Shown here piece after piece: positions 1 through 64,000 of a stretch of DNA of 64,000 nt. A program made the translations under genes and the position numbers. The notes beneath the pieces are model-generated. The model was not told the DNA's origin. It was given only the letters and a program-made list of their open reading frames with translations, and searched no databases. The stretch covers positions 6,354,501-6,418,500 of the forward strand of contig JAYJMM010000039.1 of the NCBI GenBank assembly GCA_037349105.1, read 5' to 3'. Numbering within the stretch: the stretch's first letter is position 1; each line of letters starts with the position of its first letter. Origin of the DNA: Limnomonas spitsbergensis (lineage: Eukaryota; Chlorophyta; Chlorophyceae; Chlamydomonadales).

Positions 1-858
1 CCACACATACACGCACTTTGTACTGTGTACTGCCCAGGAGGTACTGCTGTACACAGAGCTCCTCGAGACGCGTCGGCAGTACTTGTGCGGTGTGACGCCC
101 GCCTGGGCGCTACCGTCGCTGCTGCTATCGGCCTCCGCCCTAGACACGGACGAGAGCGGCTCGCGGTGGATTGTCGACGGGTGGCTGCTGCTGCGTTTAT
201 ACGACAACAACGGGCCAAAGGTGGGAACAACGGGCTGATTTGGCCTACTTTCATACACGTGCAGATCGTGGTCCCTATCTTCCCAGTAGTGGCTGTCTGC
301 GGGGCATTTCAGCTACATCACGGCAGATGACAGAGGGCCTTGGGCCTTGCTGCTTGGTCCCCCGGCAGAAGGCTGGTCCATGTTGGGTCCCAGTCGACCC
401 AGTGGTAGCCACCCAACTTAATTCTTAGGGCTCCTTTGCCTCTCCAATTCTCTAAACACGCGAAGGCGGCCCGCCCAGACAATCAGCGTAGCTAATTGTC
501 CGTGGCGGATCCCCAATTGAGTACCCAGACGGTAGAGGCTTCGCCCTTACCGTCTGGGGCTCAAATTGAGCTCGAGGAGTTACGCCGCGGCTGCTCCACC
601 TACGGTGGAGGGCCGCAGGCGGGCCTCTTTAAAGACGCAGAAGCGGGATCCGCTACTGTTCTGTTGTTTCTGTGGCTGGTGTTTTGGATTGGTCTCTGGT
701 GCCTGTATCGTGCCATGTTCTCTGGTTTCCCCCCGGTTTGCCCTGTCTGGCACTTTTGCAAAAGGCTGTGGGTGGTTGTGTCAACTATGTAATAACAACA
801 ACCTAACGGCTCACTGTGGAGTGTGATTGGGTGGCTGCAGTGCTGCACCTGTACACTG
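1..858. other. No supported gene
   Basis: I find no recognisable protein, RNA or mobile element here. Short open frames exist on both strands. One at 496-792 has a hydrophobic stretch, but nothing resembles a known family and no exon chain with matching phases could be built. The stretch holds several short inverted repeats around 480-610. If the zinc-finger gene of unit 1 starts at 859, this is its upstream region. Confidence 0.4.
514..568. repeat. Imperfect inverted repeat (hairpin)
   Basis: The arms at 514-534 and 548-568 are near-perfect reverse complements. The inner 11 bp (CCAGACGGTA core) is exact, and the outer CAATTGAG part pairs with a single-base offset. The loop is about 13 nt. 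Smaller palindromes flank it: GACAAT/ATTGTC near 479-500 and TCCACC/GGTGGA near 596-610. It could be a foldback remnant or a structured 5' region. No function can be assigned. Confidence 0.5.
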
Positions 859-933
859 ATGGCGCCCCCCCCCCCAAAAAAGGCTAAGGACAGAGCCAAG
901 GAAGACAAAAAATACAAAAAAAATCAAAAGGGG
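859..933 (+). CDS. Candidate first exon of zinc-finger gene, unit 1
   Basis: An ATG followed by 24 codons gives a Pro/Lys-rich start (MAPPPPKKAKDR, then Lys/Asp/Gln-rich). It ends at GGG|GTAAAG, a good donor, in phase 0. The next plus-strand exon at 3701-3754 also begins in phase 0, so the two can be joined in frame. With this exon the unit-1 protein would be about 603 residues. The intervening intron would hold both minisatellites at 950-3412. Units 2 and 3 lack this sequence because the duplication breakpoint lies at about 3184. The assignment rests on phase, donor and a sensible start only. The C11 and A6 runs inside it make the frame sensitive to sequencing error. Confidence 0.35.
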
Positions 934-949
934 GTAAAGAGAGAAATAA

Positions 950-2456
950 GTCAGACATCAGCCAGACATAAACCAGACATAAGCCAGGCATAAGCCAGAC
1001 ATAAGCCAGGCATAAGCCAGACATAAGCCAGACATAAGCCAGACATAAGCCAGACATAAGCCAGGCATAAGCCAGGCATAAGCCAGACATAAGCCAGACA
1101 TAAGCCAGACATAAGCCAGACATAAGCCAGACATAAGCCAGACATAAGCCAGACATAAGCCAGACATAAGCCAGGCATAAGCCAGGCATAAGCCAGACAT
1201 AAGCCAGGCATAAGCCAGACATAAGCCAGGCATAAGCCAGGCATAAGCCAGACATAAGCCAGACATAAGCCAGACATAAGCCAGACATAAGCCAGGCATA
1301 AGCCAGACATAAGCCAGACATAAGCCAGGCATAAGCCAGACATAAGCCAGGCATAAGCCAGACATAAGCCAGGCATAAGCCAGGCATAAGCCAGGCATAA
1401 GCCAGACATAAGCCAGACATAAGCCAGACATAAGCCAGACATAAGCCAGGCATAAGCCAGACATAAGCCAGACATAAGCCAGACATAAGCCAGACATAAG
1501 CCAGGCATAAGCCAGGCATAAGCAGCCAGACATAAGCCAGACATAAGCCAGGCATAAGCCAGACATAAGCCAGACAAAAGCCAGACATAAGCCAGACATA
1601 AGCCAGACATAAGCCAGACATAAGCCAGACATAAGCCAGGCATAAGCCAGACATAAGCCAGGCATAAGCCAGGCATAAGCCAGACATAAGCCAGACATAA
1701 GCCAGACAAAAGCCAGACATAAGCCAGACATAAGCCAGACATAAGCCAGGCATAAGCCAGGCATAAGCCAGACATAAGCCAGACATAAGCCAGACATAAG
1801 CCAGGCATAAGCCAGACATAAGCCAGACATAAGCCAGACATAAGCCAGGCATAAGCCAGACATAAGCCAGACAAAAGCCAGACATAAGCCAGACATAAGC
1901 CAGACATAAGCCAGACATAAGCCAGGCATAAACCAGACATAAGCCAGGCATAAGCCAGACATAAGCCAGACATAAGCCAGGCATAAGCCAGGCATAAGCC
2001 AGGCATAAGCCAGACAAAAGCCAGACATAAGCCAGACAAAAGCCAGACATAAGCCAGACATAAGCCAGACATAAGCCAGACATAAGCCAGGCATAAGCCA
2101 GACATAAGCCAGGCATAAGCCAGACATAAGCCAGACATAAGCCAGACATAAACCAGGCATAAGCCAGGCATAAGCCAGATAAAAGCCAGACATAAGCCAG
2201 ACATAAGCCAGACATAAGCCAGACATAAGCCAGGCATAAGCCAGACATAAGCCAGACATAAGCCAGGCATAAGCCAGGCATAAGCCAGGCATAAGCCAGA
2301 CATAAGCCAGACATAAGCCAGACATAAGCCAGACATAAGCCAGGCATAAGCCAGGCATAAGCCAGACATAAGCCAGGCATAAGCCAGGCATAAGCCAGAC
2401 AAAAGCCAGACATAAGCCAGACATAAGCCAGACATTAGCCAGACATCAGCCAGACA
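950..2456. repeat. 11-bp satellite, about 135 copies
   Basis: Tandem 11-mers of the form cataagccaga or cataagccagg fill this stretch almost without interruption. The main variation is a purine A/G alternation at one position. Rarer variants have aaa for ata, cat for tat, or a 3-bp insertion. Because 11 is not a multiple of three and no register creates a stop on the minus strand, all three minus frames stay open for hundreds of codons (repeating LCLAYVWLMSG). These frames are by-products of the repeat. The array begins directly behind the candidate donor at 934. Confidence 0.97.
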
Positions 2457-2509
2457 AAAAGCCAATGTATCAGGGTGTTCATGCCTGTCTGAATCATATG
2501 GGTTGCAGA

Positions 2510-3412
2510 CATGTTGCTGCACCTGCGCAGATCTGTTCCAGATATGTTGCAGATCTGTTGCTGCACCTGCGCAGATCTGTTCCAGATATGTTGCAGATCT
2601 GTTGCTGCACCTGCGCAGATCTGTTGCAGATCTGTTGCTGCACCTGCGCAGATCTGTTCCAGATTTGTTGCTGCACCTGCGCAGATCTGTTGCTGCACCT
2701 GTGCAGATCTGTTGCTGCACCTGCGCAGATATGTTGCTGATCTGCTGCTGCACCTGCGCAGATTTGTTGCAGATATGTTGCTGCACCAGTGCAGATCTGT
2801 CGCAGATCTGTTGCTGCACCTGCGCAGACCTGTTGCAGATCTGTGGCTGTATTTGCGCAGATCTGTTGCAGATCTGTTGCTGCACGTGCGCAGATCTGTT
2901 GCAGATCTGTTGCTGCACCTGCGCAGATCTGTTGCAGATTTGTTGCTGCACCTGCGCAGATCTGTTGCAGATGTGTTGCTGCACCTGTGCAGATCTGTTC
3001 CAGTTCTGTTGCAGATCTGTTGCTGCACCTGCGCAGATCTGTTGCAGATGTGTTGCTGCACCTGCGCAGATCTGTTGCAGATCTGTTGGAGATCTGTTGC
3101 TGCACCTGCGCAGATCTGTTGCAGATCTGTTGGAGATTTGTTGCTGCACCTGCGCAGATCTGTTGCAGATCTGTGGCTGTATTTGCGCAGATCTGTTGCA
3201 GATGTGTTGCTGCACCTGCGCAGATCTGTTGCAGATCTGTTGCTGCACCTGCGCAGATCTGTTGCAGATGTGTTGCTGCACCTGCGCAGATCTGTTGCAG
3301 ATCTGTTGCAGATGTGTTGCTGCACCTGCGCAGATCTGTTGCAGATCTGTTGGAGATCTGTTGCTGCACCTGCGCAGATCTGTTGCAGATCTGTTGCTGC
3401 ACCTGCGCAAGA
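2510..3412. repeat. Composite minisatellite with CAGATCTG core
   Basis: Mixed units built from cagatctgttgctgcacctg and shorter cagatctgttg modules alternate through about 0.9 kb. Each unit contains the palindrome CAGATCTG. Shortened versions of the same array occur at the two internal unit junctions, 16395-16620 and 29466-29691, aligning with 3184-3412 of this array. The 13-kb duplication breakpoint therefore lies inside it. The variant cagatctgttggag resembles the acceptor and start of the exon at 3701 (gcag|ctgttggag), so the array may derive from that splice junction. Confidence 0.95.
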
Positions 3413-3700
3413 GTGCAACGGGCTTTATTGTATTGCACTCCAGATACAATTTACATAAATTTAGCTACAGTTCATACGGTATACAATGCAGTTGTAATTC
3501 AGCTTCATCAGGGCCTGTGCAATTCAGCTACAGTTCATATATAATCAAGTTATAAATCAGCTACATCACAGCCTGTGGCACATTTCCTCTCCCCTTGCTT
3601 GTGCCTTAAGTCTATAAGCAGCGGTTGGAGTTGGTGGCCATTCAGAGTTGACCGCTTGATTTCTGCTGTGCCTCCTTGCTTTCCCTTTTCGTCCGAGCAG

Positions 3701-6700
3701 CTGTTGGAGTTGGTGGCCACTCTAAGGAGTCGCACCTCACAGCTACTTCACCAGGTGAGGGCGGGAAGGTGCGGGCGATAAATGCAATTGTAATTATCAC
3801 TGTGATCACAATTTTCCTGGAAATATTTCAGGACTGCTTTGCGTTCGTTTGTCAGTTTTTCACTGCTGTTTTTAACACCCATATTCGTCTGTTATTTTCT
3901 GCTGTTTTTTTTACATTGGTTTTCGTACGTTATCCTCTGCTGTTTTTTTTATACGGTGACGGTTTTCTTCTGTTACTGTACGTTCGCGCACAGATATTAA
4001 GTGCAATGGGTGCGCGATAGGCAGCGCGGACCATGCCATAATATCTGTAGTGCACAATACTGACGCTGGGCAAAGTCAGTTATGATCGGTTGAAATTAGA
4101 CGGAATGGGTTGGAATCTAATAGTGCGTGGAACACCGGTAATATACAATTAAATGTCCCTCTGCGGGACGTAATCAACAATTAGAAGCTACCTGCGGTGC
4201 GTCATAAACAAATAATAATAAACGTGCTTTCCTAGGGGTGCGAGAAGACTATTCAAATGTAAAGTATTCTCTGCAGATTTTTTAGTACCCGTGTGTCTGT
4301 TATTTTCTGCTCTTTTTTAATACCGTTATGTACCTCTTATTCTCTGCTGTTAATTATAGTACTGGTACCGTATGTTACTCTTTGCTGTTTTTTTAAAATG
4401 TTTTCCGTCAGTTATTTTCTGCTGTTTTTCTGAAACCCTATTTAATGCCTTGCTCTGGCCATCCCTGTTCTTTTATAACTCCTTCCCACTGCCCACATCG
4501 TTACTGAGTCTGCTAGTGGCGCGCACTCGCAGTCTGGCCGTTGTAGCTGAATCGTAGCTGAAACATTCTGAAGCATGCACTGCTGGTAACGTTACAGAGG
4601 CAGCTGGTGGTGCCTCTTTACAGCAAGCCTGACCGCGTTAATGTAGCTGGATTGTAGCTGACACATCATGAATTGTTGCTGACACGTCCTGAATTGTAGC
4701 TGAAACATCCTGAATTCTAGCTGAAACGTCCTGAAGTATGAACTGCTGGTTATGTTACAGAGGTTGCTGGTGGCGCGTCCTCACAGCCTGGATGCTGTAG
4801 CTGAATTGTTGCTGAATTGTAGCTAAATTGTAGCTGAAGCATGCACTGCTGATTACAGAGATTGCTGGTGGCGCGTCCTCGCAGCCTGGATGCGGTGTCT
4901 GTGGTAGACGACGGCCTGCTACTATATCCTTGGCAGGTGAAACGGTGAAATGGTGATATGAAGTGAATGGTGATATGAATGGTGATAAGAAGTACAAGGG
5001 ACAATGATAAGATGTACACACGGCTACTTTTATGTATCACAATGGTGTACGTTAGTCAGAGTAATGATGGATGGTATGATGTGCTACGTATGCACAGCAT
5101 AGAGCCTCGTGTTCCACGGGTCCTGAAGCCCGAACTTTCTGCATGGCCTAAACCCTAACATCCTGCACATCTTAAACCCTAAACATGCACACCAGTACTG
5201 CTCAAAGTTGAAAGTTGAAATTTCAAATTCAAAATTCAAAACCCTTGTCCGTCTCCCCTGCCCCCAGGCCGCTGCCGCTGGAGATGAACGCATGCACCGA
5301 CAGCTGATGGGCATGCCAGACGGCGCTCGCATGGCGCTGGCACGTCTGGCCGTGCGCGGCGCCGTCGCGGCGGCACGCATGGAGTTGCTGGCTACCGCGT
5401 CGGGTAGATCCGCCGCCAGGGATCCGGATCCGGACATCCACCGCGACGTGCGCGGTGGATCCGCGGAGGATCCGCGGAGGCGGCGGGCTGAGGAGCAACT
5501 GTCCGCGGTGCTCGCGACCGGGGCGTGGTGGGGCGTCGGCTCCGGAACCGCGAGAAGGGGCGGCTCCGGAACCGCTGCGGGAAACGGCCAGGCCCGTGGC
5601 TCCGAAGCCGGCAGTTACCATGATGATGATGATGATGATGATGATGACGGTGATGATGAGGTGGATGAGAACCGCCTGGCTGGCGACCTGGCGCTCATGA
5701 TGGAAGCGCCTGTCAGGTGCGGGAACAGGCCACTGCTAACGGTAAATGTACCTTTGGGGAGGCAGGCAGCTTCGTAACGTGTTTCACATTAAAAGAATCA
5801 ATACAGGGGGCAGGAGGCAGCTTGGTAACGTGTTTTGCATTTTTTTTAAAGGATACAGGAGGCAGGCAGGCTGGGTAATGCGTTAAGCACTGAAATGAAC
5901 GTGGGGGCAGTAGACAGCTTGGTGGGGTCCACGATGCCCTAAACTCTTTCAGTTGGAAACCCTTTAAGTTGAAACCCTGGAAGTTGGAAACCCTGTTCCT
6001 AAACCCTCAACAGTCTACCCTTCATCTGGGATTACAACAAAGCATCAAATCCTCATCACCAGATGCTAGACGGGACAGACGGCTTGGTGGGCGGGACATC
6101 TGAACCCTAAAGCAGAAATTCTGAACGCTAAAGCATAAACTCTTAACCCTGAAGTATCAGCCCTCAACCCTTCTGCATTAGCCCTAAAACCCCAAGCCCT
6201 GCACCCCGCAGGTACAGCGTGGAACGTCTCCTGGGTGGCCACAAGACCACTTCACTCTTTAAGCCTCCGGAGCCTACCGACGAACGGGACGGCGGCATGC
6301 AACGGGCGGAAGTGTCAGAGGAGACGCAGCAGGCGGCGGCGGCGGCGGCTCCCGGTGCTGCTGCGGAAGCGGCGGCAGCGGCGGCAGCGGCGGCGGCTAC
6401 CCCCGGTGTTGCTACTACTGCTGGAGCTGCTGCTGCTGATATTTCTGGTGCAGCTGCCGCTGCTGCCCCCGATTCTGCAGCAGCAGCCGACGTGCGAGGT
6501 GTTCCCCGCTGGCGGGCAGGCGTTCAGATGTCCGCGTGGTTGCGGTGGGGTAGCCTGCTCTCCTTCGACTCGCCCCTCGCGGCACACTCGTTGCAGGTGA
6601 GCGGAACGGAGCAAGCGGATGTAACTTCTGTATCGAAGCTGGCCGGAAGCCACCCGGTAGCTGGCCGGAAGTCGGGGAAAACTTGCTCTCGATAGAACGG

Positions 6701-8308
6701 CTCTTTGTTTATTGTAGCTGGTTGACAAGTGGGGGGGGGCAGGGGGAGCTGGCTAGAAACCAGTTTCCGGAAGTGCATCTCAACCTATCCCCCCTGCCCC
6801 CTCCCCCTCTTCCCCTTTCCTTACCTCCTCACTCCTCCTCCCCCCTCATGCCACCTCTACCCCCCCCCCTTTCCTTCACCCCTCACATTACCTCTACCCC
6901 CCCCCTTGCCTCCGACCCTTCCACCTCCTCTACCCCCCCCCCCCATGCCTCCACCCCTCATGCTCCCTCACCCCTTGCACAGCCGACTCTCCGCAAGCAC
7001 TGGACATGCCCTGGCTGTGGAGGAAAGACCATCGGTGAGCAAGGGCGACTGGGCTCAAAACCTGGATGGTTGGAAACCTGGATAATCGTATAGGAACGCA
7101 AAGCTGGATGATTGGAAAGCTGTATTATTGCAAAGCTGGATAATTGGAAACTAGCGTACCAGCAACCTGACACCTGAAACATGAGAGCTTCTGATGCTCC
7201 TAGTTGCTCGGGCAGATTCATCGCATGCGCCGCCGCCGCCACACCACCACCGTGTCTGCAACCGTACCGCCACCCCTGCACCGCTGTACCGCAGGCACAT
7301 ATGACGAGATCCGATCACACCTGGACTCCTGCGGGCCTGCCCAAAGTATGAACCAGCAGCAGAGGGAGGCAGGAGGCTACCTGGCCGGGCCGGGGAGCGC
7401 GGCGCCGGGCTCCTCCGCAGACGATGCCGCCGCGGCAGACCCCGGGGGCCTAAGGACAGCCGAGAGGAAGGGGGGTGGACGGGCAGCGTCGGTAGTGGAG
7501 GCCGGGGCGGCGGATGGGGCGGTAGGGGGGTCCGCTGGCGGGGACGGTGAGATGCCGGCGGCGGGCGTCAGCCGCAGGGCGCCTGCTGCTGCTACGGGGG
7601 AGCCTTCTCGGCAGCCGTCTGGATCTGGGAGGGTGGATCTAGGTGCAGGGGAGCCTGGATCTGGCGGGGTGGATCTAGCTGGATCCGGCGGGAATCGCGA
7701 CGAGTCCGTGCCTGAGGACAGTCTGCTGGACGACTACTTTCACAAAAAGGTGTGTATCTACTGGATAGCTCTTGTAGCCTTAACCTTAACCCCAAGCCTA
7801 AGCCCTGTACCTTATAGCCTTAAACTTAACCCCACCCCTGTGTACCTTTTGAATTTAAACTTAATCCCAAGCCTTAGCCCTAAGCCTGAGAACCTCAACC
7901 AAGACACCAGCCCTAAGCCCTTAACCCTATAACCTGATTTGTGTGTTACGTGTCCTTCCCCCCCAGGTGAAATGGGGACGCCGGCTGCCTATGACCAGGG
8001 CACACCCTGGCCCTGCGGACAACAGCGCCCGCGCTGCACCACTGTCCGCTCCATCCCGCAGAACCCCTGCCGAGATAGCGAGGGGCGCCCCCGCAGGGCC
8101 GAGGGATGGCAGTGGGGCCTTGGACTGGGCTACCCAGGGGGCAGGAATGGAGCCAGAGGCAGATGAGGCGATGGCGGTGGCACCCCGAGCTCCGCCCCCC
8201 GCTAACGCCAAGCGCTTTGAGTGCCCCGTGTGTGGTGTGGTTGCCTCATGGACTCCTGTGCAAGTCCTACAACACCGACGTACACACTCGGCAGAGGCGA
8301 AGGCATAG
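3701..8308 (+). CDS. UBZ4/C2H2-type zinc-finger protein, unit 1
   Basis: The exons are 3701-3754, 5268-5716, 6212-6596, 6983-7034, 7295-7749 and 7967-8308 (stop). All have GT-AG borders and all phases agree. An additional first exon at 859-933 is possible. The protein has a short helical start, an acidic Asp run encoded by (GAT)n, an Ala-rich low-complexity region, then a finger of the pattern CPGC-x13-HLDSC. The last part of this finger (HLDSC) is typical of RAD18/UBZ4 ubiquitin-binding zinc fingers, and the finger is split by an intron. A second Cys2His2 finger (CPVC-x13-HRRTH) lies just before the C-terminus. UBZ4 fingers occur in DNA-damage-tolerance proteins such as RAD18, pol kappa and SNM1A. 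No catalytic domain is visible, so the exact role is unknown. A partial copy of the 3701 exon start with its acceptor sits at about 3620-3650. Confidence 0.7.
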
Positions 8309-9470
8309 AGAAGCTGAAAGGGGTGTAATTGCTGTACTGAGCCGGGGGCAGTGGTTTTATTTATGGTAGCTGTGCGTATGTGGCTACGGCCCCAAGCTGC
8401 GCTGTTTCCTCAACTCCCACGCCCTGATTGGGAGTTGCTTTCTTTCTTTCTTTGCTGGACTGAGGGAGGTTACTGTTTGAACTGTTTAAGGGATTCCAAT
8501 GTGGATACGGTTGCTGGAAGGTATCGGCTGTAAAGGTTTGATAAGACGTGAAGCTTGCAAATGCTGAATGAAGGCAGCTGCTGTATTTGCTGGAGGGAGG
8601 CACCTGATGTGATCGCTTGATGAAACTTCGAGTAATTCTGACTCCATCATCGATATTTTTCGTCATTACCTGTGCTGGTACCGGTATCATAATGTATCCA
8701 GCTTTTAAATGATTCTTCGTTATCGCCTGTGCTAGTACCGGTAGGTTATCCACAAAGCATGGTACATCCCAAGATTCGATGGTTGATCCAGGGTCAGGTG
8801 TGCAATCCGGGATTCACGGTTGGTCCATGCCTGATCTCATGTCTCATCCGGGATCCGATGGTAAATCCATGATTCGAAGGTTGATCCAGGATCGGATATG
8901 TTATCCGTTACAAGTAGTTAATACATGATCAAACAGTTGATTCAAGATTTGAGTCGGCGTTCAAGGACTCATGCATGGTGTGTTTAGGAACCGGCGGTCT
9001 ATTCTTGATCTGATGGTTGTTCCCGGATGGATTCACGGGTGAAACCTCCACCGCTGTCTGATCCCATATAAGAATTATGATCCCAAGACCTGATCCCTGG
9101 TCTAATGTCCAACGATCTGCGACCTGCTATCTGATTCATCATCGAATGTCATATCCAGGACACGATCTAGGATCCTATGGGTGATCCAGGATCTGATGTC
9201 TGACCTAGGACCTGATGTCTGATCCAGGATCTGAATAATTGATGACACACTGGTATCGAAACCACACCTCCACGCATGCACACTTTTTCTGTGGGGCATG
9301 CACACTTTCTGTGTGGGGCATGCACAATTTTTCTGTGGGGCATAAATCACAGAATAGCATGTGCTGTAAAGCTGTTTTAAGTACTGCATGCATGTAAAGT
9401 TTTGTGAAGTTTTGTATAGTTTTTTACATTCCAACGGGGTATCACATGTGCCCATTAACCGGTACAGGCA
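8309..9470. other. Zinc-finger gene 3' UTR and GATC-rich degenerate repeats
   Basis: After the stop come about 400 nt of unstructured sequence that may be 3' UTR. From about 8760 to 9235 the sequence is a loose patchwork of gatccaggatctgatg-like motifs of 20-30 bp. From 9272 to 9343 a unit with catgcacac and tttctgtgggg is repeated three times. No gene is supported. The equivalent stretches are about 21380-22541 and 34450-35611. Confidence 0.5.
8324..8328 (+). promoter_or_regulatory. TGTAA poly(A) signal candidate
   Basis: TGTAA lies 16 nt behind the stop of the zinc-finger gene, with a second TGTAA at 8529-8533. TGTAA is the usual polyadenylation signal of chlorophycean algae. The pair is repeated in units 2 and 3. 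Which one is used cannot be told from sequence. Confidence 0.4.
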
Positions 9471-9650
9471 CTAAATACGCTAAGGCGGCGAGCGAAAACG
9501 AGTATCCCCCCTGGGCAAGCGACCAACACACAACCACCGAGCAGTAGCTTGGGAATGAACCCCATAGTGCAGAAGATTAGCCCCAGTCATAAAACATGAC
9601 GTGGGTGCAATATAGTTCGGTTGAACGCCTCCTAGGAAAATCGAGAAGGA
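9471..9650 (+). rRNA. Mitochondrial-type LSU rRNA-like fragment, unit 1
   Basis: The stretch shows, in the right order, blocks resembling domain I of bacterial/organellar 23S rRNA: GCGGCGAGCGAAAACGAG (compare AGCGGCGAGCGAACGGGG), TGGGAATG, then CCCCATAG with ATTAGCCCC, then ACGTGGGTGCAATATAG, then GCCTCCTAGGAAAAT. The similarity was judged from memory of the conserved 23S sequence, without an alignment. It is far too short for a whole gene. It fits either a nuclear insertion of mitochondrial DNA or one piece of a fragmented rRNA, as chlorophycean mitochondria have. It lies between the zinc-finger gene and the kinases with no rRNA neighbours, which favours an insertion. Confidence 0.45.
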
Positions 9651-9865
9651 GACAAGAAAGTTTGAGTGACATTTATAAGTATGTGTAAAAACCGTGTGAT
9701 GCGTGAGTGAAGCTACAGTGAGTTCAAGTGTTTCAAAATATGTGAACTAGGTGTGAAACTGTGTGACGCGTAACTTGAGTAAAGTGTTTAAAAGTTTGAA
9801 CTGTATGTAAAAATCATTGAGATGAGGATGAGCAATTTCTGTAAATGAGCCATTTCAATGTTACA

Positions 9866-10100
9866 TTACTGAACCCTCCCATACACTTTGCTTTTGGCCT
9901 CGCTGCGATTTTCCACGCGGAACTTGATCTTCTGCATTAACTTGTCGTTGGGATCCGGCTTCCGCATCCAACATGTGCTACTGACATTGATAGTGATACC
10001 CATGAGCTTGCACGCTGTTTTACACACCAGAGCCGCACAGTCTTCAGGAGTCCAGACCACTGTGCATGTCGGGACGTCTCGGCTGTACGCCAGTTTCGAC
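9866..10100 (-). CDS. Unrecognised 3' terminal exon candidate, unit 1
   Basis: On the minus strand an open stretch runs from a CAG acceptor (exon start 10100, one leftover base) to a TAA at 9866, giving about 77 residues. Composition is balanced and protein-like (for example TVVWTPEDCAALVCKTACK, then MQKIKFRVENRSEAKSKVYG). I do not recognise the family. Upstream minus-strand frames at 10420-10650 could be further exons, but phases could not be fixed. One of those frames is broken by a base difference in unit 1 only. Confidence 0.3.
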
Positions 10101-10244
10101 CTGGCCTGCGGCCAGCAGGGCTAAGGGCGGCAAGCCCCGTTATTGGGGCCACTGGTCTAGTGGTCTTACGCTGGGCCATGTTGCAAGGCCTGAAGGTGAA
10201 GCACAAGTGTTGATTCAGCAGTGTTTCAGCTACCCACATAATCC

Positions 10245-10412
10245 TGTTGCCGGGGGGGACCGATGCTGCAAGCCATGTTGCCGGGGGGGCCCCGATGCTG
10301 CAAGCCATGTTGCCGGGGGGGCCCCGATGCTGCAAGCCATGTTGCCGGGGGGACCCGATGCTGCAAGCCATGTTGCTGGGGGGGACCCGATGCTGCAAGC
10401 CATGTTGCTGGG
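10245..10412. repeat. About 31-bp minisatellite
   Basis: Six tandem units contain gatgctgcaagccatgttgc followed by a G-run of varying length and a C-run. The units differ mainly in the length of the G/C homopolymers, so the array is prone to slippage and to sequencing error. Equivalent arrays lie at about 23316-23484 and 36386-36555, with different homopolymer lengths in each unit. A further related core (ttgcaaggcc, catgttgc) sits next to it at about 10168. Confidence 0.9.
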
Positions 10413-11585
10413 GCCACTGGGCAGTAAGCACATGTCCCATGCATCAAATGTGATGCTCTGCTGGGTTGTAAACACTTCACTGGCCGTACTGGTCAAGGAC
10501 AGGAACATCCGTCTGTCGAAGGTGGTCTGCTCTGATTTAAAATAAGCTGCGGTCAAGGCAGCCCTCTTTGTGAAAAAACACATCCAGATCCACATTTTAT
10601 TTTTGCCGCCCTGGTGCCAACCCTCCATAAGATGTGGTACCGGAGCCCACGGCATTCAAAATGTTCCAACCGTTTCGGTCCTTTGTAAGCACTTGCCTGT
10701 CCCAAACAGTCCCTTTCTTGTCCCATTCTTGTCACATAAAGGATGCTCGGCTGGACTTCGAAATGCCAGAAGGCCCAAAGGGCTGGTATCCACAATCAGC
10801 ATGCGGACATACACTACAAGGACAAGGAGGCAAGGATACCACACACTTCCATAAAATCACCTTTTTTATATGAGGTCACCCTTTTAAAAAAAATTGTCAC
10901 ATTTTTGATGCGAGATAATCCTTTTGATACGAGGTCACACTGTTTTATGAGAGGTGTTTGATGCTAGGTCACAGGATTTCAAGCTATTCTGACTAAGTCC
11001 AGCTAGCTGGACGGCGGATGAATGCACTGTACGATAAATTGGAAGACAGTCCGAGGGGAGACATAAAACGCTGACACCGAAGTGACCCCGGGGCCTGTCC
11101 TTCAAAATTTATGGGCAAATGTTGCGTCAAGTGCTTGGCCAGGACACGCCACCCCACAAAAAGCATCAGTCCTGAACATGCGTCCGAGTTACGTATCAAC
11201 CTTCTCAGCAGCTGGCTCAGGGGCGGACTCGGTAGCGGCTTGTCACCCTAAACCCAGAGGGAACAGAGGCTCGAGACATAAAGCAGAAAATACCAGAAAC
11301 TAACGCACGACAGCCTGGTGGGGGGCACGGCGCACGACGGCCTGGTGGGGGGCACGGCGCACAACATTGGCGTGCTCATCCACCGTTGTCAAGGTTCACG
11401 AGAGAGGGGCCGAGGGAAGGCTGTGATAAGAGACTGGGACTAGTAAAGCGTGTCCTCCTCCTCCTTGATAGCAGAAATCAGCGACCAGAGGTACCGACAC
11501 CTCCACTCCATGTTCCCCACAGCTGCCGCGCACACCACTGACCAAATTAATCTCTGGATGACTATTGGCCTTGACTCATGGCGTA
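10413..11585. other. No confident gene; scattered minus-strand open frames
   Basis: Open frames on the minus strand at 10420-10650, 10553-10795 and 10993-11199 look moderately protein-like but match nothing I know, and they could not be joined. From 11305 to 11350 a 27-bp unit (cctggtggggggcacggcgc) occurs twice. This may be the 5' part of the gene ending at 9866. The equivalent stretches are about 23485-24655 and 36556-37726. Confidence 0.35.
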
Positions 11586-13371
11586 TCAATTTAAACCGGG
11601 TGAATTTAACCTAAACCGCTCGCAACCCAGCACCGAGTCCATCGCGTCCATCACCTCCTCAAAGACCAGGCCCGGGTGCGGGACCGCGCTGATGACGTGG
11701 CACTTGCCCAGCGACAAGTAGTGTTCCTTAACGGGCAGCGAGGACGTCACAAACGTGTTAAAGCGCTTACGGATGGTCTCGGCATTGTCGTCGGCCCGCC
11801 CGCTGGTCTCTCCGCGCTTGAGCAGCCGCTTCTCCATCTCGTCCTCGGGGCAGTCGAAGAAGAGCACCGAGCGGCAGGGCATGATGGAGCTCTCAAACTC
11901 GGCGCCTTGGTCCAGGGCACGGGGGAAGCCATCGATGAGGAAGAGCTTGCCTCCGCTCTTGATCATTGCATTTTTAAGCAATGTGATGGTCACCTGGGGA
12001 GAGGGAGGATGTTTCAACCTGTCACTAGCTGTTCCAAGCTAGCACTAGCTGTTACACGAGGTTGCAAGGCAGGAAAGAGGACATTTCAAAATTTGTTACA
12101 AGCTGTTACAAGGCAGGAAAGAGGACATTTCAAGAGCTTCATGGAGATTGCAAAGACGGCACTGTGCGAGCCTCATCTGTCACTGCGTGCCATCATGCCT
12201 TCACAGCAACCATGAGCAAGGAGCCAGAGTGCCTGAGTTGCCTAGGCATGCCCCCCCCATCTCTCTAGGTTCCCTACCAGCTACCTCTGCACGAACGTTG
12301 TGAAAAGGCTGCGGGCTGCTGCGTTTAACTTGTGAGAGTAACATACCGTGACCGCAAAATCAGCTACCAAAAACCTGAACCCTGGGAGGAGGGAACCAAG
12401 AACCCCGGAAACCCTTTACCTGGAATTCCTTAACCCTAAATAACCAGCAAGCCATACACCTTAACCTGTAAACCCAACCCTAAGCCTGGAAAGCCCGTCA
12501 TGATTGTCTGCCTGTCGACCACGTTTATGGGTACTAGCTTCCATTCCTTCCTGCCCTCCACTCACGTGCATGGACACTAGCTTGCCCTTCCTCCCTGCCC
12601 TCCATTCACATGCATTGGCACTAGCTTCCCCTCCTCCCTGTCCTCCATTCACATGCATTGGCACTAGCTGTCCCTCCTCACTGTCCTCTGCTCACGTGCA
12701 TGGGCACTCACTTCCCCTCCTCACTGCCCTCCACTCACATGCATGGACACTAGCTTCCTGTCCTCCCTGTCCTCCACTCACATGCATGTACACTAGCTTC
12801 CATTCCTCCCCGCCCTACACTCACGTGCATGGGCATTATCTTCCATTCCTCCCTGTCCTCCACTCACATGCATGGACACTAGCTTCCATTCCTCACTGCC
12901 CTCTACTCACATGCATGTACACTAGCTTCCATTCCTCACTGCCCTCCACTCACGTCCATGGACACTAGCTTCCATTCCTCACAACCCTCCGCTCACGTGC
13001 ATGGGCACTCGCTTGCCCTTCCTCCCTGTGATCCACTCACATGCAATGGTGCTCGCTTCCCCTCCTCCCTGCCTCCACTCACATGTATGGGCACTGGCTT
13101 TCTCATCTCTCTGCCCTCCACTCACATGCATGGGCACAAGCTTGCCCTCCTTCATGAGGATGCCGCACTTGGTCCCCGCAACGCTGTTGCTGGCGACCTC
13201 ATCTCTGAGCAGGTCCCCGGCCGAGAGGTGCACCACACCCGAGTACTTGGCCTTGATGCGGTCACATTGGGTGCCCTTGCCCGACCCAGGCCCACCCAGC
13301 ACAAACACAATGGTGGTGTCGGCAGGCAGGTCACCCGCCACTGCGGGGACCACAAGGGGCGCCTCTTCCGC
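11586..13371 (-). CDS. UMP-CMP kinase A, unit 1
   Basis: The exons in minus order are 13371-13126 (82 codons) and 11993-11586 (135 codons plus stop), joined in phase 0. The protein phosphorylates UMP/CMP (and probably dCMP) with ATP in pyrimidine nucleotide synthesis. The first exon has the P-loop [11 protein letters not shown] and the NMP-binding motif [11 protein letters not shown]. The second has [34 protein letters not shown] and the LID-type [16 protein letters not shown], the pattern of the UMP-CMP branch of the adenylate kinase family. Coding may start at an in-frame ATG at 13467 without an intron, or further upstream after the CAG acceptor. The intron between the exons is filled by copies of its own donor (12525-13131) and by gctgttacaag repeats near 12030-12130. 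Confidence 0.9.
12525..13131 (-). repeat. Minisatellite of kinase A donor splice site, unit 1
   Basis: About 14 tandem units of roughly 42-45 bp read on the minus strand as the last codons of kinase exon 1 (AAGCTNGTGCCCATGCAT) followed by its donor GTGAGTGGAGG and a purine-rich spacer. The true junction at 13126/13125 is the first unit. Most units keep GTGAG, and two change to GTGAA. Kinase B has only one such unit at its own junction (about 15885-15930), so the expansion is specific to paralogue A. Equivalents lie at 25595-26201 and 38665-39271. Confidence 0.9.
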
Positions 13372-13727
13372 CTGGGAGGTATGGAAGTGTGAAGTAGGCA
13401 AACAAGTGTTAACCATTGAGTTTGAAGCATTCGAGTCTCCAGGCACAGCGGGTTTCACAGGGGGCATGCCTCCTATGTCCGAGTAGCACACATGTCTGAT
13501 AAGTGTGCGGCAAACAAGTGTGAATCTTGACAGTGTGAAGCACACCATTTTAAAGCATGAATCCGGGCTATTTTTATGTGTATTTGCCTCAGGTTTTCAA
13601 GGGTTGGGCGGCCTCACTCTGTAAAGCCCAAGCAAAGGAAAGTGAGACAAGTTGCAAGCCCCCTGGCGTTGGCAGTAAACATATGCAGGTGGTATGCATG
13701 TAAACAAGCTTTTGAGAAAAACAATAA

Positions 13728-13940
13728 GAGGGAGTTGCTGTCAAAGACAGGAACCGACACACAAATCGACAACTCAAGACCTGATGCAAGAGCACCTTGA
13801 GGAGAAGGCGGGCAAGCGTTCCCCAAGCGCCTAGAAGAGGGAGGTCCTGTCAAAGACCAGGACTGACACACACATCGACAAAACCTCTTGCAAGGGCACC
13901 AGGAGGAGAAGGCGGGCAAGCGCTCCTTGAGCGCCTGTAA
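13728..13940. repeat. About 105-bp imperfect direct duplication
   Basis: Two adjacent copies share gaggga, gtcaaagac, gacacaca, tcgacaa, then gcacc and aggagaaggcgggcaagcg, ending at gcgcct. No coding role is evident. The stretch from 13372 to 14353 otherwise holds the upstream flank of kinase A and no recognised gene. Equivalent copies lie at about 26798-27010 and 39868-40080. Confidence 0.75.
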
Positions 13941-14353
13941 GAGGCGGCGATGAAGGGCCCTCATTTTACTTCTAATGAAAATCTGTTAATTGGAGATTAG
14001 AACAAGGAGAGGGGCCGAATCCAAGGGCCAAAGGGATGCATTGAACACAGTCATAAAAATTAAATGTAGATCCAGCACTAGCCGTGGGGCAGGAGAAGTG
14101 GAGAACAGTCCAATCAACAACAAAGGCCAGAGACCATCCATGATGGCGTTCTTGGGTTCTGCCCAACTTGTGCTGGTAAGTTGTGGTATGATAAAGGCTA
14201 TCGGCAGGGGTTTTGAAATTGATGGACCAATTTGTTATCATCGAGGTGATTTTTTTGATTTTGATTTCCTTACAACTTTTTAAGTGGGCTTGATTGATTG
14301 GCATTGACTCGTGGCGTATAATATAATATTAACCTCAACAGTGGGGGCATCGA

Positions 14354-14467
14354 GGGGTTGTAGTCTAGTGGCATGACGCCGATATCTCCGCCGTCTTCGG
14401 ATGGTCTATCTTTGGCGCTACCCGCGCTTCAAATCGGAGAACCCCCGTTCAACTCGGGGCAACCCCA
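14354..14467 (+). tRNA. Intron-containing tRNA-like gene, possibly tRNA-Glu(CTC), unit 1
   Basis: A full cloverleaf can be drawn. The acceptor stem is GGGGTTG/CAACCCC, the D stem is GTC/GAC, the anticodon stem is CCGAT/ATCGG, the T arm is CCCCG-TTCAACT-CGGGG, and the discriminator is A. The A box TAGTCTAGTGG and the B box around GTTCAACTC fit RNA polymerase III promoters, and T6 follows at 14468-14473 as a terminator. The anticodon loop is 49 nt, implying an intron of about 42 nt. With U33 at the second loop position the anticodon would be CTC (Glu), but position 37 would then be C, which is unusual, so identity is uncertain. Confidence 0.6.
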
Positions 14468-14559
14468 TTTTTTGTTGCTTCTTTCGCGTCTTCAACGAAC
14501 ACCATATTTTGACGTGTCGCAAGAAAGCCCAGCCCTTCAAAACGCAGCCAGTCAATCCC

Positions 14560-14900
14560 ACCTACGCCTCAAGCACCAGCACCCAGTCCATGGCTTTGGA
14601 CATTTCCTCAAACCACAGCCAGTCAATCCCACCCACGCCTCGAGCCCCAGCATCGAGTCCATCCCCTCCGACGCTTCCTCAAACCACAGCCAGTCAATCC
14701 CACCTACGCTTTGAGCCCCAGCACTTCGTCCATGGCCTTCAAGTCTTGGACACGTCTGCAAAGCGTGGCCAGACAATCCCAACTCTGCCTCAAACCCCAG
14801 CATCGAGTCCATAGCCTTATAGACCCCTTAAATCGGCAGGCCTTGAAACCCACCTCTGCCTTGAGCCCCAGCACCGCGTCCATGGCCTTGGACACCTCCT
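14560..14900 (-). repeat. Degenerate repeat of the kinase B 3' coding end
   Basis: About five degenerate units of roughly 65-75 bp share cagtcaatcccacc, gagccccagca, gtccatggc and cctcaaaccacag. The unit nearest the kinase core (14860-14900) is the authentic end of the kinase fold ([17 protein letters not shown] on the minus strand). The others are decayed copies of it. Two of them are read through in kinase B and give it a C-terminal extension. Equivalents lie at about 27631-27971 and 40701-41041. Confidence 0.75.
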
Positions 14901-16159
14901 CGAAGACCAGGCCCGGGTGCGGGACCGCGCTGATGACGTGGCACTTGCCCAGCGACAGGTAGTGGTCCTTGACAGGCAGCGAGGACGTCACAAACGTGTT
15001 AAAGCGCTTGCGGATGGTCTCGGCATTGTCGTCGGCCCGCCCGCTGGTCTCCCCGCGCTTGAGCAGCCGCTTCTCCATCTCGTCCTCGGGGCAGTCGAAG
15101 AAAAGCACCGAGCGGCAGGGCATGATGGAGCTCTCAAACTCAGCGCCTTGGTCTAATGCACGGGGGAAGCCATCGATGAGAAAGAGCTTGCCTCCGCTCT
15201 TGATCATTGCATTCTTAAGCAACGTGATGGTCACCTGGAGTCAGGGGGGAAGCAAAAAAAACGTTACAAGCTGTAACGTGCTGTTTCAAGGTGTTACGAG
15301 CTGTTACATCTGTTCCAAGCTGTTATTAGCTGTTGCAAGGTGTTGCAAGGCAGGAGAGAGGTCAACAGCTGTTACATGCCGTGTTTGAATTGTGGTAAGA
15401 GCTGTTGCAAGCTGTTACTAGCTGTCACAAGATATTGCGAGGCAGGAGGGAGAACATTTCAGAAACTTCCAGGAGGCTGCCAGGACTACACTGTACAAGC
15501 CACGTCCAAGTTGTCACAAGCTGTTACTAGCTGTTATAAGACGTTGCAAGGCAAGGAGGTAGAAAATTCTGCACTGTATAAGCCAAGTCCGTTACTGATG
15601 GCCACAAGGGGAGCGAAGCTGGCAAGCGCAGCCCTTCGACAGCTTAAATGTCAAACGATACGCGGGCAGGGGCTGCGTGCCTTCATGCCTTCCTGGCAAT
15701 CATGAGCAAGGAGCCAGAGTGCCTGAGTTGCCCAGACATGCCCCCATCTCTCTAGGTTCCCTACCAGGTACCTCTGCATGACCGTCTTGAAAAAGGCTGT
15801 GGGCTGCTGCATTCATCTTGTGAGAGTAACGCAAAGTGACCGCAAAATCAGCTACCCAACCCTAGGCCTGGAAAGCCCGTCATGCTTGCTTTCCCACCCT
15901 GCCCTCCACTCACATGCATGGGCACTAGCTTGCCCTCCTTCATGAGGATGCCGCACTTGGTCCCCGCAACGCTGTTGCTGGCGACCTCATCTCTGAGCAA
16001 GTCCCCGGCCGAGAGGTGCACCACACCCGAGTACTTGGCCTTGATGCGGTCACATTGGGTGCCCTTGCCTGACCCAGGCCCGCCCAGCACAAACACAATA
16101 GTAGTGTCGGCAGGCAGGTCACCGGCCACTGCGGGGACCACAAGGGGCGCCTCTTCCGC
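14704..16159 (-). CDS. UMP-CMP kinase B, unit 1 (upstream exon missing)
   Basis: The exons are 16159-15914 (82 codons) and 15234-14704 (176 residues plus stop), phase 0. The P-loop, NMP-binding and LID motifs are as in kinase A, with a few substitutions such as PVKDHY for PVKEHY. The C-terminus is about 40 residues longer because the frame runs into repeated copies of its own 3' end ([12 protein letters not shown], then [10 protein letters not shown] and [10 protein letters not shown]). The donor is CATGCAT|GTGAGT, as in A but unexpanded. The upstream exon seen beyond unit 3 at 42764-42868 is absent here: the sequence switches to the minisatellite at 16395. It may be N-terminally truncated or use a new start, such as an ATG at about 16247. 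Confidence 0.85.
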
Positions 16160-16911
16160 CTGGGAGGTATGGAAGTGTGAAACAAGTCACAGATAGCGTG
16201 AAAATACGCAGTTTGCAGAATCCATTACATCATGATCCTCATCCATGGCTCTAAGACAACATTCCCAATTGCACTGTGGTGTCCACATTTTAATTTTGCA
16301 GCCTGTCGCTGCTGTTGCTTGTGAATTGTATGCACGAGTATTCAGTGCTGCATTGTATGCACGAGTGGCCAGTGCTGCATTGAAACTGGTAAACTGCGCA
16401 GATCTGTTGCAGATGTGTTGCTGCACCTGCGCAGATCTGTTGCAGATCTGTTGCTGCACCTGCGCAGATCTGTTGCAGACGTGTTGCTGCACCTGCGCAG
16501 ATCTGTTGCAGATCTGTTGCAGATGTGTTGCTGCACCTGCGCAGATCTGTTGCAGATCTGTTGGAGATCTGTTGCTGCACCTGCGCAGATCTGTTGCAGA
16601 TCTGTTGCTGCACCTGCGCAAGAGTGCAACGGGCTTTATTGTATTGCACTCCAGATACAATTTACATAAATTTAGCTACAGTTCATACGGTATACAATGC
16701 AGTTGTAATTCAGCTTCATCAGGGCCTGTGCAATTCAGCTACAGTTCATATATAATCAAGTTATAAATCAGCTACATCACAGCCTGTGGCACATTTCCTC
16801 TCCCCTTGCTTGTGCCTTAAGTCTATAAGCAGCGGTTGGAGTTGGTGGCCATTCAGAGTTGACCGCTTGATTTCTGCTGTGCCTCCTTGCTTTCCCTTTT
16901 CGTCCGAGCAG

Positions 16912-19900
16912 CTGTTGGAGTTGGTGGCCACTCTAAGGAGTCGCACCTCACAGCTACTTCACCAGGTGAGGGCGGGAAGGTGCGGGCGATAAATGCAATT
17001 GTAATTATCACTGTGATCACAATTTTCCTGGAAATATTTCAGGACTGCTTTGCGTTCGTTTGTCAGTTTTTCACTGCTGTTTTTAACACCCATATTCGTA
17101 TGTTATTTTCTGCTGTTTTTTTTACATTGGTTTTCGTACGTTATCCTCTGCTGTTTTTTTTATACGGTGACGGTTTTCTTCTGTTACTGTACGTTCGCGC
17201 ACAGATATTAAGTGCAATGGGTGCGCGATAGGCAGCGCGGACCATGCCATAATATCTGTAGTGCACAATACTGACGCTGGGCAAAGTCAGTTATGATCGG
17301 TTGAAATTAGACGGAATGGGTTGGAATCTAATAGTGCGTGGAACACCGGTAATATACAATTAAATGTCCCTCTGCGGGACGTAATCAACAATTAGAAGCT
17401 ACCTGCGGTGCGTCATAAACAAATAATAATAAACGTGCTTTCCTAGGGGTGCGAGAAGACTATTCAAATGTAAAGTATTCTCTGCAGATTTTTTAGTACC
17501 CGTGTGTCTGTTATTTTCTGCTCTTTTTTAATACCGTTATGTACCTCTTATTCTCTGCTGTTAATTATAGTACTGGTACCGTATGTTACTCTTTGCTGTT
17601 TTTTTAAAATGTTTTCCGTCAGTTATTTTCTGCTGTTTTTCTGAAACCCTATTTAATGCCTTGCTCTGGCCATCCCTGTTCTTTTATAACTCCTTCCCAC
17701 TGCCCACATCGTTACTGAGTCTGCTAGTGGCGCGCACTCGCAGTCTGGCCGTTGTAGCTGAATCGTAGCTGAAACATTCTGAAGCATGCACTGCTGGTAA
17801 CGTTACAGAGGCAGCTGGTGGTGCCTCTTTACAGCAAGCCTGACCGCGTTAATGTAGCTGGATTGTAGCTGACACATCATGAATTGTTGCTGACACGTCC
17901 TGAATTGTAGCTGAAACATCCTGAATTCTAGCTGAAACGTCCTGAAGTATGAACTGCTGGTTATGTTACAGAGGTTGCTGGTGGCGCGTCCTCACAGCCT
18001 GGATGCTGTAGCTGAATTGTTGCTGAATTGTAGCTAAATTGTAGCTGAAGCATGCACTGCTGATTACAGAGATTGCTGGTGGCGCGTCCTCGCAGCCTGG
18101 ATGCGGTGTCTGTGGTAGACGACGGCCTGCTACTATATCCTTGGCAGGTGAAACGGTGAAATGGTGATATGAAGTGAATGGTGATATGAATGGTGATAAG
18201 AAGTACAAGGGACAATGATAAGATGTACACACGGCTACTTTTATGTATCACAATGGTGTACGTTAGTCAGAGTAATGATGGATGGTATGATGTGCTACGT
18301 ATGCACAGCATAGAGCCTCGTGTTCCACGGGTCCTGAAGCCCGAACTTTCTGCATGGCCTAAACCCTAACATCCTGCACATCTTAAACCCTAAACATGCA
18401 CACCAGTACTGCTCAAAGTTGAAAGTTGAAATTTCAAATTCAAAATTCAAAACCCTTGTCCGTCTCCCCTGCCCCCAGGCCGCTGCCGCTGGAGATGAAC
18501 GCATGCACCGACAGCTGATGGGCATGCCAGACGGCGCTCGCATGGCGCTGGCACGTCTGGCCGTGCGCGGCGCCGTCGCGGCGGCACGCATGGAGTTGCT
18601 GGCTACCGCGTCGGGTAGATCCGCCGCCAGGGATCCGGATCCGGACATCCACCGCGACGTGCGCGGTGGATCCGCGGAGGATCCGCGGAGGCGGCGGGCT
18701 GAGGAGCAACTGTCCGCGGTGCTCGCGACCGGGGCGTGGTGGGGCGTCGGCTCCGGAACCGCGAGAAGGGGCGGCTCCGGAACCGCTGCGGGAAACGGCC
18801 AGGCCCGTGGCTCCGAAGCCGGCAGTTACCATGATGATGATGATGATGATGATGATGACGGTGATGATGAGGTGGATGAGAACCGCCTGGCTGGCGACCT
18901 GGCGCTCATGATGGAAGCGCCTGTCAGGTGCGGGAACAGGCCACTGCTAACGGTAAATGTACCTTTGGGGAGGCAGGCAGCTTCGTAACGTGATTCACAT
19001 TAAAAGAATCAATACAGGGGGCAGGAGGCAGCTTGGTAACGTGTTTTGCATTTTTTTTAAAGGATACAGGAGGCAGGCAGGCTGGGTAATGCGTTAAGCA
19101 CTGAAATGAACGTGGGGGCAGTAGACAGCTTGGTGGGGTCCACGATGCCCTAAACTCTTTCAGTTGGAAACCCTTTAAGTTGAAACCCTGGAAGTTGGAA
19201 ACCTCTTAACCCTGAAGTATCAGCCCTCAACCCTTCTGCATTAGCCCTAAAACCCCAAGCCCTGCACCCCGCAGGTACAGCGTGGAACGTCTCCTGGGTG
19301 GCCACAAGACCACTTCACTCTTTAAGCCTCCGGAGCCTACCGACGAACGGGACGGCGGCATGCAACGGGCGGAAGTGTCAGAGGAGACGCAGCAGGCGGC
19401 GGCGGCGGCGGCTCCCGGTGCTGCTGCGGAAGCGGCGGCAGCGGCGGCAGCGGCGGCAGCGGCGGCGGCTACCCCCGGTGTTGCTACTACTGCTGGAGCT
19501 GCTGCTGCTGATATTTCTGGTGCAGCTGCCGCTGCTGCCCCCGATTCTGCAGCAGCAGCCGACGTGCGAGGTGTTCCCCGCTGGCGGGCAGGCGTTCAGA
19601 TGTCCGCGTGGTTGCGGTGGGGTAGCCTGCTCTCCTTCGACTCGCCCCTCGCGGCACACTCGTTGCAGGTGAGCGGAACGGAGCAAGCGGATGTAACTTC
19701 TGTATCGAAGCTGGCCGGAAGCCACCCGGTAGCTGGCCGGAAGTCGGGGAAAACTTGCTCTCGACAGAACGGCTCTTTGTTTATTGTAGCTGGTTGACAA
19801 GTGGGGGGGGGCAGGGGGAGCTGGCTAGAAACCAGTTTCCGGAAGTGCATCTCAACCTATCCCCCCTGCCCCCTCCCCCTCTTCCCCTTTCCTTACCTCC

Positions 19901-21379
19901 TCACTCCTCCTCCCCCCTCATGCCACCTCTACCCCCCCCCCTTTCCTTCACCCCTCACATTACCTCTACCCCCCCCCCTTGCCTCCGACCCTTCCACCTC
20001 CTCTACCCCCCCCCCATGCCTCCACCCCTCATGCTCCCTCACCCCTTGCACAGCCGACTCTCCGCAAGCACTGGACATGCCCTGGCTGTGGAGGAAAGAC
20101 CATCGGTGAGCAAGGGCGACTGGGCTCAAAACCTGGATGGTTGGAAACCTGGATAATCGTATAGGAACGCAAAGCTGGATGATTGGAAAGCTGTATTATT
20201 GCAAAGCTGGATAATTGGAAACTAGCGTACCAGCAACCTGACACCTGAAACATGAGAGCTTCTGATGCTCCTAGTTGCTCGGGCAGATTCATCGCATGCG
20301 CCGCCGCCGCCACACCACCACCGTGTCTGCAACCGTACCGCCACCCCTGCACCGCTGTACCGCAGGCACATATGACGAGATCCGATCACACCTGGACTCC
20401 TGCGGGCCTGCCCAAAGTATGAACCAGCAGCAGAGGGAGGCAGGAGGCTACCTGGCCGGGCCGGGGAGCGCGGCGCCGGGCTCCTCCGCAGACGATGCCG
20501 CCGCGGCAGACCCCGGGGGCCTAAGGACAGCCGAGAGGAAGGGGGGTGGACGGGCAGCGTCGGTAGTGGAGGCCGGGGCGGCGGATGGGGCGGTAGGGGG
20601 GTCCGCTGGCGGGGACGGTGAGATGCCGGCGGCGGGCGTCAGCCGCAGGGCGCCTGCTGCTGCTACGGGGGAGCCTTCTCGGCAGCCGTCTGGATCTGGG
20701 AGGGTGGATCTAGGTGCAGGGGAGCCTGGATCTGGCGGGGTGGATCTAGCTGGATCCGGCGGGAATCGCGACGAGTCCGTGCCTGAGGACAGTCTGCTGG
20801 ACGACTACTTTCACAAAAAGGTGTGTATCTACTGGATAGCTCTTGTAGCCTTAACCTTAACCCCAAGCCTAAGCCCTGTACCTTATAGCCTTAAACTTAA
20901 CCCCACCCCTGTGTACCTTTTGAATTTAAACTTAATCCCAAGCCTTAGCCCTAAGCCTGAGAACCTCAACCAAGACACCAGCCCTAAGCCCTTAACCCTA
21001 TAACCTGATTTGTGTGTTACGTGTCCTTCCCCCCCAGGTGAAATGGGGACGCCGGCTGCCTATGACCAGGGCACACCCTGGCCCTGCGGACAACAGCGCC
21101 CGCGCTGCACCACTGTCCGCTCCATCCCGCAGAACCCCTGCCGAGATAGCGAGGGGCGCCCCCGCAGGGCCGAGGGATGGCAGTGGGGCCTTGGACTGGG
21201 CTACCCAGGGGGCAGGAATGGAGCCAGAGGCAGATGAGGCGATGGCGGTGGCACCCCGAGCTCCGCCCCCCGCTAACGCCAAGCGCTTTGAGTGCCCCGT
21301 GTGTGGTGTGGTTGCCTCATGGACTCCTGTGCAAGTCCTACAACACCGACTTACACACTCGGCAGAGGCGAAGGCATAG
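16912..21379 (+). CDS. UBZ4/C2H2-type zinc-finger protein, unit 2
   Basis: The exons are 16912-16965, 18479-18927, 19275-19668, 20054-20105, 20366-20820 and 21038-21379. The gene is the same as in unit 1, with three more Ala codons, a 148-bp shorter intron 2, and HRLTH instead of HRRTH in the last finger. The candidate first exon (859-933) has no counterpart, because kinase B of unit 1 lies directly upstream in divergent orientation across the repeat junction. This copy is therefore probably 5'-truncated, or transcribed from a new promoter. Confidence 0.65.
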
Positions 21380-22541
21380 AGAAGCTGAAAGGGGTGTAAT
21401 TGCTGTACTGAGCCGGGGGCAGTGGTTTTATTTATGGTAGCTGTGCGTATGTGGCTACGGCCCCAAGCTGCGCTGTTTCCTCAACTCCCACGCCCTGATT
21501 GGGAGTTGCTTTCTTTCTTTCTTTGCTGGACTGAGGGAGGTTACTGTTTGAACTGTTAAAGGGATTCCAATGTGGATACGGTTGCTGGAAGGTATCGGCT
21601 GTAAAGGTTTGATAAGACGTGAAGCTTGCAAATGCTGAATGAAGGCAGCTGCTGTATTTGCTGGAGGGAGGCACCTGATGTGATCGCTTGATGAAACTTC
21701 GAGTAATTCTGACTCCATCATCGATATTTTTCGTCATTACCTGTGCTGGTACCGGTATCATAATGTATCCAGCTTTTAAATGATTCTTCGTTATCGCCTG
21801 TGCTAGTACCGGTAGGTTATCCACAAAGCATGGTACATCCCAAGATTCGATGGTTGATCCAGGGTCAGGTGTGCAATCCGGGATTCACGGTTGGTCCATG
21901 CCTGATCTCATGTCTCATCCGGGATCCGATGGTAAATCCATGATTCGAAGGTTGATCCAGGATCGGATATGTTATCCGTTACAAGTAGTTAATACATGAT
22001 CAAACAGTTGATTCAAGATTTGAGTCGGCGTTCAAGGACTCATGCATGGTGTGTTTAGGAACCGGCGGTCTATTCTTGATCTGATGGTTGTTCCCGGATG
22101 GATTCACGGGTGAAACCTCCACCGCTGTCTGATCCCATATAAGAATTATGATCCCAAGACCTGATCCCTGGTCTAATGTCCAACGATCTGCGACCTGCTA
22201 TCTGATTCATCATCGAATGTCATATCCAGGACACGATCTAGGATCCTATGGGTGATCCAGGATCTGATGTCTGACCTAGGACCTGATGTCTGATCCAGGA
22301 TCTGAATAATTGATGACACACTGGTATCGAAACCACACCTCCACGCATGCACACTTTTTCTGTGGGGCATGCACACTTTCTGTGTGGGGCATGCACAATT
22401 TTTCTGTGGGGCATAAATCACAGAATAGCATGTGCTGTAAAGCTGTTTTAAGTACTGCATGCATGTAAAGTTTTGTGAAGTTTTGTATAGTTTTTTACAT
22501 TCCAACGGGGTATCACATGTGCCCATTAACCGGTACAGGCA

Positions 22542-22721
22542 CTAAATACGCTAAGGCGGCGAGCGAAAACGAGTATCCCCCCTGGGCAAGCGACCAACAC
22601 ACAACCACCGAGCAGTAGCTTGGGAATGAACCCCATAGTGCAGAAGATTAGCCCCAGTCATAAAACATGACGTGGGTGCAATATAGTTCGGTTGAACGCC
22701 TCCTAGGAAAATCGAGAAGGA
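22542..22721 (+). rRNA. Mitochondrial-type LSU rRNA-like fragment, unit 2
   Basis: Copy of the 9471-9650 fragment with the same 23S domain-I-like blocks and no differences that I noticed. Lying within the large repeat, it was multiplied with it and is not an independent insertion. Confidence 0.45.
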
Positions 22722-22936
22722 GACAAGAAAGTTTGAGTGACATTTATAAGTATGTGTAAAAACCGTGTGATGCGTGAGTGAAGCTACAGTGAGTTCAAGT
22801 GTTTCAAAATATGTGAACTAGGTGTGAAACTGTGTGACGCGTAACTTGAGTAAAGTGTTTAAAAGTTTGAACTGTATGTAAAAATCATTGAGATGAGGAT
22901 GAGCAATTTCTGTAAATGAGCCATTTCAATGTTACA

Positions 22937-23171
22937 TTACTGAACCCTCCCATACACTTTGCTTTTGGCCTCGCTGCGATTTTCCACGCGGAACTTGATC
23001 TTCTGCATTAACTTGTCGTTGGGATCCGGCTTCCGCATCCAACATGTGCTACTGACATTGATAGTGATACCCATGAGCTTGCACGCTGTTTTACACACCA
23101 GAGCCGCACAGTCCTCAGGAGTCCAGACCACTGTGCATGTCGGGACGTCTCGGCTGTACGCCAGTTTCGAC
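22937..23171 (-). CDS. Unrecognised 3' terminal exon candidate, unit 2
   Basis: Copy of the 9866-10100 exon, with one synonymous-position change (tcctcagg for tcttcagg). Upstream at about 23500-23600 a minus-strand frame (DVPVLDQYGSEVFTTQQ, then FDAWDMCLLPSG) is open here and in unit 3, but is interrupted by a stop in unit 1. That makes it a candidate upstream exon. The family is not recognised. Confidence 0.3.
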
Positions 23172-24655
23172 CTGGCCTGCGGCCAGCAGGGCTAAGGGCG
23201 GCAAGCCCCGTTATTGGGGCCACTGGTCTAGTGGTCTTACGCTGGGCCATGTTGCAAGGCCTGAAGGTGAAGCACAAGTGTTGATTCAGCAGTGTTTCAG
23301 CTACCCACATAATCCTGTTGCCGGGGGGGACCGATGCTGCAAGCCATGTTGCCGGGGGGGCCCCGATGCTGCAAGCCATGTTGCCGGGGGGGCCCCGATG
23401 CTGCAAGCCATGTTGCCGGGGGGGGCCCGATGCTGCAAGCCATGTTGCTGGGGGGGACCCGATGCTGCAAGCCATGTTGCTGGGGCCACTGGGCAGTAAG
23501 CACATGTCCCATGCATCAAATGTGATGCTCTGCTGGGTTGTAAACACTTCACTCCCGTACTGGTCAAGGACAGGAACATCCGTCTGTCGAAGGTGGTCTG
23601 CTCTGATTTAAAATAAGCTGCGGTCAAGGCAGCCCTCTTTGTGAAAAAACACATCCAGATCCACATTTTATTTTTGCCGCCCTGGTGCCAACCCTCCATA
23701 AGATGTGGTACCGGAGCCCACGGCATTCAAAATGTTCCAACCGTTTCGGTCCTTTGTAAGCACTTGCCTGTCCCAAACAGTCCCTTTCTTGTCCCATTCT
23801 TGTCACATAAAGGATGCTCGGCTGGACTTCGAAATGCCAGAAGGCCCAAAGGGCTGGTATCCACAATCAGCATGCGGACATACACTACAAGGACAAGGAG
23901 GCAAGGATACCACACACTTCCATAAAATCACCTTTTTTATATGAGGTCACCCTCTTAAAAAAAATGTCACATTTTTGATGCGAGATAATCCTTTTGATAC
24001 GAGGTCACACTGTTTTATGAGAGGTGTTTGATGCTAGGTCACAGGATTTCAAGCTATTCTGACTAAGTCCAGCTAGCTGGACGGCGGATGAATGCACTGT
24101 ACGATAAATTGGAAGACAGTCCGAGGGGAGACATAAAACGCTGACACCGAAGTGACCCCGGGGCCTGTCCTTCAAAATTTATGGGCAAATGTTGCGTCAA
24201 GTGCTTGGCCAGGACACGCCACCCCACAAAAAGCATCAGTCCTGAACATGCGTCCGAGTTACGTATCAACCTTCTCAGCAGCTGGCTCAGGGGCGGACTC
24301 GGTAGCGGCTTGTCACCCTAAACCCAGAGGGAACAGAGGCTCGAGACATAAAGCAGAAAATACCAGAAACTAACGCACGACAGCCTGGTGGGGGGCACGG
24401 CGCACGACGGCCTGGTGGGGGGCACGGCGCACAACATTGGCGTGCTCATCCACCGTTGTCAAGGTTCACGAGAGAGGGGCCGAGGGAAGGCTGTGATAAG
24501 AGACTGGGACTAGTAAAGCGTGTCCTCCTCCTCCTTGATAGCAGAAATCAGCGACCAGAGGTACCGACACCTCCACTCCATGTTCCCCACAGCTGCCGCG
24601 CACACCACTGACCAAATTAATCTCTGGATGACTATTGGCCTTGACTCATGGCGTA

Positions 24656-26441
24656 TCAATTTAAACCGGGTGAATTTAACCTAAACCGCTCGCAACCCAG
24701 CACCGAGTCCATCGCGTCCATCACCTCCTCAAAGACCAGGCCCGGGTGCGGGACCGCGCTGATGACGTGGCACTTGCCCAGCGACAAGTAGTGTTCCTTA
24801 ACGGGCAGCGAGGACGTCACAAACGTGTTAAAGCGCTTACGGATGGTCTCGGCATTGTCGTCGGCCCGCCCGCTGGTCTCTCCGCGCTTGAGCAGCCGCT
24901 TCTCCATCTCGTCCTCGGGGCAGTCGAAGAAGAGCACCGAGCGGCAGGGCATGATGGAGCTCTCAAACTCGGCGCCTTGGTCCAGGGCACGGGGGAAGCC
25001 ATCGATGAGGAAGAGCTTGCCTCCGCTCTTGATCATTGCATTTTTAAGCAATGTGATGGTCACCTGGGGAGAGGGAGGATGTTTCAACCTGTCACTAGCT
25101 GTTCCAAGCTAGCACTAGCTGTTACACGAGGTTGCAAGGCAGGAAAGAGGACATTTCAAAATTTGTTACAAGCTGTTACAAGGCAGGAAAGAGGACATTT
25201 CAAGAGCTTCATGGAGATTGCAAAGACGGCACTGTGCGAGCCTCATCTGTCACTGCGTGCCATCATGCCTTCACAGCAACCATGAGCAAGGAGCCAGAGT
25301 GCCTGAGTTGCCTAGGCATGCCCCCCCCATCTCTCTAGGTTCCCTACCAGCTACCTCTGCACGAACGTTGTGAAAAGGCTGCGGGCTGCTGCGTTTAACT
25401 TGTGAGAGTAACATACCGTGACCGCAAAATCAGCTACCAAAAACCTGAACCCTGGGAGGAGGGAACCAAGAACCCCGGAAACCCTTTACCTGGAATTCCT
25501 TAACCCTAAATAACCAGCAAGCCATACACCTTAACCTGTAAACCCAACCCTAAGCCTGGAAAGCCCGTCATGATTGTCTGCCTGTCGACCACGTTTATGG
25601 GTACTAGCTTCCATTCCTTCCTGCCCTCCACTCACGTGCATGGACACTAGCTTGCCCTTCCTCCCTGCCCTCCATTCACATGCATTGGCACTAGCTTCCC
25701 CTCCTCCCTGTCCTCCATTCACATGCATTGGCACTAGCTGTCCCTCCTCACTGTCCTCTGCTCACGTGCATGGGCACTCACTTCCCCTCCTCACTGCCCT
25801 CCACTCACATGCATGGACACTAGCTTCCTGTCCTCCCTGTCCTCCACTCACATGCATGTACACTAGCTTCCATTCCTCCCCGCCCTACACTCACGTGCAT
25901 GGGCATTATCTTCCATTCCTCCCTGTCCTCCACTCACATGCATGGACACTAGCTTCCATTCCTCACTGCCCTCTACTCACATGCATGTACACTAGCTTCC
26001 ATTCCTCACTGCCCTCCACTCACGTCCATGGACACTAGCTTCCATTCCTCACAACCCTCCGCTCACGTGCATGGGCACTCGCTTGCCCTTCCTCCCTGTG
26101 ATCCACTCACATGCAATGGTGCTCGCTTCCCCTCCTCCCTGCCTCCACTCACATGTATGGGCACTGGCTTTCTCATCTCTCTGCCCTCCACTCACATGCA
26201 TGGGCACAAGCTTGCCCTCCTTCATGAGGATGCCGCACTTGGTCCCCGCAACGCTGTTGCTGGCGACCTCATCTCTGAGCAGGTCCCCGGCCGAGAGGTG
26301 CACCACACCCGAGTACTTGGCCTTGATGCGGTCACATTGGGTGCCCTTGCCCGACCCAGGCCCACCCAGCACAAACACAATGGTGGTGTCGGCAGGCAGG
26401 TCACCCGCCACTGCGGGGACCACAAGGGGCGCCTCTTCCGC
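24656..26441 (-). CDS. UMP-CMP kinase A, unit 2
   Basis: The exons are 26441-26196 and 25063-24656. The deduced protein is identical to unit 1. The donor minisatellite is at 25595-26201. The unit-1-like silent base in the PVKEHY codons places this gene on the unit-1 side of the recombination switch in unit 2. Confidence 0.9.
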
Positions 26442-27424
26442 CTGGGAGGTATGGAAGTGTGAAGTAGGCAAACAAGTGTTAACCATTGAGTTTGAAGCAT
26501 TCGAGTCTCCAGGCACAGCGGGTTTCACAGGGGGCATGCCTCCTATGTCCGAGTAGCACACATGTCTGATAAGTGTGCGGCAAACAAGTGTGAATCTTGA
26601 CAGTGTGAAGCACACCATTTTAAAGCATGAATCCGGGCTATTTTTATGTGTATTTGCCTCAGGTTTTCAAGGGTTGGGCGGCCTCACTCTGTAAAGCCCA
26701 AGCAAAGGAAAGTGAGACAAGTTGCAAGCCCCCTGGCGTTGGCAGTAAACATATGCAGGTGGTATGCATGTAAACAAGCTTTTGAGAAAAACAATAAGAG
26801 GGAGTTGCTGTCAAAGACAGGAACCGACACACAAATCGACAACTCAAGACCTGATGCAAGAGCACCTTGAGGAGAAGGCGGGCAAGCGTTCCCCAAGCGC
26901 CTAGAAGAGGGAGGTCCTGTCAAAGACCAGGACTGACACACACATCGACAAAACCTCTTGCAAGGGCACCAGGAGGAGAAGGCGGGCAAGCGCTCCTTGA
27001 GCGCCTGTAAGAGGCGGCGATGAAGGGCCCTCATTTTACTTCTAATGAAAATCTGTTAATTGGAGATTAGAACAAGGAGAGGGGCCGAATCCAAGGGCCA
27101 AAGGGATGCATTGAACACAGTCATAAAAATTAAATGTAGATCCAGCACTAGCCGTGGGGCAGGAGAAGTGGAGAACAGTCCAATCAACAACAAAGGCCAG
27201 AGACCATCCATGATGGCGTTCTTGGGTTCTGCCCAACTTGTGCTGGTAAGTTGTGGTATGATAAAGGCTATCGGCAGGGGTTTTGAAATTGATGGACCAA
27301 TTTGTTATCATCGAGGTGATTTTTTTTGATTTTGATTTCCTTACAACTTTTTAAGTGGGCTTGATTGATTGGCATTGACTCGTGGCGTATAATATAATAT
27401 TAACCTCAACAGTGGGGGCATCGA

Positions 27425-27538
27425 GGGGTTGTAGTCTAGTGGCATGACGCCGATATCTCCGCCGTCTTCGGATGGTCTATCTTTGGCGCTACCCGCGCTT
27501 CAAATCGGAGAACCCCCGTTCAACTCGGGGCAACCCCA
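27425..27538 (+). tRNA. Intron-containing tRNA-like gene, unit 2
   Basis: Identical to 14354-14467 over all stems, the intron and the T-run that follows. Confidence 0.6.
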
Positions 27539-27774
27539 TTTTTTGTTGCTTCTTTCGCGTCTTCAACGAACACCATATTTTGACGTGTCGCAAGAAAGCC
27601 CAGCCCTTCAAAACGCAGCCAGTCAATCCCACCTACGCCTCAAGCACCAGCACCCAGTCCATGGCTTTGGACATTTCCTCAAACCACAGCCAGTCAATCC
27701 CACCCACGCCTCGAGCCCCAGCATCGAGTCCATCCCCTCCGACGCTTCCTCAAACCACAGCCAGTCAATCCCAC

Positions 27775-29230
27775 CTACGCTTTGAGCCCCAGCACTTCGT
27801 CCATGGCCTTCAAGTCTTGGACACGTCTGCAAAGCGTGGCCAGACAATCCCAACTCTGCCTCAAACCCCAGCATCGAGTCCATAGCCTTATAGACCCCTT
27901 AAATCGGCAGGCCTTGAAACCCACCTCTGCCTTGAGCCCCAGCACCGCGTCCATGGCCTTGGACACCTCCTCGAAGACCAGGCCCGGGTGCGGGACCGCG
28001 CTGATGACGTGGCACTTGCCCAGCGACAGGTAGTGGTCCTTGACAGGCAGCGAGGACGTCACAAACGTGTTAAAGCGCTTGCGGATGGTCTCGGCATTGT
28101 CGTCGGCCCGCCCGCTGGTCTCCCCGCGCTTGAGCAGCCGCTTCTCCATCTCGTCCTCGGGGCAGTCGAAGAAAAGCACCGAGCGGCAGGGCATGATGGA
28201 GCTCTCAAACTCAGCGCCTTGGTCTAATGCACGGGGGAAGCCATCGATGAGAAAGAGCTTGCCTCCGCTCTTGATCATTGCATTCTTAAGCAACGTGATG
28301 GTCACCTGGAGTCAGGGGGGAAGCAAAAAAAACGTTACAAGCTGTAACGTGCTGTTTCAAGGTGTTACGAGCTGTTACATCTGTTCCAAGCTGTTATTAG
28401 CTGTTGCAAGGTGTTGCAAGGCAGGAGAGAGGTCAACAGCTGTTACATGCCGTGTTTGAATTGTGGTAAGAGCTGTTGCAAGCTGTTACTAGCTGTCACA
28501 AGATATTGCGAGGCAGGAGGGAGAACATTTCAGAAACTTCCAGGAGGCTGCCAGGACTACACTGTACAAGCCACGTCCAAGTTGTCACAAGCTGTTACTA
28601 GCTGTTATAAGACGTTGCAAGGCAAGGAGGTAGAAAATTCTGCACTGTATAAGCCAAGTCCGTTACTGATGGCCACAAGGGGAGCGAAGCTGGCAAGCGC
28701 AGCCCTTCGACAGCTTAAATGTCAAACGATACGCGGGCAGGGGCTGCGTGCCTTCATGCCTTCCTGGCAATCATGAGCAAGGAGCCAGAGTGCCTGAGTT
28801 GCCCAGACATGCCCCCATCTCTCTAGGTTCCCTACCAGGTACCTCTGCATGACCGTCTTGAAAAAGGCTGTGGGCTGCTGCATTCATCTTGTGAGAGTAA
28901 CGCAAAGTGACCGCAAAATCAGCTACCCAACCCTAGGCCTGGAAAGCCCGTCATGCTTGCTTTCCCACCCTGCCCTCCACTCACATGCATGGGCACTAGC
29001 TTGCCCTCCTTCATGAGGATGCCGCACTTGGTCCCCGCAACGCTGTTGCTGGCGACCTCATCTCTGAGCAAGTCCCCGGCCGAGAGGTGCACCACACCCG
29101 AGTACTTGGCCTTGATGCGGTCACATTGGGTGCCCTTGCCTGACCCAGGCCCGCCCAGCACAAACACAATAGTAGTGTCGGCAGGCAGGTCACCGGCCAC
29201 TGCGGGGACCACAAGGGGCGCCTCTTCCGC
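27775..29230 (-). CDS. UMP-CMP kinase B, unit 2 (upstream exon missing)
   Basis: The exons are 29230-28985 and 28305-27775. Same protein as unit 1, with the extended C-terminus. As in unit 1, the upstream Ala/Pro-rich exon is absent because the repeat junction at 29466 replaces it. Confidence 0.85.
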
Positions 29231-29982
29231 CTGGGAGGTATGGAAGTGTGAAACAAGTCACAGATAGCGTGAAAATACGCAGTTTGCAGAATCCATTACA
29301 TCATGATCCTCATCCATGGCTCTAAGACAACATTCCCAATTGCACTGTGGTGTCCACATTTTAATTTTGCAGCCTGTCGCTGCTGTTGCTTGTGAATTGT
29401 ATGCACGAGTATTCAGTGCTGCATTGTATGCACGAGTGGCCAGTGCTGCATTGAAACTGGTAAACTGCGCAGATCTGTTGCAGATGTGTTGCTGCACCTG
29501 CGCAGATCTGTTGCAGATCTGTTGCTGCACCTGCGCAGATCTGTTGCAGACGTGTTGCTGCACCTGCGCAGATCTGTTGCAGATCTGTTGCAGATGTGTT
29601 GCTGCACCTGCGCAGATCTGTTGCAGATCTGTTGGAGATCTGTTGCTGCACCTGCGCAGATCTGTTGCAGATCTGTTGCTGCACCTGCGCAAGAGTGCAA
29701 CGGGCTTTATTGTATTGCACTCCAGATACAATTTACATAAATTTAGCTACAGTTCATACGGTATACAATGCAGTTGTAATTCAGCTTCATCAGGGCCTGT
29801 GCAATTCAGCTACAGTTCATATATAATCAAGTTATAAATCAGCTACATCACAGCCTGTGGCACATTTCCTCTCCCCTTGCTTGTGCCTTAAGTCTATAAG
29901 CAGCGGTTGGAGTTGGTGGCCATTCAGAGTTGACCGCTTGATTTCTGCTGTGCCTCCTTGCTTTCCCTTTTCGTCCGAGCAG

Positions 29983-32900
29983 CTGTTGGAGTTGGTGGCC
30001 ACTCTAAGGAGTCGCACCTCACAGCTACTTCACCAGGTGAGGGCGGGAAGGTGCGGGCGATAAATGCAATTGTAATTATCACTGTGATCACAATTTTCCT
30101 GGAAATATTTCAGGACTGCTTTGCGTTCGTTTGTCAGTTTTTCACTGCTGTTTTTAACACCCATATTCGTCTGTTATTTTCTGCTGTTTTTTTTACATTG
30201 GTTTTCGTACGTTATCCTCTGCTGTTTTTTTTATACGGTGACGGTTTTCTTCTGTTACTGTACGTTCGCGCACAGATATTAAGTGCAATGGGTGCGCGAT
30301 AGGCAGCGCGGACCATGCCATAATATCTGTAGTGCACAATACTGACGCTGGGCAAAGTCAGTTATGATCGGTTGAAATTAGACGGAATGGGTTGGAATCT
30401 AATAGTGCGTGGAACACCGGTAATATACAATTAAATGTCCCTCTGCGGGACGTAATCAACAATTAGAAGCTACCTGCGGTGCGTCATAAACAAATAATAA
30501 TAAACGTGCTTTCCTAGGGGTGCGAGAAGACTATTCAAATGTAAAGTATTCTCTGCAGATTTTTTAGTACCCGTGTGTCTGTTATTTTCTGCTCTTTTTT
30601 AATACCGTTATGTACCTCTTATTCTCTGCTGTTAATTATAGTACTGGTACCGTATGTTACTCTTTGCTGTTTTTTTAAAATGTTTTCCGTCAGTTATTTT
30701 CTGCTGTTTTTCTGAAACCCTATTTAATGCCTTGCTCTGGCCATCCCTGTTCTTTTATAACTCCTTCCCACTGCCCACATCGTTACTGAGTCTGCTAGTG
30801 GCGCGCACTCGCAGTCTGGCCGTTGTAGCTGAATCGTAGCTGAAACATTCTGAAGCATGCACTGCTGGTAACGTTACAGAGGCAGCTGGTGGTGCCTCTT
30901 TACAGCAAGCCTGACCGCGTTAATGTAGCTGGATTGTAGCTGACACATCATGAATTGTTGCTGACACGTCCTGAATTGTAGCTGAAACATCCTGAATTCT
31001 AGCTGAAACGTCCTGAAGTATGAACTGCTGGTTATGTTACAGAGGTTGCTGGTGGCGCGTCCTCACAGCCTGGATGCTGTAGCTGAATTGTTGCTGAATT
31101 GTAGCTAAATTGTAGCTGAAGCATGCACTGCTGATTACAGAGATTGCTGGTGGCGCGTCCTCGCAGCCTGGATGCGGTGTCTGTGGTAGACGACGGCCTG
31201 CTACTATATCCTTGGCAGGTGAAACGGTGAAATGGTGATATGAAGTGAATGGTGATATGAATGGTGATAAGAAGTACAAGGGACAATGATAAGATGTACA
31301 CACGGCTACTTTTATGTATCACAATGGTGTACGTTAGTCAGAGTAATGATGGATGGTATGATGTGCTACGTATGCACAGCATAGAGCCTCGTGTTCCACG
31401 GGTCCTGAAGCCCGAACTTTCTGCATGGCCTAAACCCTAACATCCTGCACATCTTAAACCCTAAACATGCACACCAGTACTGCTCAAAGTTGAAAGTTGA
31501 AATTTCAAATTCAAAATTCAAAACCCTTGTCCGTCTCCCCTGCCCCCAGGCCGCTGCCGCTGGAGATGAACGCATGCACCGACAGCTGATGGGCATGCCA
31601 GACGGCGCTCGCATGGCGCTGGCACGTCTGGCCGTGCGCGGCGCCGTCGCGGCGGCACGCATGGAGTTGCTGGCTACCGCGTCGGGTAGATCCGCCGCCA
31701 GGGATCCGGATCCGGACATCCACCGCGACGTGCGCGGTGGATCCGCGGAGGATCCGCGGAGGCGGCGGGCTGAGGAGCAACTGTCCGCGGTGCTCGCGAC
31801 CGGGGCGTGGTGGGGCGTCGGCTCCGGAACCGCGAGAAGGGGCGGCTCCGGAACCGCTGCGGGAAACGGCCAGGCCCGTGGCTCCGAAGCCGGCAGTTAC
31901 CATGATGATGATGATGATGATGATGATGACGGTGATGATGAGGTGGATGAGAACCGCCTGGCTGGCGACCTGGCGCTCATGATGGAAGCGCCTGTCAGGT
32001 GCGGGAACAGGCCACTGCTAACGGTAAATGTACCTTTGGGGAGGCAGGCAGCTTCGTAACGTGATTCACATTAAAAGAATCAATACAGGGGGCAGGAGGC
32101 AGCTTGGTAACGTGTTTTGCATTTTTTTTAAAGGATACAGGAGGCAGGCAGGCTGGGTAATGCGTTAAGCACTGAAATGAACGTGGGGGCAGTAGACAGC
32201 TTGGTGGGGTCCACGATGCCCTAAACTCTTTCAGTTGGAAACCCTTTAAGTTGAAACCCTGGAAGTTGGAAACCTCTTAACCCTGAAGTATCAGCCCTCA
32301 ACCCTTCTGCATTAGCCCTAAAACCCCAAGCCCTGCACCCCGCAGGTACAGCGTGGAACGTCTCCTGGGTGGCCACAAGACCACTTCACTCTTTAAGCCT
32401 CCGGAGCCTACCGACGAACGGGACGGCGGCATGCAACGGGCGGAAGTGTCAGAGGAGACGCAGCAGGCGGCGGCGGCGGCGGCTCCCGGTGCTGCTGCGG
32501 AAGCGGCGGCAGCGGCGGCAGCGGCGGCAGCGGCGGCGGCTACCCCCGGTGTTGCTACTACTGCTGGAGCTGCTGCTGCTGATATTTCTGGTGCAGCTGC
32601 CGCTGCTGCCCCCGATTCTGCAGCAGCAGCCGACGTGCGAGGTGTTCCCCGCTGGCGGGCAGGCGTTCAGATGTCCGCGTGGTTGCGGTGGGGTAGCCTG
32701 CTCTCCTTCGACTCGCCCCTCGCGGCACACTCGTTGCAGGTGAGCGGAACGGAGCAAGCGGATGTAACTTCTGTATCGAAGCTGGCCGGAAGCCACCCGG
32801 TAGCTGGCCGGAAGTCGGGGAAAACTTGCTCTCGACAGAACGGCTCTTTGTTTATTGTAGCTGGTTGACAAGTGGGGGGGGGCAGGGGGAGCTGGCTAGA

Positions 32901-34449
32901 AACCAGTTTCCGGAAGTGCATCTCAACCTATCCCCCCTGCCCCCTCCCCCTCTTCCCCTTTCCTTACCTCCTCACTCCTCCTCCCCCCTCATGCCACCTC
33001 TACCCCCCCCCCTTTCCTTCACCCCTCACATTACCTCTACCCCCCCCCTTGCCTCCGACCCTTCCACCTCCTCTACCCCCCCCCCATGCCTCCACCCCTC
33101 ATGCTCCCTCACCCCTTGCACAGCCGACTCTCCGCAAGCACTGGACATGCCCTGGCTGTGGAGGAAAGACCATCGGTGAGCAAGGGCGACTGGGCTCAAA
33201 ACCTGGATGGTTGGAAACCTGGATAATCGTATAGGAACGCAAAGCTGGATGATTGGAAAGCTGTATTATTGCAAAGCTGGATAATTGGAAACTAGCGTAC
33301 CAGCAACCTGACACCTGAAACATGAGAGCTTCTGATGCTCCTAGTTGCTCGGGCAGATTCATCGCATGCGCCGCCGCCGCCACACCACCACCGTGTCTGC
33401 AACCGTACCGCCACCCCTGCACCGCTGTACCGCAGGCACATATGACGAGATCCGATCACACCTGGACTCCTGCGGGCCTGCCCAAAGTATGAACCAGCAG
33501 CAGAGGGAGGCAGGAGGCTACCTGGCCGGGCCGGGGAGCGCGGCGCCGGGCTCCTCCGCAGACGATGCCGCCGCGGCAGACCCCGGGGGCCTAAGGACAG
33601 CCGAGAGGAAGGGGGGTGGACGGGCAGCGTCGGTAGTGGAGGCCGGGGCGGCGGATGGGGCGGTAGGGGGGTCCGCTGGCGGGGACGGTGAGATGCCGGC
33701 GGCGGGCGTCAGCCGCAGGGCGCCTGCTGCTGCTACGGGGGAGCCTTCTCGGCAGCCGTCTGGATCTGGGAGGGTGGATCTAGGTGCAGGGGAGCCTGGA
33801 TCTGGCGGGGTGGATCTAGCTGGATCCGGCGGGAATCGCGACGAGTCCGTGCCTGAGGACAGTCTGCTGGACGACTACTTTCACAAAAAGGTGTGTATCT
33901 ACTGGATAGCTCTTGTAGCCTTAACCTTAACCCCAAGCCTAAGCCCTGTACCTTATAGCCTTAAACTTAACCCCACCCCTGTGTACCTTTTGAATTTAAA
34001 CTTAATCCCAAGCCTTAGCCCTAAGCCTGAGAACCTCAACCAAGACACCAGCCCTAAGCCCTTAACCCTATAACCTGATTTGTGTGTTACGTGTCCTTCC
34101 CCCCCAGGTGAAATGGGGACGCCGGCTGCCTATGACCAGGGCACACCCTGGCCCTGCGGACAACAGCGCCCGCGCTGCACCACTGTCCGCTCCATCCCGC
34201 AGAACCCCTGCCGAGATAGCGAGGGGCGCCCCCGCAGGGCCGAGGGATGGCAGTGGGGCCTTGGACTGGGCTACCCAGGGGGCAGGAATGGAGCCAGAGG
34301 CAGATGAGGCGATGGCGGTGGCACCCCGAGCTCCGCCCCCCGCTAACGCCAAGCGCTTTGAGTGCCCCGTGTGTGGTGTGGTTGCCTCATGGACTCCTGT
34401 GCAAGTCCTACAACACCGACTTACACACTCGGCAGAGGCGAAGGCATAG
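29983..34449 (+). CDS. UBZ4/C2H2-type zinc-finger protein, unit 3
   Basis: The exons are 29983-30036, 31550-31998, 32346-32739, 33124-33175, 33436-33890 and 34108-34449. The coding sequence appears the same as unit 2 (longer Ala tract, HRLTH). It lacks the unit-1 upstream region for the same reason as unit 2. Confidence 0.65.
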
Positions 34450-35611
34450 AGAAGCTGAAAGGGGTGTAATTGCTGTACTGAGCCGGGGGCAGTGGTTTTA
34501 TTTATGGTAGCTGTGCGTATGTGGCTACGGCCCCAAGCTGCGCTGTTTCCTCAACTCCCACGCCCTGATTGGGAGTTGCTTTCTTTCTTTCTTTGCTGGA
34601 CTGAGGGAGGTTACTGTTTGAACTGTTAAAGGGATTCCAATGTGGATACGGTTGCTGGAAGGTATCGGCTGTAAAGGTTTGATAAGACGTGAAGCTTGCA
34701 AATGCTGAATGAAGGCAGCTGCTGTATTTGCTGGAGGGAGGCACCTGATGTGATCGCTTGATGAAACTTCGAGTAATTCTGACTCCATCATCGATATTTT
34801 TCGTCATTACCTGTGCTGGTACCGGTATCATAATGTATCCAGCTTTTAAATGATTCTTCGTTATCGCCTGTGCTAGTACCGGTAGGTTATCCACAAAGCA
34901 TGGTACATCCCAAGATTCGATGGTTGATCCAGGGTCAGGTGTGCAATCCGGGATTCACGGTTGGTCCATGCCTGATCTCATGTCTCATCCGGGATCCGAT
35001 GGTAAATCCATGATTCGAAGGTTGATCCAGGATCGGATATGTTATCCGTTACAAGTAGTTAATACATGATCAAACAGTTGATTCAAGATTTGAGTCGGCG
35101 TTCAAGGACTCATGCATGGTGTGTTTAGGAACCGGCGGTCTATTCTTGATCTGATGGTTGTTCCCGGATGGATTCACGGGTGAAACCTCCACCGCTGTCT
35201 GATCCCATATAAGAATTATGATCCCAAGACCTGATCCCTGGTCTAATGTCCAACGATCTGCGACCTGCTATCTGATTCATCATCGAATGTCATATCCAGG
35301 ACACGATCTAGGATCCTATGGGTGATCCAGGATCTGATGTCTGACCTAGGACCTGATGTCTGATCCAGGATCTGAATAATTGATGACACACTGGTATCGA
35401 AACCACACCTCCACGCATGCACACTTTTTCTGTGGGGCATGCACACTTTCTGTGTGGGGCATGCACAATTTTTCTGTGGGGCATAAATCACAGAATAGCA
35501 TGTGCTGTAAAGCTGTTTTAAGTACTGCATGCATGTAAAGTTTTGTGAAGTTTTGTATAGTTTTTTACATTCCAACGGGGTATCACATGTGCCCATTAAC
35601 CGGTACAGGCA

Positions 35612-35791
35612 CTAAATACGCTAAGGCGGCGAGCGAAAACGAGTATCCCCCCTGGGCAAGCGACCAACACACAACCACCGAGCAGTAGCTTGGGAATGAA
35701 CCCCATAGTGCAGAAGATTAGCCCCAGTCATAAAACATGACGTGGGTGCAATATAGTTCGGTTGAACGCCTCCTAGGAAAATCGAGAAGGA
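35612..35791 (+). rRNA. Mitochondrial-type LSU rRNA-like fragment, unit 3
   Basis: Copy of the 9471-9650 fragment within the third large unit, with the same ordered LSU-like blocks. Confidence 0.45.
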
Positions 35792-36006
35792 GACAAGAAA
35801 GTTTGAGTGACATTTATAAGTATGTGTAAAAACCGTGTGATGCGTGAGTGAAGCTACAGTGAGTTCAAGTGTTTCAAAATATGTGAACTAGGTGTGAAAC
35901 TGTGTGACGCGTAACTTGAGTAAAGTGTTTAAAAGTTTGAACTGTATGTAAAAATCATTGAGATGAGGATGAGCAATTTCTGTAAATGAGCCATTTCAAT
36001 GTTACA

Positions 36007-36241
36007 TTACTGAACCCTCCCATACACTTTGCTTTTGGCCTCGCTGCGATTTTCCACGCGGAACTTGATCTTCTGCATTAACTTGTCGTTGGGATCCGGC
36101 TTCCGCATCCAACATGTGCTACTGACATTGATAGTGATACCCATGAGCTTGCACGCTGTTTTACACACCAGAGCCGCACAGTCCTCAGGAGTCCAGACCA
36201 CTGTGCATGTCGGGACGTCTCGGCTGTACGCCAGTTTCGAC
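36007..36241 (-). CDS. Unrecognised 3' terminal exon candidate, unit 3
   Basis: Copy of the unit-2 exon. The upstream open frame near 36570-36670 is intact, as in unit 2. Confidence 0.3.
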
Positions 36242-37726
36242 CTGGCCTGCGGCCAGCAGGGCTAAGGGCGGCAAGCCCCGTTATTGGGGCCACTGGTCTA
36301 GTGGTCTTACGCTGGGCCATGTTGCAAGGCCTGAAGGTGAAGCACAAGTGTTGATTCAGCAGTGTTTCAGCTACCCACATAATCCTGTTGCCGGGGGGGA
36401 CCGATGCTGCAAGCCATGTTGCCGGGGGGGCCCCGATGCTGCAAGCCATGTTGCCGGGGGGGCCCCGATGCTGCAAGCCATGTTGCCGGGGGGGGGCCCG
36501 ATGCTGCAAGCCATGTTGCTGGGGGGGACCCGATGCTGCAAGCCATGTTGCTGGGGCCACTGGGCAGTAAGCACATGTCCCATGCATCAAATGTGATGCT
36601 CTGCTGGGTTGTAAACACTTCACTCCCGTACTGGTCAAGGACAGGAACATCCGTCTGTCGAAGGTGGTCTGCTCTGATTTAAAATAAGCTGCGGTCAAGG
36701 CAGCCCTCTTTGTGAAAAAACACATCCAGATCCACATTTTATTTTTGCCGCCCTGGTGCCAACCCTCCATAAGATGTGGTACCGGAGCCCACGGCATTCA
36801 AAATGTTCCAACCGTTTCGGTCCTTTGTAAGCACTTGCCTGTCCCAAACAGTCCCTTTCTTGTCCCATTCTTGTCACATAAAGGATGCTCGGCTGGACTT
36901 CGAAATGCCAGAAGGCCCAAAGGGCTGGTATCCACAATCAGCATGCGGACATACACTACAAGGACAAGGAGGCAAGGATACCACACACTTCCATAAAATC
37001 ACCTTTTTTATATGAGGTCACCCTCTTAAAAAAAATGTCACATTTTTGATGCGAGATAATCCTTTTGATACGAGGTCACACTGTTTTATGAGAGGTGTTT
37101 GATGCTAGGTCACAGGATTTCAAGCTATTCTGACTAAGTCCAGCTAGCTGGACGGCGGATGAATGCACTGTACGATAAATTGGAAGACAGTCCGAGGGGA
37201 GACATAAAACGCTGACACCGAAGTGACCCCGGGGCCTGTCCTTCAAAATTTATGGGCAAATGTTGCGTCAAGTGCTTGGCCAGGACACGCCACCCCACAA
37301 AAAGCATCAGTCCTGAACATGCGTCCGAGTTACGTATCAACCTTCTCAGCAGCTGGCTCAGGGGCGGACTCGGTAGCGGCTTGTCACCCTAAACCCAGAG
37401 GGAACAGAGGCTCGAGACATAAAGCAGAAAATACCAGAAACTAACGCACGACAGCCTGGTGGGGGGCACGGCGCACGACGGCCTGGTGGGGGGCACGGCG
37501 CACAACATTGGCGTGCTCATCCACCGTTGTCAAGGTTCACGAGAGAGGGGCCGAGGGAAGGCTGTGATAAGAGACTGGGACTAGTAAAGCGTGTCCTCCT
37601 CCTCCTTGATAGCAGAAATCAGCGACCAGAGGTACCGACACCTCCACTCCATGTTCCCCACAGCTGCCGCGCACACCACTGACCAAATTAATCTCTGGAT
37701 GACTATTGGCCTTGACTCATGGCGTA

Positions 37727-39511
37727 TCAATTTAAACCGGGTGAATTTAACCTAAACCGCTCGCAACCCAGCACCGAGTCCATCGCGTCCATCACCTCCT
37801 CAAAGACCAGGCCCGGGTGCGGGACCGCGCTGATGACGTGGCACTTGCCCAGCGACAAGTAGTGCTCCTTAACGGGCAGCGAGGACGTCACAAACGTGTT
37901 AAAGCGCTTACGGATGGTCTCGGCATTGTCGTCGGCCCGCCCGCTGGTCTCTCCGCGCTTGAGCAGCCGCTTCTCCATCTCGTCCTCGGGGCAGTCGAAG
38001 AAGAGCACCGAGCGGCAGGGCATGATGGAGCTCTCAAACTCGGCGCCTTGGTCCAGGGCACGGGGGAAGCCATCGATGAGGAAGAGCTTGCCTCCGCTCT
38101 TGATCATTGCATTTTTAAGCAATGTGATGGTCACCTGGGGAGAGGGAGGATGTTTCAACCTGTCACTAGCTGTTCCAAGCTAGCACTAGCTGTTACACGA
38201 GGTTGCACGGCAGGAAAGAGGACATTTCAAAATTTGTTACAAGCTGTTACAAGGCAGGAAAGAGGACATTTCAAGAGCTTCATGGAGATTGCAAAGACGG
38301 CACTGTGCGAGCCTCATCTGTCACTGCGTGCCATCATGCCTTCACAGCAACCATGAGCAAGGAGCCAGAGTGCCTGAGTTGCCTAGGCATGCCCCCCCAT
38401 CTCTCTAGGTTCCCTACCAGCTACCTCTGCACGAACGTTGTGAAAAGGCTGCGGGCTGCTGCGTTTAACTTGTGAGAGTAACATACCGTGACCGCAAAAT
38501 CAGCTACCAAAAACCTGAACCCTGGGAGGAGGGAACCAAGAACCCCGGAAACCCTTTACCTGGAATTCCTTAACCCTAAATAACCAGCAAGCCATACACC
38601 TTAACCTGTAAACCCAACCCTAAGCCTGGAAAGCCCGTCATGATTGTCTGCCTGTCGACCACGTTTATGGGTACTAGCTTCCATTCCTTCCTGCCCTCCA
38701 CTCACGTGCATGGACACTAGCTTGCCCTTCCTCCCTGCCCTCCATTCACATGCATTGGCACTAGCTTCCCCTCCTCCCTGTCCTCCATTCACATGCATTG
38801 GCACTAGCTGTCCCTCCTCACTGTCCTCTGCTCACGTGCATGGGCACTCACTTCCCCTCCTCACTGCCCTCCACTCACATGCATGGACACTAGCTTCCTG
38901 TCCTCCCTGTCCTCCACTCACATGCATGTACACTAGCTTCCATTCCTCCCCGCCCTACACTCACGTGCATGGGCATTATCTTCCATTCCTCCCTGTCCTC
39001 CACTCACATGCATGGACACTAGCTTCCATTCCTCACTGCCCTCTACTCACATGCATGTACACTAGCTTCCATTCCTCACTGCCCTCCACTCACGTCCATG
39101 GACACTAGCTTCCATTCCTCACAACCCTCCGCTCACGTGCATGGGCACTCGCTTGCCCTTCCTCCCTGTCATCCACTCACATGCAATGGTGCTCGCTTCC
39201 CCTCCTCCCTGCCTCCACTCACATGTATGGGCACTGGCTTTCTCATCTCTCTGCCCTCCACTCACATGCATGGGCACAAGCTTGCCCTCCTTCATGAGGA
39301 TGCCGCACTTGGTCCCCGCAACGCTGTTGCTGGCGACCTCATCTCTGAGCAGGTCCCCGGCCGAGAGGTGCACCACACCCGAGTACTTGGCCTTGATGCG
39401 GTCACATTGGGTGCCCTTGCCCGACCCAGGCCCACCCAGCACAAACACAATGGTGGTGTCGGCAGGCAGGTCACCCGCCACTGCGGGGACCACAAGGGGC
39501 GCCTCTTCCGC
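37727..39511 (-). CDS. UMP-CMP kinase A, unit 3
   Basis: The exons are 39511-39266 and 38134-37727. The protein is the same as in units 1 and 2. A base change in the PVKEHY codons (GAG for GAA) is silent. The donor minisatellite is at 38665-39271. Confidence 0.9.
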
Positions 39512-40494
39512 CTGGGAGGTATGGAAGTGTGAAGTAGGCAAACAAGTGTTAACCATTGAGTTTGAAGCATTCGAGTCTCCAGGCACAGCGGGTTTCACAG
39601 GGGGCATGCCTCCTATGTCCGAGTAGCACACATGTCTGATAAGTGTGCGGCAAACAAGTGTGAATCTTGACAGTGTGAAGCACACCATTTTAAAGCATGA
39701 ATCCGGGCTATTTTTATGTGTATTTGCCTCAGGTTTTCAAGGGTTGGGCGGCCTCACTCTGTAAAGCCCAAGCAAAGGAAAGTGAGACAAGTTGCAAGCC
39801 CCCTGGCGTTGGCAGTAAACATATGCAGGTGGTATGCATGTAAACAAGCTTTTGAGAAAAACAATAAGAGGGAGTTGCTGTCAAAGACAGGAACCGACAC
39901 ACAAATCGACAACTCAAGACCTGATGCAAGAGCACCTTGAGGAGAAGGCGGGCAAGCGTTCCCCAAGCGCCTAGAAGAGGGAGGTCCTGTCAAAGACCAG
40001 GACTGACACACACATCGACAAAACCTCTTGCAAGGGCACCAGGAGGAGAAGGCGGGCAAGCGCTCCTTGAGCGCCTGTAAGAGGCGGCGATGAAGGGCCC
40101 TCATTTTACTTCTAATGAAAATCTGTTAATTGGAGATTAGAACAAGGAGAGGGGCCGAATCCAAGGGCCAAAGGGATGCATTGAACACAGTCATAAAAAT
40201 TAAATGTAGATCCAGCACTAGCCGTGGGGCAGGAGAAGTGGAGAACAGTCCAATCAACAACAAAGGCCAGAGACCATCCATGATGGCGTTCTTGGGTTCT
40301 GCCCAACTTGTGCTGGTAAGTTGTGGTATGATAAAGGCTATCGGCAGGGGTTTTGAAATTGATGGACCAATTTGTTATCATCGAGGTGATTTTTTTGATT
40401 TTGATTTCCTTACAACTTTTTAAGTGGGCTTGATTGATTGGCATTGACTCGTGGCGTATAATATAATATTAACCTCAACAGTGGTGGGCATCGA

Positions 40495-40608
40495 GGGGTT
40501 GTAGTTTAGTGGCATGACGCCGATATCTCCGCCGTCTTCGGATGGTCTATCTTTGGCGCTACCCGCGCTTCACATCGGAGAACCCCCGTTCAACTCGGGG
40601 CAACCCCA
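40495..40608 (+). tRNA. Intron-containing tRNA-like gene, unit 3 (variant)
   Basis: It differs from the other two copies at two places. A C to T change in the D stem (GTC to GTT) turns a C-G pair into a T-G wobble. An A to C change lies in the anticodon loop or intron end just before ATCGG. All stems and the T-run remain, so function may be kept, though the loop change could affect intron removal. Confidence 0.55.
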
Positions 40609-40844
40609 TTTTTTGTTGCTTCTTTCGCGTCTTCAACGAACACCATATTTTGACGTGTCGCAAGAAAGCCCAGCCCTTCAAAACGCAGCCAGTCAATCCC
40701 ACCTACGCCTCAAGCACCAGCACCCAGTCCATGGCTTTGGACATTTCCTCAAACCACAGCCAGTCAATCCCACCCACGCCTCGAGCCCCAGCATCGAGTC
40801 CATCCCCTCCGACGCTTCCTCAAACCACAGCCAGTCAATCCCAC

Positions 40845-42868
40845 CTACGCTTTGAGCCCCAGCACTTCGTCCATGGCCTTCAAGTCTTGGACACGTCTGC
40901 AAAGCGTGGCCAGACAATCCCAACTCTGCCTCAAGCCCCAGCACCGAGTCCATAGCCTTATAGACCCCTTAAATCGGCAGGCCTTGAAACCCACCTCTGC
41001 CTTGAGCCCCAGCACCGCGTCCATGGCCTTGGACACCTCCTCGAAGACCAGGCCCGGGTGCGGGACCGCGCTGATGACGTGGCACTTGCCCAGCGACAGG
41101 TAGTGGTCCTTGACAGGCAGCGAGGACGTCACAAACGTGTTAAAGCGCTTGCGGATGGTCTCGGCATTGTCGTCGGCCCGCCCGCTGGTCTCCCCGCGCT
41201 TGAGCAGCCGCTTCTCCATCTCGTCCTCGGGGCAGTCGAAGAAAAGCACCGAGCGGCAGGGCATGATGGAGCTCTCAAACTCAGCGCCTTGGTCTAATGC
41301 ACGGGGGAAGCCATCGATGAGAAAGAGCTTGCCTCCGCTCTTGATCATTGCATTCTTAAGCAACGTGATGGTCACCTGGAGTCAGGGGGGAAGCAAAAAA
41401 GACGTTACAAGCTGTAACGTGCTGTTTCAAGGTGTTACGAGCTGTTACATCTGTTCCAAGCTGTTATTAGCTGTTGCAAGGTGTTGCAAGGCAGGAGAGA
41501 GGTCAACAGCTGTTACATGCCGTGTTTGAATTGTGGTAAGAGCTGTTGCAAGCTGTTACTAGCTGTCACAAGATATTGCGAGGCAGGAGGGAGAACATTT
41601 CAGAAACTTCCAGGAGGCTGCCAGGACTACACTGTACAAGCCACGTCCAAGTTGTCACAAGCTGTTACTAGCTGTTATAAGACGTTGCAAGGCAAGGAGG
41701 TAGAAAATTCTGCACTGTATAAGCCAAGTCCGTTACTGATGGCCACAAGGGAAGCGAAGCTGGCAAGCGCAGCCCTTCGACAGCTTAAATGTCAAACGAT
41801 ACGCGGGCAGGGGCTGCGTGCCTTCATGCCTTCCTGGCAATCATGAGCAAGGAGCCAGAGTGCCTGAGTTGCCCAGACATGCCCCCATCTCTCTAGGTTC
41901 CCTACCAGGTACCTCTGCATGACCGTCTTGAAAAAGGCTGTGGGCTGCTGCATTCATCTTGTGAGAGTAACGCAAAGTGACCGCAAAATCAGCTACCCAA
42001 CCCTAGGCCTGGAAAGCCCGTCATGCTTGCTTTCCCACCCTGCCCTCCACTCACATGCATGGGCACTAGCTTGCCCTCCTTCATGAGGATGCCGCACTTG
42101 GTCCCCGCAACGCTGTTGCTGGCGACCTCATCTCTGAGCAAGTCCCCGGCCGAGAGGTGCACCACACCCGAGTACTTGGCCTTGATGCGGTCACATTGGG
42201 TGCCCTTGCCTGACCCAGGCCCGCCCAGCACAAACACAATAGTAGTGTCGGCAGGCAGGTCACCGGCCACTGCGGGGACCACAAGGGGCGCCTCTTCCGC
42301 CTGGGAGGTATGGAAGTGTGAAACAAGTCACAGATAGCGTGAAAATACGCAGTTTGCAGAATCCATTACATCATGATCCTCATCCATGGCTCTAAGACAA
42401 CATTCCCAATTGCACTGTGGTGTCCACATTTTAATTTTGCAGCCTGTCGCTGCTGTTGCTTGTGAATTGTATGCACGAGTATTCAGTGCTGCATTGTATG
42501 CACGAGTGGCCAGTGCTGCATTGAAACTGGTAATCTTTCCCAGTACCGTAATCTTTGAGCTTAGTTGAACACCCTTTCATCACAGCCCATGCGATGTGCA
42601 GTGTGCGATAAAGCGGGCTGTCCGGGTACTCGGCTGTCAAGCAATGAATATACCCTTCTGTCTTGTATCAAGAGAGAGCATGCATGGGCAGGGTATGTGA
42701 ATGGGTGTGAGAGCAAGAAGAAGTGCACTCTGCTTGCAAGGGTGGGCCAGTGCACTATCGTACCTGGGAGGGAGCGGCAACTGCGACAACTGCGGTCGCA
42801 GCTGGCTTTGAAGGAGCGGGAGCCGTAGAGGCCGCAGGTTGATGCGTCACCGTCTCGCCAGCTGCCCC
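40845..42868 (-). CDS. UMP-CMP kinase B, unit 3 (with upstream exon)
   Basis: The exons are 42868-42764 (35 codons), 42300-42055 and 41375-40845, all joined in phase 0. The first listed exon lies outside the repeat. It has a TGTGATAG acceptor and a CTCCCAG|GTACGA donor, and encodes an Ala/Pro/Val-rich linker ([20 protein letters not shown]) that joins naturally to the [13 protein letters not shown] linker before the P-loop. A still earlier exon with the start codon is expected at about 42900-43100. One option is an ATG at about 42976 with a Ser/His-rich stretch that could be an organelle-targeting peptide. Of the three B copies this is the only one with native 5' sequence. Confidence 0.85.
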
Positions 42869-43729
42869 CTATCACAAGAAGGGATCACACAGGGGTGGGT
42901 CGTACACGGCGGAACATGGAATTGCTGGTGGGACGTGAGTGCAAGGCTCGCGCATGGCACATGGCCAGACATCGACGCATTAGCTTTGGTTCTTGCTGGT
43001 ATCAAGGGGGACGTTTGATGGGGCAGGGCTTCTAGTGGACTCTGGCGCACGCAGAATACGGTACTATGCGCATGCATGAAAGACGCTGCATGCACTTATG
43101 GCGCATCAAGTGTGAAGTAGTCCACGATTAACAACACCATCAATGTGTCAAGAAATCGTTGTCATGGTTGGGCTCTTCCAATCACAAGCAGGGACCGAAG
43201 ATGTTCAGCACGATGTCGACAGCTCCACGAGCGACTGCACACCCATCGACACATCACTCCTTATTTTCTTACCTCAGAGGATGCACCACAACCCATGTTC
43301 GCGATGAGGTGGTGTATCAACGACGCTCGGAGCGGAGGCTGTGTGTACTGCTAGCCAGCCAATCAGTATCTACAACGCAAGCCTTGTCAATTCAACAGAT
43401 ACCACAGTTGATTATTTCTCGAAGGAGCGTGTATCTAAGTTAATCAGTTTCAGGGCTTGAGCGTAGGCGTAGGGTTCACCCTTGTGAGACCATGTGAGAG
43501 GTAGGAAGTCATTCGAAGTACACACTCGTGATACATCTGGTTTCTCTACCGTTATTGGTCGCATACCTTCACGTCATGAATTTCAAAGAAAAGCAAAAGG
43601 TGTCTGTGCTTCCAGGCCGCATAACGGGCGCTGACATCATGGCCCGAACTACCGAGGTCGGTCCCCGCGGTGCGCGCCCAGATACCCGCATTCTGATTTG
43701 AACAAGCTACCTTCCCTCTCGGTATCCAG
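42869..43729. other. Intergenic region between divergent genes
   Basis: This stretch lies between the 5' side of kinase B (minus) and the 5' side of the coiled-coil gene (plus), so it should hold both promoters and first exons. A plus-strand ATG at 43639 followed by GCCCGAACTACCGAG|GTCGGT could be a tiny first exon of the coiled-coil gene (MARTTE), in phase with the exon at 43730. I see no TATA-like or other clear promoter motif. Confidence 0.35.
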
Positions 43730-46700
43730 GTCGATGACACTCAAAGTGTCATGGGGAGCGTCCGTGCCGAGGAGGTACAGGACCTCGGCTCGCGGCGGAC
43801 GAAGCAGCAGACCGCGATGAAGTTATGGCGAGAGTGAGCAGAATGGTCAAACTAGGCATGCATAACAGAGAACTCGTGCTGATGCCAGCGCAGTCGAACA
43901 TAGTGTCATGGGCACTGACGACTCCCAGTGGTGCATGGCTGCATGCATGCTGAAGGCTTGCATTGGGGTTTGGGAGAAAAACAGCTTGTGAGGACTCTAT
44001 CTTCTTTGGGCTTCAATGGCAGGGTTTAAAACAAAAGTATCAAAGTCAGATGCCACTACCGGTTCATCAACTTCAGTAAGCACTGAGTACATGCATGCTA
44101 TGGAATGATCAGTGAAGGCTCAGAGGGCCAGAGAGGTTGGCTACATTTAAGCTTTTATGCAACGTCTCCTTTCTCGCCATGCAACCATGCATACGGTCCT
44201 GCAATGATTACTCCGATCCCATGGCATGCCTGTGGTCCTTCATAACCATTTGGATTGTATTCATGCAGCTAAGCAATGATTGTTCCAATCACTTGCATGG
44301 GGTCATACATGTTTGCGATCTTGCAACAATCAATTCAATTGCATGCATGCAGCTCGGTAATGATCATCTTGCTCACCTCCATGGGGTTCTACGACAAAAT
44401 ATGAAAATATCCAATTGCATGGATCTTCTTCCGCAATTTGTAACATGATGGCGGTTCTGCATGGCGGTTCTGCAAACATCCTTCTGATCGCATGCATCAG
44501 GTTCGATGCAATTCAACGCAACTGCATGCATGCATCCGTTCCTGCAATAATTAATCGGATCGCATGCTGGAGGTTCTGCGCTTATGACTGCGATGGCATG
44601 CAGGCATCAGTTTTGGCATCAATTTGATTAGCTGATCACATGCATGCAGCTTTGTGATGATAATCTGATCGCATGCATGGGAATCAAATGCGATGACTCC
44701 GACTGCATGCGTCAAGTTGTACCACAATCATCACGGCCACATGCATGGGGTGCTCCGCACTCGACACTGCCATGGCATACGTGTATGTGGGCCATTCAAG
44801 CACTTCACAATAACCCCTCCGATCGCGTGCATCAGGTTCTGATTAAATCGATTTCCTGCATGTGGGCCATGCAAGCACTAAATAATAATCCCTCCACTCG
44901 CATGCATGAGGTTCTGAACAAATAAATGCCATGTTATGCAGGTGGGCAGTGGAGGCACTCGGCCCTATGAGCTCTGAGCCCACGGATGCGGACTTGAAAT
45001 CGGTGAGTCAGCTCTGGATAGAGGTTAAGGTTTAAGGGTTGAAGGGCACCCACCGGTGGATGCGGACTTGAAATCGGTGAGTCAGCTCTGGATGGGCACC
45101 CACCGGTGGACGCTTATGGGTGAGTAGTGCTGTGCTCACCTAGTCACCTGGCAGGGGGAGGTCACCTGTCAGGACTCATACACGCAGTACCTCAGACAAC
45201 AGCATGAGTTATGTCACCATGCATCACGTGCGACAGAGCGCACCTCTTGAAGACAATGGCTGTCATGAGGACCATGGGTACCACCATGACGCGCACACAC
45301 ACAGGCATGCACGCAGGCACGCATGCAGCTTGGGTACGACCATGACGTGACATCCGGACCACAGCCAGCTTCCCCCGCGAGCCTGTGCCACCCCACCCAC
45401 CCCTATTTCTGCCTGCACGTTTGCAACACTTTCATACAAGTGACATGCTACGCCAACTCACCAATTGCTGCACCCTCAGCCTGCAGTAGTACTCCTGCTG
45501 CTGTCATGACTGTCACAGAACCTCATGAATCGCCATAAAACGTCGTACATTGTTACGGAACTTCATAAATTGTCATACAACTTAATAAAAGGCATCTGTC
45601 GTAACAAAACGCAGCGTGGCAAGAAGACCAAGGCGCTTGAGCGCAAGTGCGCGGAGCTGGCGGCCCGCGCGCAACAGCGGCTGGCAGCCAGCGCTACGCT
45701 GCGCTCCTCCTCGGCAGCGTGGGCGGGCGCTTCCGCTCGCCGAGGGTCCTCGCCTTACGGGCGCAGCCCAGGCAGCGAGCGCCCCGGCTCCGCTCCCTCC
45801 AACAGCATTAAGGAGATCACATGGGGGGCGAGGGAGGCGCGCAAACAGAACGTGAGTCGCGTGTGTACCTGGGGGGTAAGGGTTTAACCCCAAACCCGAA
45901 GCAGAACGTGAGGCGCCTGTGCAACTAGGGGTGTAGGGTTTAATCCTCAGCCCTAAGCCCTAGGGTTTAACCTTAAACCCTCAACAGATGATGAGTCGCG
46001 TGCACCCAGGGGTGTCCACCCGAGAGGCGTGTCCATACAGGGGCGGCTCTGGGTAGCCATGTGGGCGGGGGGGGGCTGACATTTTTACAAAGAATGCCTT
46101 TCTTTCTCTAAAATTGAAAAACGCTGTTTGACTTGTTTAATAAATAGTTTGCCTTGGTATTAGGGCTACGGGTTTAGGGTTTACCAATGGATTTAAAAAT
46201 ATGTTGAGAGGTCTTTACGGTGCCGGTATTTTTTTTAACTACGGGGGGGGGGGGGGGGAATATGGGTCAAGGGGAAAGCATATAGGGGGCCTGAGAGATT
46301 GGCCTGAGAGGCATTCCGTAGCCACAACGTGTTTTTCGCATGGCTCTAAATCACACGATGGAAACATCGCTGCAAGTTTTTTTGCGTTATATACCGTATC
46401 AGTTCTCTGTGCCGCTGCCTTTTCGATTTTGAGTCACAAACAAATTTGGTGTGGCCACCACGGGGCACGGCACTGGGCAGGGAACATGATACAGGGCAAA
46501 GGGTGGCAGGGAACATGAGATAGGGTTTAGGGTTAAAACCCTGAAAGGGCGTGCAGGGAACATGAGATAGGATTAAGGGTTAAAACCCTCAAAGGGCGTG
46601 CAGGGAACATGATATAGGGTTAAGGGTTAAAACCCTCAAAGGGCGTGCAGGGAACATGAGATAGGGTTAAGGGTTAAAACCCTCAAAGGGCGTGCAGGGA

Positions 46701-49700
46701 ACATGAGATAGGGTTAAGGGTTAAAACCCTGAAAGGGCGTGCAGGGGACACTGGGTATTGGCTAGGGAATGAAGGAGGTCGGGGACTAGGGTTAAGCTTC
46801 ACCCTGTACCAGAAATCTTAGTTATGTTGGAGGTCAGGGTTTAGGATTGAGCTCCACCCTGAACCCTAAACCAGAAATATTAGTAATGTTGGAGGTCAGG
46901 GTTTAGGGTTAAGCTCCACCCTGAACCCTAAACCAGAAATCTTAGTAATGTTTGAGGTCAGGGTTTAGGGTTTAGCTTCACCCTGAACCCTAAACCGGAA
47001 ATATTAGTTATGTTGGAGGTCAGGGTTTAGGGTTAAGCTTCACCCTGAACCCTAAACCAGAAATCTTAGTAATGTTGGAGGTCAGGGTTTAGGGTTAAGC
47101 TTCACCCTGAACCCTAAACCAGAAATCTTAGTAATGTTGGAGGTCAGGGTTTAGGGTTAAGCTTTACCTGCAACCTAAACCAGAAATATTAGAATGTTGG
47201 AGGTCATGGTTAAGCTTTACCTGCAACCCTCAACCCTAAATCCTAGGAATGTTGGAGGTCCGGGTTTAGCTTTACCTGAAACCCTAAACCCTAAAGCCCA
47301 GGAATGCTTGACGTCAGGGTCTGAGAGCAAGGGCAGGCACGTTAAACAGGCACGTTAAAGCAAGTCAGCCTGGCCACAACGAGAAGGACGCTTCCTAGCT
47401 AAACCCAGACCCTAAACCCTTAATCCTCAACCCATGGCCACGACAACAATGACACTTCCTAGCTGAACCCTAACTTCTATGAACCTCCTGTTGACGCTGC
47501 CTGGCCCATTCGAATCAAGCTGTATTGGATAGCGAATTGAAACGATGGTTTGTTGATCAAGAATGTGCACGTGCAAGCCTTGCGTGGTGAGTTGAGGGAG
47601 GACGAAGGCATAGGCGCAGACAACCCTTAACCCTAAACCTTAAACCCTAAACCCTGGAGCAAGGACCTCCGACCTCACGGGCCGGTGTCTCACGGGGGAC
47701 GTGACATGAAGGTGGACAGGGTTCGAACAAAGTCTGAATGCTGTATGGTTGCGTGACGTTGTGGGTGTGAATCTGGTGTGACTGTCCACACCACTGCTGA
47801 TTTGCCGCGCAGCTTTACCGGACAGCAAAGGAGGTTGGGCGTGCGGAGCGGGGCGCCTCCCAGCCCGGCAGCCCGCAGCAGCTGGGAGCAGGGGGCAGCC
47901 GGAGGCCGCCAGAGCTGGGGTCGCGGACAATGCTGAAAGCAGTGCTGGAAGGCCAGTCCCCGTTGCTTCAATCCCCGTTAGGCGGCGGCGGCGGCAGCGG
48001 CAGCGGCGGCCTGGTCAGGAAAGAGTCCATGCGTGCGTACAGCATGAGTGGCGATTCCGTCGGCGGAGGCCAGCCGCGGAGACCCTTAATGGCATCCGGC
48101 GGGAGCGCATCGTTCGGGCCCCGGCGCGGCACGTCGCCGGATGATCTAATCATTGGTGTTGGCGGCGGGGAGGGGTGGCAGCCGGCTGCGCCGCGCAGCG
48201 GCCGTATCAGCTTTGCCGGCGCCCCGATGGACAGCGAGGCTGCCTGGGGCGGCGGCGGTGGCAGCGGGGGGAGCAGGGCGGGCGCAAGGTTCGACTCGTC
48301 GCCGTCGATCAACGTGCGAGGGTCTTTGGCTAGCGGCGCTGTGTTGAGTTCGCGGACGGGAGCGGGGAGTGGCGGGAGTGGTGGCGGCTCGGCGGTGGTG
48401 AAGCTTCAGTATGAGGCGGAGGCATTGCGGCTACAGCTGGACGAGGCGCATGCCGCTGTGGAGGTGAGAGGAGAGTGGAGGAAAGAGATGGGAGAAGGTT
48501 TGGTTTATAGCCAAAGCGCATGCTGCTGTGGAAGTGAGAGGAGAGTGAAGGAGAGTGATGGAGAGAGGGTTTGGTTTAAGTTTTTGTTAAGGGACGAGGT
48601 GCATGCTGCTATTGAGGTTAAAAGAGAGTGGAGGAGAGCATTTTATTTTCGTACTTTTGGTTTTTATATTGGTTGATAGTGTGGTTGATGTTTTAGAGAT
48701 GACTCACATGCTGTTGGTGAGCTATGGGGAGAGAGAAGGGCGTAGAGAAAAGAGGGGTGGTTTTGTTTTCAGTTTGGATGATAGTTCAGGGACGAGGCGC
48801 AACCCCGCTTGCTGTTGTGGAGATGAGAGGGGGGGGAAGAGAGGGAGAGAAAGGGAAGGGGGCGAGAGGGAGAGAGTGTTTAGTGCATTGTTAGGGTTGA
48901 GTCACATGCTGCTGTGAAGGGGAGAGGGCAGGAGGAGTTACGGGGAGAGTCTCCTTGTACCTCTGCCCCCCCTCTCTTTTGCGCTTCCTCCTTCGTTCTC
49001 TCCATACCTTCCTCCTTGCCTTTCTCTCTTTTGATAAAGAGAAAGGCAAGGAGGGAGGTCTGGAGGGAACGAAGGAGGAAGAGGGAAAGAGAGGGGGGGC
49101 AGAGGTACAATTTGGGTGGACGCGTATCCATCTCCTGCGGTGCGGGGGGAAAGAGGCAGGGCGGGGGGAAAGAGGCAGGGCGGGGGGAAAGAGGCAGGGC
49201 GGGGGGAAAGAGGCAGGGCGGGGGGAAAGAGGCAGGGCGGGGGGAAAGAGGCAGGGCGGGGGGAAAGAGGCAGGGCGGGGGAAAGAGGCAGGGCGGGGGG
49301 AAAGAGGCAGGTTTCTCGTCTGAGGGAGCTGGCTCAGACGCAAAAAGGGGAAGAGGGAGATTGCCTGATCGGAGAGCATATCGAGAGGGACAGAGCAGAC
49401 CATCACCCGCAGGTTTCTAGTCTCAGGGCGTTGGCCGAGATGCAGCACGGGGAAGAGGGAGTGTGCCTGATTGGATAGCATATCGAGAGGGACAGAGCAG
49501 ACCATCACCCGCAGGTTTCTAGTCTCAGGGCCTTGGCCGAGATGCAGCACGGGGAAGAGGGAGTGTGCCTGATCGGATAGCATATCAAGAGGGACAGAGC
49601 AGACCATAACCCGCAAGTGTTCTGACCCAAGGTTCTGCCTCAGTACAAAGAAAGTGGCCTCTCCACATTGCTATGCCTTGAAATCATGCCCCCCTGCCCT

Positions 49701-52700
49701 CTGCCCCTTGCCCTCTGCCCTCTGGCGGCCCACACGTCCTCCCATTCCCTTCGATCGCCCCTTCCTCCCCTCCCACCCCTTCTGCCCCCTCCTCTCCAGG
49801 TGCGGGACACCATGGACCTCCTGTCCCTCTCCTGCCTAACCTCCCCCTCTCCTATTGCTCAACTTACTCCCCGTCTCCTGTCCCCTCATGCCACAGTCAC
49901 GCTCTGAGACCGAGGCACAGCTGCGGGACACAATCGACCTCCTGCGAGCTCGGCTGCATGGTCAGACGCAACGCGAGCTGGAGAACCAGCGTCGACTGCA
50001 GCTCCACACGCGTCTGGAGCCCATCTTTGACAAGCTGGCAGAATCATTCACGTTCCAGGTGGGATTGTGATGTAGGTGGGATGGGAGTGTGATGCAGGTG
50101 TGATGGGTGTGTGATGGTTGTTTCTTCTCTCAGTCTTTTTGTTTGCCCGACCTACCTGCGTTGGGTTGCATCACCTGTTTGCATTTTCTTCCCGGCTTTT
50201 CAGAGACACACCTTACCTTAATAATCCGTCACTCCTCCTCGGCTGGCGCCCCTCCGAACCCTGAAACCCTCTAACGCGTTCAACGTCTAACGCTGTCCCC
50301 TCACCCAGCTCACTTGTATTCTAGCTTACTTCCGCTTACCTGAGCTCTCAGCTTTTAATGCCCAGCCCCGGGTCCCTAAGGCAGCAGTCGTTTTCTCTTT
50401 ACGGAAACGTCGGATCAACCCTATACCCTATACCCTCAACCCTATACCCTTGTAACCTCAACCTTATACCCTTTTACCCTAAACCCTACACCCTAAACCC
50501 TACACCCTCAACCCTCAACCCTCAACCCTTAATCGTATAATTGTGGGCCAATCGTACACTTGTGGTCCATCAGTAGGCTAGTGGTCTAATCGCTGAATCA
50601 AGAACGGTCTTTATAATGATCTTCCGGTTATTTCGGACGTTAAATAAACATGCCTAGAAATATATAGCGTCTTAAGAACCACCCTGGAGTGTAGCTGAAG
50701 TGTAGCTGAATCCACCCTGTTGTGTATGCAGAGTCCACAAGAGGTGATGGACAGGCTGGAGCTGCTGGAAGATGACAAACTTGGCACCTTCGACCAGCTA
50801 CTGCAGGTATGTGTGTGAGGGAGACAGACAGACAGACAGGGAGGGAGGGAAGGACATGGACATGGACTAGGACAAGGGTAAGGGGGAAGGGTAAGGGGGG
50901 CAGGCTAATGATAATGCTATTACAAATGCTCCTACTTCTGCTTATACTTATGGTGATGCTTAAGCTTGAGGTAATGAGAATACGGATGTGATTGCTGATG
51001 CCCATGCCCATGCTCATACCCATGCTCGTGCTCATGTTGCTGCTGCCTCCCTTGAGCTCAGACCCAGGAGGAGGTGACGGGTCTGCAGGCCCAGGTCCAG
51101 GCAGCTAATGCGCGCGTGGAGGGGGTGAGGAGCCAGCTGGACTCAGAGCACATAAAGAGCACGGCCAAGCTGCAGCAACGCAATGAGGAGCTGCTGGATG
51201 AGCTGGGAAAGATGGAGGTGAGAGGAGAGAAGGGGGAAGGGCGGTGAGGGTCTAGGGCGGTGAGGGAATGGGGGGGGCTAGGGAGGGGCTAGAGGGGGGA
51301 AGGTAGGTGAGGGGCTAGAGATGGGCTAGGGGGGAGAGGGGGGCCTAGGGGGTTGAGGGGGCAGTGGGGGATGAGGGTCAAAGGACGGGGGGGGGGGCAG
51401 GGGGGCAGGGGGGCTAGATGTGTGAGGTGCTAGGGGGGGATGGGGGGTGGGGGGTGAAAGGGGCAGGAGGATGCATATTCCCGCCCCTGCCAGGCCTAGA
51501 TATTGGGCCCAGCGTTGCTTGCTACTATGCACCATCGGCACCATCGGAACAACCAGCTCATACCGTCCCCACCTGCTCCCACTATGTGACCTGTCCTGCA
51601 AGTGGTGATAGTTGTAGGAGGTTGAAGATGAGGACGAGGATACATCTTTCCGCCCTTGCCTGCTCTACGTCTGAGGCCATGCGCTGCTCGCTCCCCATGC
51701 AGCATCAAGGGAAACTGCTCATCTTACTCCCATGACAAGCTCCCCCTTCCCCCCCCGGCCCCAAAGCTTGATCCTCCCTCCTGCTTCCAATGTGGACTCA
51801 TTCTTGAGGTTCTTGTACTACTTGCTCCCCCGCAGCACCTGAACAGTCGGCTGGCCCTGCTGCTTGTATCTTGAGACATCTGCTCCTTTTCTGAGAAGTA
51901 TGTTCTTTTTCTCATTCTTGAGGGTCTTGCACTGCTTGCTCCCCTGCAGCACCTCAACAATCGGCTGACTGAGAGGCAGCACATGCTGGTCAGCCTGCAG
52001 ACTGCCATTCTTGACCTGTGGGGGCGCTGCCAGGTGTGTAGATGTGTGGAGGTGTGTGATGAAGTGTGAAATTGTGTACCAAAGGGTTTGAATGTGTGGA
52101 ATCATTGAGGACTGATGGGGTGTGGGTGTTTGGAGTTTTGCAATGAGGGAATATTTTGATGTGTGGAAACTATTGGACGGAGGGGTGTGGATGTGTGGAA
52201 ATGAGTACCAAAGGTGTGTACGTGCAGGACTGTGCACCAAGGGGTGTGGATGTGTGGATTATCTTGCACCAAGGGGTGTGGATGTGTGGAAATCAGCACC
52301 ATGGGTGCATGCGGGCGGGATTGTGCATGAGGGTGTGGAATGTGGAAGTGTGGAATAGTGCAACGAGGGGTATTAATGTTAATGATGTTTGCATGTTACA
52401 TATGCTTGTATGATGCTGATGTAATTATGTTGCTGATGTTTTTATGTCACCATGCGATAGGGTTTACTAGGGTTTACTAGGGTTTACTAGGGTCCGCACG
52501 TGCACCAAGAGTCGGGGCTTGCGGTCTGGGATTTTCAGTTCTCAGGCTTGTCAAGCTTTATTTGTCACGCTTTCATTTCGCTGGCTTGTCAGACTTTCGT
52601 TCGTCTGCGCAGTTGCTTCAAGGGTGCAGAAGCATAAGTTATGTGTCATCTGAGCCAAAACCTAAACCCTAAACCCTTAACCCTATGTTGTTCAGGCTGA

Positions 52701-54325
52701 TCCGTAAACCCTGAACCCTCGTCCATGCATATGTCGTACAGGCTGATCTCTCAACCCTAAACCCTAAACCATACATCTGTCGTTCATGCTAATCTCTCAA
52801 CCCTCAACCCTAAACCCTGTTTCTGGTCCCTGTACCCTTTATCCTAAACCATGTTTATGTTATGCAAGCTGATACCTAAACCCTAAACCCTAACATCTTC
52901 TTGTTCTGCAGGCTGATACCTGAACCCTAAACCCTAACATCTTCCTGTCCTGCAGGCTGATACCTGAACCCTAACCCTAAACCCTAACATCTTTCTGTTC
53001 TGCAGGCTGATACCTGAACCCTAAACCCTAAACCTTAACATCTTCCTGTTCTGCAGGCTGATACCTTAACCCTAAACCCTAACATCTTCCTGTTCTGCAG
53101 GCTGATCCCCACTTCACCGCAGCGAACAACGGAGAAGCACCTGCCAAGGCCCATGCCCGTCAAGACCTCGAGGCATCGGGCAGCATGGGCGGCGGCGCGG
53201 ACGCGTCGGACGGCACCAACCTGATGAGAGACATGGAACCGCTGACCGTGCTGTCGCTGGTGCAGGAGTACGTCATTGCAAGGTGAGAATACTTTTTTTA
53301 TTTTTAATGCTTGTGTTATCTTTGCTGGCCGCAATTTGTGAGGTGCGATCGTTGGTGCAGGAGGAAGTCCTCGTCATCGCTCGGTGAGAATATATGATTC
53401 CTATGGCTGGTCTTGTCAATGCTTTTATTTCTTCTATTTATTTATTCCTGACATTGTTGGCGTCAATTTTGGCGGTATTGGAACACGCAACCGCACGGTG
53501 AGCATACGTGATTCCTGTTTTGCTTTTATTATTGTTGGCGTCAATTCTGGCGTTGCAGGAGTACGTCATTGCACGGTGCGAAAACGTTTGTATTTCAATA
53601 CTGGTCTTCTTGCTGGCTGCAATTTGTGAGGTGTGATCGTTGGGGCAGGAGTATGTCATCGTGAAGGGGGGGCATTTTGATTCTTTTTGCGTCAAATCAG
53701 CAAAGTGCTCTTGTAATTATTGGTTCAAGACTCTGGTACCCCCATCCAATGCCATTGTAGTTTTTGTTGTCGTTGTTGCTGTTCTCCTTGTTGTTGTTGT
53801 TGTCATGTCTGTCATGGTAGCCTTTACTGTTCTACTATTGTTGCTGTTGTTATTTCCGTGCTGTTGCTGGTGTTGCCGCTGGCATCCCCATTGACATTTG
53901 TGTTGCTGCCTAGGTGCCATCCTCATCATTGCTGCTGCCTTTAATTTCGTTGTGGCAGGTTTTGCTGCCATTCTATACTTCTTGCTATCGTTGCCGCCTC
54001 TGACATTGTTGTTCTTGCTGCTCTTCCTCTCCAGGAGCCCCCAGCTAGCTAAACCTTGAACCATCACCAGAAGCCCCCAGCTGTCTAACCCCTAAACCCT
54101 CTCCAGGAGCCCCCAGCTGGCTAAACCCAAAACCCTGAACCCTCTCCAGGAACCCTCAGCTGGCTAAACCTTAAACCCTGAACCCTCTCCAGGAGCCCCC
54201 AGCTGGCGAGTCGGCACTACTTAGATGCTCAACGGGTGGCCAACAGGGTCTGGTCACACCATTTCAGACACAAGGCGGGCATGCGTGGCAAGGTGGGGGC
54301 TGGGGTGTAGGGGCTAGGGTTTCTA

Positions 54326-54358
<33 letters not shown>

Positions 54359-57300
54359 ATGCTGATGCTGATGCTGATGCTACTGCTACTGCTACTGCTG
54401 GTCGCTCCATTTCAGCCACAAGGCGGGCATGCGCGGTAATGTGAGGGTTAGGGGTTATGGTTTGTATTGCTGCTACTGCTACTTACTGCAACTGCTACTG
54501 CTACTGCTGCTACTGCTACTGCTACTGCTGGTTGCTCCATTTCAGACACAAGGCGGGCATGCACGGTAAGGTGGGGGTTTAGGGTTTGTATTGCTGCTAC
54601 TGCTACTTACTGCTACTGCTACTATTACTGCTGCTACTGCTACTGCTGGTCGCTCCATTTCAGACACAAGGCAGGCATGCGCGGCAAGGTGGGGACTGGG
54701 ATGTAGGGGCTAGGCTGCTCCTGCTGGTCATGCCATTTCAGTCACAAGGCAGGCATGATCCCTGAACCTCCAAACCCTTTTCTTAACTCTGAAACTCGAC
54801 ACCCTTTTTGTATGCCTTGAGCCTCCATACCTTTTTCCTGAACCCTTGCTCAGGTGATTGAGACGTTTGAGCAGCTGAGCGGCCTGGCGGACATCATGGC
54901 CAGCAAGGTCAAGCTGGTCACCAGCCAACTGGAGGACTCCAAGGTGAGCTACTTGTTGTGCCATGCGGCACACGCCATGCGCCATGCGGCACGTGTGATG
55001 GGACTAATGGGCCATGCGGCACAAGTAATGGGCCATGAAGCACGTGCCCTGCGCCATGGGCTAGATCTGGCAGACACATGGCCAGCAAGGTCAAGCTGGT
55101 CACCAGCCAACTGGAGGACTCCAAGGTGAGCTACTTGTTGTGCCATGCGGTACACGCCATGCGCCATGGGCCCATGGCCCATGCAACACGTGCCATGCGG
55201 CAAGCGCCATGCGTCCTGCGCCTAGATCTTCCCGGCCTCATGTCAAAATGATAAAGCTTGTTACCAGCCAGCTGGAGGAATCAAAGGTGAGCTGTTCAAC
55301 CCTGACCCCCGGTCTAGTCTTGCCACCAGCCAGCTGGATGACTCCCAAGGCTAGCTGTCTGTTTTGGTTAAAGCAATTTGAAAGGCAAGGACTAGAGGCG
55401 GTTTATTTCTCAGTCGAAGGTGAACCAGTCAACTAGAGGACAGTCAGGACACCCAAGGTAGGGGTTAAGGGTTTCGCTTAACCCTAAACCCTAAACACTC
55501 AGGACACCCAAGGTAAGCTTCATGTTATGCCATGCGGCAAGTGCCATGCGCCCTGTAGAATGTGCCATGCGCCATATGGCACGCGCCATGCGGCATATGT
55601 CATGCGCCCTGCAGCATGTGCCATGCGCCATATGGCACGCGCCATGCGCCAAATGGCACGCGCCATGCCCCATGCGGCACGGGCTATGCGCTATGTGCTA
55701 GATCTGGCAGACATCATGACCAGCTGGGTCAAGCCTGTAACCTGTCAGCAGTAGGACTCTCGAGGTGAGCTACTTTGTGTGGTTGCCGCATCTGTCCACT
55801 GGCCTTTGGCGTAGGGGCCTGGCGGTGTGAACCGGGAGACGGGGGAAGCTGGTGAGTGAAGCCCTTGGAGCGGCTTCTGCTTGCGGTTGCAGCGTTGCAG
55901 CAGCGGTCCATCAGTTTTCTGCAAAAGTGTCGGGCAGTTGGAGCAGGGAGAACAACCTTAACCCTCAACCCTAACACCTAAACCCTCAACCCTACAAACT
56001 TGTTTAAAGAACCTTCTCAACCTCTTGTTCTCCCTTTACCTCCTCCAACCTCCTCCCATCCTCCTTCAACCTCATTAACCGCCTCCAACCACCTTCACCG
56101 CCTCCAACCTCCTTAACTTCCACCTCCTGCATAACCTCAACAGGATAACCAGCGCTACCTGAACACGTCACTCAAACGGGTGGAGGTGCAGAAGCGCCAG
56201 CTGGCCAACCAACTTGAACAAAGCAATCAGATGGTCCGAGAGATGTCGGGCGTGCCTCGCAAACAGGTGCGAAGTTTGCCAGTCGGAATGTAATTCGTTT
56301 GACTGAACAAATATCAGTGCTTTGTCTGCCAACATGACTAGTTTGACATGCTTGTATGCTAATGACGTTTGGCAGGCTAAATAAATTAGTTTGACAGGAC
56401 AATTTGTGAGTATTTGTTGGGGAAACAACTGTGCGGTAAGACGCACTCCCGCCCCCTCGAAATTCAGGTTTCCGGGTAGTACACAGTTGCTGCACGACGT
56501 TTATATAATCATTGTATTGAAGGTGTGCGATAAGGAGGCGGTGATGGGGGTGGGGCGGTGACACGCAAACAGGTGCGTAGGGCATGAGCGCAAAGCGCTT
56601 GTGGTTCACCAGGCAGAAGTCTAGTTAAGGTTGTAGGGTTTAGTGCATCATTCCAAACTTGTGTCGTTCACCAGGCAAAGCCTAGTTTAGGGTTTAGGTT
56701 TTAGGGCATGATCCCAAAACCTGTGTGGTTCACCAGGCAAAGCCTAGTTTAGGGTTAAGGGCATGAGCGCAAAACGCTCGTGGTTCACCAGGCAAAGCCT
56801 AGCTTAGGGTTTAGGGTTAAGGGCATGATCCCAAAACCTGTGTGGTTCACCAGGCAAAACAATTGTGTTGCATTCCCTCGGAGCACCTAACCCGAAGAAT
56901 CCTAAAGAAAACCATCCTAAAGCAGCTTGATCAGAGCAACCACTGACGGTCAGGCAGGTGTGGGAAAAGGGTGTTAGAAAAAATAGTGTTTCATATAGGA
57001 AAAAGTGGGGAGCCTGGCAAGGAAAGTTTGGACACGAAAGAATGTGCATGGGGGCTAGATCATAAAACAAATCTTGCGTTTTTTTCTTTCTGCTGCTAAT
57101 TTCTGCCTGATTTGCACCTCCCCCCTCGCAGCGGCCCCAGAGCGCGGCACCAAAGGCGTCCTACACATCGTACGTCCCCGAGGCGATGGGCCGGCAACAG
57201 AAGCCGCAGCGGCCACAATCCGCCCGCCCGCTGACACAAGGCGACAGGAGCAGCTTCCAAGCAGCTTCCTCCTCGTCCCTCTCTAGCTCGCAGCGGCATC

Positions 57301-57758
57301 ATTCGACGTTGGACGCCGACTCCTCGGTCCCTGGGGGAGCGGCGGCGGGGCCGCCGCCGCGCCCCGCGCGGCCGCAGTCCGCCGCCGCCGCGTCGGGTTG
57401 CGGCGGCGCTGCGGCAGGCCGGGGAGAAAACGACGTTGACGGGACCTGGTCGGGCGCGGGACCGCGCAAGCCGAGGCCGAGCTCGGGGAAGCCATCGGAG
57501 CGCCTCGAGGTTCACCACACAGTCGCACGGCGCCCAGCAGGGGAGCACTGGGGGAGTTACGCTGCGGCCACAGCGCCGCCGCCGCCGGCGGCTGTGGCCG
57601 GTGGGGCTCTGTACCATGCAACGATGGAGGCTGGCGCTGGGGTCAGGCCGGCGGGCGGTACAGCGCCCGCGGCCTCGAGATGGATACCGCCGCACAGAGC
57701 GGACATGGAGGCTAGCTTTCTCTCGCGGCTGGAGCGGGCGGCAGGAGCCGCCTCGTGA
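43730..57758 (+). CDS. Multi-exon coiled-coil protein, ciliary/centrosomal-like
   Basis: The exons are 43730-43833, 44942-45002, 45615-45851, 47813-48463, 49311-49412, 49897-50058, 50732-50806, 51062-51217, 51950-52033, 53101-53282, 54193-54292, 54854-54943, 56144-56266 and 57132-57758 (stop). All phases agree and total 917 residues, with the true start upstream. A basic/Ala-rich N-terminal third is followed by a Gly/Ser-rich disordered block. Heptad-rich coiled coils come next (EAQLRDTIDLLRARL, TGLQAQVQAANARVEG, KRVEVQKRQLANQLEQ), separated by a helical region (LVQEYVIARSPQLASRHYL, then WSHHFRHKAGMRGK). The C-terminus is low-complexity and begins RPQSA, with RPQSARP soon after, motifs frequent in ciliary and centrosomal proteins. 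I cannot name the family. Exon 5 is the least certain. Nearly every intron carries copies of its own splice junctions. Confidence 0.75.
44137..44930 (+). repeat. Degenerate gcatgcatg repeats in intron 1
   Basis: Loose units of about 50-100 bp share gcatgcatg, ggttctg and caataatc. The last units include atgtgggccattcaagcact (about 44784) and atgtgggccatgcaagcact (about 44859), which resemble the true acceptor/exon start at 44935-44960 (atgcag|gtgggcagtggaggcact). Confidence 0.7.
46503..46749. repeat. 47-bp minisatellite with telomere-like core
   Basis: Five tandem units have gtgcagggaacatgagatag followed by an inverted telomere-like pair (ggttaagggtt and aaaaccct). It lies in the long intron 45852-47812 of the coiled-coil gene. 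The pair can form a small hairpin in each unit. Confidence 0.9.
46780..47290. repeat. About 66-bp minisatellite with telomere-like motifs
   Basis: Eight units carry gttggaggtcagggtttagg, then gttaagct, then accctgaaccctaaaccag and aaat(c/a)tta. The units contain both TTTAGGG and CCCTAAA cores facing each other. The last three units are decayed. It lies in the same intron as the 47-bp array. Confidence 0.9.
48956..49109 (+). repeat. Long foldback hairpin in an intron
   Basis: The arms of about 72-75 nt are reverse complements with roughly ten mismatches. They run from tgtacctctgccccccctct inward to gcctttctct, and back from agagaaaggc outward to gagggggggcagaggtaca. The loop is only about six nt (near 49031-49036). 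It lies in intron 48464-49310 of the coiled-coil gene and would be transcribed on the plus strand. A transcript would form a nearly continuous duplex, the kind of precursor from which green-algal small RNAs are often cut. It could also be a transposon foldback. Confidence 0.85.
49137..49312 (+). repeat. G-rich 16-17-bp minisatellite ending in a 3' splice site
   Basis: About eleven units of gcggggggaaagaggcag. The final unit supplies the acceptor GAGGCAG|GTTTCT at 49310/49311, so the array consists of copies of the intron 3' end. The G-runs could form G-quadruplexes on the plus strand. Confidence 0.85.
49311..49616 (+). repeat. Three 102-bp units with AG|GT borders; unit 1 exonic, units 2-3 intronic
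   Basis: The units 49311-49412, 49413-49514 and 49515-49616 are each exactly 102 bp (34 codons) and begin GTTTCT after CAG. The first is open (VSRLRELAQTQKGEEG and onward). The second and third carry an in-frame TAG where the first has GAG. The CAG|GTTTCT at 49412/49413 can act as donor and the intron then runs to 49896. Confidence 0.8.
50415..50530. repeat. CCCTAWA telomere-like tract
   Basis: Short tandem variants of accctataccct, taaaccctacaccc and tcaaccc lie within intron 50059-50731. Similar short tracts occur in most long introns of the window (for example 7780-7930, 52660-53090, 60930-61510). They are interstitial and do not mark a chromosome end. Confidence 0.7.
52687..53100 (+). 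repeat. Tandem acceptor copies before exon 53101
   Basis: The motif (c/t)tgttctgcaggctgat is repeated about eight times (near 52687, 52732, 52781, 52858, 52903, 52947, 52999 and 53048), spaced by telomere-like ccctaaaccc. The ninth occurrence, ttctgcag|gctgatcccc, is the true acceptor and exon start at 53101. Most copies keep CAG|GCTGAT. Confidence 0.9.
53349..53668 (+). repeat. Decayed copies of the exon 53101-53282 3' end and donor
   Basis: Four diverged copies (about 53349-53400, 53471-53515, 53550-53585 and 53636-53668) resemble the exon end gtgcaggagtacgtcattgc with its AG|GTGAGAA donor. The third keeps gcaggagtacgtcattgc exactly. At the other end of the same intron, four copies of the next acceptor and exon start (ccaggagcccccagctggc) precede the true one at 54193. 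Confidence 0.8.
54262..54757 (+). repeat. Five copies of an exon 3' end, spaced by CTG/ACTG repeats
   Basis: The end of exon 54193-54292 (atttcagacacaaggcgggc, then atgcgtggcaag|gtgggg) recurs at about 54405-54440, 54535-54575, 54652-54695 and 54727-54757. Between copies are (CTG)n, (ATG CTG)n and (ACTGCT)n microsatellites. Three of the four extra copies keep a GT at the donor position. Confidence 0.9.
54886..55775 (+). repeat. Copies of exon 54854-54943 3' end plus ccatgcggcacg repeat
   Basis: The exon end (gccagcaaggtcaagctggt, then caccagccaactggaggac and tccaag|gtgagct) is repeated almost perfectly at about 55069-55150 and in diverged form at 55212-55290, 55310-55350 and 55690-55775. Between them run many copies of a 9-20-bp gccatgcg(c/g)(c/g)a motif. 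Confidence 0.9.
56590..56860 (+). repeat. About 60-bp minisatellite in the last intron
   Basis: Five units share gtggttcaccaggcaaagcc, then tagtttagggtt and gggcatga(g/t)c(g/c)c. It starts just after a second copy of the preceding exon end and donor (cgcaaacag|gtgcg at about 56564, compare 56258-56271). Confidence 0.85.
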
Positions 57759-57990
57759 TGAGTTGATGGACCTAGTTTAGGGTTGGGGTTGAGGGACCCG
57801 CAACACATAAATATCTCAACTAGCTTGAGCCGCCTCGTGGCGGGCTGGCGGGCTTCCGCGATGTGCCCTCAAAAGCAGAGCCTCATGGGATGGAGTTGGA
57901 AGTTCTGCACATGGTATGCTCAAATGCGTGCTTGGAACTTGAACGTCGAACTTTCCCTGTCATAGACTCTCTTGGTGTGTAGCCTCACTC

Positions 57991-57995
57991 TGTAA
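57991..57995 (+). promoter_or_regulatory. TGTAA poly(A) signal candidate
   Basis: TGTAA lies 233 nt behind the stop of the coiled-coil gene, a usual 3' UTR length for green algae. Confidence 0.4.
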
Positions 57996-59029
57996 ATTAA
58001 ATTTCGTAATTTGTGAGACAGTGGGTCACAATTGTATCATTTGGTGTGACTTTGGTGCCGCAGTTTGACCCAATTTACGTTGGTGACTCGGGAGCCGCAT
58101 GCATGTACGTGCTTGTTTTCAGTGCGCACTTCAGACACATGGCTGTGACGTTACGCATCTGGGCCCTGCTGGAAGGCTCGGCCTTTGAGGGCGCCCAACA
58201 GTGAAGTTGGGAGAAGAAAGGAAAGTTACAGCGGAAATTATTTCACAGCCCCGTGGAGCATCGCCTTTGATGCACGTGATAGGTGCCTGCAAATTATTCG
58301 GAGCACTAATTGATCTAGGATAGCGAGCGAAACAAAAGATACCGCTCCCCAAGCCAGAGCCAGGAGCCAGAGTCATATAACTGCAACCCTCAGGCATTCC
58401 GGTATACTTCCATGGCCAGCCTGTTCTCAGCCTATTTGGGTCTTGCGCTCGCTGATGCTCTGGGCAACAGTTGTCCCCCGAGACCCCCAGCCCCATCAAT
58501 ACTGCCGTCACGCTGCCTAATCGACGATGATGGTCCCAACATGCCCCTGCGCAATAAAGGAGGCATCAATTAGCAAGAAGTGTGGCTTTAACCCCCCGGA
58601 GTTGCTGTCATAAGATCAGTGCAGCCACCCACAAGTATTTATTTTTTAATAGGGCTAGGCAGAGCGAGAACTGGTCGGAAGCCGATGAAATGTTAAGTCC
58701 AGCAAAGCATTAGACTTGATTATATACGCCTGCAAACCACTCCTAGCACTGATGACGTGTAAAACCGGCGTATTAAGAAAAGGTTAACCACCTCAAACAC
58801 TAAATAAACTTGGACATGCAAAGATGTGACAAGTATTTTCCCCCCTCGAAAAACTGCTTTCCTTTTTCAAACCGATTCCTATGCATCATCCACTTGTATC
58901 ACACGAAAAACACAGGACATGCGGCTAACAAAGTAAAGTGCCCCTCGCCCAAGTCTTCATATCCTAACACACAATCAGTTGTGGCAAGCTCACACGGTGC
59001 CAGTGCCACGCACAAGCTGTATGCCTGGT

Positions 59030-59275
59030 TCATAATTTATTATGCCTAGTTCATGATTTATTAAGCCTAGTTCATACTTAATTATGCCTAGGTCATACTT
59101 GATTATGCCTAGTTCATACTTGATTATGCCTAGGTCATACTTGATTATGCCTAGGTCATACTTGATTATGCCCAGTTCATACTTGATTATGCCTAGTTCA
59201 TAATTATGATACCTGTTTCATAATTATGATACCTGGTTAATAATTTATGATGCCTGGTTCATAATTTATGATGCC
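59030..59275. repeat. 22-bp tandem repeat
   Basis: About eleven units of attatgcctagttcatact, with g/g-t variants (aggtcat, agttcat), grading into ataatttatgatgcctggtt at the right. Confidence 0.9.
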
Positions 59276-59641
59276 TGATTGGCAGGATCAGCTGTTGTTG
59301 AGGATGGGGTGCCCACAGAACGAAAAGGCGCGCTAAATGCTAAAATGCAAGCATTGTGAATGCGGAAGCAATATGAATGAAAGGCTGACGTTCCATACCG
59401 TGCTACCTTGCATTTCTGATATGGTTTAGGGTTTAGGAGAGTTCCCAACGAAAAGGCGAGTGAGAACGCCACAATGCGAGCATAACTAATTTGAATACCA
59501 TATATGATTGGTTTGCGGACTTCCCTGATCGTTAACATTTCAAAACCATTTACCCCCCCCTCAGAAATTAAAACCCTAAACCCTAAACCCTCAGAAATTT
59601 CAAACCACTTAAAAGCCTTTTTCCGAAATCCTTTCAAAAAA

Positions 59642-62600
59642 TCACGCTGGGAAAAACATGCTGGGAATGCCGATGGGAAAGGCCCCTGCTGACCTGATCA
59701 TGGACCCCATGGACACCAGCTCTCGCCTCCCGCCGCCGGTCGCCGTGCCCGTCGGGTCAGTCTCCCCAGTGCCGCTCGTTCTGGCGCTCGGTCGCATGCT
59801 TGCCAAGGGGGTGCCCGAGGAGGGTGCCTCAAACGCGGTGTCCTGGGCCCGAAGGTAGTTCTGTATGTAGTCGATCTGCCGCGAGATCTGTAAATAAATA
59901 GATACGCAAGAGAGTGTGTGGATTAAGGACGTGAAATCTGTGAACACGGGCAGGCATGGGCACATAACAATTTGCAACAACGCAAATTGTAGACATGGGC
60001 ATTTCGGCTTGCATGGGCGCATGGCAATTTGCAGCAGCACGATCTCTTGAGGCGAGCATGTTCGCATGGCAATGTGCAGCAAGAAAATCTGTGGACACAA
60101 GCATGCATGGGCACATGGCAATTTGCAGCAAGAAAATCTGTAGACACAGGCAAGCATGGGCGCATGGCAATTTGCTGCAGCGAAATATGTGAACATGGGC
60201 ATGCATGGGCGCATGGCAATTTGCAGCAGCGAAACATGTGAACATGGGCATGCATGGGCGCATGGCAATTTGCAGCAGCGAAACATGTGAACATGGGCAT
60301 GCATGGGCGCATGGCAATTTGCAGCAGCGAGATCTGTAGACACAGGTGAGCAAGGGCGTGCATAACAACCATTGTGGTTTTGAGACGGTACCCAGTGCTC
60401 TACATCAGGACCATGGAAACAATTTCTTTCGATTTCAAACGCGGTGAAACAGAACATGAAAATCCCGAGTGTCTGTGTATGCGTGCGAGGGCGTATATTG
60501 CGACTCAGCCATCTCGAAAACAGCAAGCTGCTGATGAAAAGCTGTCAAAAAACCCTATTTCATTGACGGCGATGACCATCTCCCTTCAAAAACAGGACAC
60601 ACATGCAATTCAATCTCAAGAAGGATATACCTCTCAAGAGGCACTTTCAGGGTTCAGGGTTTAGGGTTAATGGTTTAGGTTTGAGGGTGTCATTTGCACA
60701 TCAGGACTATCCGCATTCTCGGTGGAACAAAGCACCGCCTATTGCAGTCGCACAGATGAGACCTCCTAGCCTCGCACCCTGAGTAGGATCTCGTCCCTCG
60801 TGGCATTGCTCGCATGGTTCCGTTTTTCGAGCTCCTTGAGCGCCATGAGGATGGCTTCATCATTACCACGTGCCTTGTCTTGGGTTTGGATAAGGGCCTC
60901 GTTGGTGACCCACCTAGGGGATGAGGGTTAAGGGTTTCGGGTTAGGGTTTCGGGTCCCTGAACCCTAAATCCTTGGGGCTGGATGAGTGCCTTGTAGGTG
61001 GGCCACATGGGGAGAGTGAGGGTGAAGGGTCTATGGTTTAGGCTCCCTCAACCCTAAATCATTGGGTTTGAATGAGGGCCTCATTGGTGGCCCACCTGGG
61101 GGGAGTGAGGGTTAAGGGTTGAGGGGGTAGGGTCCCTAAACCCTAAACCCTTGGGTCTGGATGAAGGGTTCATCGGTGGCCCACCTGGGGACAATGTGTG
61201 TTTAGGGTTTAGGGCCCATTAACCCTAAATCCTTGGGTCTGGATTAGGGCCTCGTTGGTGGCCTACCTGTGGAGAATGTGGGTTTATGGTTTATGGTCCC
61301 AACCCTACATCATTGGGTCTGGATGAGGGCTTCATTGGTGGCCCAACTGGGGTGAGTGAGGGTTAAGGGTTGAGGGGGTAGGGTCCCTTAACCCTAAACA
61401 ACTGGGTCTGGATGAGGGCTTCATTGGTGGCCCACCTTGGAAGAATGTGGGGTTAGGGTTAAGGGTTAAGGGTTTATGGTTTTGGTTTTACAGTTTAGGG
61501 TTAAGGGCCCCTTGACCCTAATCCTTGGGTCTGGATGAGGGCTTCATTGCTGGCCCACCTGGGCAGAAAATCTGGAAGGGTAGAGGGAGGGAATTCCAGG
61601 AGGATCAATAGTGTGTGTGTATGAGAGAACATGCAGACGTGTGTGCACTCACTTGGTTTTCAGCTGGTTCATGATGTCGATGTACATGGCGTCCAGGTGC
61701 TCCCGGAGCTGGACCTGAATGTTCTTCACCATTTCCCCATCCACACCACCACCTGCCCCCTGAGAGGAGCAAGGGTCATGGGGTCAGAGTAGGGGCACAG
61801 ACTTGTAAAACAAATGGACCTTCTAGAAGACAGCTTCATTTGTTTCAGAACCCACGCTCAACTGCCTTGGACCTAGCTGTCCTTGACCATTTCCCCATCC
61901 ACGCCGCCACCTGACCCCTGAGAGCCATGGAGTCAGAGTAGGTGCACAAACTTGAAAAACAAGTGGATCTTCTGTCAGCGTGCACAAAGCCCGGTCCAAG
62001 GTAGTTGAGCGTGGGTTCTGCAAGATAGGGTAGGATGGTCTAAGTAGGCGAGGAGGGCAAATGGAAACAGGCAAGAAGGGTAAAAGGGGAGGAGGGCAGA
62101 ATGTACCCTGCTGGCAGGGTTTAAATGGAGAGCTGAGTGGCCACCCTTACCCCTAACACCAAGATGTACCCCACTGGCAGGGTTGCAAAGGAGACCAGAA
62201 CAAAAAACAACTGCATTTGTAAAGCAAAAACTTTCATCAGCCAGGCAGCTATATAATATAAGGTTATATCCCGTAAATGGAGCTTCAAACATCTAACATC
62301 TGATGCTTAGAGCCATATAAGACAACCACCGGCCCGCGCTGGCACGACCCGGCGAGCGCCGTATATGGTTATATCATATAGCTGCAGTATACCCTAGATG
62401 AAAGATAGAGAGGTCATCTATCACCAATTAACCATGGTAGCATGATACGGCTCGATACGGCACAGGTTCAGCCGGATTGTACTACCATGCAGTATACCCT
62501 AGATGAAAGATAGAGAGGTCATATATATTAACTACAGTTAACTACAAACCCCGGATCAAACACTAGTGTCCCTTGGATGAGAGGATAGACAGGTCATTCC

Positions 62601-62870
62601 TTAAAGAGTGTACATGTTATCCCTTCAATTGTGTACAAATCACCCTTTGTGCACCTTGGATGAAAGAGTAAACAGGTCATCTAGCAACAATTAACCACAT
62701 GGCATGCCCTGGATAAAACCCTAGTGTCATTTGGGTGAAAGAGTAAACAGTTCATACCTTGCAGATATAAAGAGTGTACAAGTTATCCCTTTACATACCT
62801 TGGATGAAAGACTAGCCAGGTCTTCTATCACAGCATTTACTGCTTTCCGCTGGTCCTCGATGTCATCGGT
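59642..62870 (-). CDS. 3' part of a helical/coiled-coil protein gene
   Basis: The exons in minus order are 62870-62799 (24 codons), 61759-61653, 60913-60778 and 59887-59642 (stop), with matching phases (0, 2, 0) and GT-AG borders. They give 186 C-terminal residues. Upstream exons lie beyond the window or behind the repeats at 63035-64000. The protein is mostly amphipathic helix (TDDIEDQRKAVNAVIEDLA, VQLREHLDAMYIDIMNQLK, AILMALKELEKRNHASN, RQIDYIQNYLRAQD) with a Ser/Gly/Met-rich disordered tail ending FFPA. I cannot name the family. All three introns are packed with copies of their own splice junctions. Confidence 0.7.
59945..60350 (-). repeat. About 54-bp acceptor-derived minisatellite
   Basis: Seven to eight units share gcatgggcgcatggcaattt and gcagcg. 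Read on the minus strand, units begin (T/A)CAGAT(C/T)T(C/T)GCTGC, best kept at 60325-60338. This matches the true acceptor and exon start ACAG|ATCTCGCGGCAG at 59888/59887. Confidence 0.8.
60974..61565 (-). repeat. Seven copies of the acceptor and start of exon 60913-60778
   Basis: On the minus strand ccccag|gtgggccaccaatg with aggccctcatccagacccaa recurs near 60974-61010, 61066-61100, 61152-61190, 61232-61272, 61314-61352, 61402-61440 and 61526-61565, spaced by telomere-like ggttaaggg tracts. The true junction is cctag|gtgggtcaccaacgag at 60914/60913. A separate copy of the 61759 exon start lies at about 61880-61920. Confidence 0.9.
62390..62758 (-). repeat. Five copies of the exon 62870-62799 3' end and donor
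   Basis: On the minus strand, forms of gacctgtttactctttcatc followed by caag|gt recur at about 62390-62418, 62497-62526, 62569-62598, 62652-62683 and 62728-62758. The true exon end is gacctggctagtctttcatc with caag|gtatgt at 62799/62798. Confidence 0.85.
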
Positions 62871-63034
62871 CTGGGATGCAATATCAAGGGGCGGATCCGG
62901 GTGAAACAATTGCAACGTCAATAGGAAGTCCGGGTAGCAAATTCAACATGAAAGGCCAAGCCTGGGTAGTAAATAGGTCAAAATATACACGCCCCAGCAG
63001 ACAGCACCCATCAACTCCAGCCAGAAGCCTGGTC

Positions 63035-63262
63035 CAGGTGTGATCCAGGTGTGATCCTGATGTGATCCAGGTGTGATCCAGGTGTGATCCAAGTGTGATC
63101 CAGGTGTGATCCAGGTGTGTTCCAGGTGTGTTCCAGGTGTGATCCAAGTGTGATACAGGTGTGATACAGGTGTGATACAGGTGTGCTATCAGGTGTGATC
63201 CAAGTGTGATCCAGGTGTGATACAGGTGTGATCCCGGTGTAACCCAGGTGTAATCCAGGTGC
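63035..63262. repeat. 11-bp minisatellite gtgtgatccag
   Basis: About twenty units of gtgtgatccag, with variants gtgtgttccag, gtgtgatacag and gtgtaacccag. Like the other 11-bp array in the window it leaves long stop-free minus-strand frames, which are not genes. It would lie in an intron of the minus-strand gene. Confidence 0.9.
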
Positions 63263-63279
63263 GAAGTCAGGTGGTGTTC

Positions 63280-64000
63280 CAGCAGCACCTGCCAGCACCC
63301 AGCACCCCCTTATCATCAGCCATCAGCCAGCAACATGAGCCATCATGACCCAACAACGGCCTGATCCAGGACATCAGCATCTGCCAGGATCTCCTGCCCC
63401 AGCAACAGCCAGCATCGCCTGTCAGCATCAGCCAGCATCACCTGCCAGCACCCCTAAGGATCTGCCAGCACCACCAGCCTTCAGCCCTCAGTATTAGTCC
63501 GCACTGTCCAGCAGAACCTACCAGCAACCAGCACCCCCCCCCCCCCTATGATCAGCCAGGGGCACCTCTCTGCAACCAGCAACACCCACCAGCAATACCC
63601 ACCAGCAACACCCACCAGCAACACCCACCATCTGCACATACCAGCAGCCAACACACCCCTAGGAGCAGCCAGCAGCTATCGCTTCATCAGCCAGCACCCT
63701 CATCAACCCCCACCAGCAACCTGATCAGGGACATCATGCAGCACACCCCTAGGATCAGCCAGGACCCTCATCATCCCCCACCAGGATCAGCCAGCACCCC
63801 TCATCATCCCCCACTAGGATCAGCCAGCACCCCTCATCATCCCCCACCAGGATCAGCCAGCACCCTCATCATCCCCCACCAGGATCAGCCAGCACCCCTC
63901 ATCATCCCCCACCAGGATCAGCCAGCACCCCTCATCATCCCCCACTAGGATCAGCCAGCACCCTGCCAGCAACCTGCTGCACACACCAACAACCGTCAAC
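63280..64000. repeat. Low-complexity ccagcacc repeats, with a 33-bp array
   Basis: Loose catcagccagcacc and accagcaacaccc units are followed from about 63745 to 63955 by about seven units of a 33-bp repeat (ctcatcatcccccaccagga, then tcagccagcaccc). A C12 run lies near 63535. I find no exon here. Confidence 0.8.

Follow-up and report, generated by a model that had tools for sequence, protein, structure and literature searches.

Results

Genes of the window

The window (the whole 64,000-nt stretch of DNA that was analysed) carries two multi-exon genes on opposite strands and a third gene whose translation, judged by eye, is UMP-CMP-kinase-like (Table 1). The best protein match came from Chlamydomonas eustigma (64%), and the genome is that of a chlamydomonadalean green alga. 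After splicing, the plus-strand gene forms an open frame of 840 codons encoding a protein of 840 aa. Nine of its introns (P3–P11) were recovered from the C. eustigma homologue alone with a purpose-written spliced aligner. From exon 3 onward all of its junctions are contiguous in that homologue, and another annotated homologue, from Haematococcus, carries an insertion at one junction. Exon 1 and the start are the least certain part of the model. A protein search revealed no second genomic copy of this gene, matching its own locus only (10 exon matches). The four exons of the minus-strand gene are predicted to join into one open frame that runs to the stop codon, with GT/AG borders.

Table 1. 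Genes, junction copies and arrays in the window
Feature	Position	Strand	Description
Plus-strand gene, 12 exons	44967..57758	+	Spliced open frame, homologue, spliced aligner
Plus-strand gene, exons 1-6	44967-45002, 45615-45851, 47813-48463, 49897-50058, 50732-50806, 51062-51217	+	
Plus-strand gene, exons 7-12	51950-52033, 53101-53282, 54193-54292, 54854-54943, 56144-56266, 57132-57758	+	
Minus-strand gene, four exons	59640..62864	-	Exons 62864-62799, 61759-61653, 60913-60778, 59887-59640, including the stop-codon exon
P1 (45003-45614)	45058..45093	+	Perfect 36-nt donor-side copy, 74 nt downstream; identity checked
P3 (48464-49896)	48516..48545	+	Donor copy, another deeper in the intron; junction-spanning score 30
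P6 (51218-51949)	51824..51853	+	Acceptor copy ~114 nt upstream of the true acceptor; junction-spanning score 28
P7 (52034-53100)	52875..53106	+	Array of 44-50-nt units, real acceptor last; junction-spanning score 25
P8 (53283-54192)	53343..54192	+	Donor copies at various distances; acceptor array 54026-54207
P9 (54293-54853)	54378..54694	+	Donor copies in 118-130-nt units with trinucleotide-repeat spacers
P10 (54944-56143)	55081..55151	+	Perfect 45-nt exon-end copy (55081-55125) plus donor, 182 nt downstream
P11 (56267-57131)	56561..56858	+	Short donor copy and 62-nt array; score 18, threshold value
M1	61760..62798	-	Donor copies; acceptor copy with ~50 nt of exon sequence
M2	60914..61652	-	Seven scored acceptor copies, steps of 81-121 nt
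Array in UMP-CMP-kinase-like gene	12527..13143	-	43-bp array, 14.3 copies

Junction copies in the window introns

An intron was called positive when an exon-only 40-nt query scored at least 16, or a junction-spanning 18+18-nt query at least 18, against the intron itself. By this measure 10 of the 14 introns in the two window genes (P1, P3, P6, P7, P8, P9, P10, P11, M1 and M2) hold a copy of their own border, vs. 1/560 in a control that was not length-matched (each of the 14 introns against 40 chaperonin introns). The initial annotation had named 11 introns as containing copies of their own splice junctions, and 10 of these passed. It had included all three introns of the minus-strand gene; M1 and M2 bore this out, and M3 (60777-59888) could not be told apart from the controls. 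A short acceptor-like copy can be seen by eye in M3. The intron it had placed at 48464-49310 does contain copies, and its true end lies at 49896. Three introns that it had left unnamed were negative (45852-47812, 50059-50731 and 50807-51061), the first of them at the borderline (score 17).

The 36-nt copy in P1 consists of 19 nt of exon end and 17 nt of donor side and gave a junction-spanning score of 35; by eye, telomere-like filler precedes it. Each unit of the P7 array comprises a polypyrimidine stretch, CAG, ∼8–10 nt of exon and CCCTAAA-like filler, and the spacers in M2 are TTTAGGG/CCCTAAA-like. In P10, weaker copies follow the perfect one. Copies had been described as decaying away from the real junction. 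Among 28 junction sides with at least two copies, the nearest copy surpassed the farthest on 18 sides and fell short of it on nine, with one tie, so the decay holds as a trend and not as a rule.

The kinase array agrees with the initial annotation when the DNA alone is read: its unit holds what reads as the exon end CAT and the donor GTGAGTGG. The array recurs at 25597-26213 and 38667-39283, within 13-kb tandem copies. The first and second of these copies differ by nine mismatches in 13058 sites and by one 148-nt presence/absence, for which the scores gave no local duplicate. These copies are too similar to reveal new duplications.

Survey of chaperonin genes

The wider survey covered 139 introns in 15 chaperonin genes of one family outside the window; L054, a fragment with a stop, was dropped. 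Among the matches listed in the CCT homologue search (the best 120 of 7774), most were epsilon subunits and archaeal thermosomes, which made weak references for the other CCT subunits. With paired genes modelled on their homeolog and unpaired genes on their own first model, the junctions of shared exons were unchanged, and terminal extra exons were lost in two genes. Omission of the 22 introns shorter than 150 nt left 117 for the copy tests. Own-junction copies were found in 47 of these (∼40%), vs. 4/1170 length-matched controls. This confirms that the observation is real and wider than the window. Duplication across exon-intron borders in many genes, as the initial annotation had proposed, fits intron lengthening, since copies are commoner in longer introns: 3/26 were positive at 150–300 nt, then 10/30, 19/35 and, at 800 nt or more, 15/26. 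Longer introns also have more space for copies, apart from any lengthening.

Comparison of own with foreign junctions, which the initial annotation had set as a test, gave a clear difference. At a score of at least 16, 17/117 chaperonin introns matched their own donor junction and 26/117 their own acceptor junction; the other introns of the same gene gave 0/986 matches for either side. The opposite edge of the exon gave no match either (exon end vs. preceding intron, 0/102; exon start vs. following intron, 0/111), and introns of other genes gave 4/2340 and 6/2340 (copied exon parts tested). The 43 own matches over 234 junction sides are direct, vs. four inverted ones (2/117 on each side). In the samples tested, the copies exist as local, direct repeats tied to the one adjacent junction: the distance to the donor is at most 396 nt for 22/23 donor copies, and that to the acceptor at most 508 nt for 28/28 acceptor copies; one donor copy sits close to the opposite end of its intron. 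Intron creation by AGGT duplication (the Rogers model) was rejected on this proximity to the touching junction. Similarity extended into the intron side with a score of at least 10 in 14/23 donor and 11/28 acceptor copies, compared with 4% of random positions. It was nearly absent (extension <10) in 17/28 acceptor and 9/23 donor copies. Many copies are thus no clean head-to-tail duplicates, which speaks against simple duplication and requires the assumption of filler or of rearrangement at a later time. An assembly artefact was also rejected, as most of the displayed copies carry point changes relative to the junction.

Homeologous introns

Homeologous introns keep their positions, yet their lengths are often very different; of 37 homologous introns, one was left unpaired. 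At sites where the homeologous exons differ, copies present in one homeolog matched their own exon 64 times, the exon of the other homeolog 18 times and neither 17 times. Where both homeologs have copies, each matched its own exon at 13 sites and the swapped pattern occurred at none; 21 sites had a shared state (14 AA and 7 BB) and nine a third letter. These letter counts indicate that, in the homeologs tested, copying ran from exon to intron, much of it after the homeolog split. Copies were scored in one or both homeologs on 22 sides, and on 11 of these in one only. The other 11 (of 72 sides) were positive in both, vs. ∼3.7 expected from the margins by our own arithmetic. Because homeologs share positives beyond chance, some copies may predate the split, or certain junctions or genes may be prone to duplication, or sequence may pass between exon and copy.

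Local repeats in non-coding DNA

With introns <200 nt and low-complexity windows left out, the share of windows with local direct repeats (score at least 15) was 20% in chaperonin introns, 13.5% in flanks and 0.9% in coding sequence; the latter is nearly free of them in the samples tested. Inverted local repeats occurred in 0.4% of the intron windows. The median spacing was 298 nt in flanks vs. 133 nt in introns, and with this wider spacing the flank repeats may partly be of another kind.

Minisatellite slippage or unequal exchange alone, with arrays that start at an exon edge by chance and no filler repair, would account for regular series such as the L042 copies at 83, 202, 322, 442 and 581 nt (with a weak one at 465), the steps in M2 and the 43-bp kinase array. 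However, adjacent repeats (those whose length reaches 0.9 or more of the period) made up only 16% in intron interiors and 0–5% at junctions, minimum values because segments were ungapped. Slippage alone does not start the copies, since many are single with an unmatched spacer, and we consider it an unlikely full explanation.

Exon-intron borders as possible targets

A process aimed at the borders was implied by the initial annotation. It could act through breaks or nicks that concentrate at junctions (e.g., coupled to transcription or splicing) and whose repair doubles the exon edge and drives intron growth. Windows that cross a junction were repeated at frequencies of 0.25 and 0.23, vs. 0.23 for windows inside introns. 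In the 91 introns of at least 300 nt, the repeat profile was flat over the junction and fell to 0–0.01 by 75 nt into the exon; flanking DNA is repeated as well. The youngest repeats (at least 93% identity; 98 introns of at least 250 nt, low-complexity segments dropped) covered 7/98 donors and 2/98 acceptors, vs. an interior coverage of 0.058 and 0.056. The borders in the chaperonin set do not look like special targets, and the claim of targeting found no support there.

Repeats of all ages crossed chaperonin junctions more often (0.154 at donors and 0.239 at acceptors) than under a uniform rate (0.057; low-complexity segments dropped). We ascribe this excess to conservation of the exon, which keeps old pairs recognisable; an effect of about twofold would be expected by reasoning. 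In the partner search, a junction window finds partners on one side and an interior window on both. In the 14 window introns, junction coverage exceeded that of the interior at every identity cut-off (5/14, 4/14 and 2/14 on each side; at 93% identity, 2/14 donors and 2/14 acceptors vs. 0.085 and 0.077 in the interior), although 14 introns are too few to judge by. Together with the junctions positive in both homeologs, these two excesses favour targeting; set against the young repeats and the flat profile, they leave it rather unlikely. A related reading takes junctions as recurrent sites of DNA breakage coupled to transcription or splicing, where fill-in repair with telomerase-like filler would keep adding border copies and exchange of sequence between exon and copy may continue. 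The homeolog-shared positives, the excess at junctions of the two window genes and the narrow range of acceptor distances described below (70–170 nt) are compatible with it; we regard it as doubtful.

Splice dinucleotides and acceptor spacing

The initial annotation had also raised the maintenance of decoy splice sites. In 20 donor and 22 acceptor copies, the match was 0.80/0.90 for GT and 0.82/0.68 for AG; nine of 51 copies, which end >2 nt from the junction, were left out of this count. The rates exceed those of the next intron letters, and yet they are no better than the mean match of the copied exon letters (∼0.86 for donor and ∼0.87 for acceptor copies). This comparison carries two biases: detection by exon similarity favours the exon letters, and the invariance of the real GT/AG favours GT/AG. 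By eye, several of the acceptor copies include a good pyrimidine tract. Copy spacing modulo 3 (17, 15 and 19 of 51) ignores the frame; on this flat distribution, alternative in-frame exons were rejected as the nature of the copies.

Decoys kept by selection to regulate or buffer splice choice would fit the GT/AG excess over intron letters, the pyrimidine tracts and the enrichment, close to the ends of introns, of tandem repeats in Chlamydomonas reinhardtii and Volvox (PMC3887541). They are at odds with GT/AG being no better kept than the adjoining exon letters, with spacing that ignores frame, with young chaperonin repeats no commoner at junctions than in the interior, and with half of the positive homeolog sides (11/22) being positive in one homeolog only. 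We consider upkeep of decoys very improbable. Transposons drive intron gain in diverse eukaryotes (PMC9860276), but an origin from introners, transposons or cDNA, for which this analysis found no support, can hardly be credited here, as only the touching junction is matched.

In a search of up to 450 nt, none of 33 acceptor repeats lay at <70 nt and 28/33 lay at 70–170 nt, vs. 33/129 and 46/129 of interior repeats (p = 0.0004 and 3.5e-07). The corresponding figures for donor repeats were 3/25 and 13/25 (p = 0.2 and 0.18). A limit of ∼70 nt at acceptors is expected if the branch point must sit between the copy and the real acceptor.

Proposed origin of the copies

The best explanation, to which we assign a probability of roughly 0.73, is that direct duplications over short distances arise frequently, many of them with filler, and that splicing acts as the filter. 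Blocks of ∼20–80 nt of non-coding DNA would be re-copied in direct orientation, mostly 40–400 nt away, and the copies would often be separated by filler that is unrelated or telomere-like. A duplication that spans a junction would double the exon edge with its GT or AG; use of the outermost junction would still yield the correct mRNA, so such events would be tolerated, and the inner copies would become intron and then decay. Introns would therefore grow from their own edges and from within, and duplications wholly within exons would be removed. A second filter may act at 3' ends, where an upstream acceptor copy with a long piece of exon would be tolerated only at ∼70 nt or farther. We infer that the copies are neutral and that the branch point underlies the second filter, and we propose a molecular route. 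Fill-in and end joining of staggered breaks or paired nicks seems likeliest, with occasional filler from telomerase or template switching.

Vaughn and Bennetzen reportedly dealt with natural insertions in rice in 2014. In mouse and human cells, small tandem duplications arise at staggered breaks by CST and Pol alpha-primase fill-in (PMC8355091); the alga shares with this system the short direct duplications, and fill-in with end joining is the route proposed for it here. In the potato RdRp gene, a tandem duplication over the intron-exon boundary included the branch site, pyrimidine tract and 3' splice site (PMC4974935). The alga likewise has duplications that span the boundary, but the potato event, as described, made a new intron in one gene, whereas in the alga intron positions are kept between homeologs and copies lie inside 40% of the tested introns. 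The initial annotation knew of no established name for the phenomenon; a related event is on record, in this single potato gene. The AGGT model as reviewed (PMC3443670) also combines local tandem duplication with splicing neutrality. On our reading of it, the start of the intron resembles the downstream exon and its end the upstream exon; in the alga each end resembles the exon that it touches. A motif-count survey of C. reinhardtii and Volvox carteri found a repeat excess near intron-exon junctions (PMC3887541); it counted motifs and is not known to report copies of exon sequence such as those in the alga. Among the open-access papers listed, judged by title and the beginning of the abstract, none describes widespread copies of an intron's own exon edge. 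On the proposed explanation, the phenomenon would be a known process in an unusually intense form.

Intron lengthening usually has to be deduced from old sequence that can no longer be read. In this alga the source of the duplication, the intron's own exon edge, is readable in ∼40% of the tested introns and intron growth becomes measurable; homeologous pairs allow the direction and rough age of duplications to be judged. The introns are also natural test cases of a spliceosome that ignores near-perfect duplicate donors and acceptors ∼70–500 nt away, and a warning that software for gene prediction and read mapping may put junctions in the wrong place in genomes of this kind. Should borders prove to be break hotspots after all, splicing would be linked to genome instability.

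Telomere-like filler

The telomere type of the genome is TTTAGGG (3306+2214 four-unit matches), and contig 1 begins with an array. Interstitial telomeric repeats can be inserted at break repair, sometimes with target-site duplication (PMC2246262), and the alga likewise has telomere-like DNA inside chromosomes. Unlike the repeats described there, its stretches are degenerate, lie among copies of exon edges and crowd in C-strand form into the last fifth of introns (89 C-strand vs. 4 G-strand 9-mers). In chaperonin introns, telomere-like 9-mers reached 26 times the dinucleotide expectation, yet they occurred in only 18 of the 139 introns.

Gene Models and Samples

The gene models in the window were built by hand, compared with homologues, and then rebuilt by a purpose-written spliced aligner; the hand-built and aligner models agreed at nine introns. 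The exon structures in the initial annotation stand except for a single wrong acceptor: the intron placed at 48464-49310 ends at 49896. The plus-strand gene (introns P1-P11) encodes a protein whose nearest match is an uncharacterised Chlamydomonas eustigma protein (64% identity across 67% of the query); more relatives occur in Volvox, Gonium, and Haematococcus, which places the source among the chlamydomonadalean green algae. The exons of the minus-strand gene (introns M1-M3) join in frame. For a wider sample, the same 260-Mb genome was searched for chaperonin (PF00118) exons, and sixteen loci were fetched. Fifteen models were kept (470-548 residues, no internal stops, 139 introns) and one fragment was left out. 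This sample is a single protein family in a single genome; copy tests used its 117 introns that are 150 nt or longer.

Introns Carry Copies of the Exon Edges They Touch

Exon-only 45-nt queries were scored against their own intron, with the other 13 window introns and 50 shuffles as controls. Six donors (P1, P3, P8, P9, P10, and M1) and four acceptors (P3, P6, M1, and M2) scored above both controls, and the P8 acceptor exceeded the other introns and was level with the best shuffle. Reverse-complement queries reached at most 13. Under a combined rule (exon-only 40-nt query of at least 16, or junction-spanning 18+18-nt query of at least 18), 10 of the 14 introns were positive vs. 1 of 560 control pairings. 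Intronic repeats thus match their own junctions better than those of other introns, and ten of the eleven introns originally named as carrying such copies were positive, M3 being inseparable from the controls. The freshest case in the window is P1: 74 nt downstream lies a copy identical over 36 nt, with, by eye, telomere-like sequence between junction and copy. The acceptor copies of M2 recur at 81-121-nt steps; they share differences from the real exon (60913-60878), mostly synonymous by eye, as though the exon had drifted under protein constraint and the copies had not. The 14 introns are rich in repeats along their whole length: 45% of their complex 30-nt windows have a local direct repeat (score of at least 15).

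The proposal that the process extends beyond these two genes holds across the 15 chaperonin genes, that is, within one family: 47 of 117 introns were positive by the combined rule vs. 4 of 1170 controls. With the exon-only 40-nt query, 17/117 donors and 26/117 acceptors reached 16, vs. 4/2340 and 6/2340 in length-matched introns of other genes, 2/117 and 2/117 in the own intron inverted, and 0/83 and 1/88 for exon pieces 60-100 nt from the junction. Exon-edge queries found nothing in other introns of the same gene (0/986 on each side), nor did exon ends in the preceding intron (0/102) or exon starts in the following one (0/111), so the touching edge is the source. The positive share grows with intron length (3/26, 10/30, 19/35, and 15/26), longer introns also offering more room. 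Chaperonin introns lengthen toward the gene 3′ end: the median is 243 nt in the first third of the gene and 543 nt in the last, and length correlates with position at Spearman 0.35. Short introns close to gene starts have been noted in Chlamydomonas (PMC8226300).

Direction and Age of Copying

Four old duplicate pairs of chaperonin genes (homeologs L044/L045, L048/L049, L050/L051, and L052/L053) lie with their members on different contigs, which suggests an old whole-genome or segmental duplication. Their proteins are 83-99% identical, 27-46% of fourfold sites have changed, and the exons can be aligned but the introns just in patches. Where only one homeolog has a copy, sites of exon difference matched the own exon at 64, the other at 18, and neither at 17. 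Where both have copies, the counts were 13 sites own-own, 0 swapped, 21 with both copies in the state of one exon, and 9 where one copy or both had a third letter. The preponderance of own-exon matches (64 vs. 18; 13 vs. 0) indicates, from sequence comparison, that copying is from exon to intron, and much of it seems later than the homeolog split. Among 72 homologous junction sides, 11 were positive in both homeologs (∼3.7 expected), 11 in one, and 50 in neither; the excess of shared sides possibly reflects older copies, prone genes, or later exon-copy exchange.

Anatomy and Spacing of the Copies

In 51 scored copies the exon part extends 19-78 nt inward, and 20/23 donor and 22/28 acceptor copies end within 2 nt of the true junction. 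Similarity continues on the intron side (extension score of at least 10) in 14/23 donor and 11/28 acceptor copies, vs. 4% of random positions. Some copies are nearly head-to-tail duplicates and others have tens of unmatched spacer nucleotides; the donor copies in chaperonin gene L042 are regular (83, 202, 322, 442, and 581 nt, with a weak extra at 465).

None of 33 acceptor repeats lay under 70 nt and 28/33 lay at 70-170 nt, vs. 33/129 and 46/129 of interior repeats (p = 0.0004 and 3.5e-07). Donor repeats (3/25 and 13/25) did not differ significantly from interior ones. The acceptor spacing is probably the mark of a splicing filter: splicing would use an AG that follows the branch point and precedes the acceptor, so an acceptor copy would have to sit upstream of the branch point. 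The P7 array is an exception, with 44-50-nt units holding just 8-10 exon nt, and was missed by the distance test.

Local Duplication, Border Targeting, and Decoy Sites

We consider frequent local direct duplication filtered by splicing the best explanation, at a probability of roughly 0.7. The mutational route is inferred by analogy with repair biology. Fill-in at staggered breaks gives short tandem duplications in mouse and human cells (PMC8355091), telomeric repeats are inserted at breaks in mammals (PMC2246262), one potato gene has a tandem duplication spanning an intron-exon boundary (PMC4974935), and Chlamydomonas reinhardtii and Volvox have a higher repeat density toward the ends of introns (PMC3887541). 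New introns from duplicated exonic AGGT have been reviewed (PMC3443670); in that model, as we understand it, intron ends resemble the opposite exons, whereas in the alga they resemble the touching exon. The open-access literature searched yielded no description of such scale, own-edge rule, acceptor spacing, or homeolog evidence.

The initial annotation proposed intron growth by repeated duplication across exon-intron borders. Among 30-nt windows of the chaperonin genes, the fraction that has a local repeat is 0 to 0.01 deep inside exons; it climbs from ∼60 nt ahead of the junction and stands at 0.25 across donors and 0.23 across acceptors vs. 0.23 in intron interiors. The partner of an interior window can lie to either side of it, that of a junction window to one side alone, so junctions are about twice as rich per direction. 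Segment crossings of all ages are also above the uniform rate (0.154 and 0.239 per junction vs. 0.057). By reasoning, however, exon conservation should keep a pair with one exonic copy recognisable for about twice the time of a pair lying in free DNA, and the junction excess is gone among chaperonin repeats of at least 93% identity (7/98 donors and 2/98 acceptors vs. interior 0.058 and 0.056; at 88%, 9/98 and 8/98 vs. 0.075 and 0.065). Borders do not appear to be hotspots there. Junction coverage in the window introns is above interior at every cut-off (2/14 and 2/14 vs. 0.085 and 0.077 at 93%; 4/14 and 4/14 vs. 0.137 and 0.132 at 88%), n = 14 being too small to decide. This lean raises border targeting slightly, at the expense of splicing-filtered local duplication, and leaves it unlikely.

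Upkeep of decoy splice sites, also proposed initially, left no sign in these sequences: GT matched at 0.80 and 0.90 in 20 donor copies and AG at 0.82 and 0.68 in 22 acceptor copies, no better than the ten adjoining copied exon letters (0.60-1.00, mean ∼0.86, and 0.73-1.00, mean ∼0.87), an imperfect comparison because copies were picked by exon similarity and real GT and AG are invariant. Match rates were lower for the adjoining intron letters, and copy spacing modulo 3 was flat (17, 15, and 19), ignoring frame.

Telomere-Like Spacers and Repeats Outside Introns

An array of the TTTAGGG type opens contig 1, and four-unit matches number 3306+2214 across the genome. Telomere-repeat 9-mers in chaperonin introns are at 26 times the dinucleotide expectation, yet in just 18/139 introns; their density is 1.3 per kb vs. 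17.8 in window introns. Counts pooled over both sets by intron fifth (introns of at least 200 nt) come mostly from window introns: the last fifth has 89 sense-strand CCCTAAA forms vs. 4 TTTAGGG forms, and the TTTAGGG type is commoner just in the first two fifths (21 vs. 13 and 9 vs. 4). Speculatively, CCCTAAA forms near intron ends may serve as pyrimidine-rich tracts.

Local direct repeats are present in 13.5% of windows flanking the chaperonin models, in 12-13% of those from two intergenic regions of the window, and in 0.9% of those in coding sequence. Median spacing is 298 nt in flanks vs. 133 nt in introns, so flank repeats may partly be of another kind. Inverted repeats amount to 0.4% in chaperonin introns and 5.5% in window introns, which have telomere-like motifs in either orientation.

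Other repeat features of the window
Feature	Window position	Description
13.07-kb segment	about 3465-42500	Three tandem copies, period 13071; UMP-CMP-kinase-like gene on the minus strand; first vs. second copy, 9 differences in 13058 aligned sites; third copy, ∼1% mismatches, partly from alignment forced past its end
148-nt stretch	5992-6139	Present in the first of the three 13-kb copies alone; adjacent-copy scores do not mark it as a local duplicate
11-bp unit array	942-2456	137 copies of AGACATAAGCC; several reverse-strand frames open over hundreds of codons
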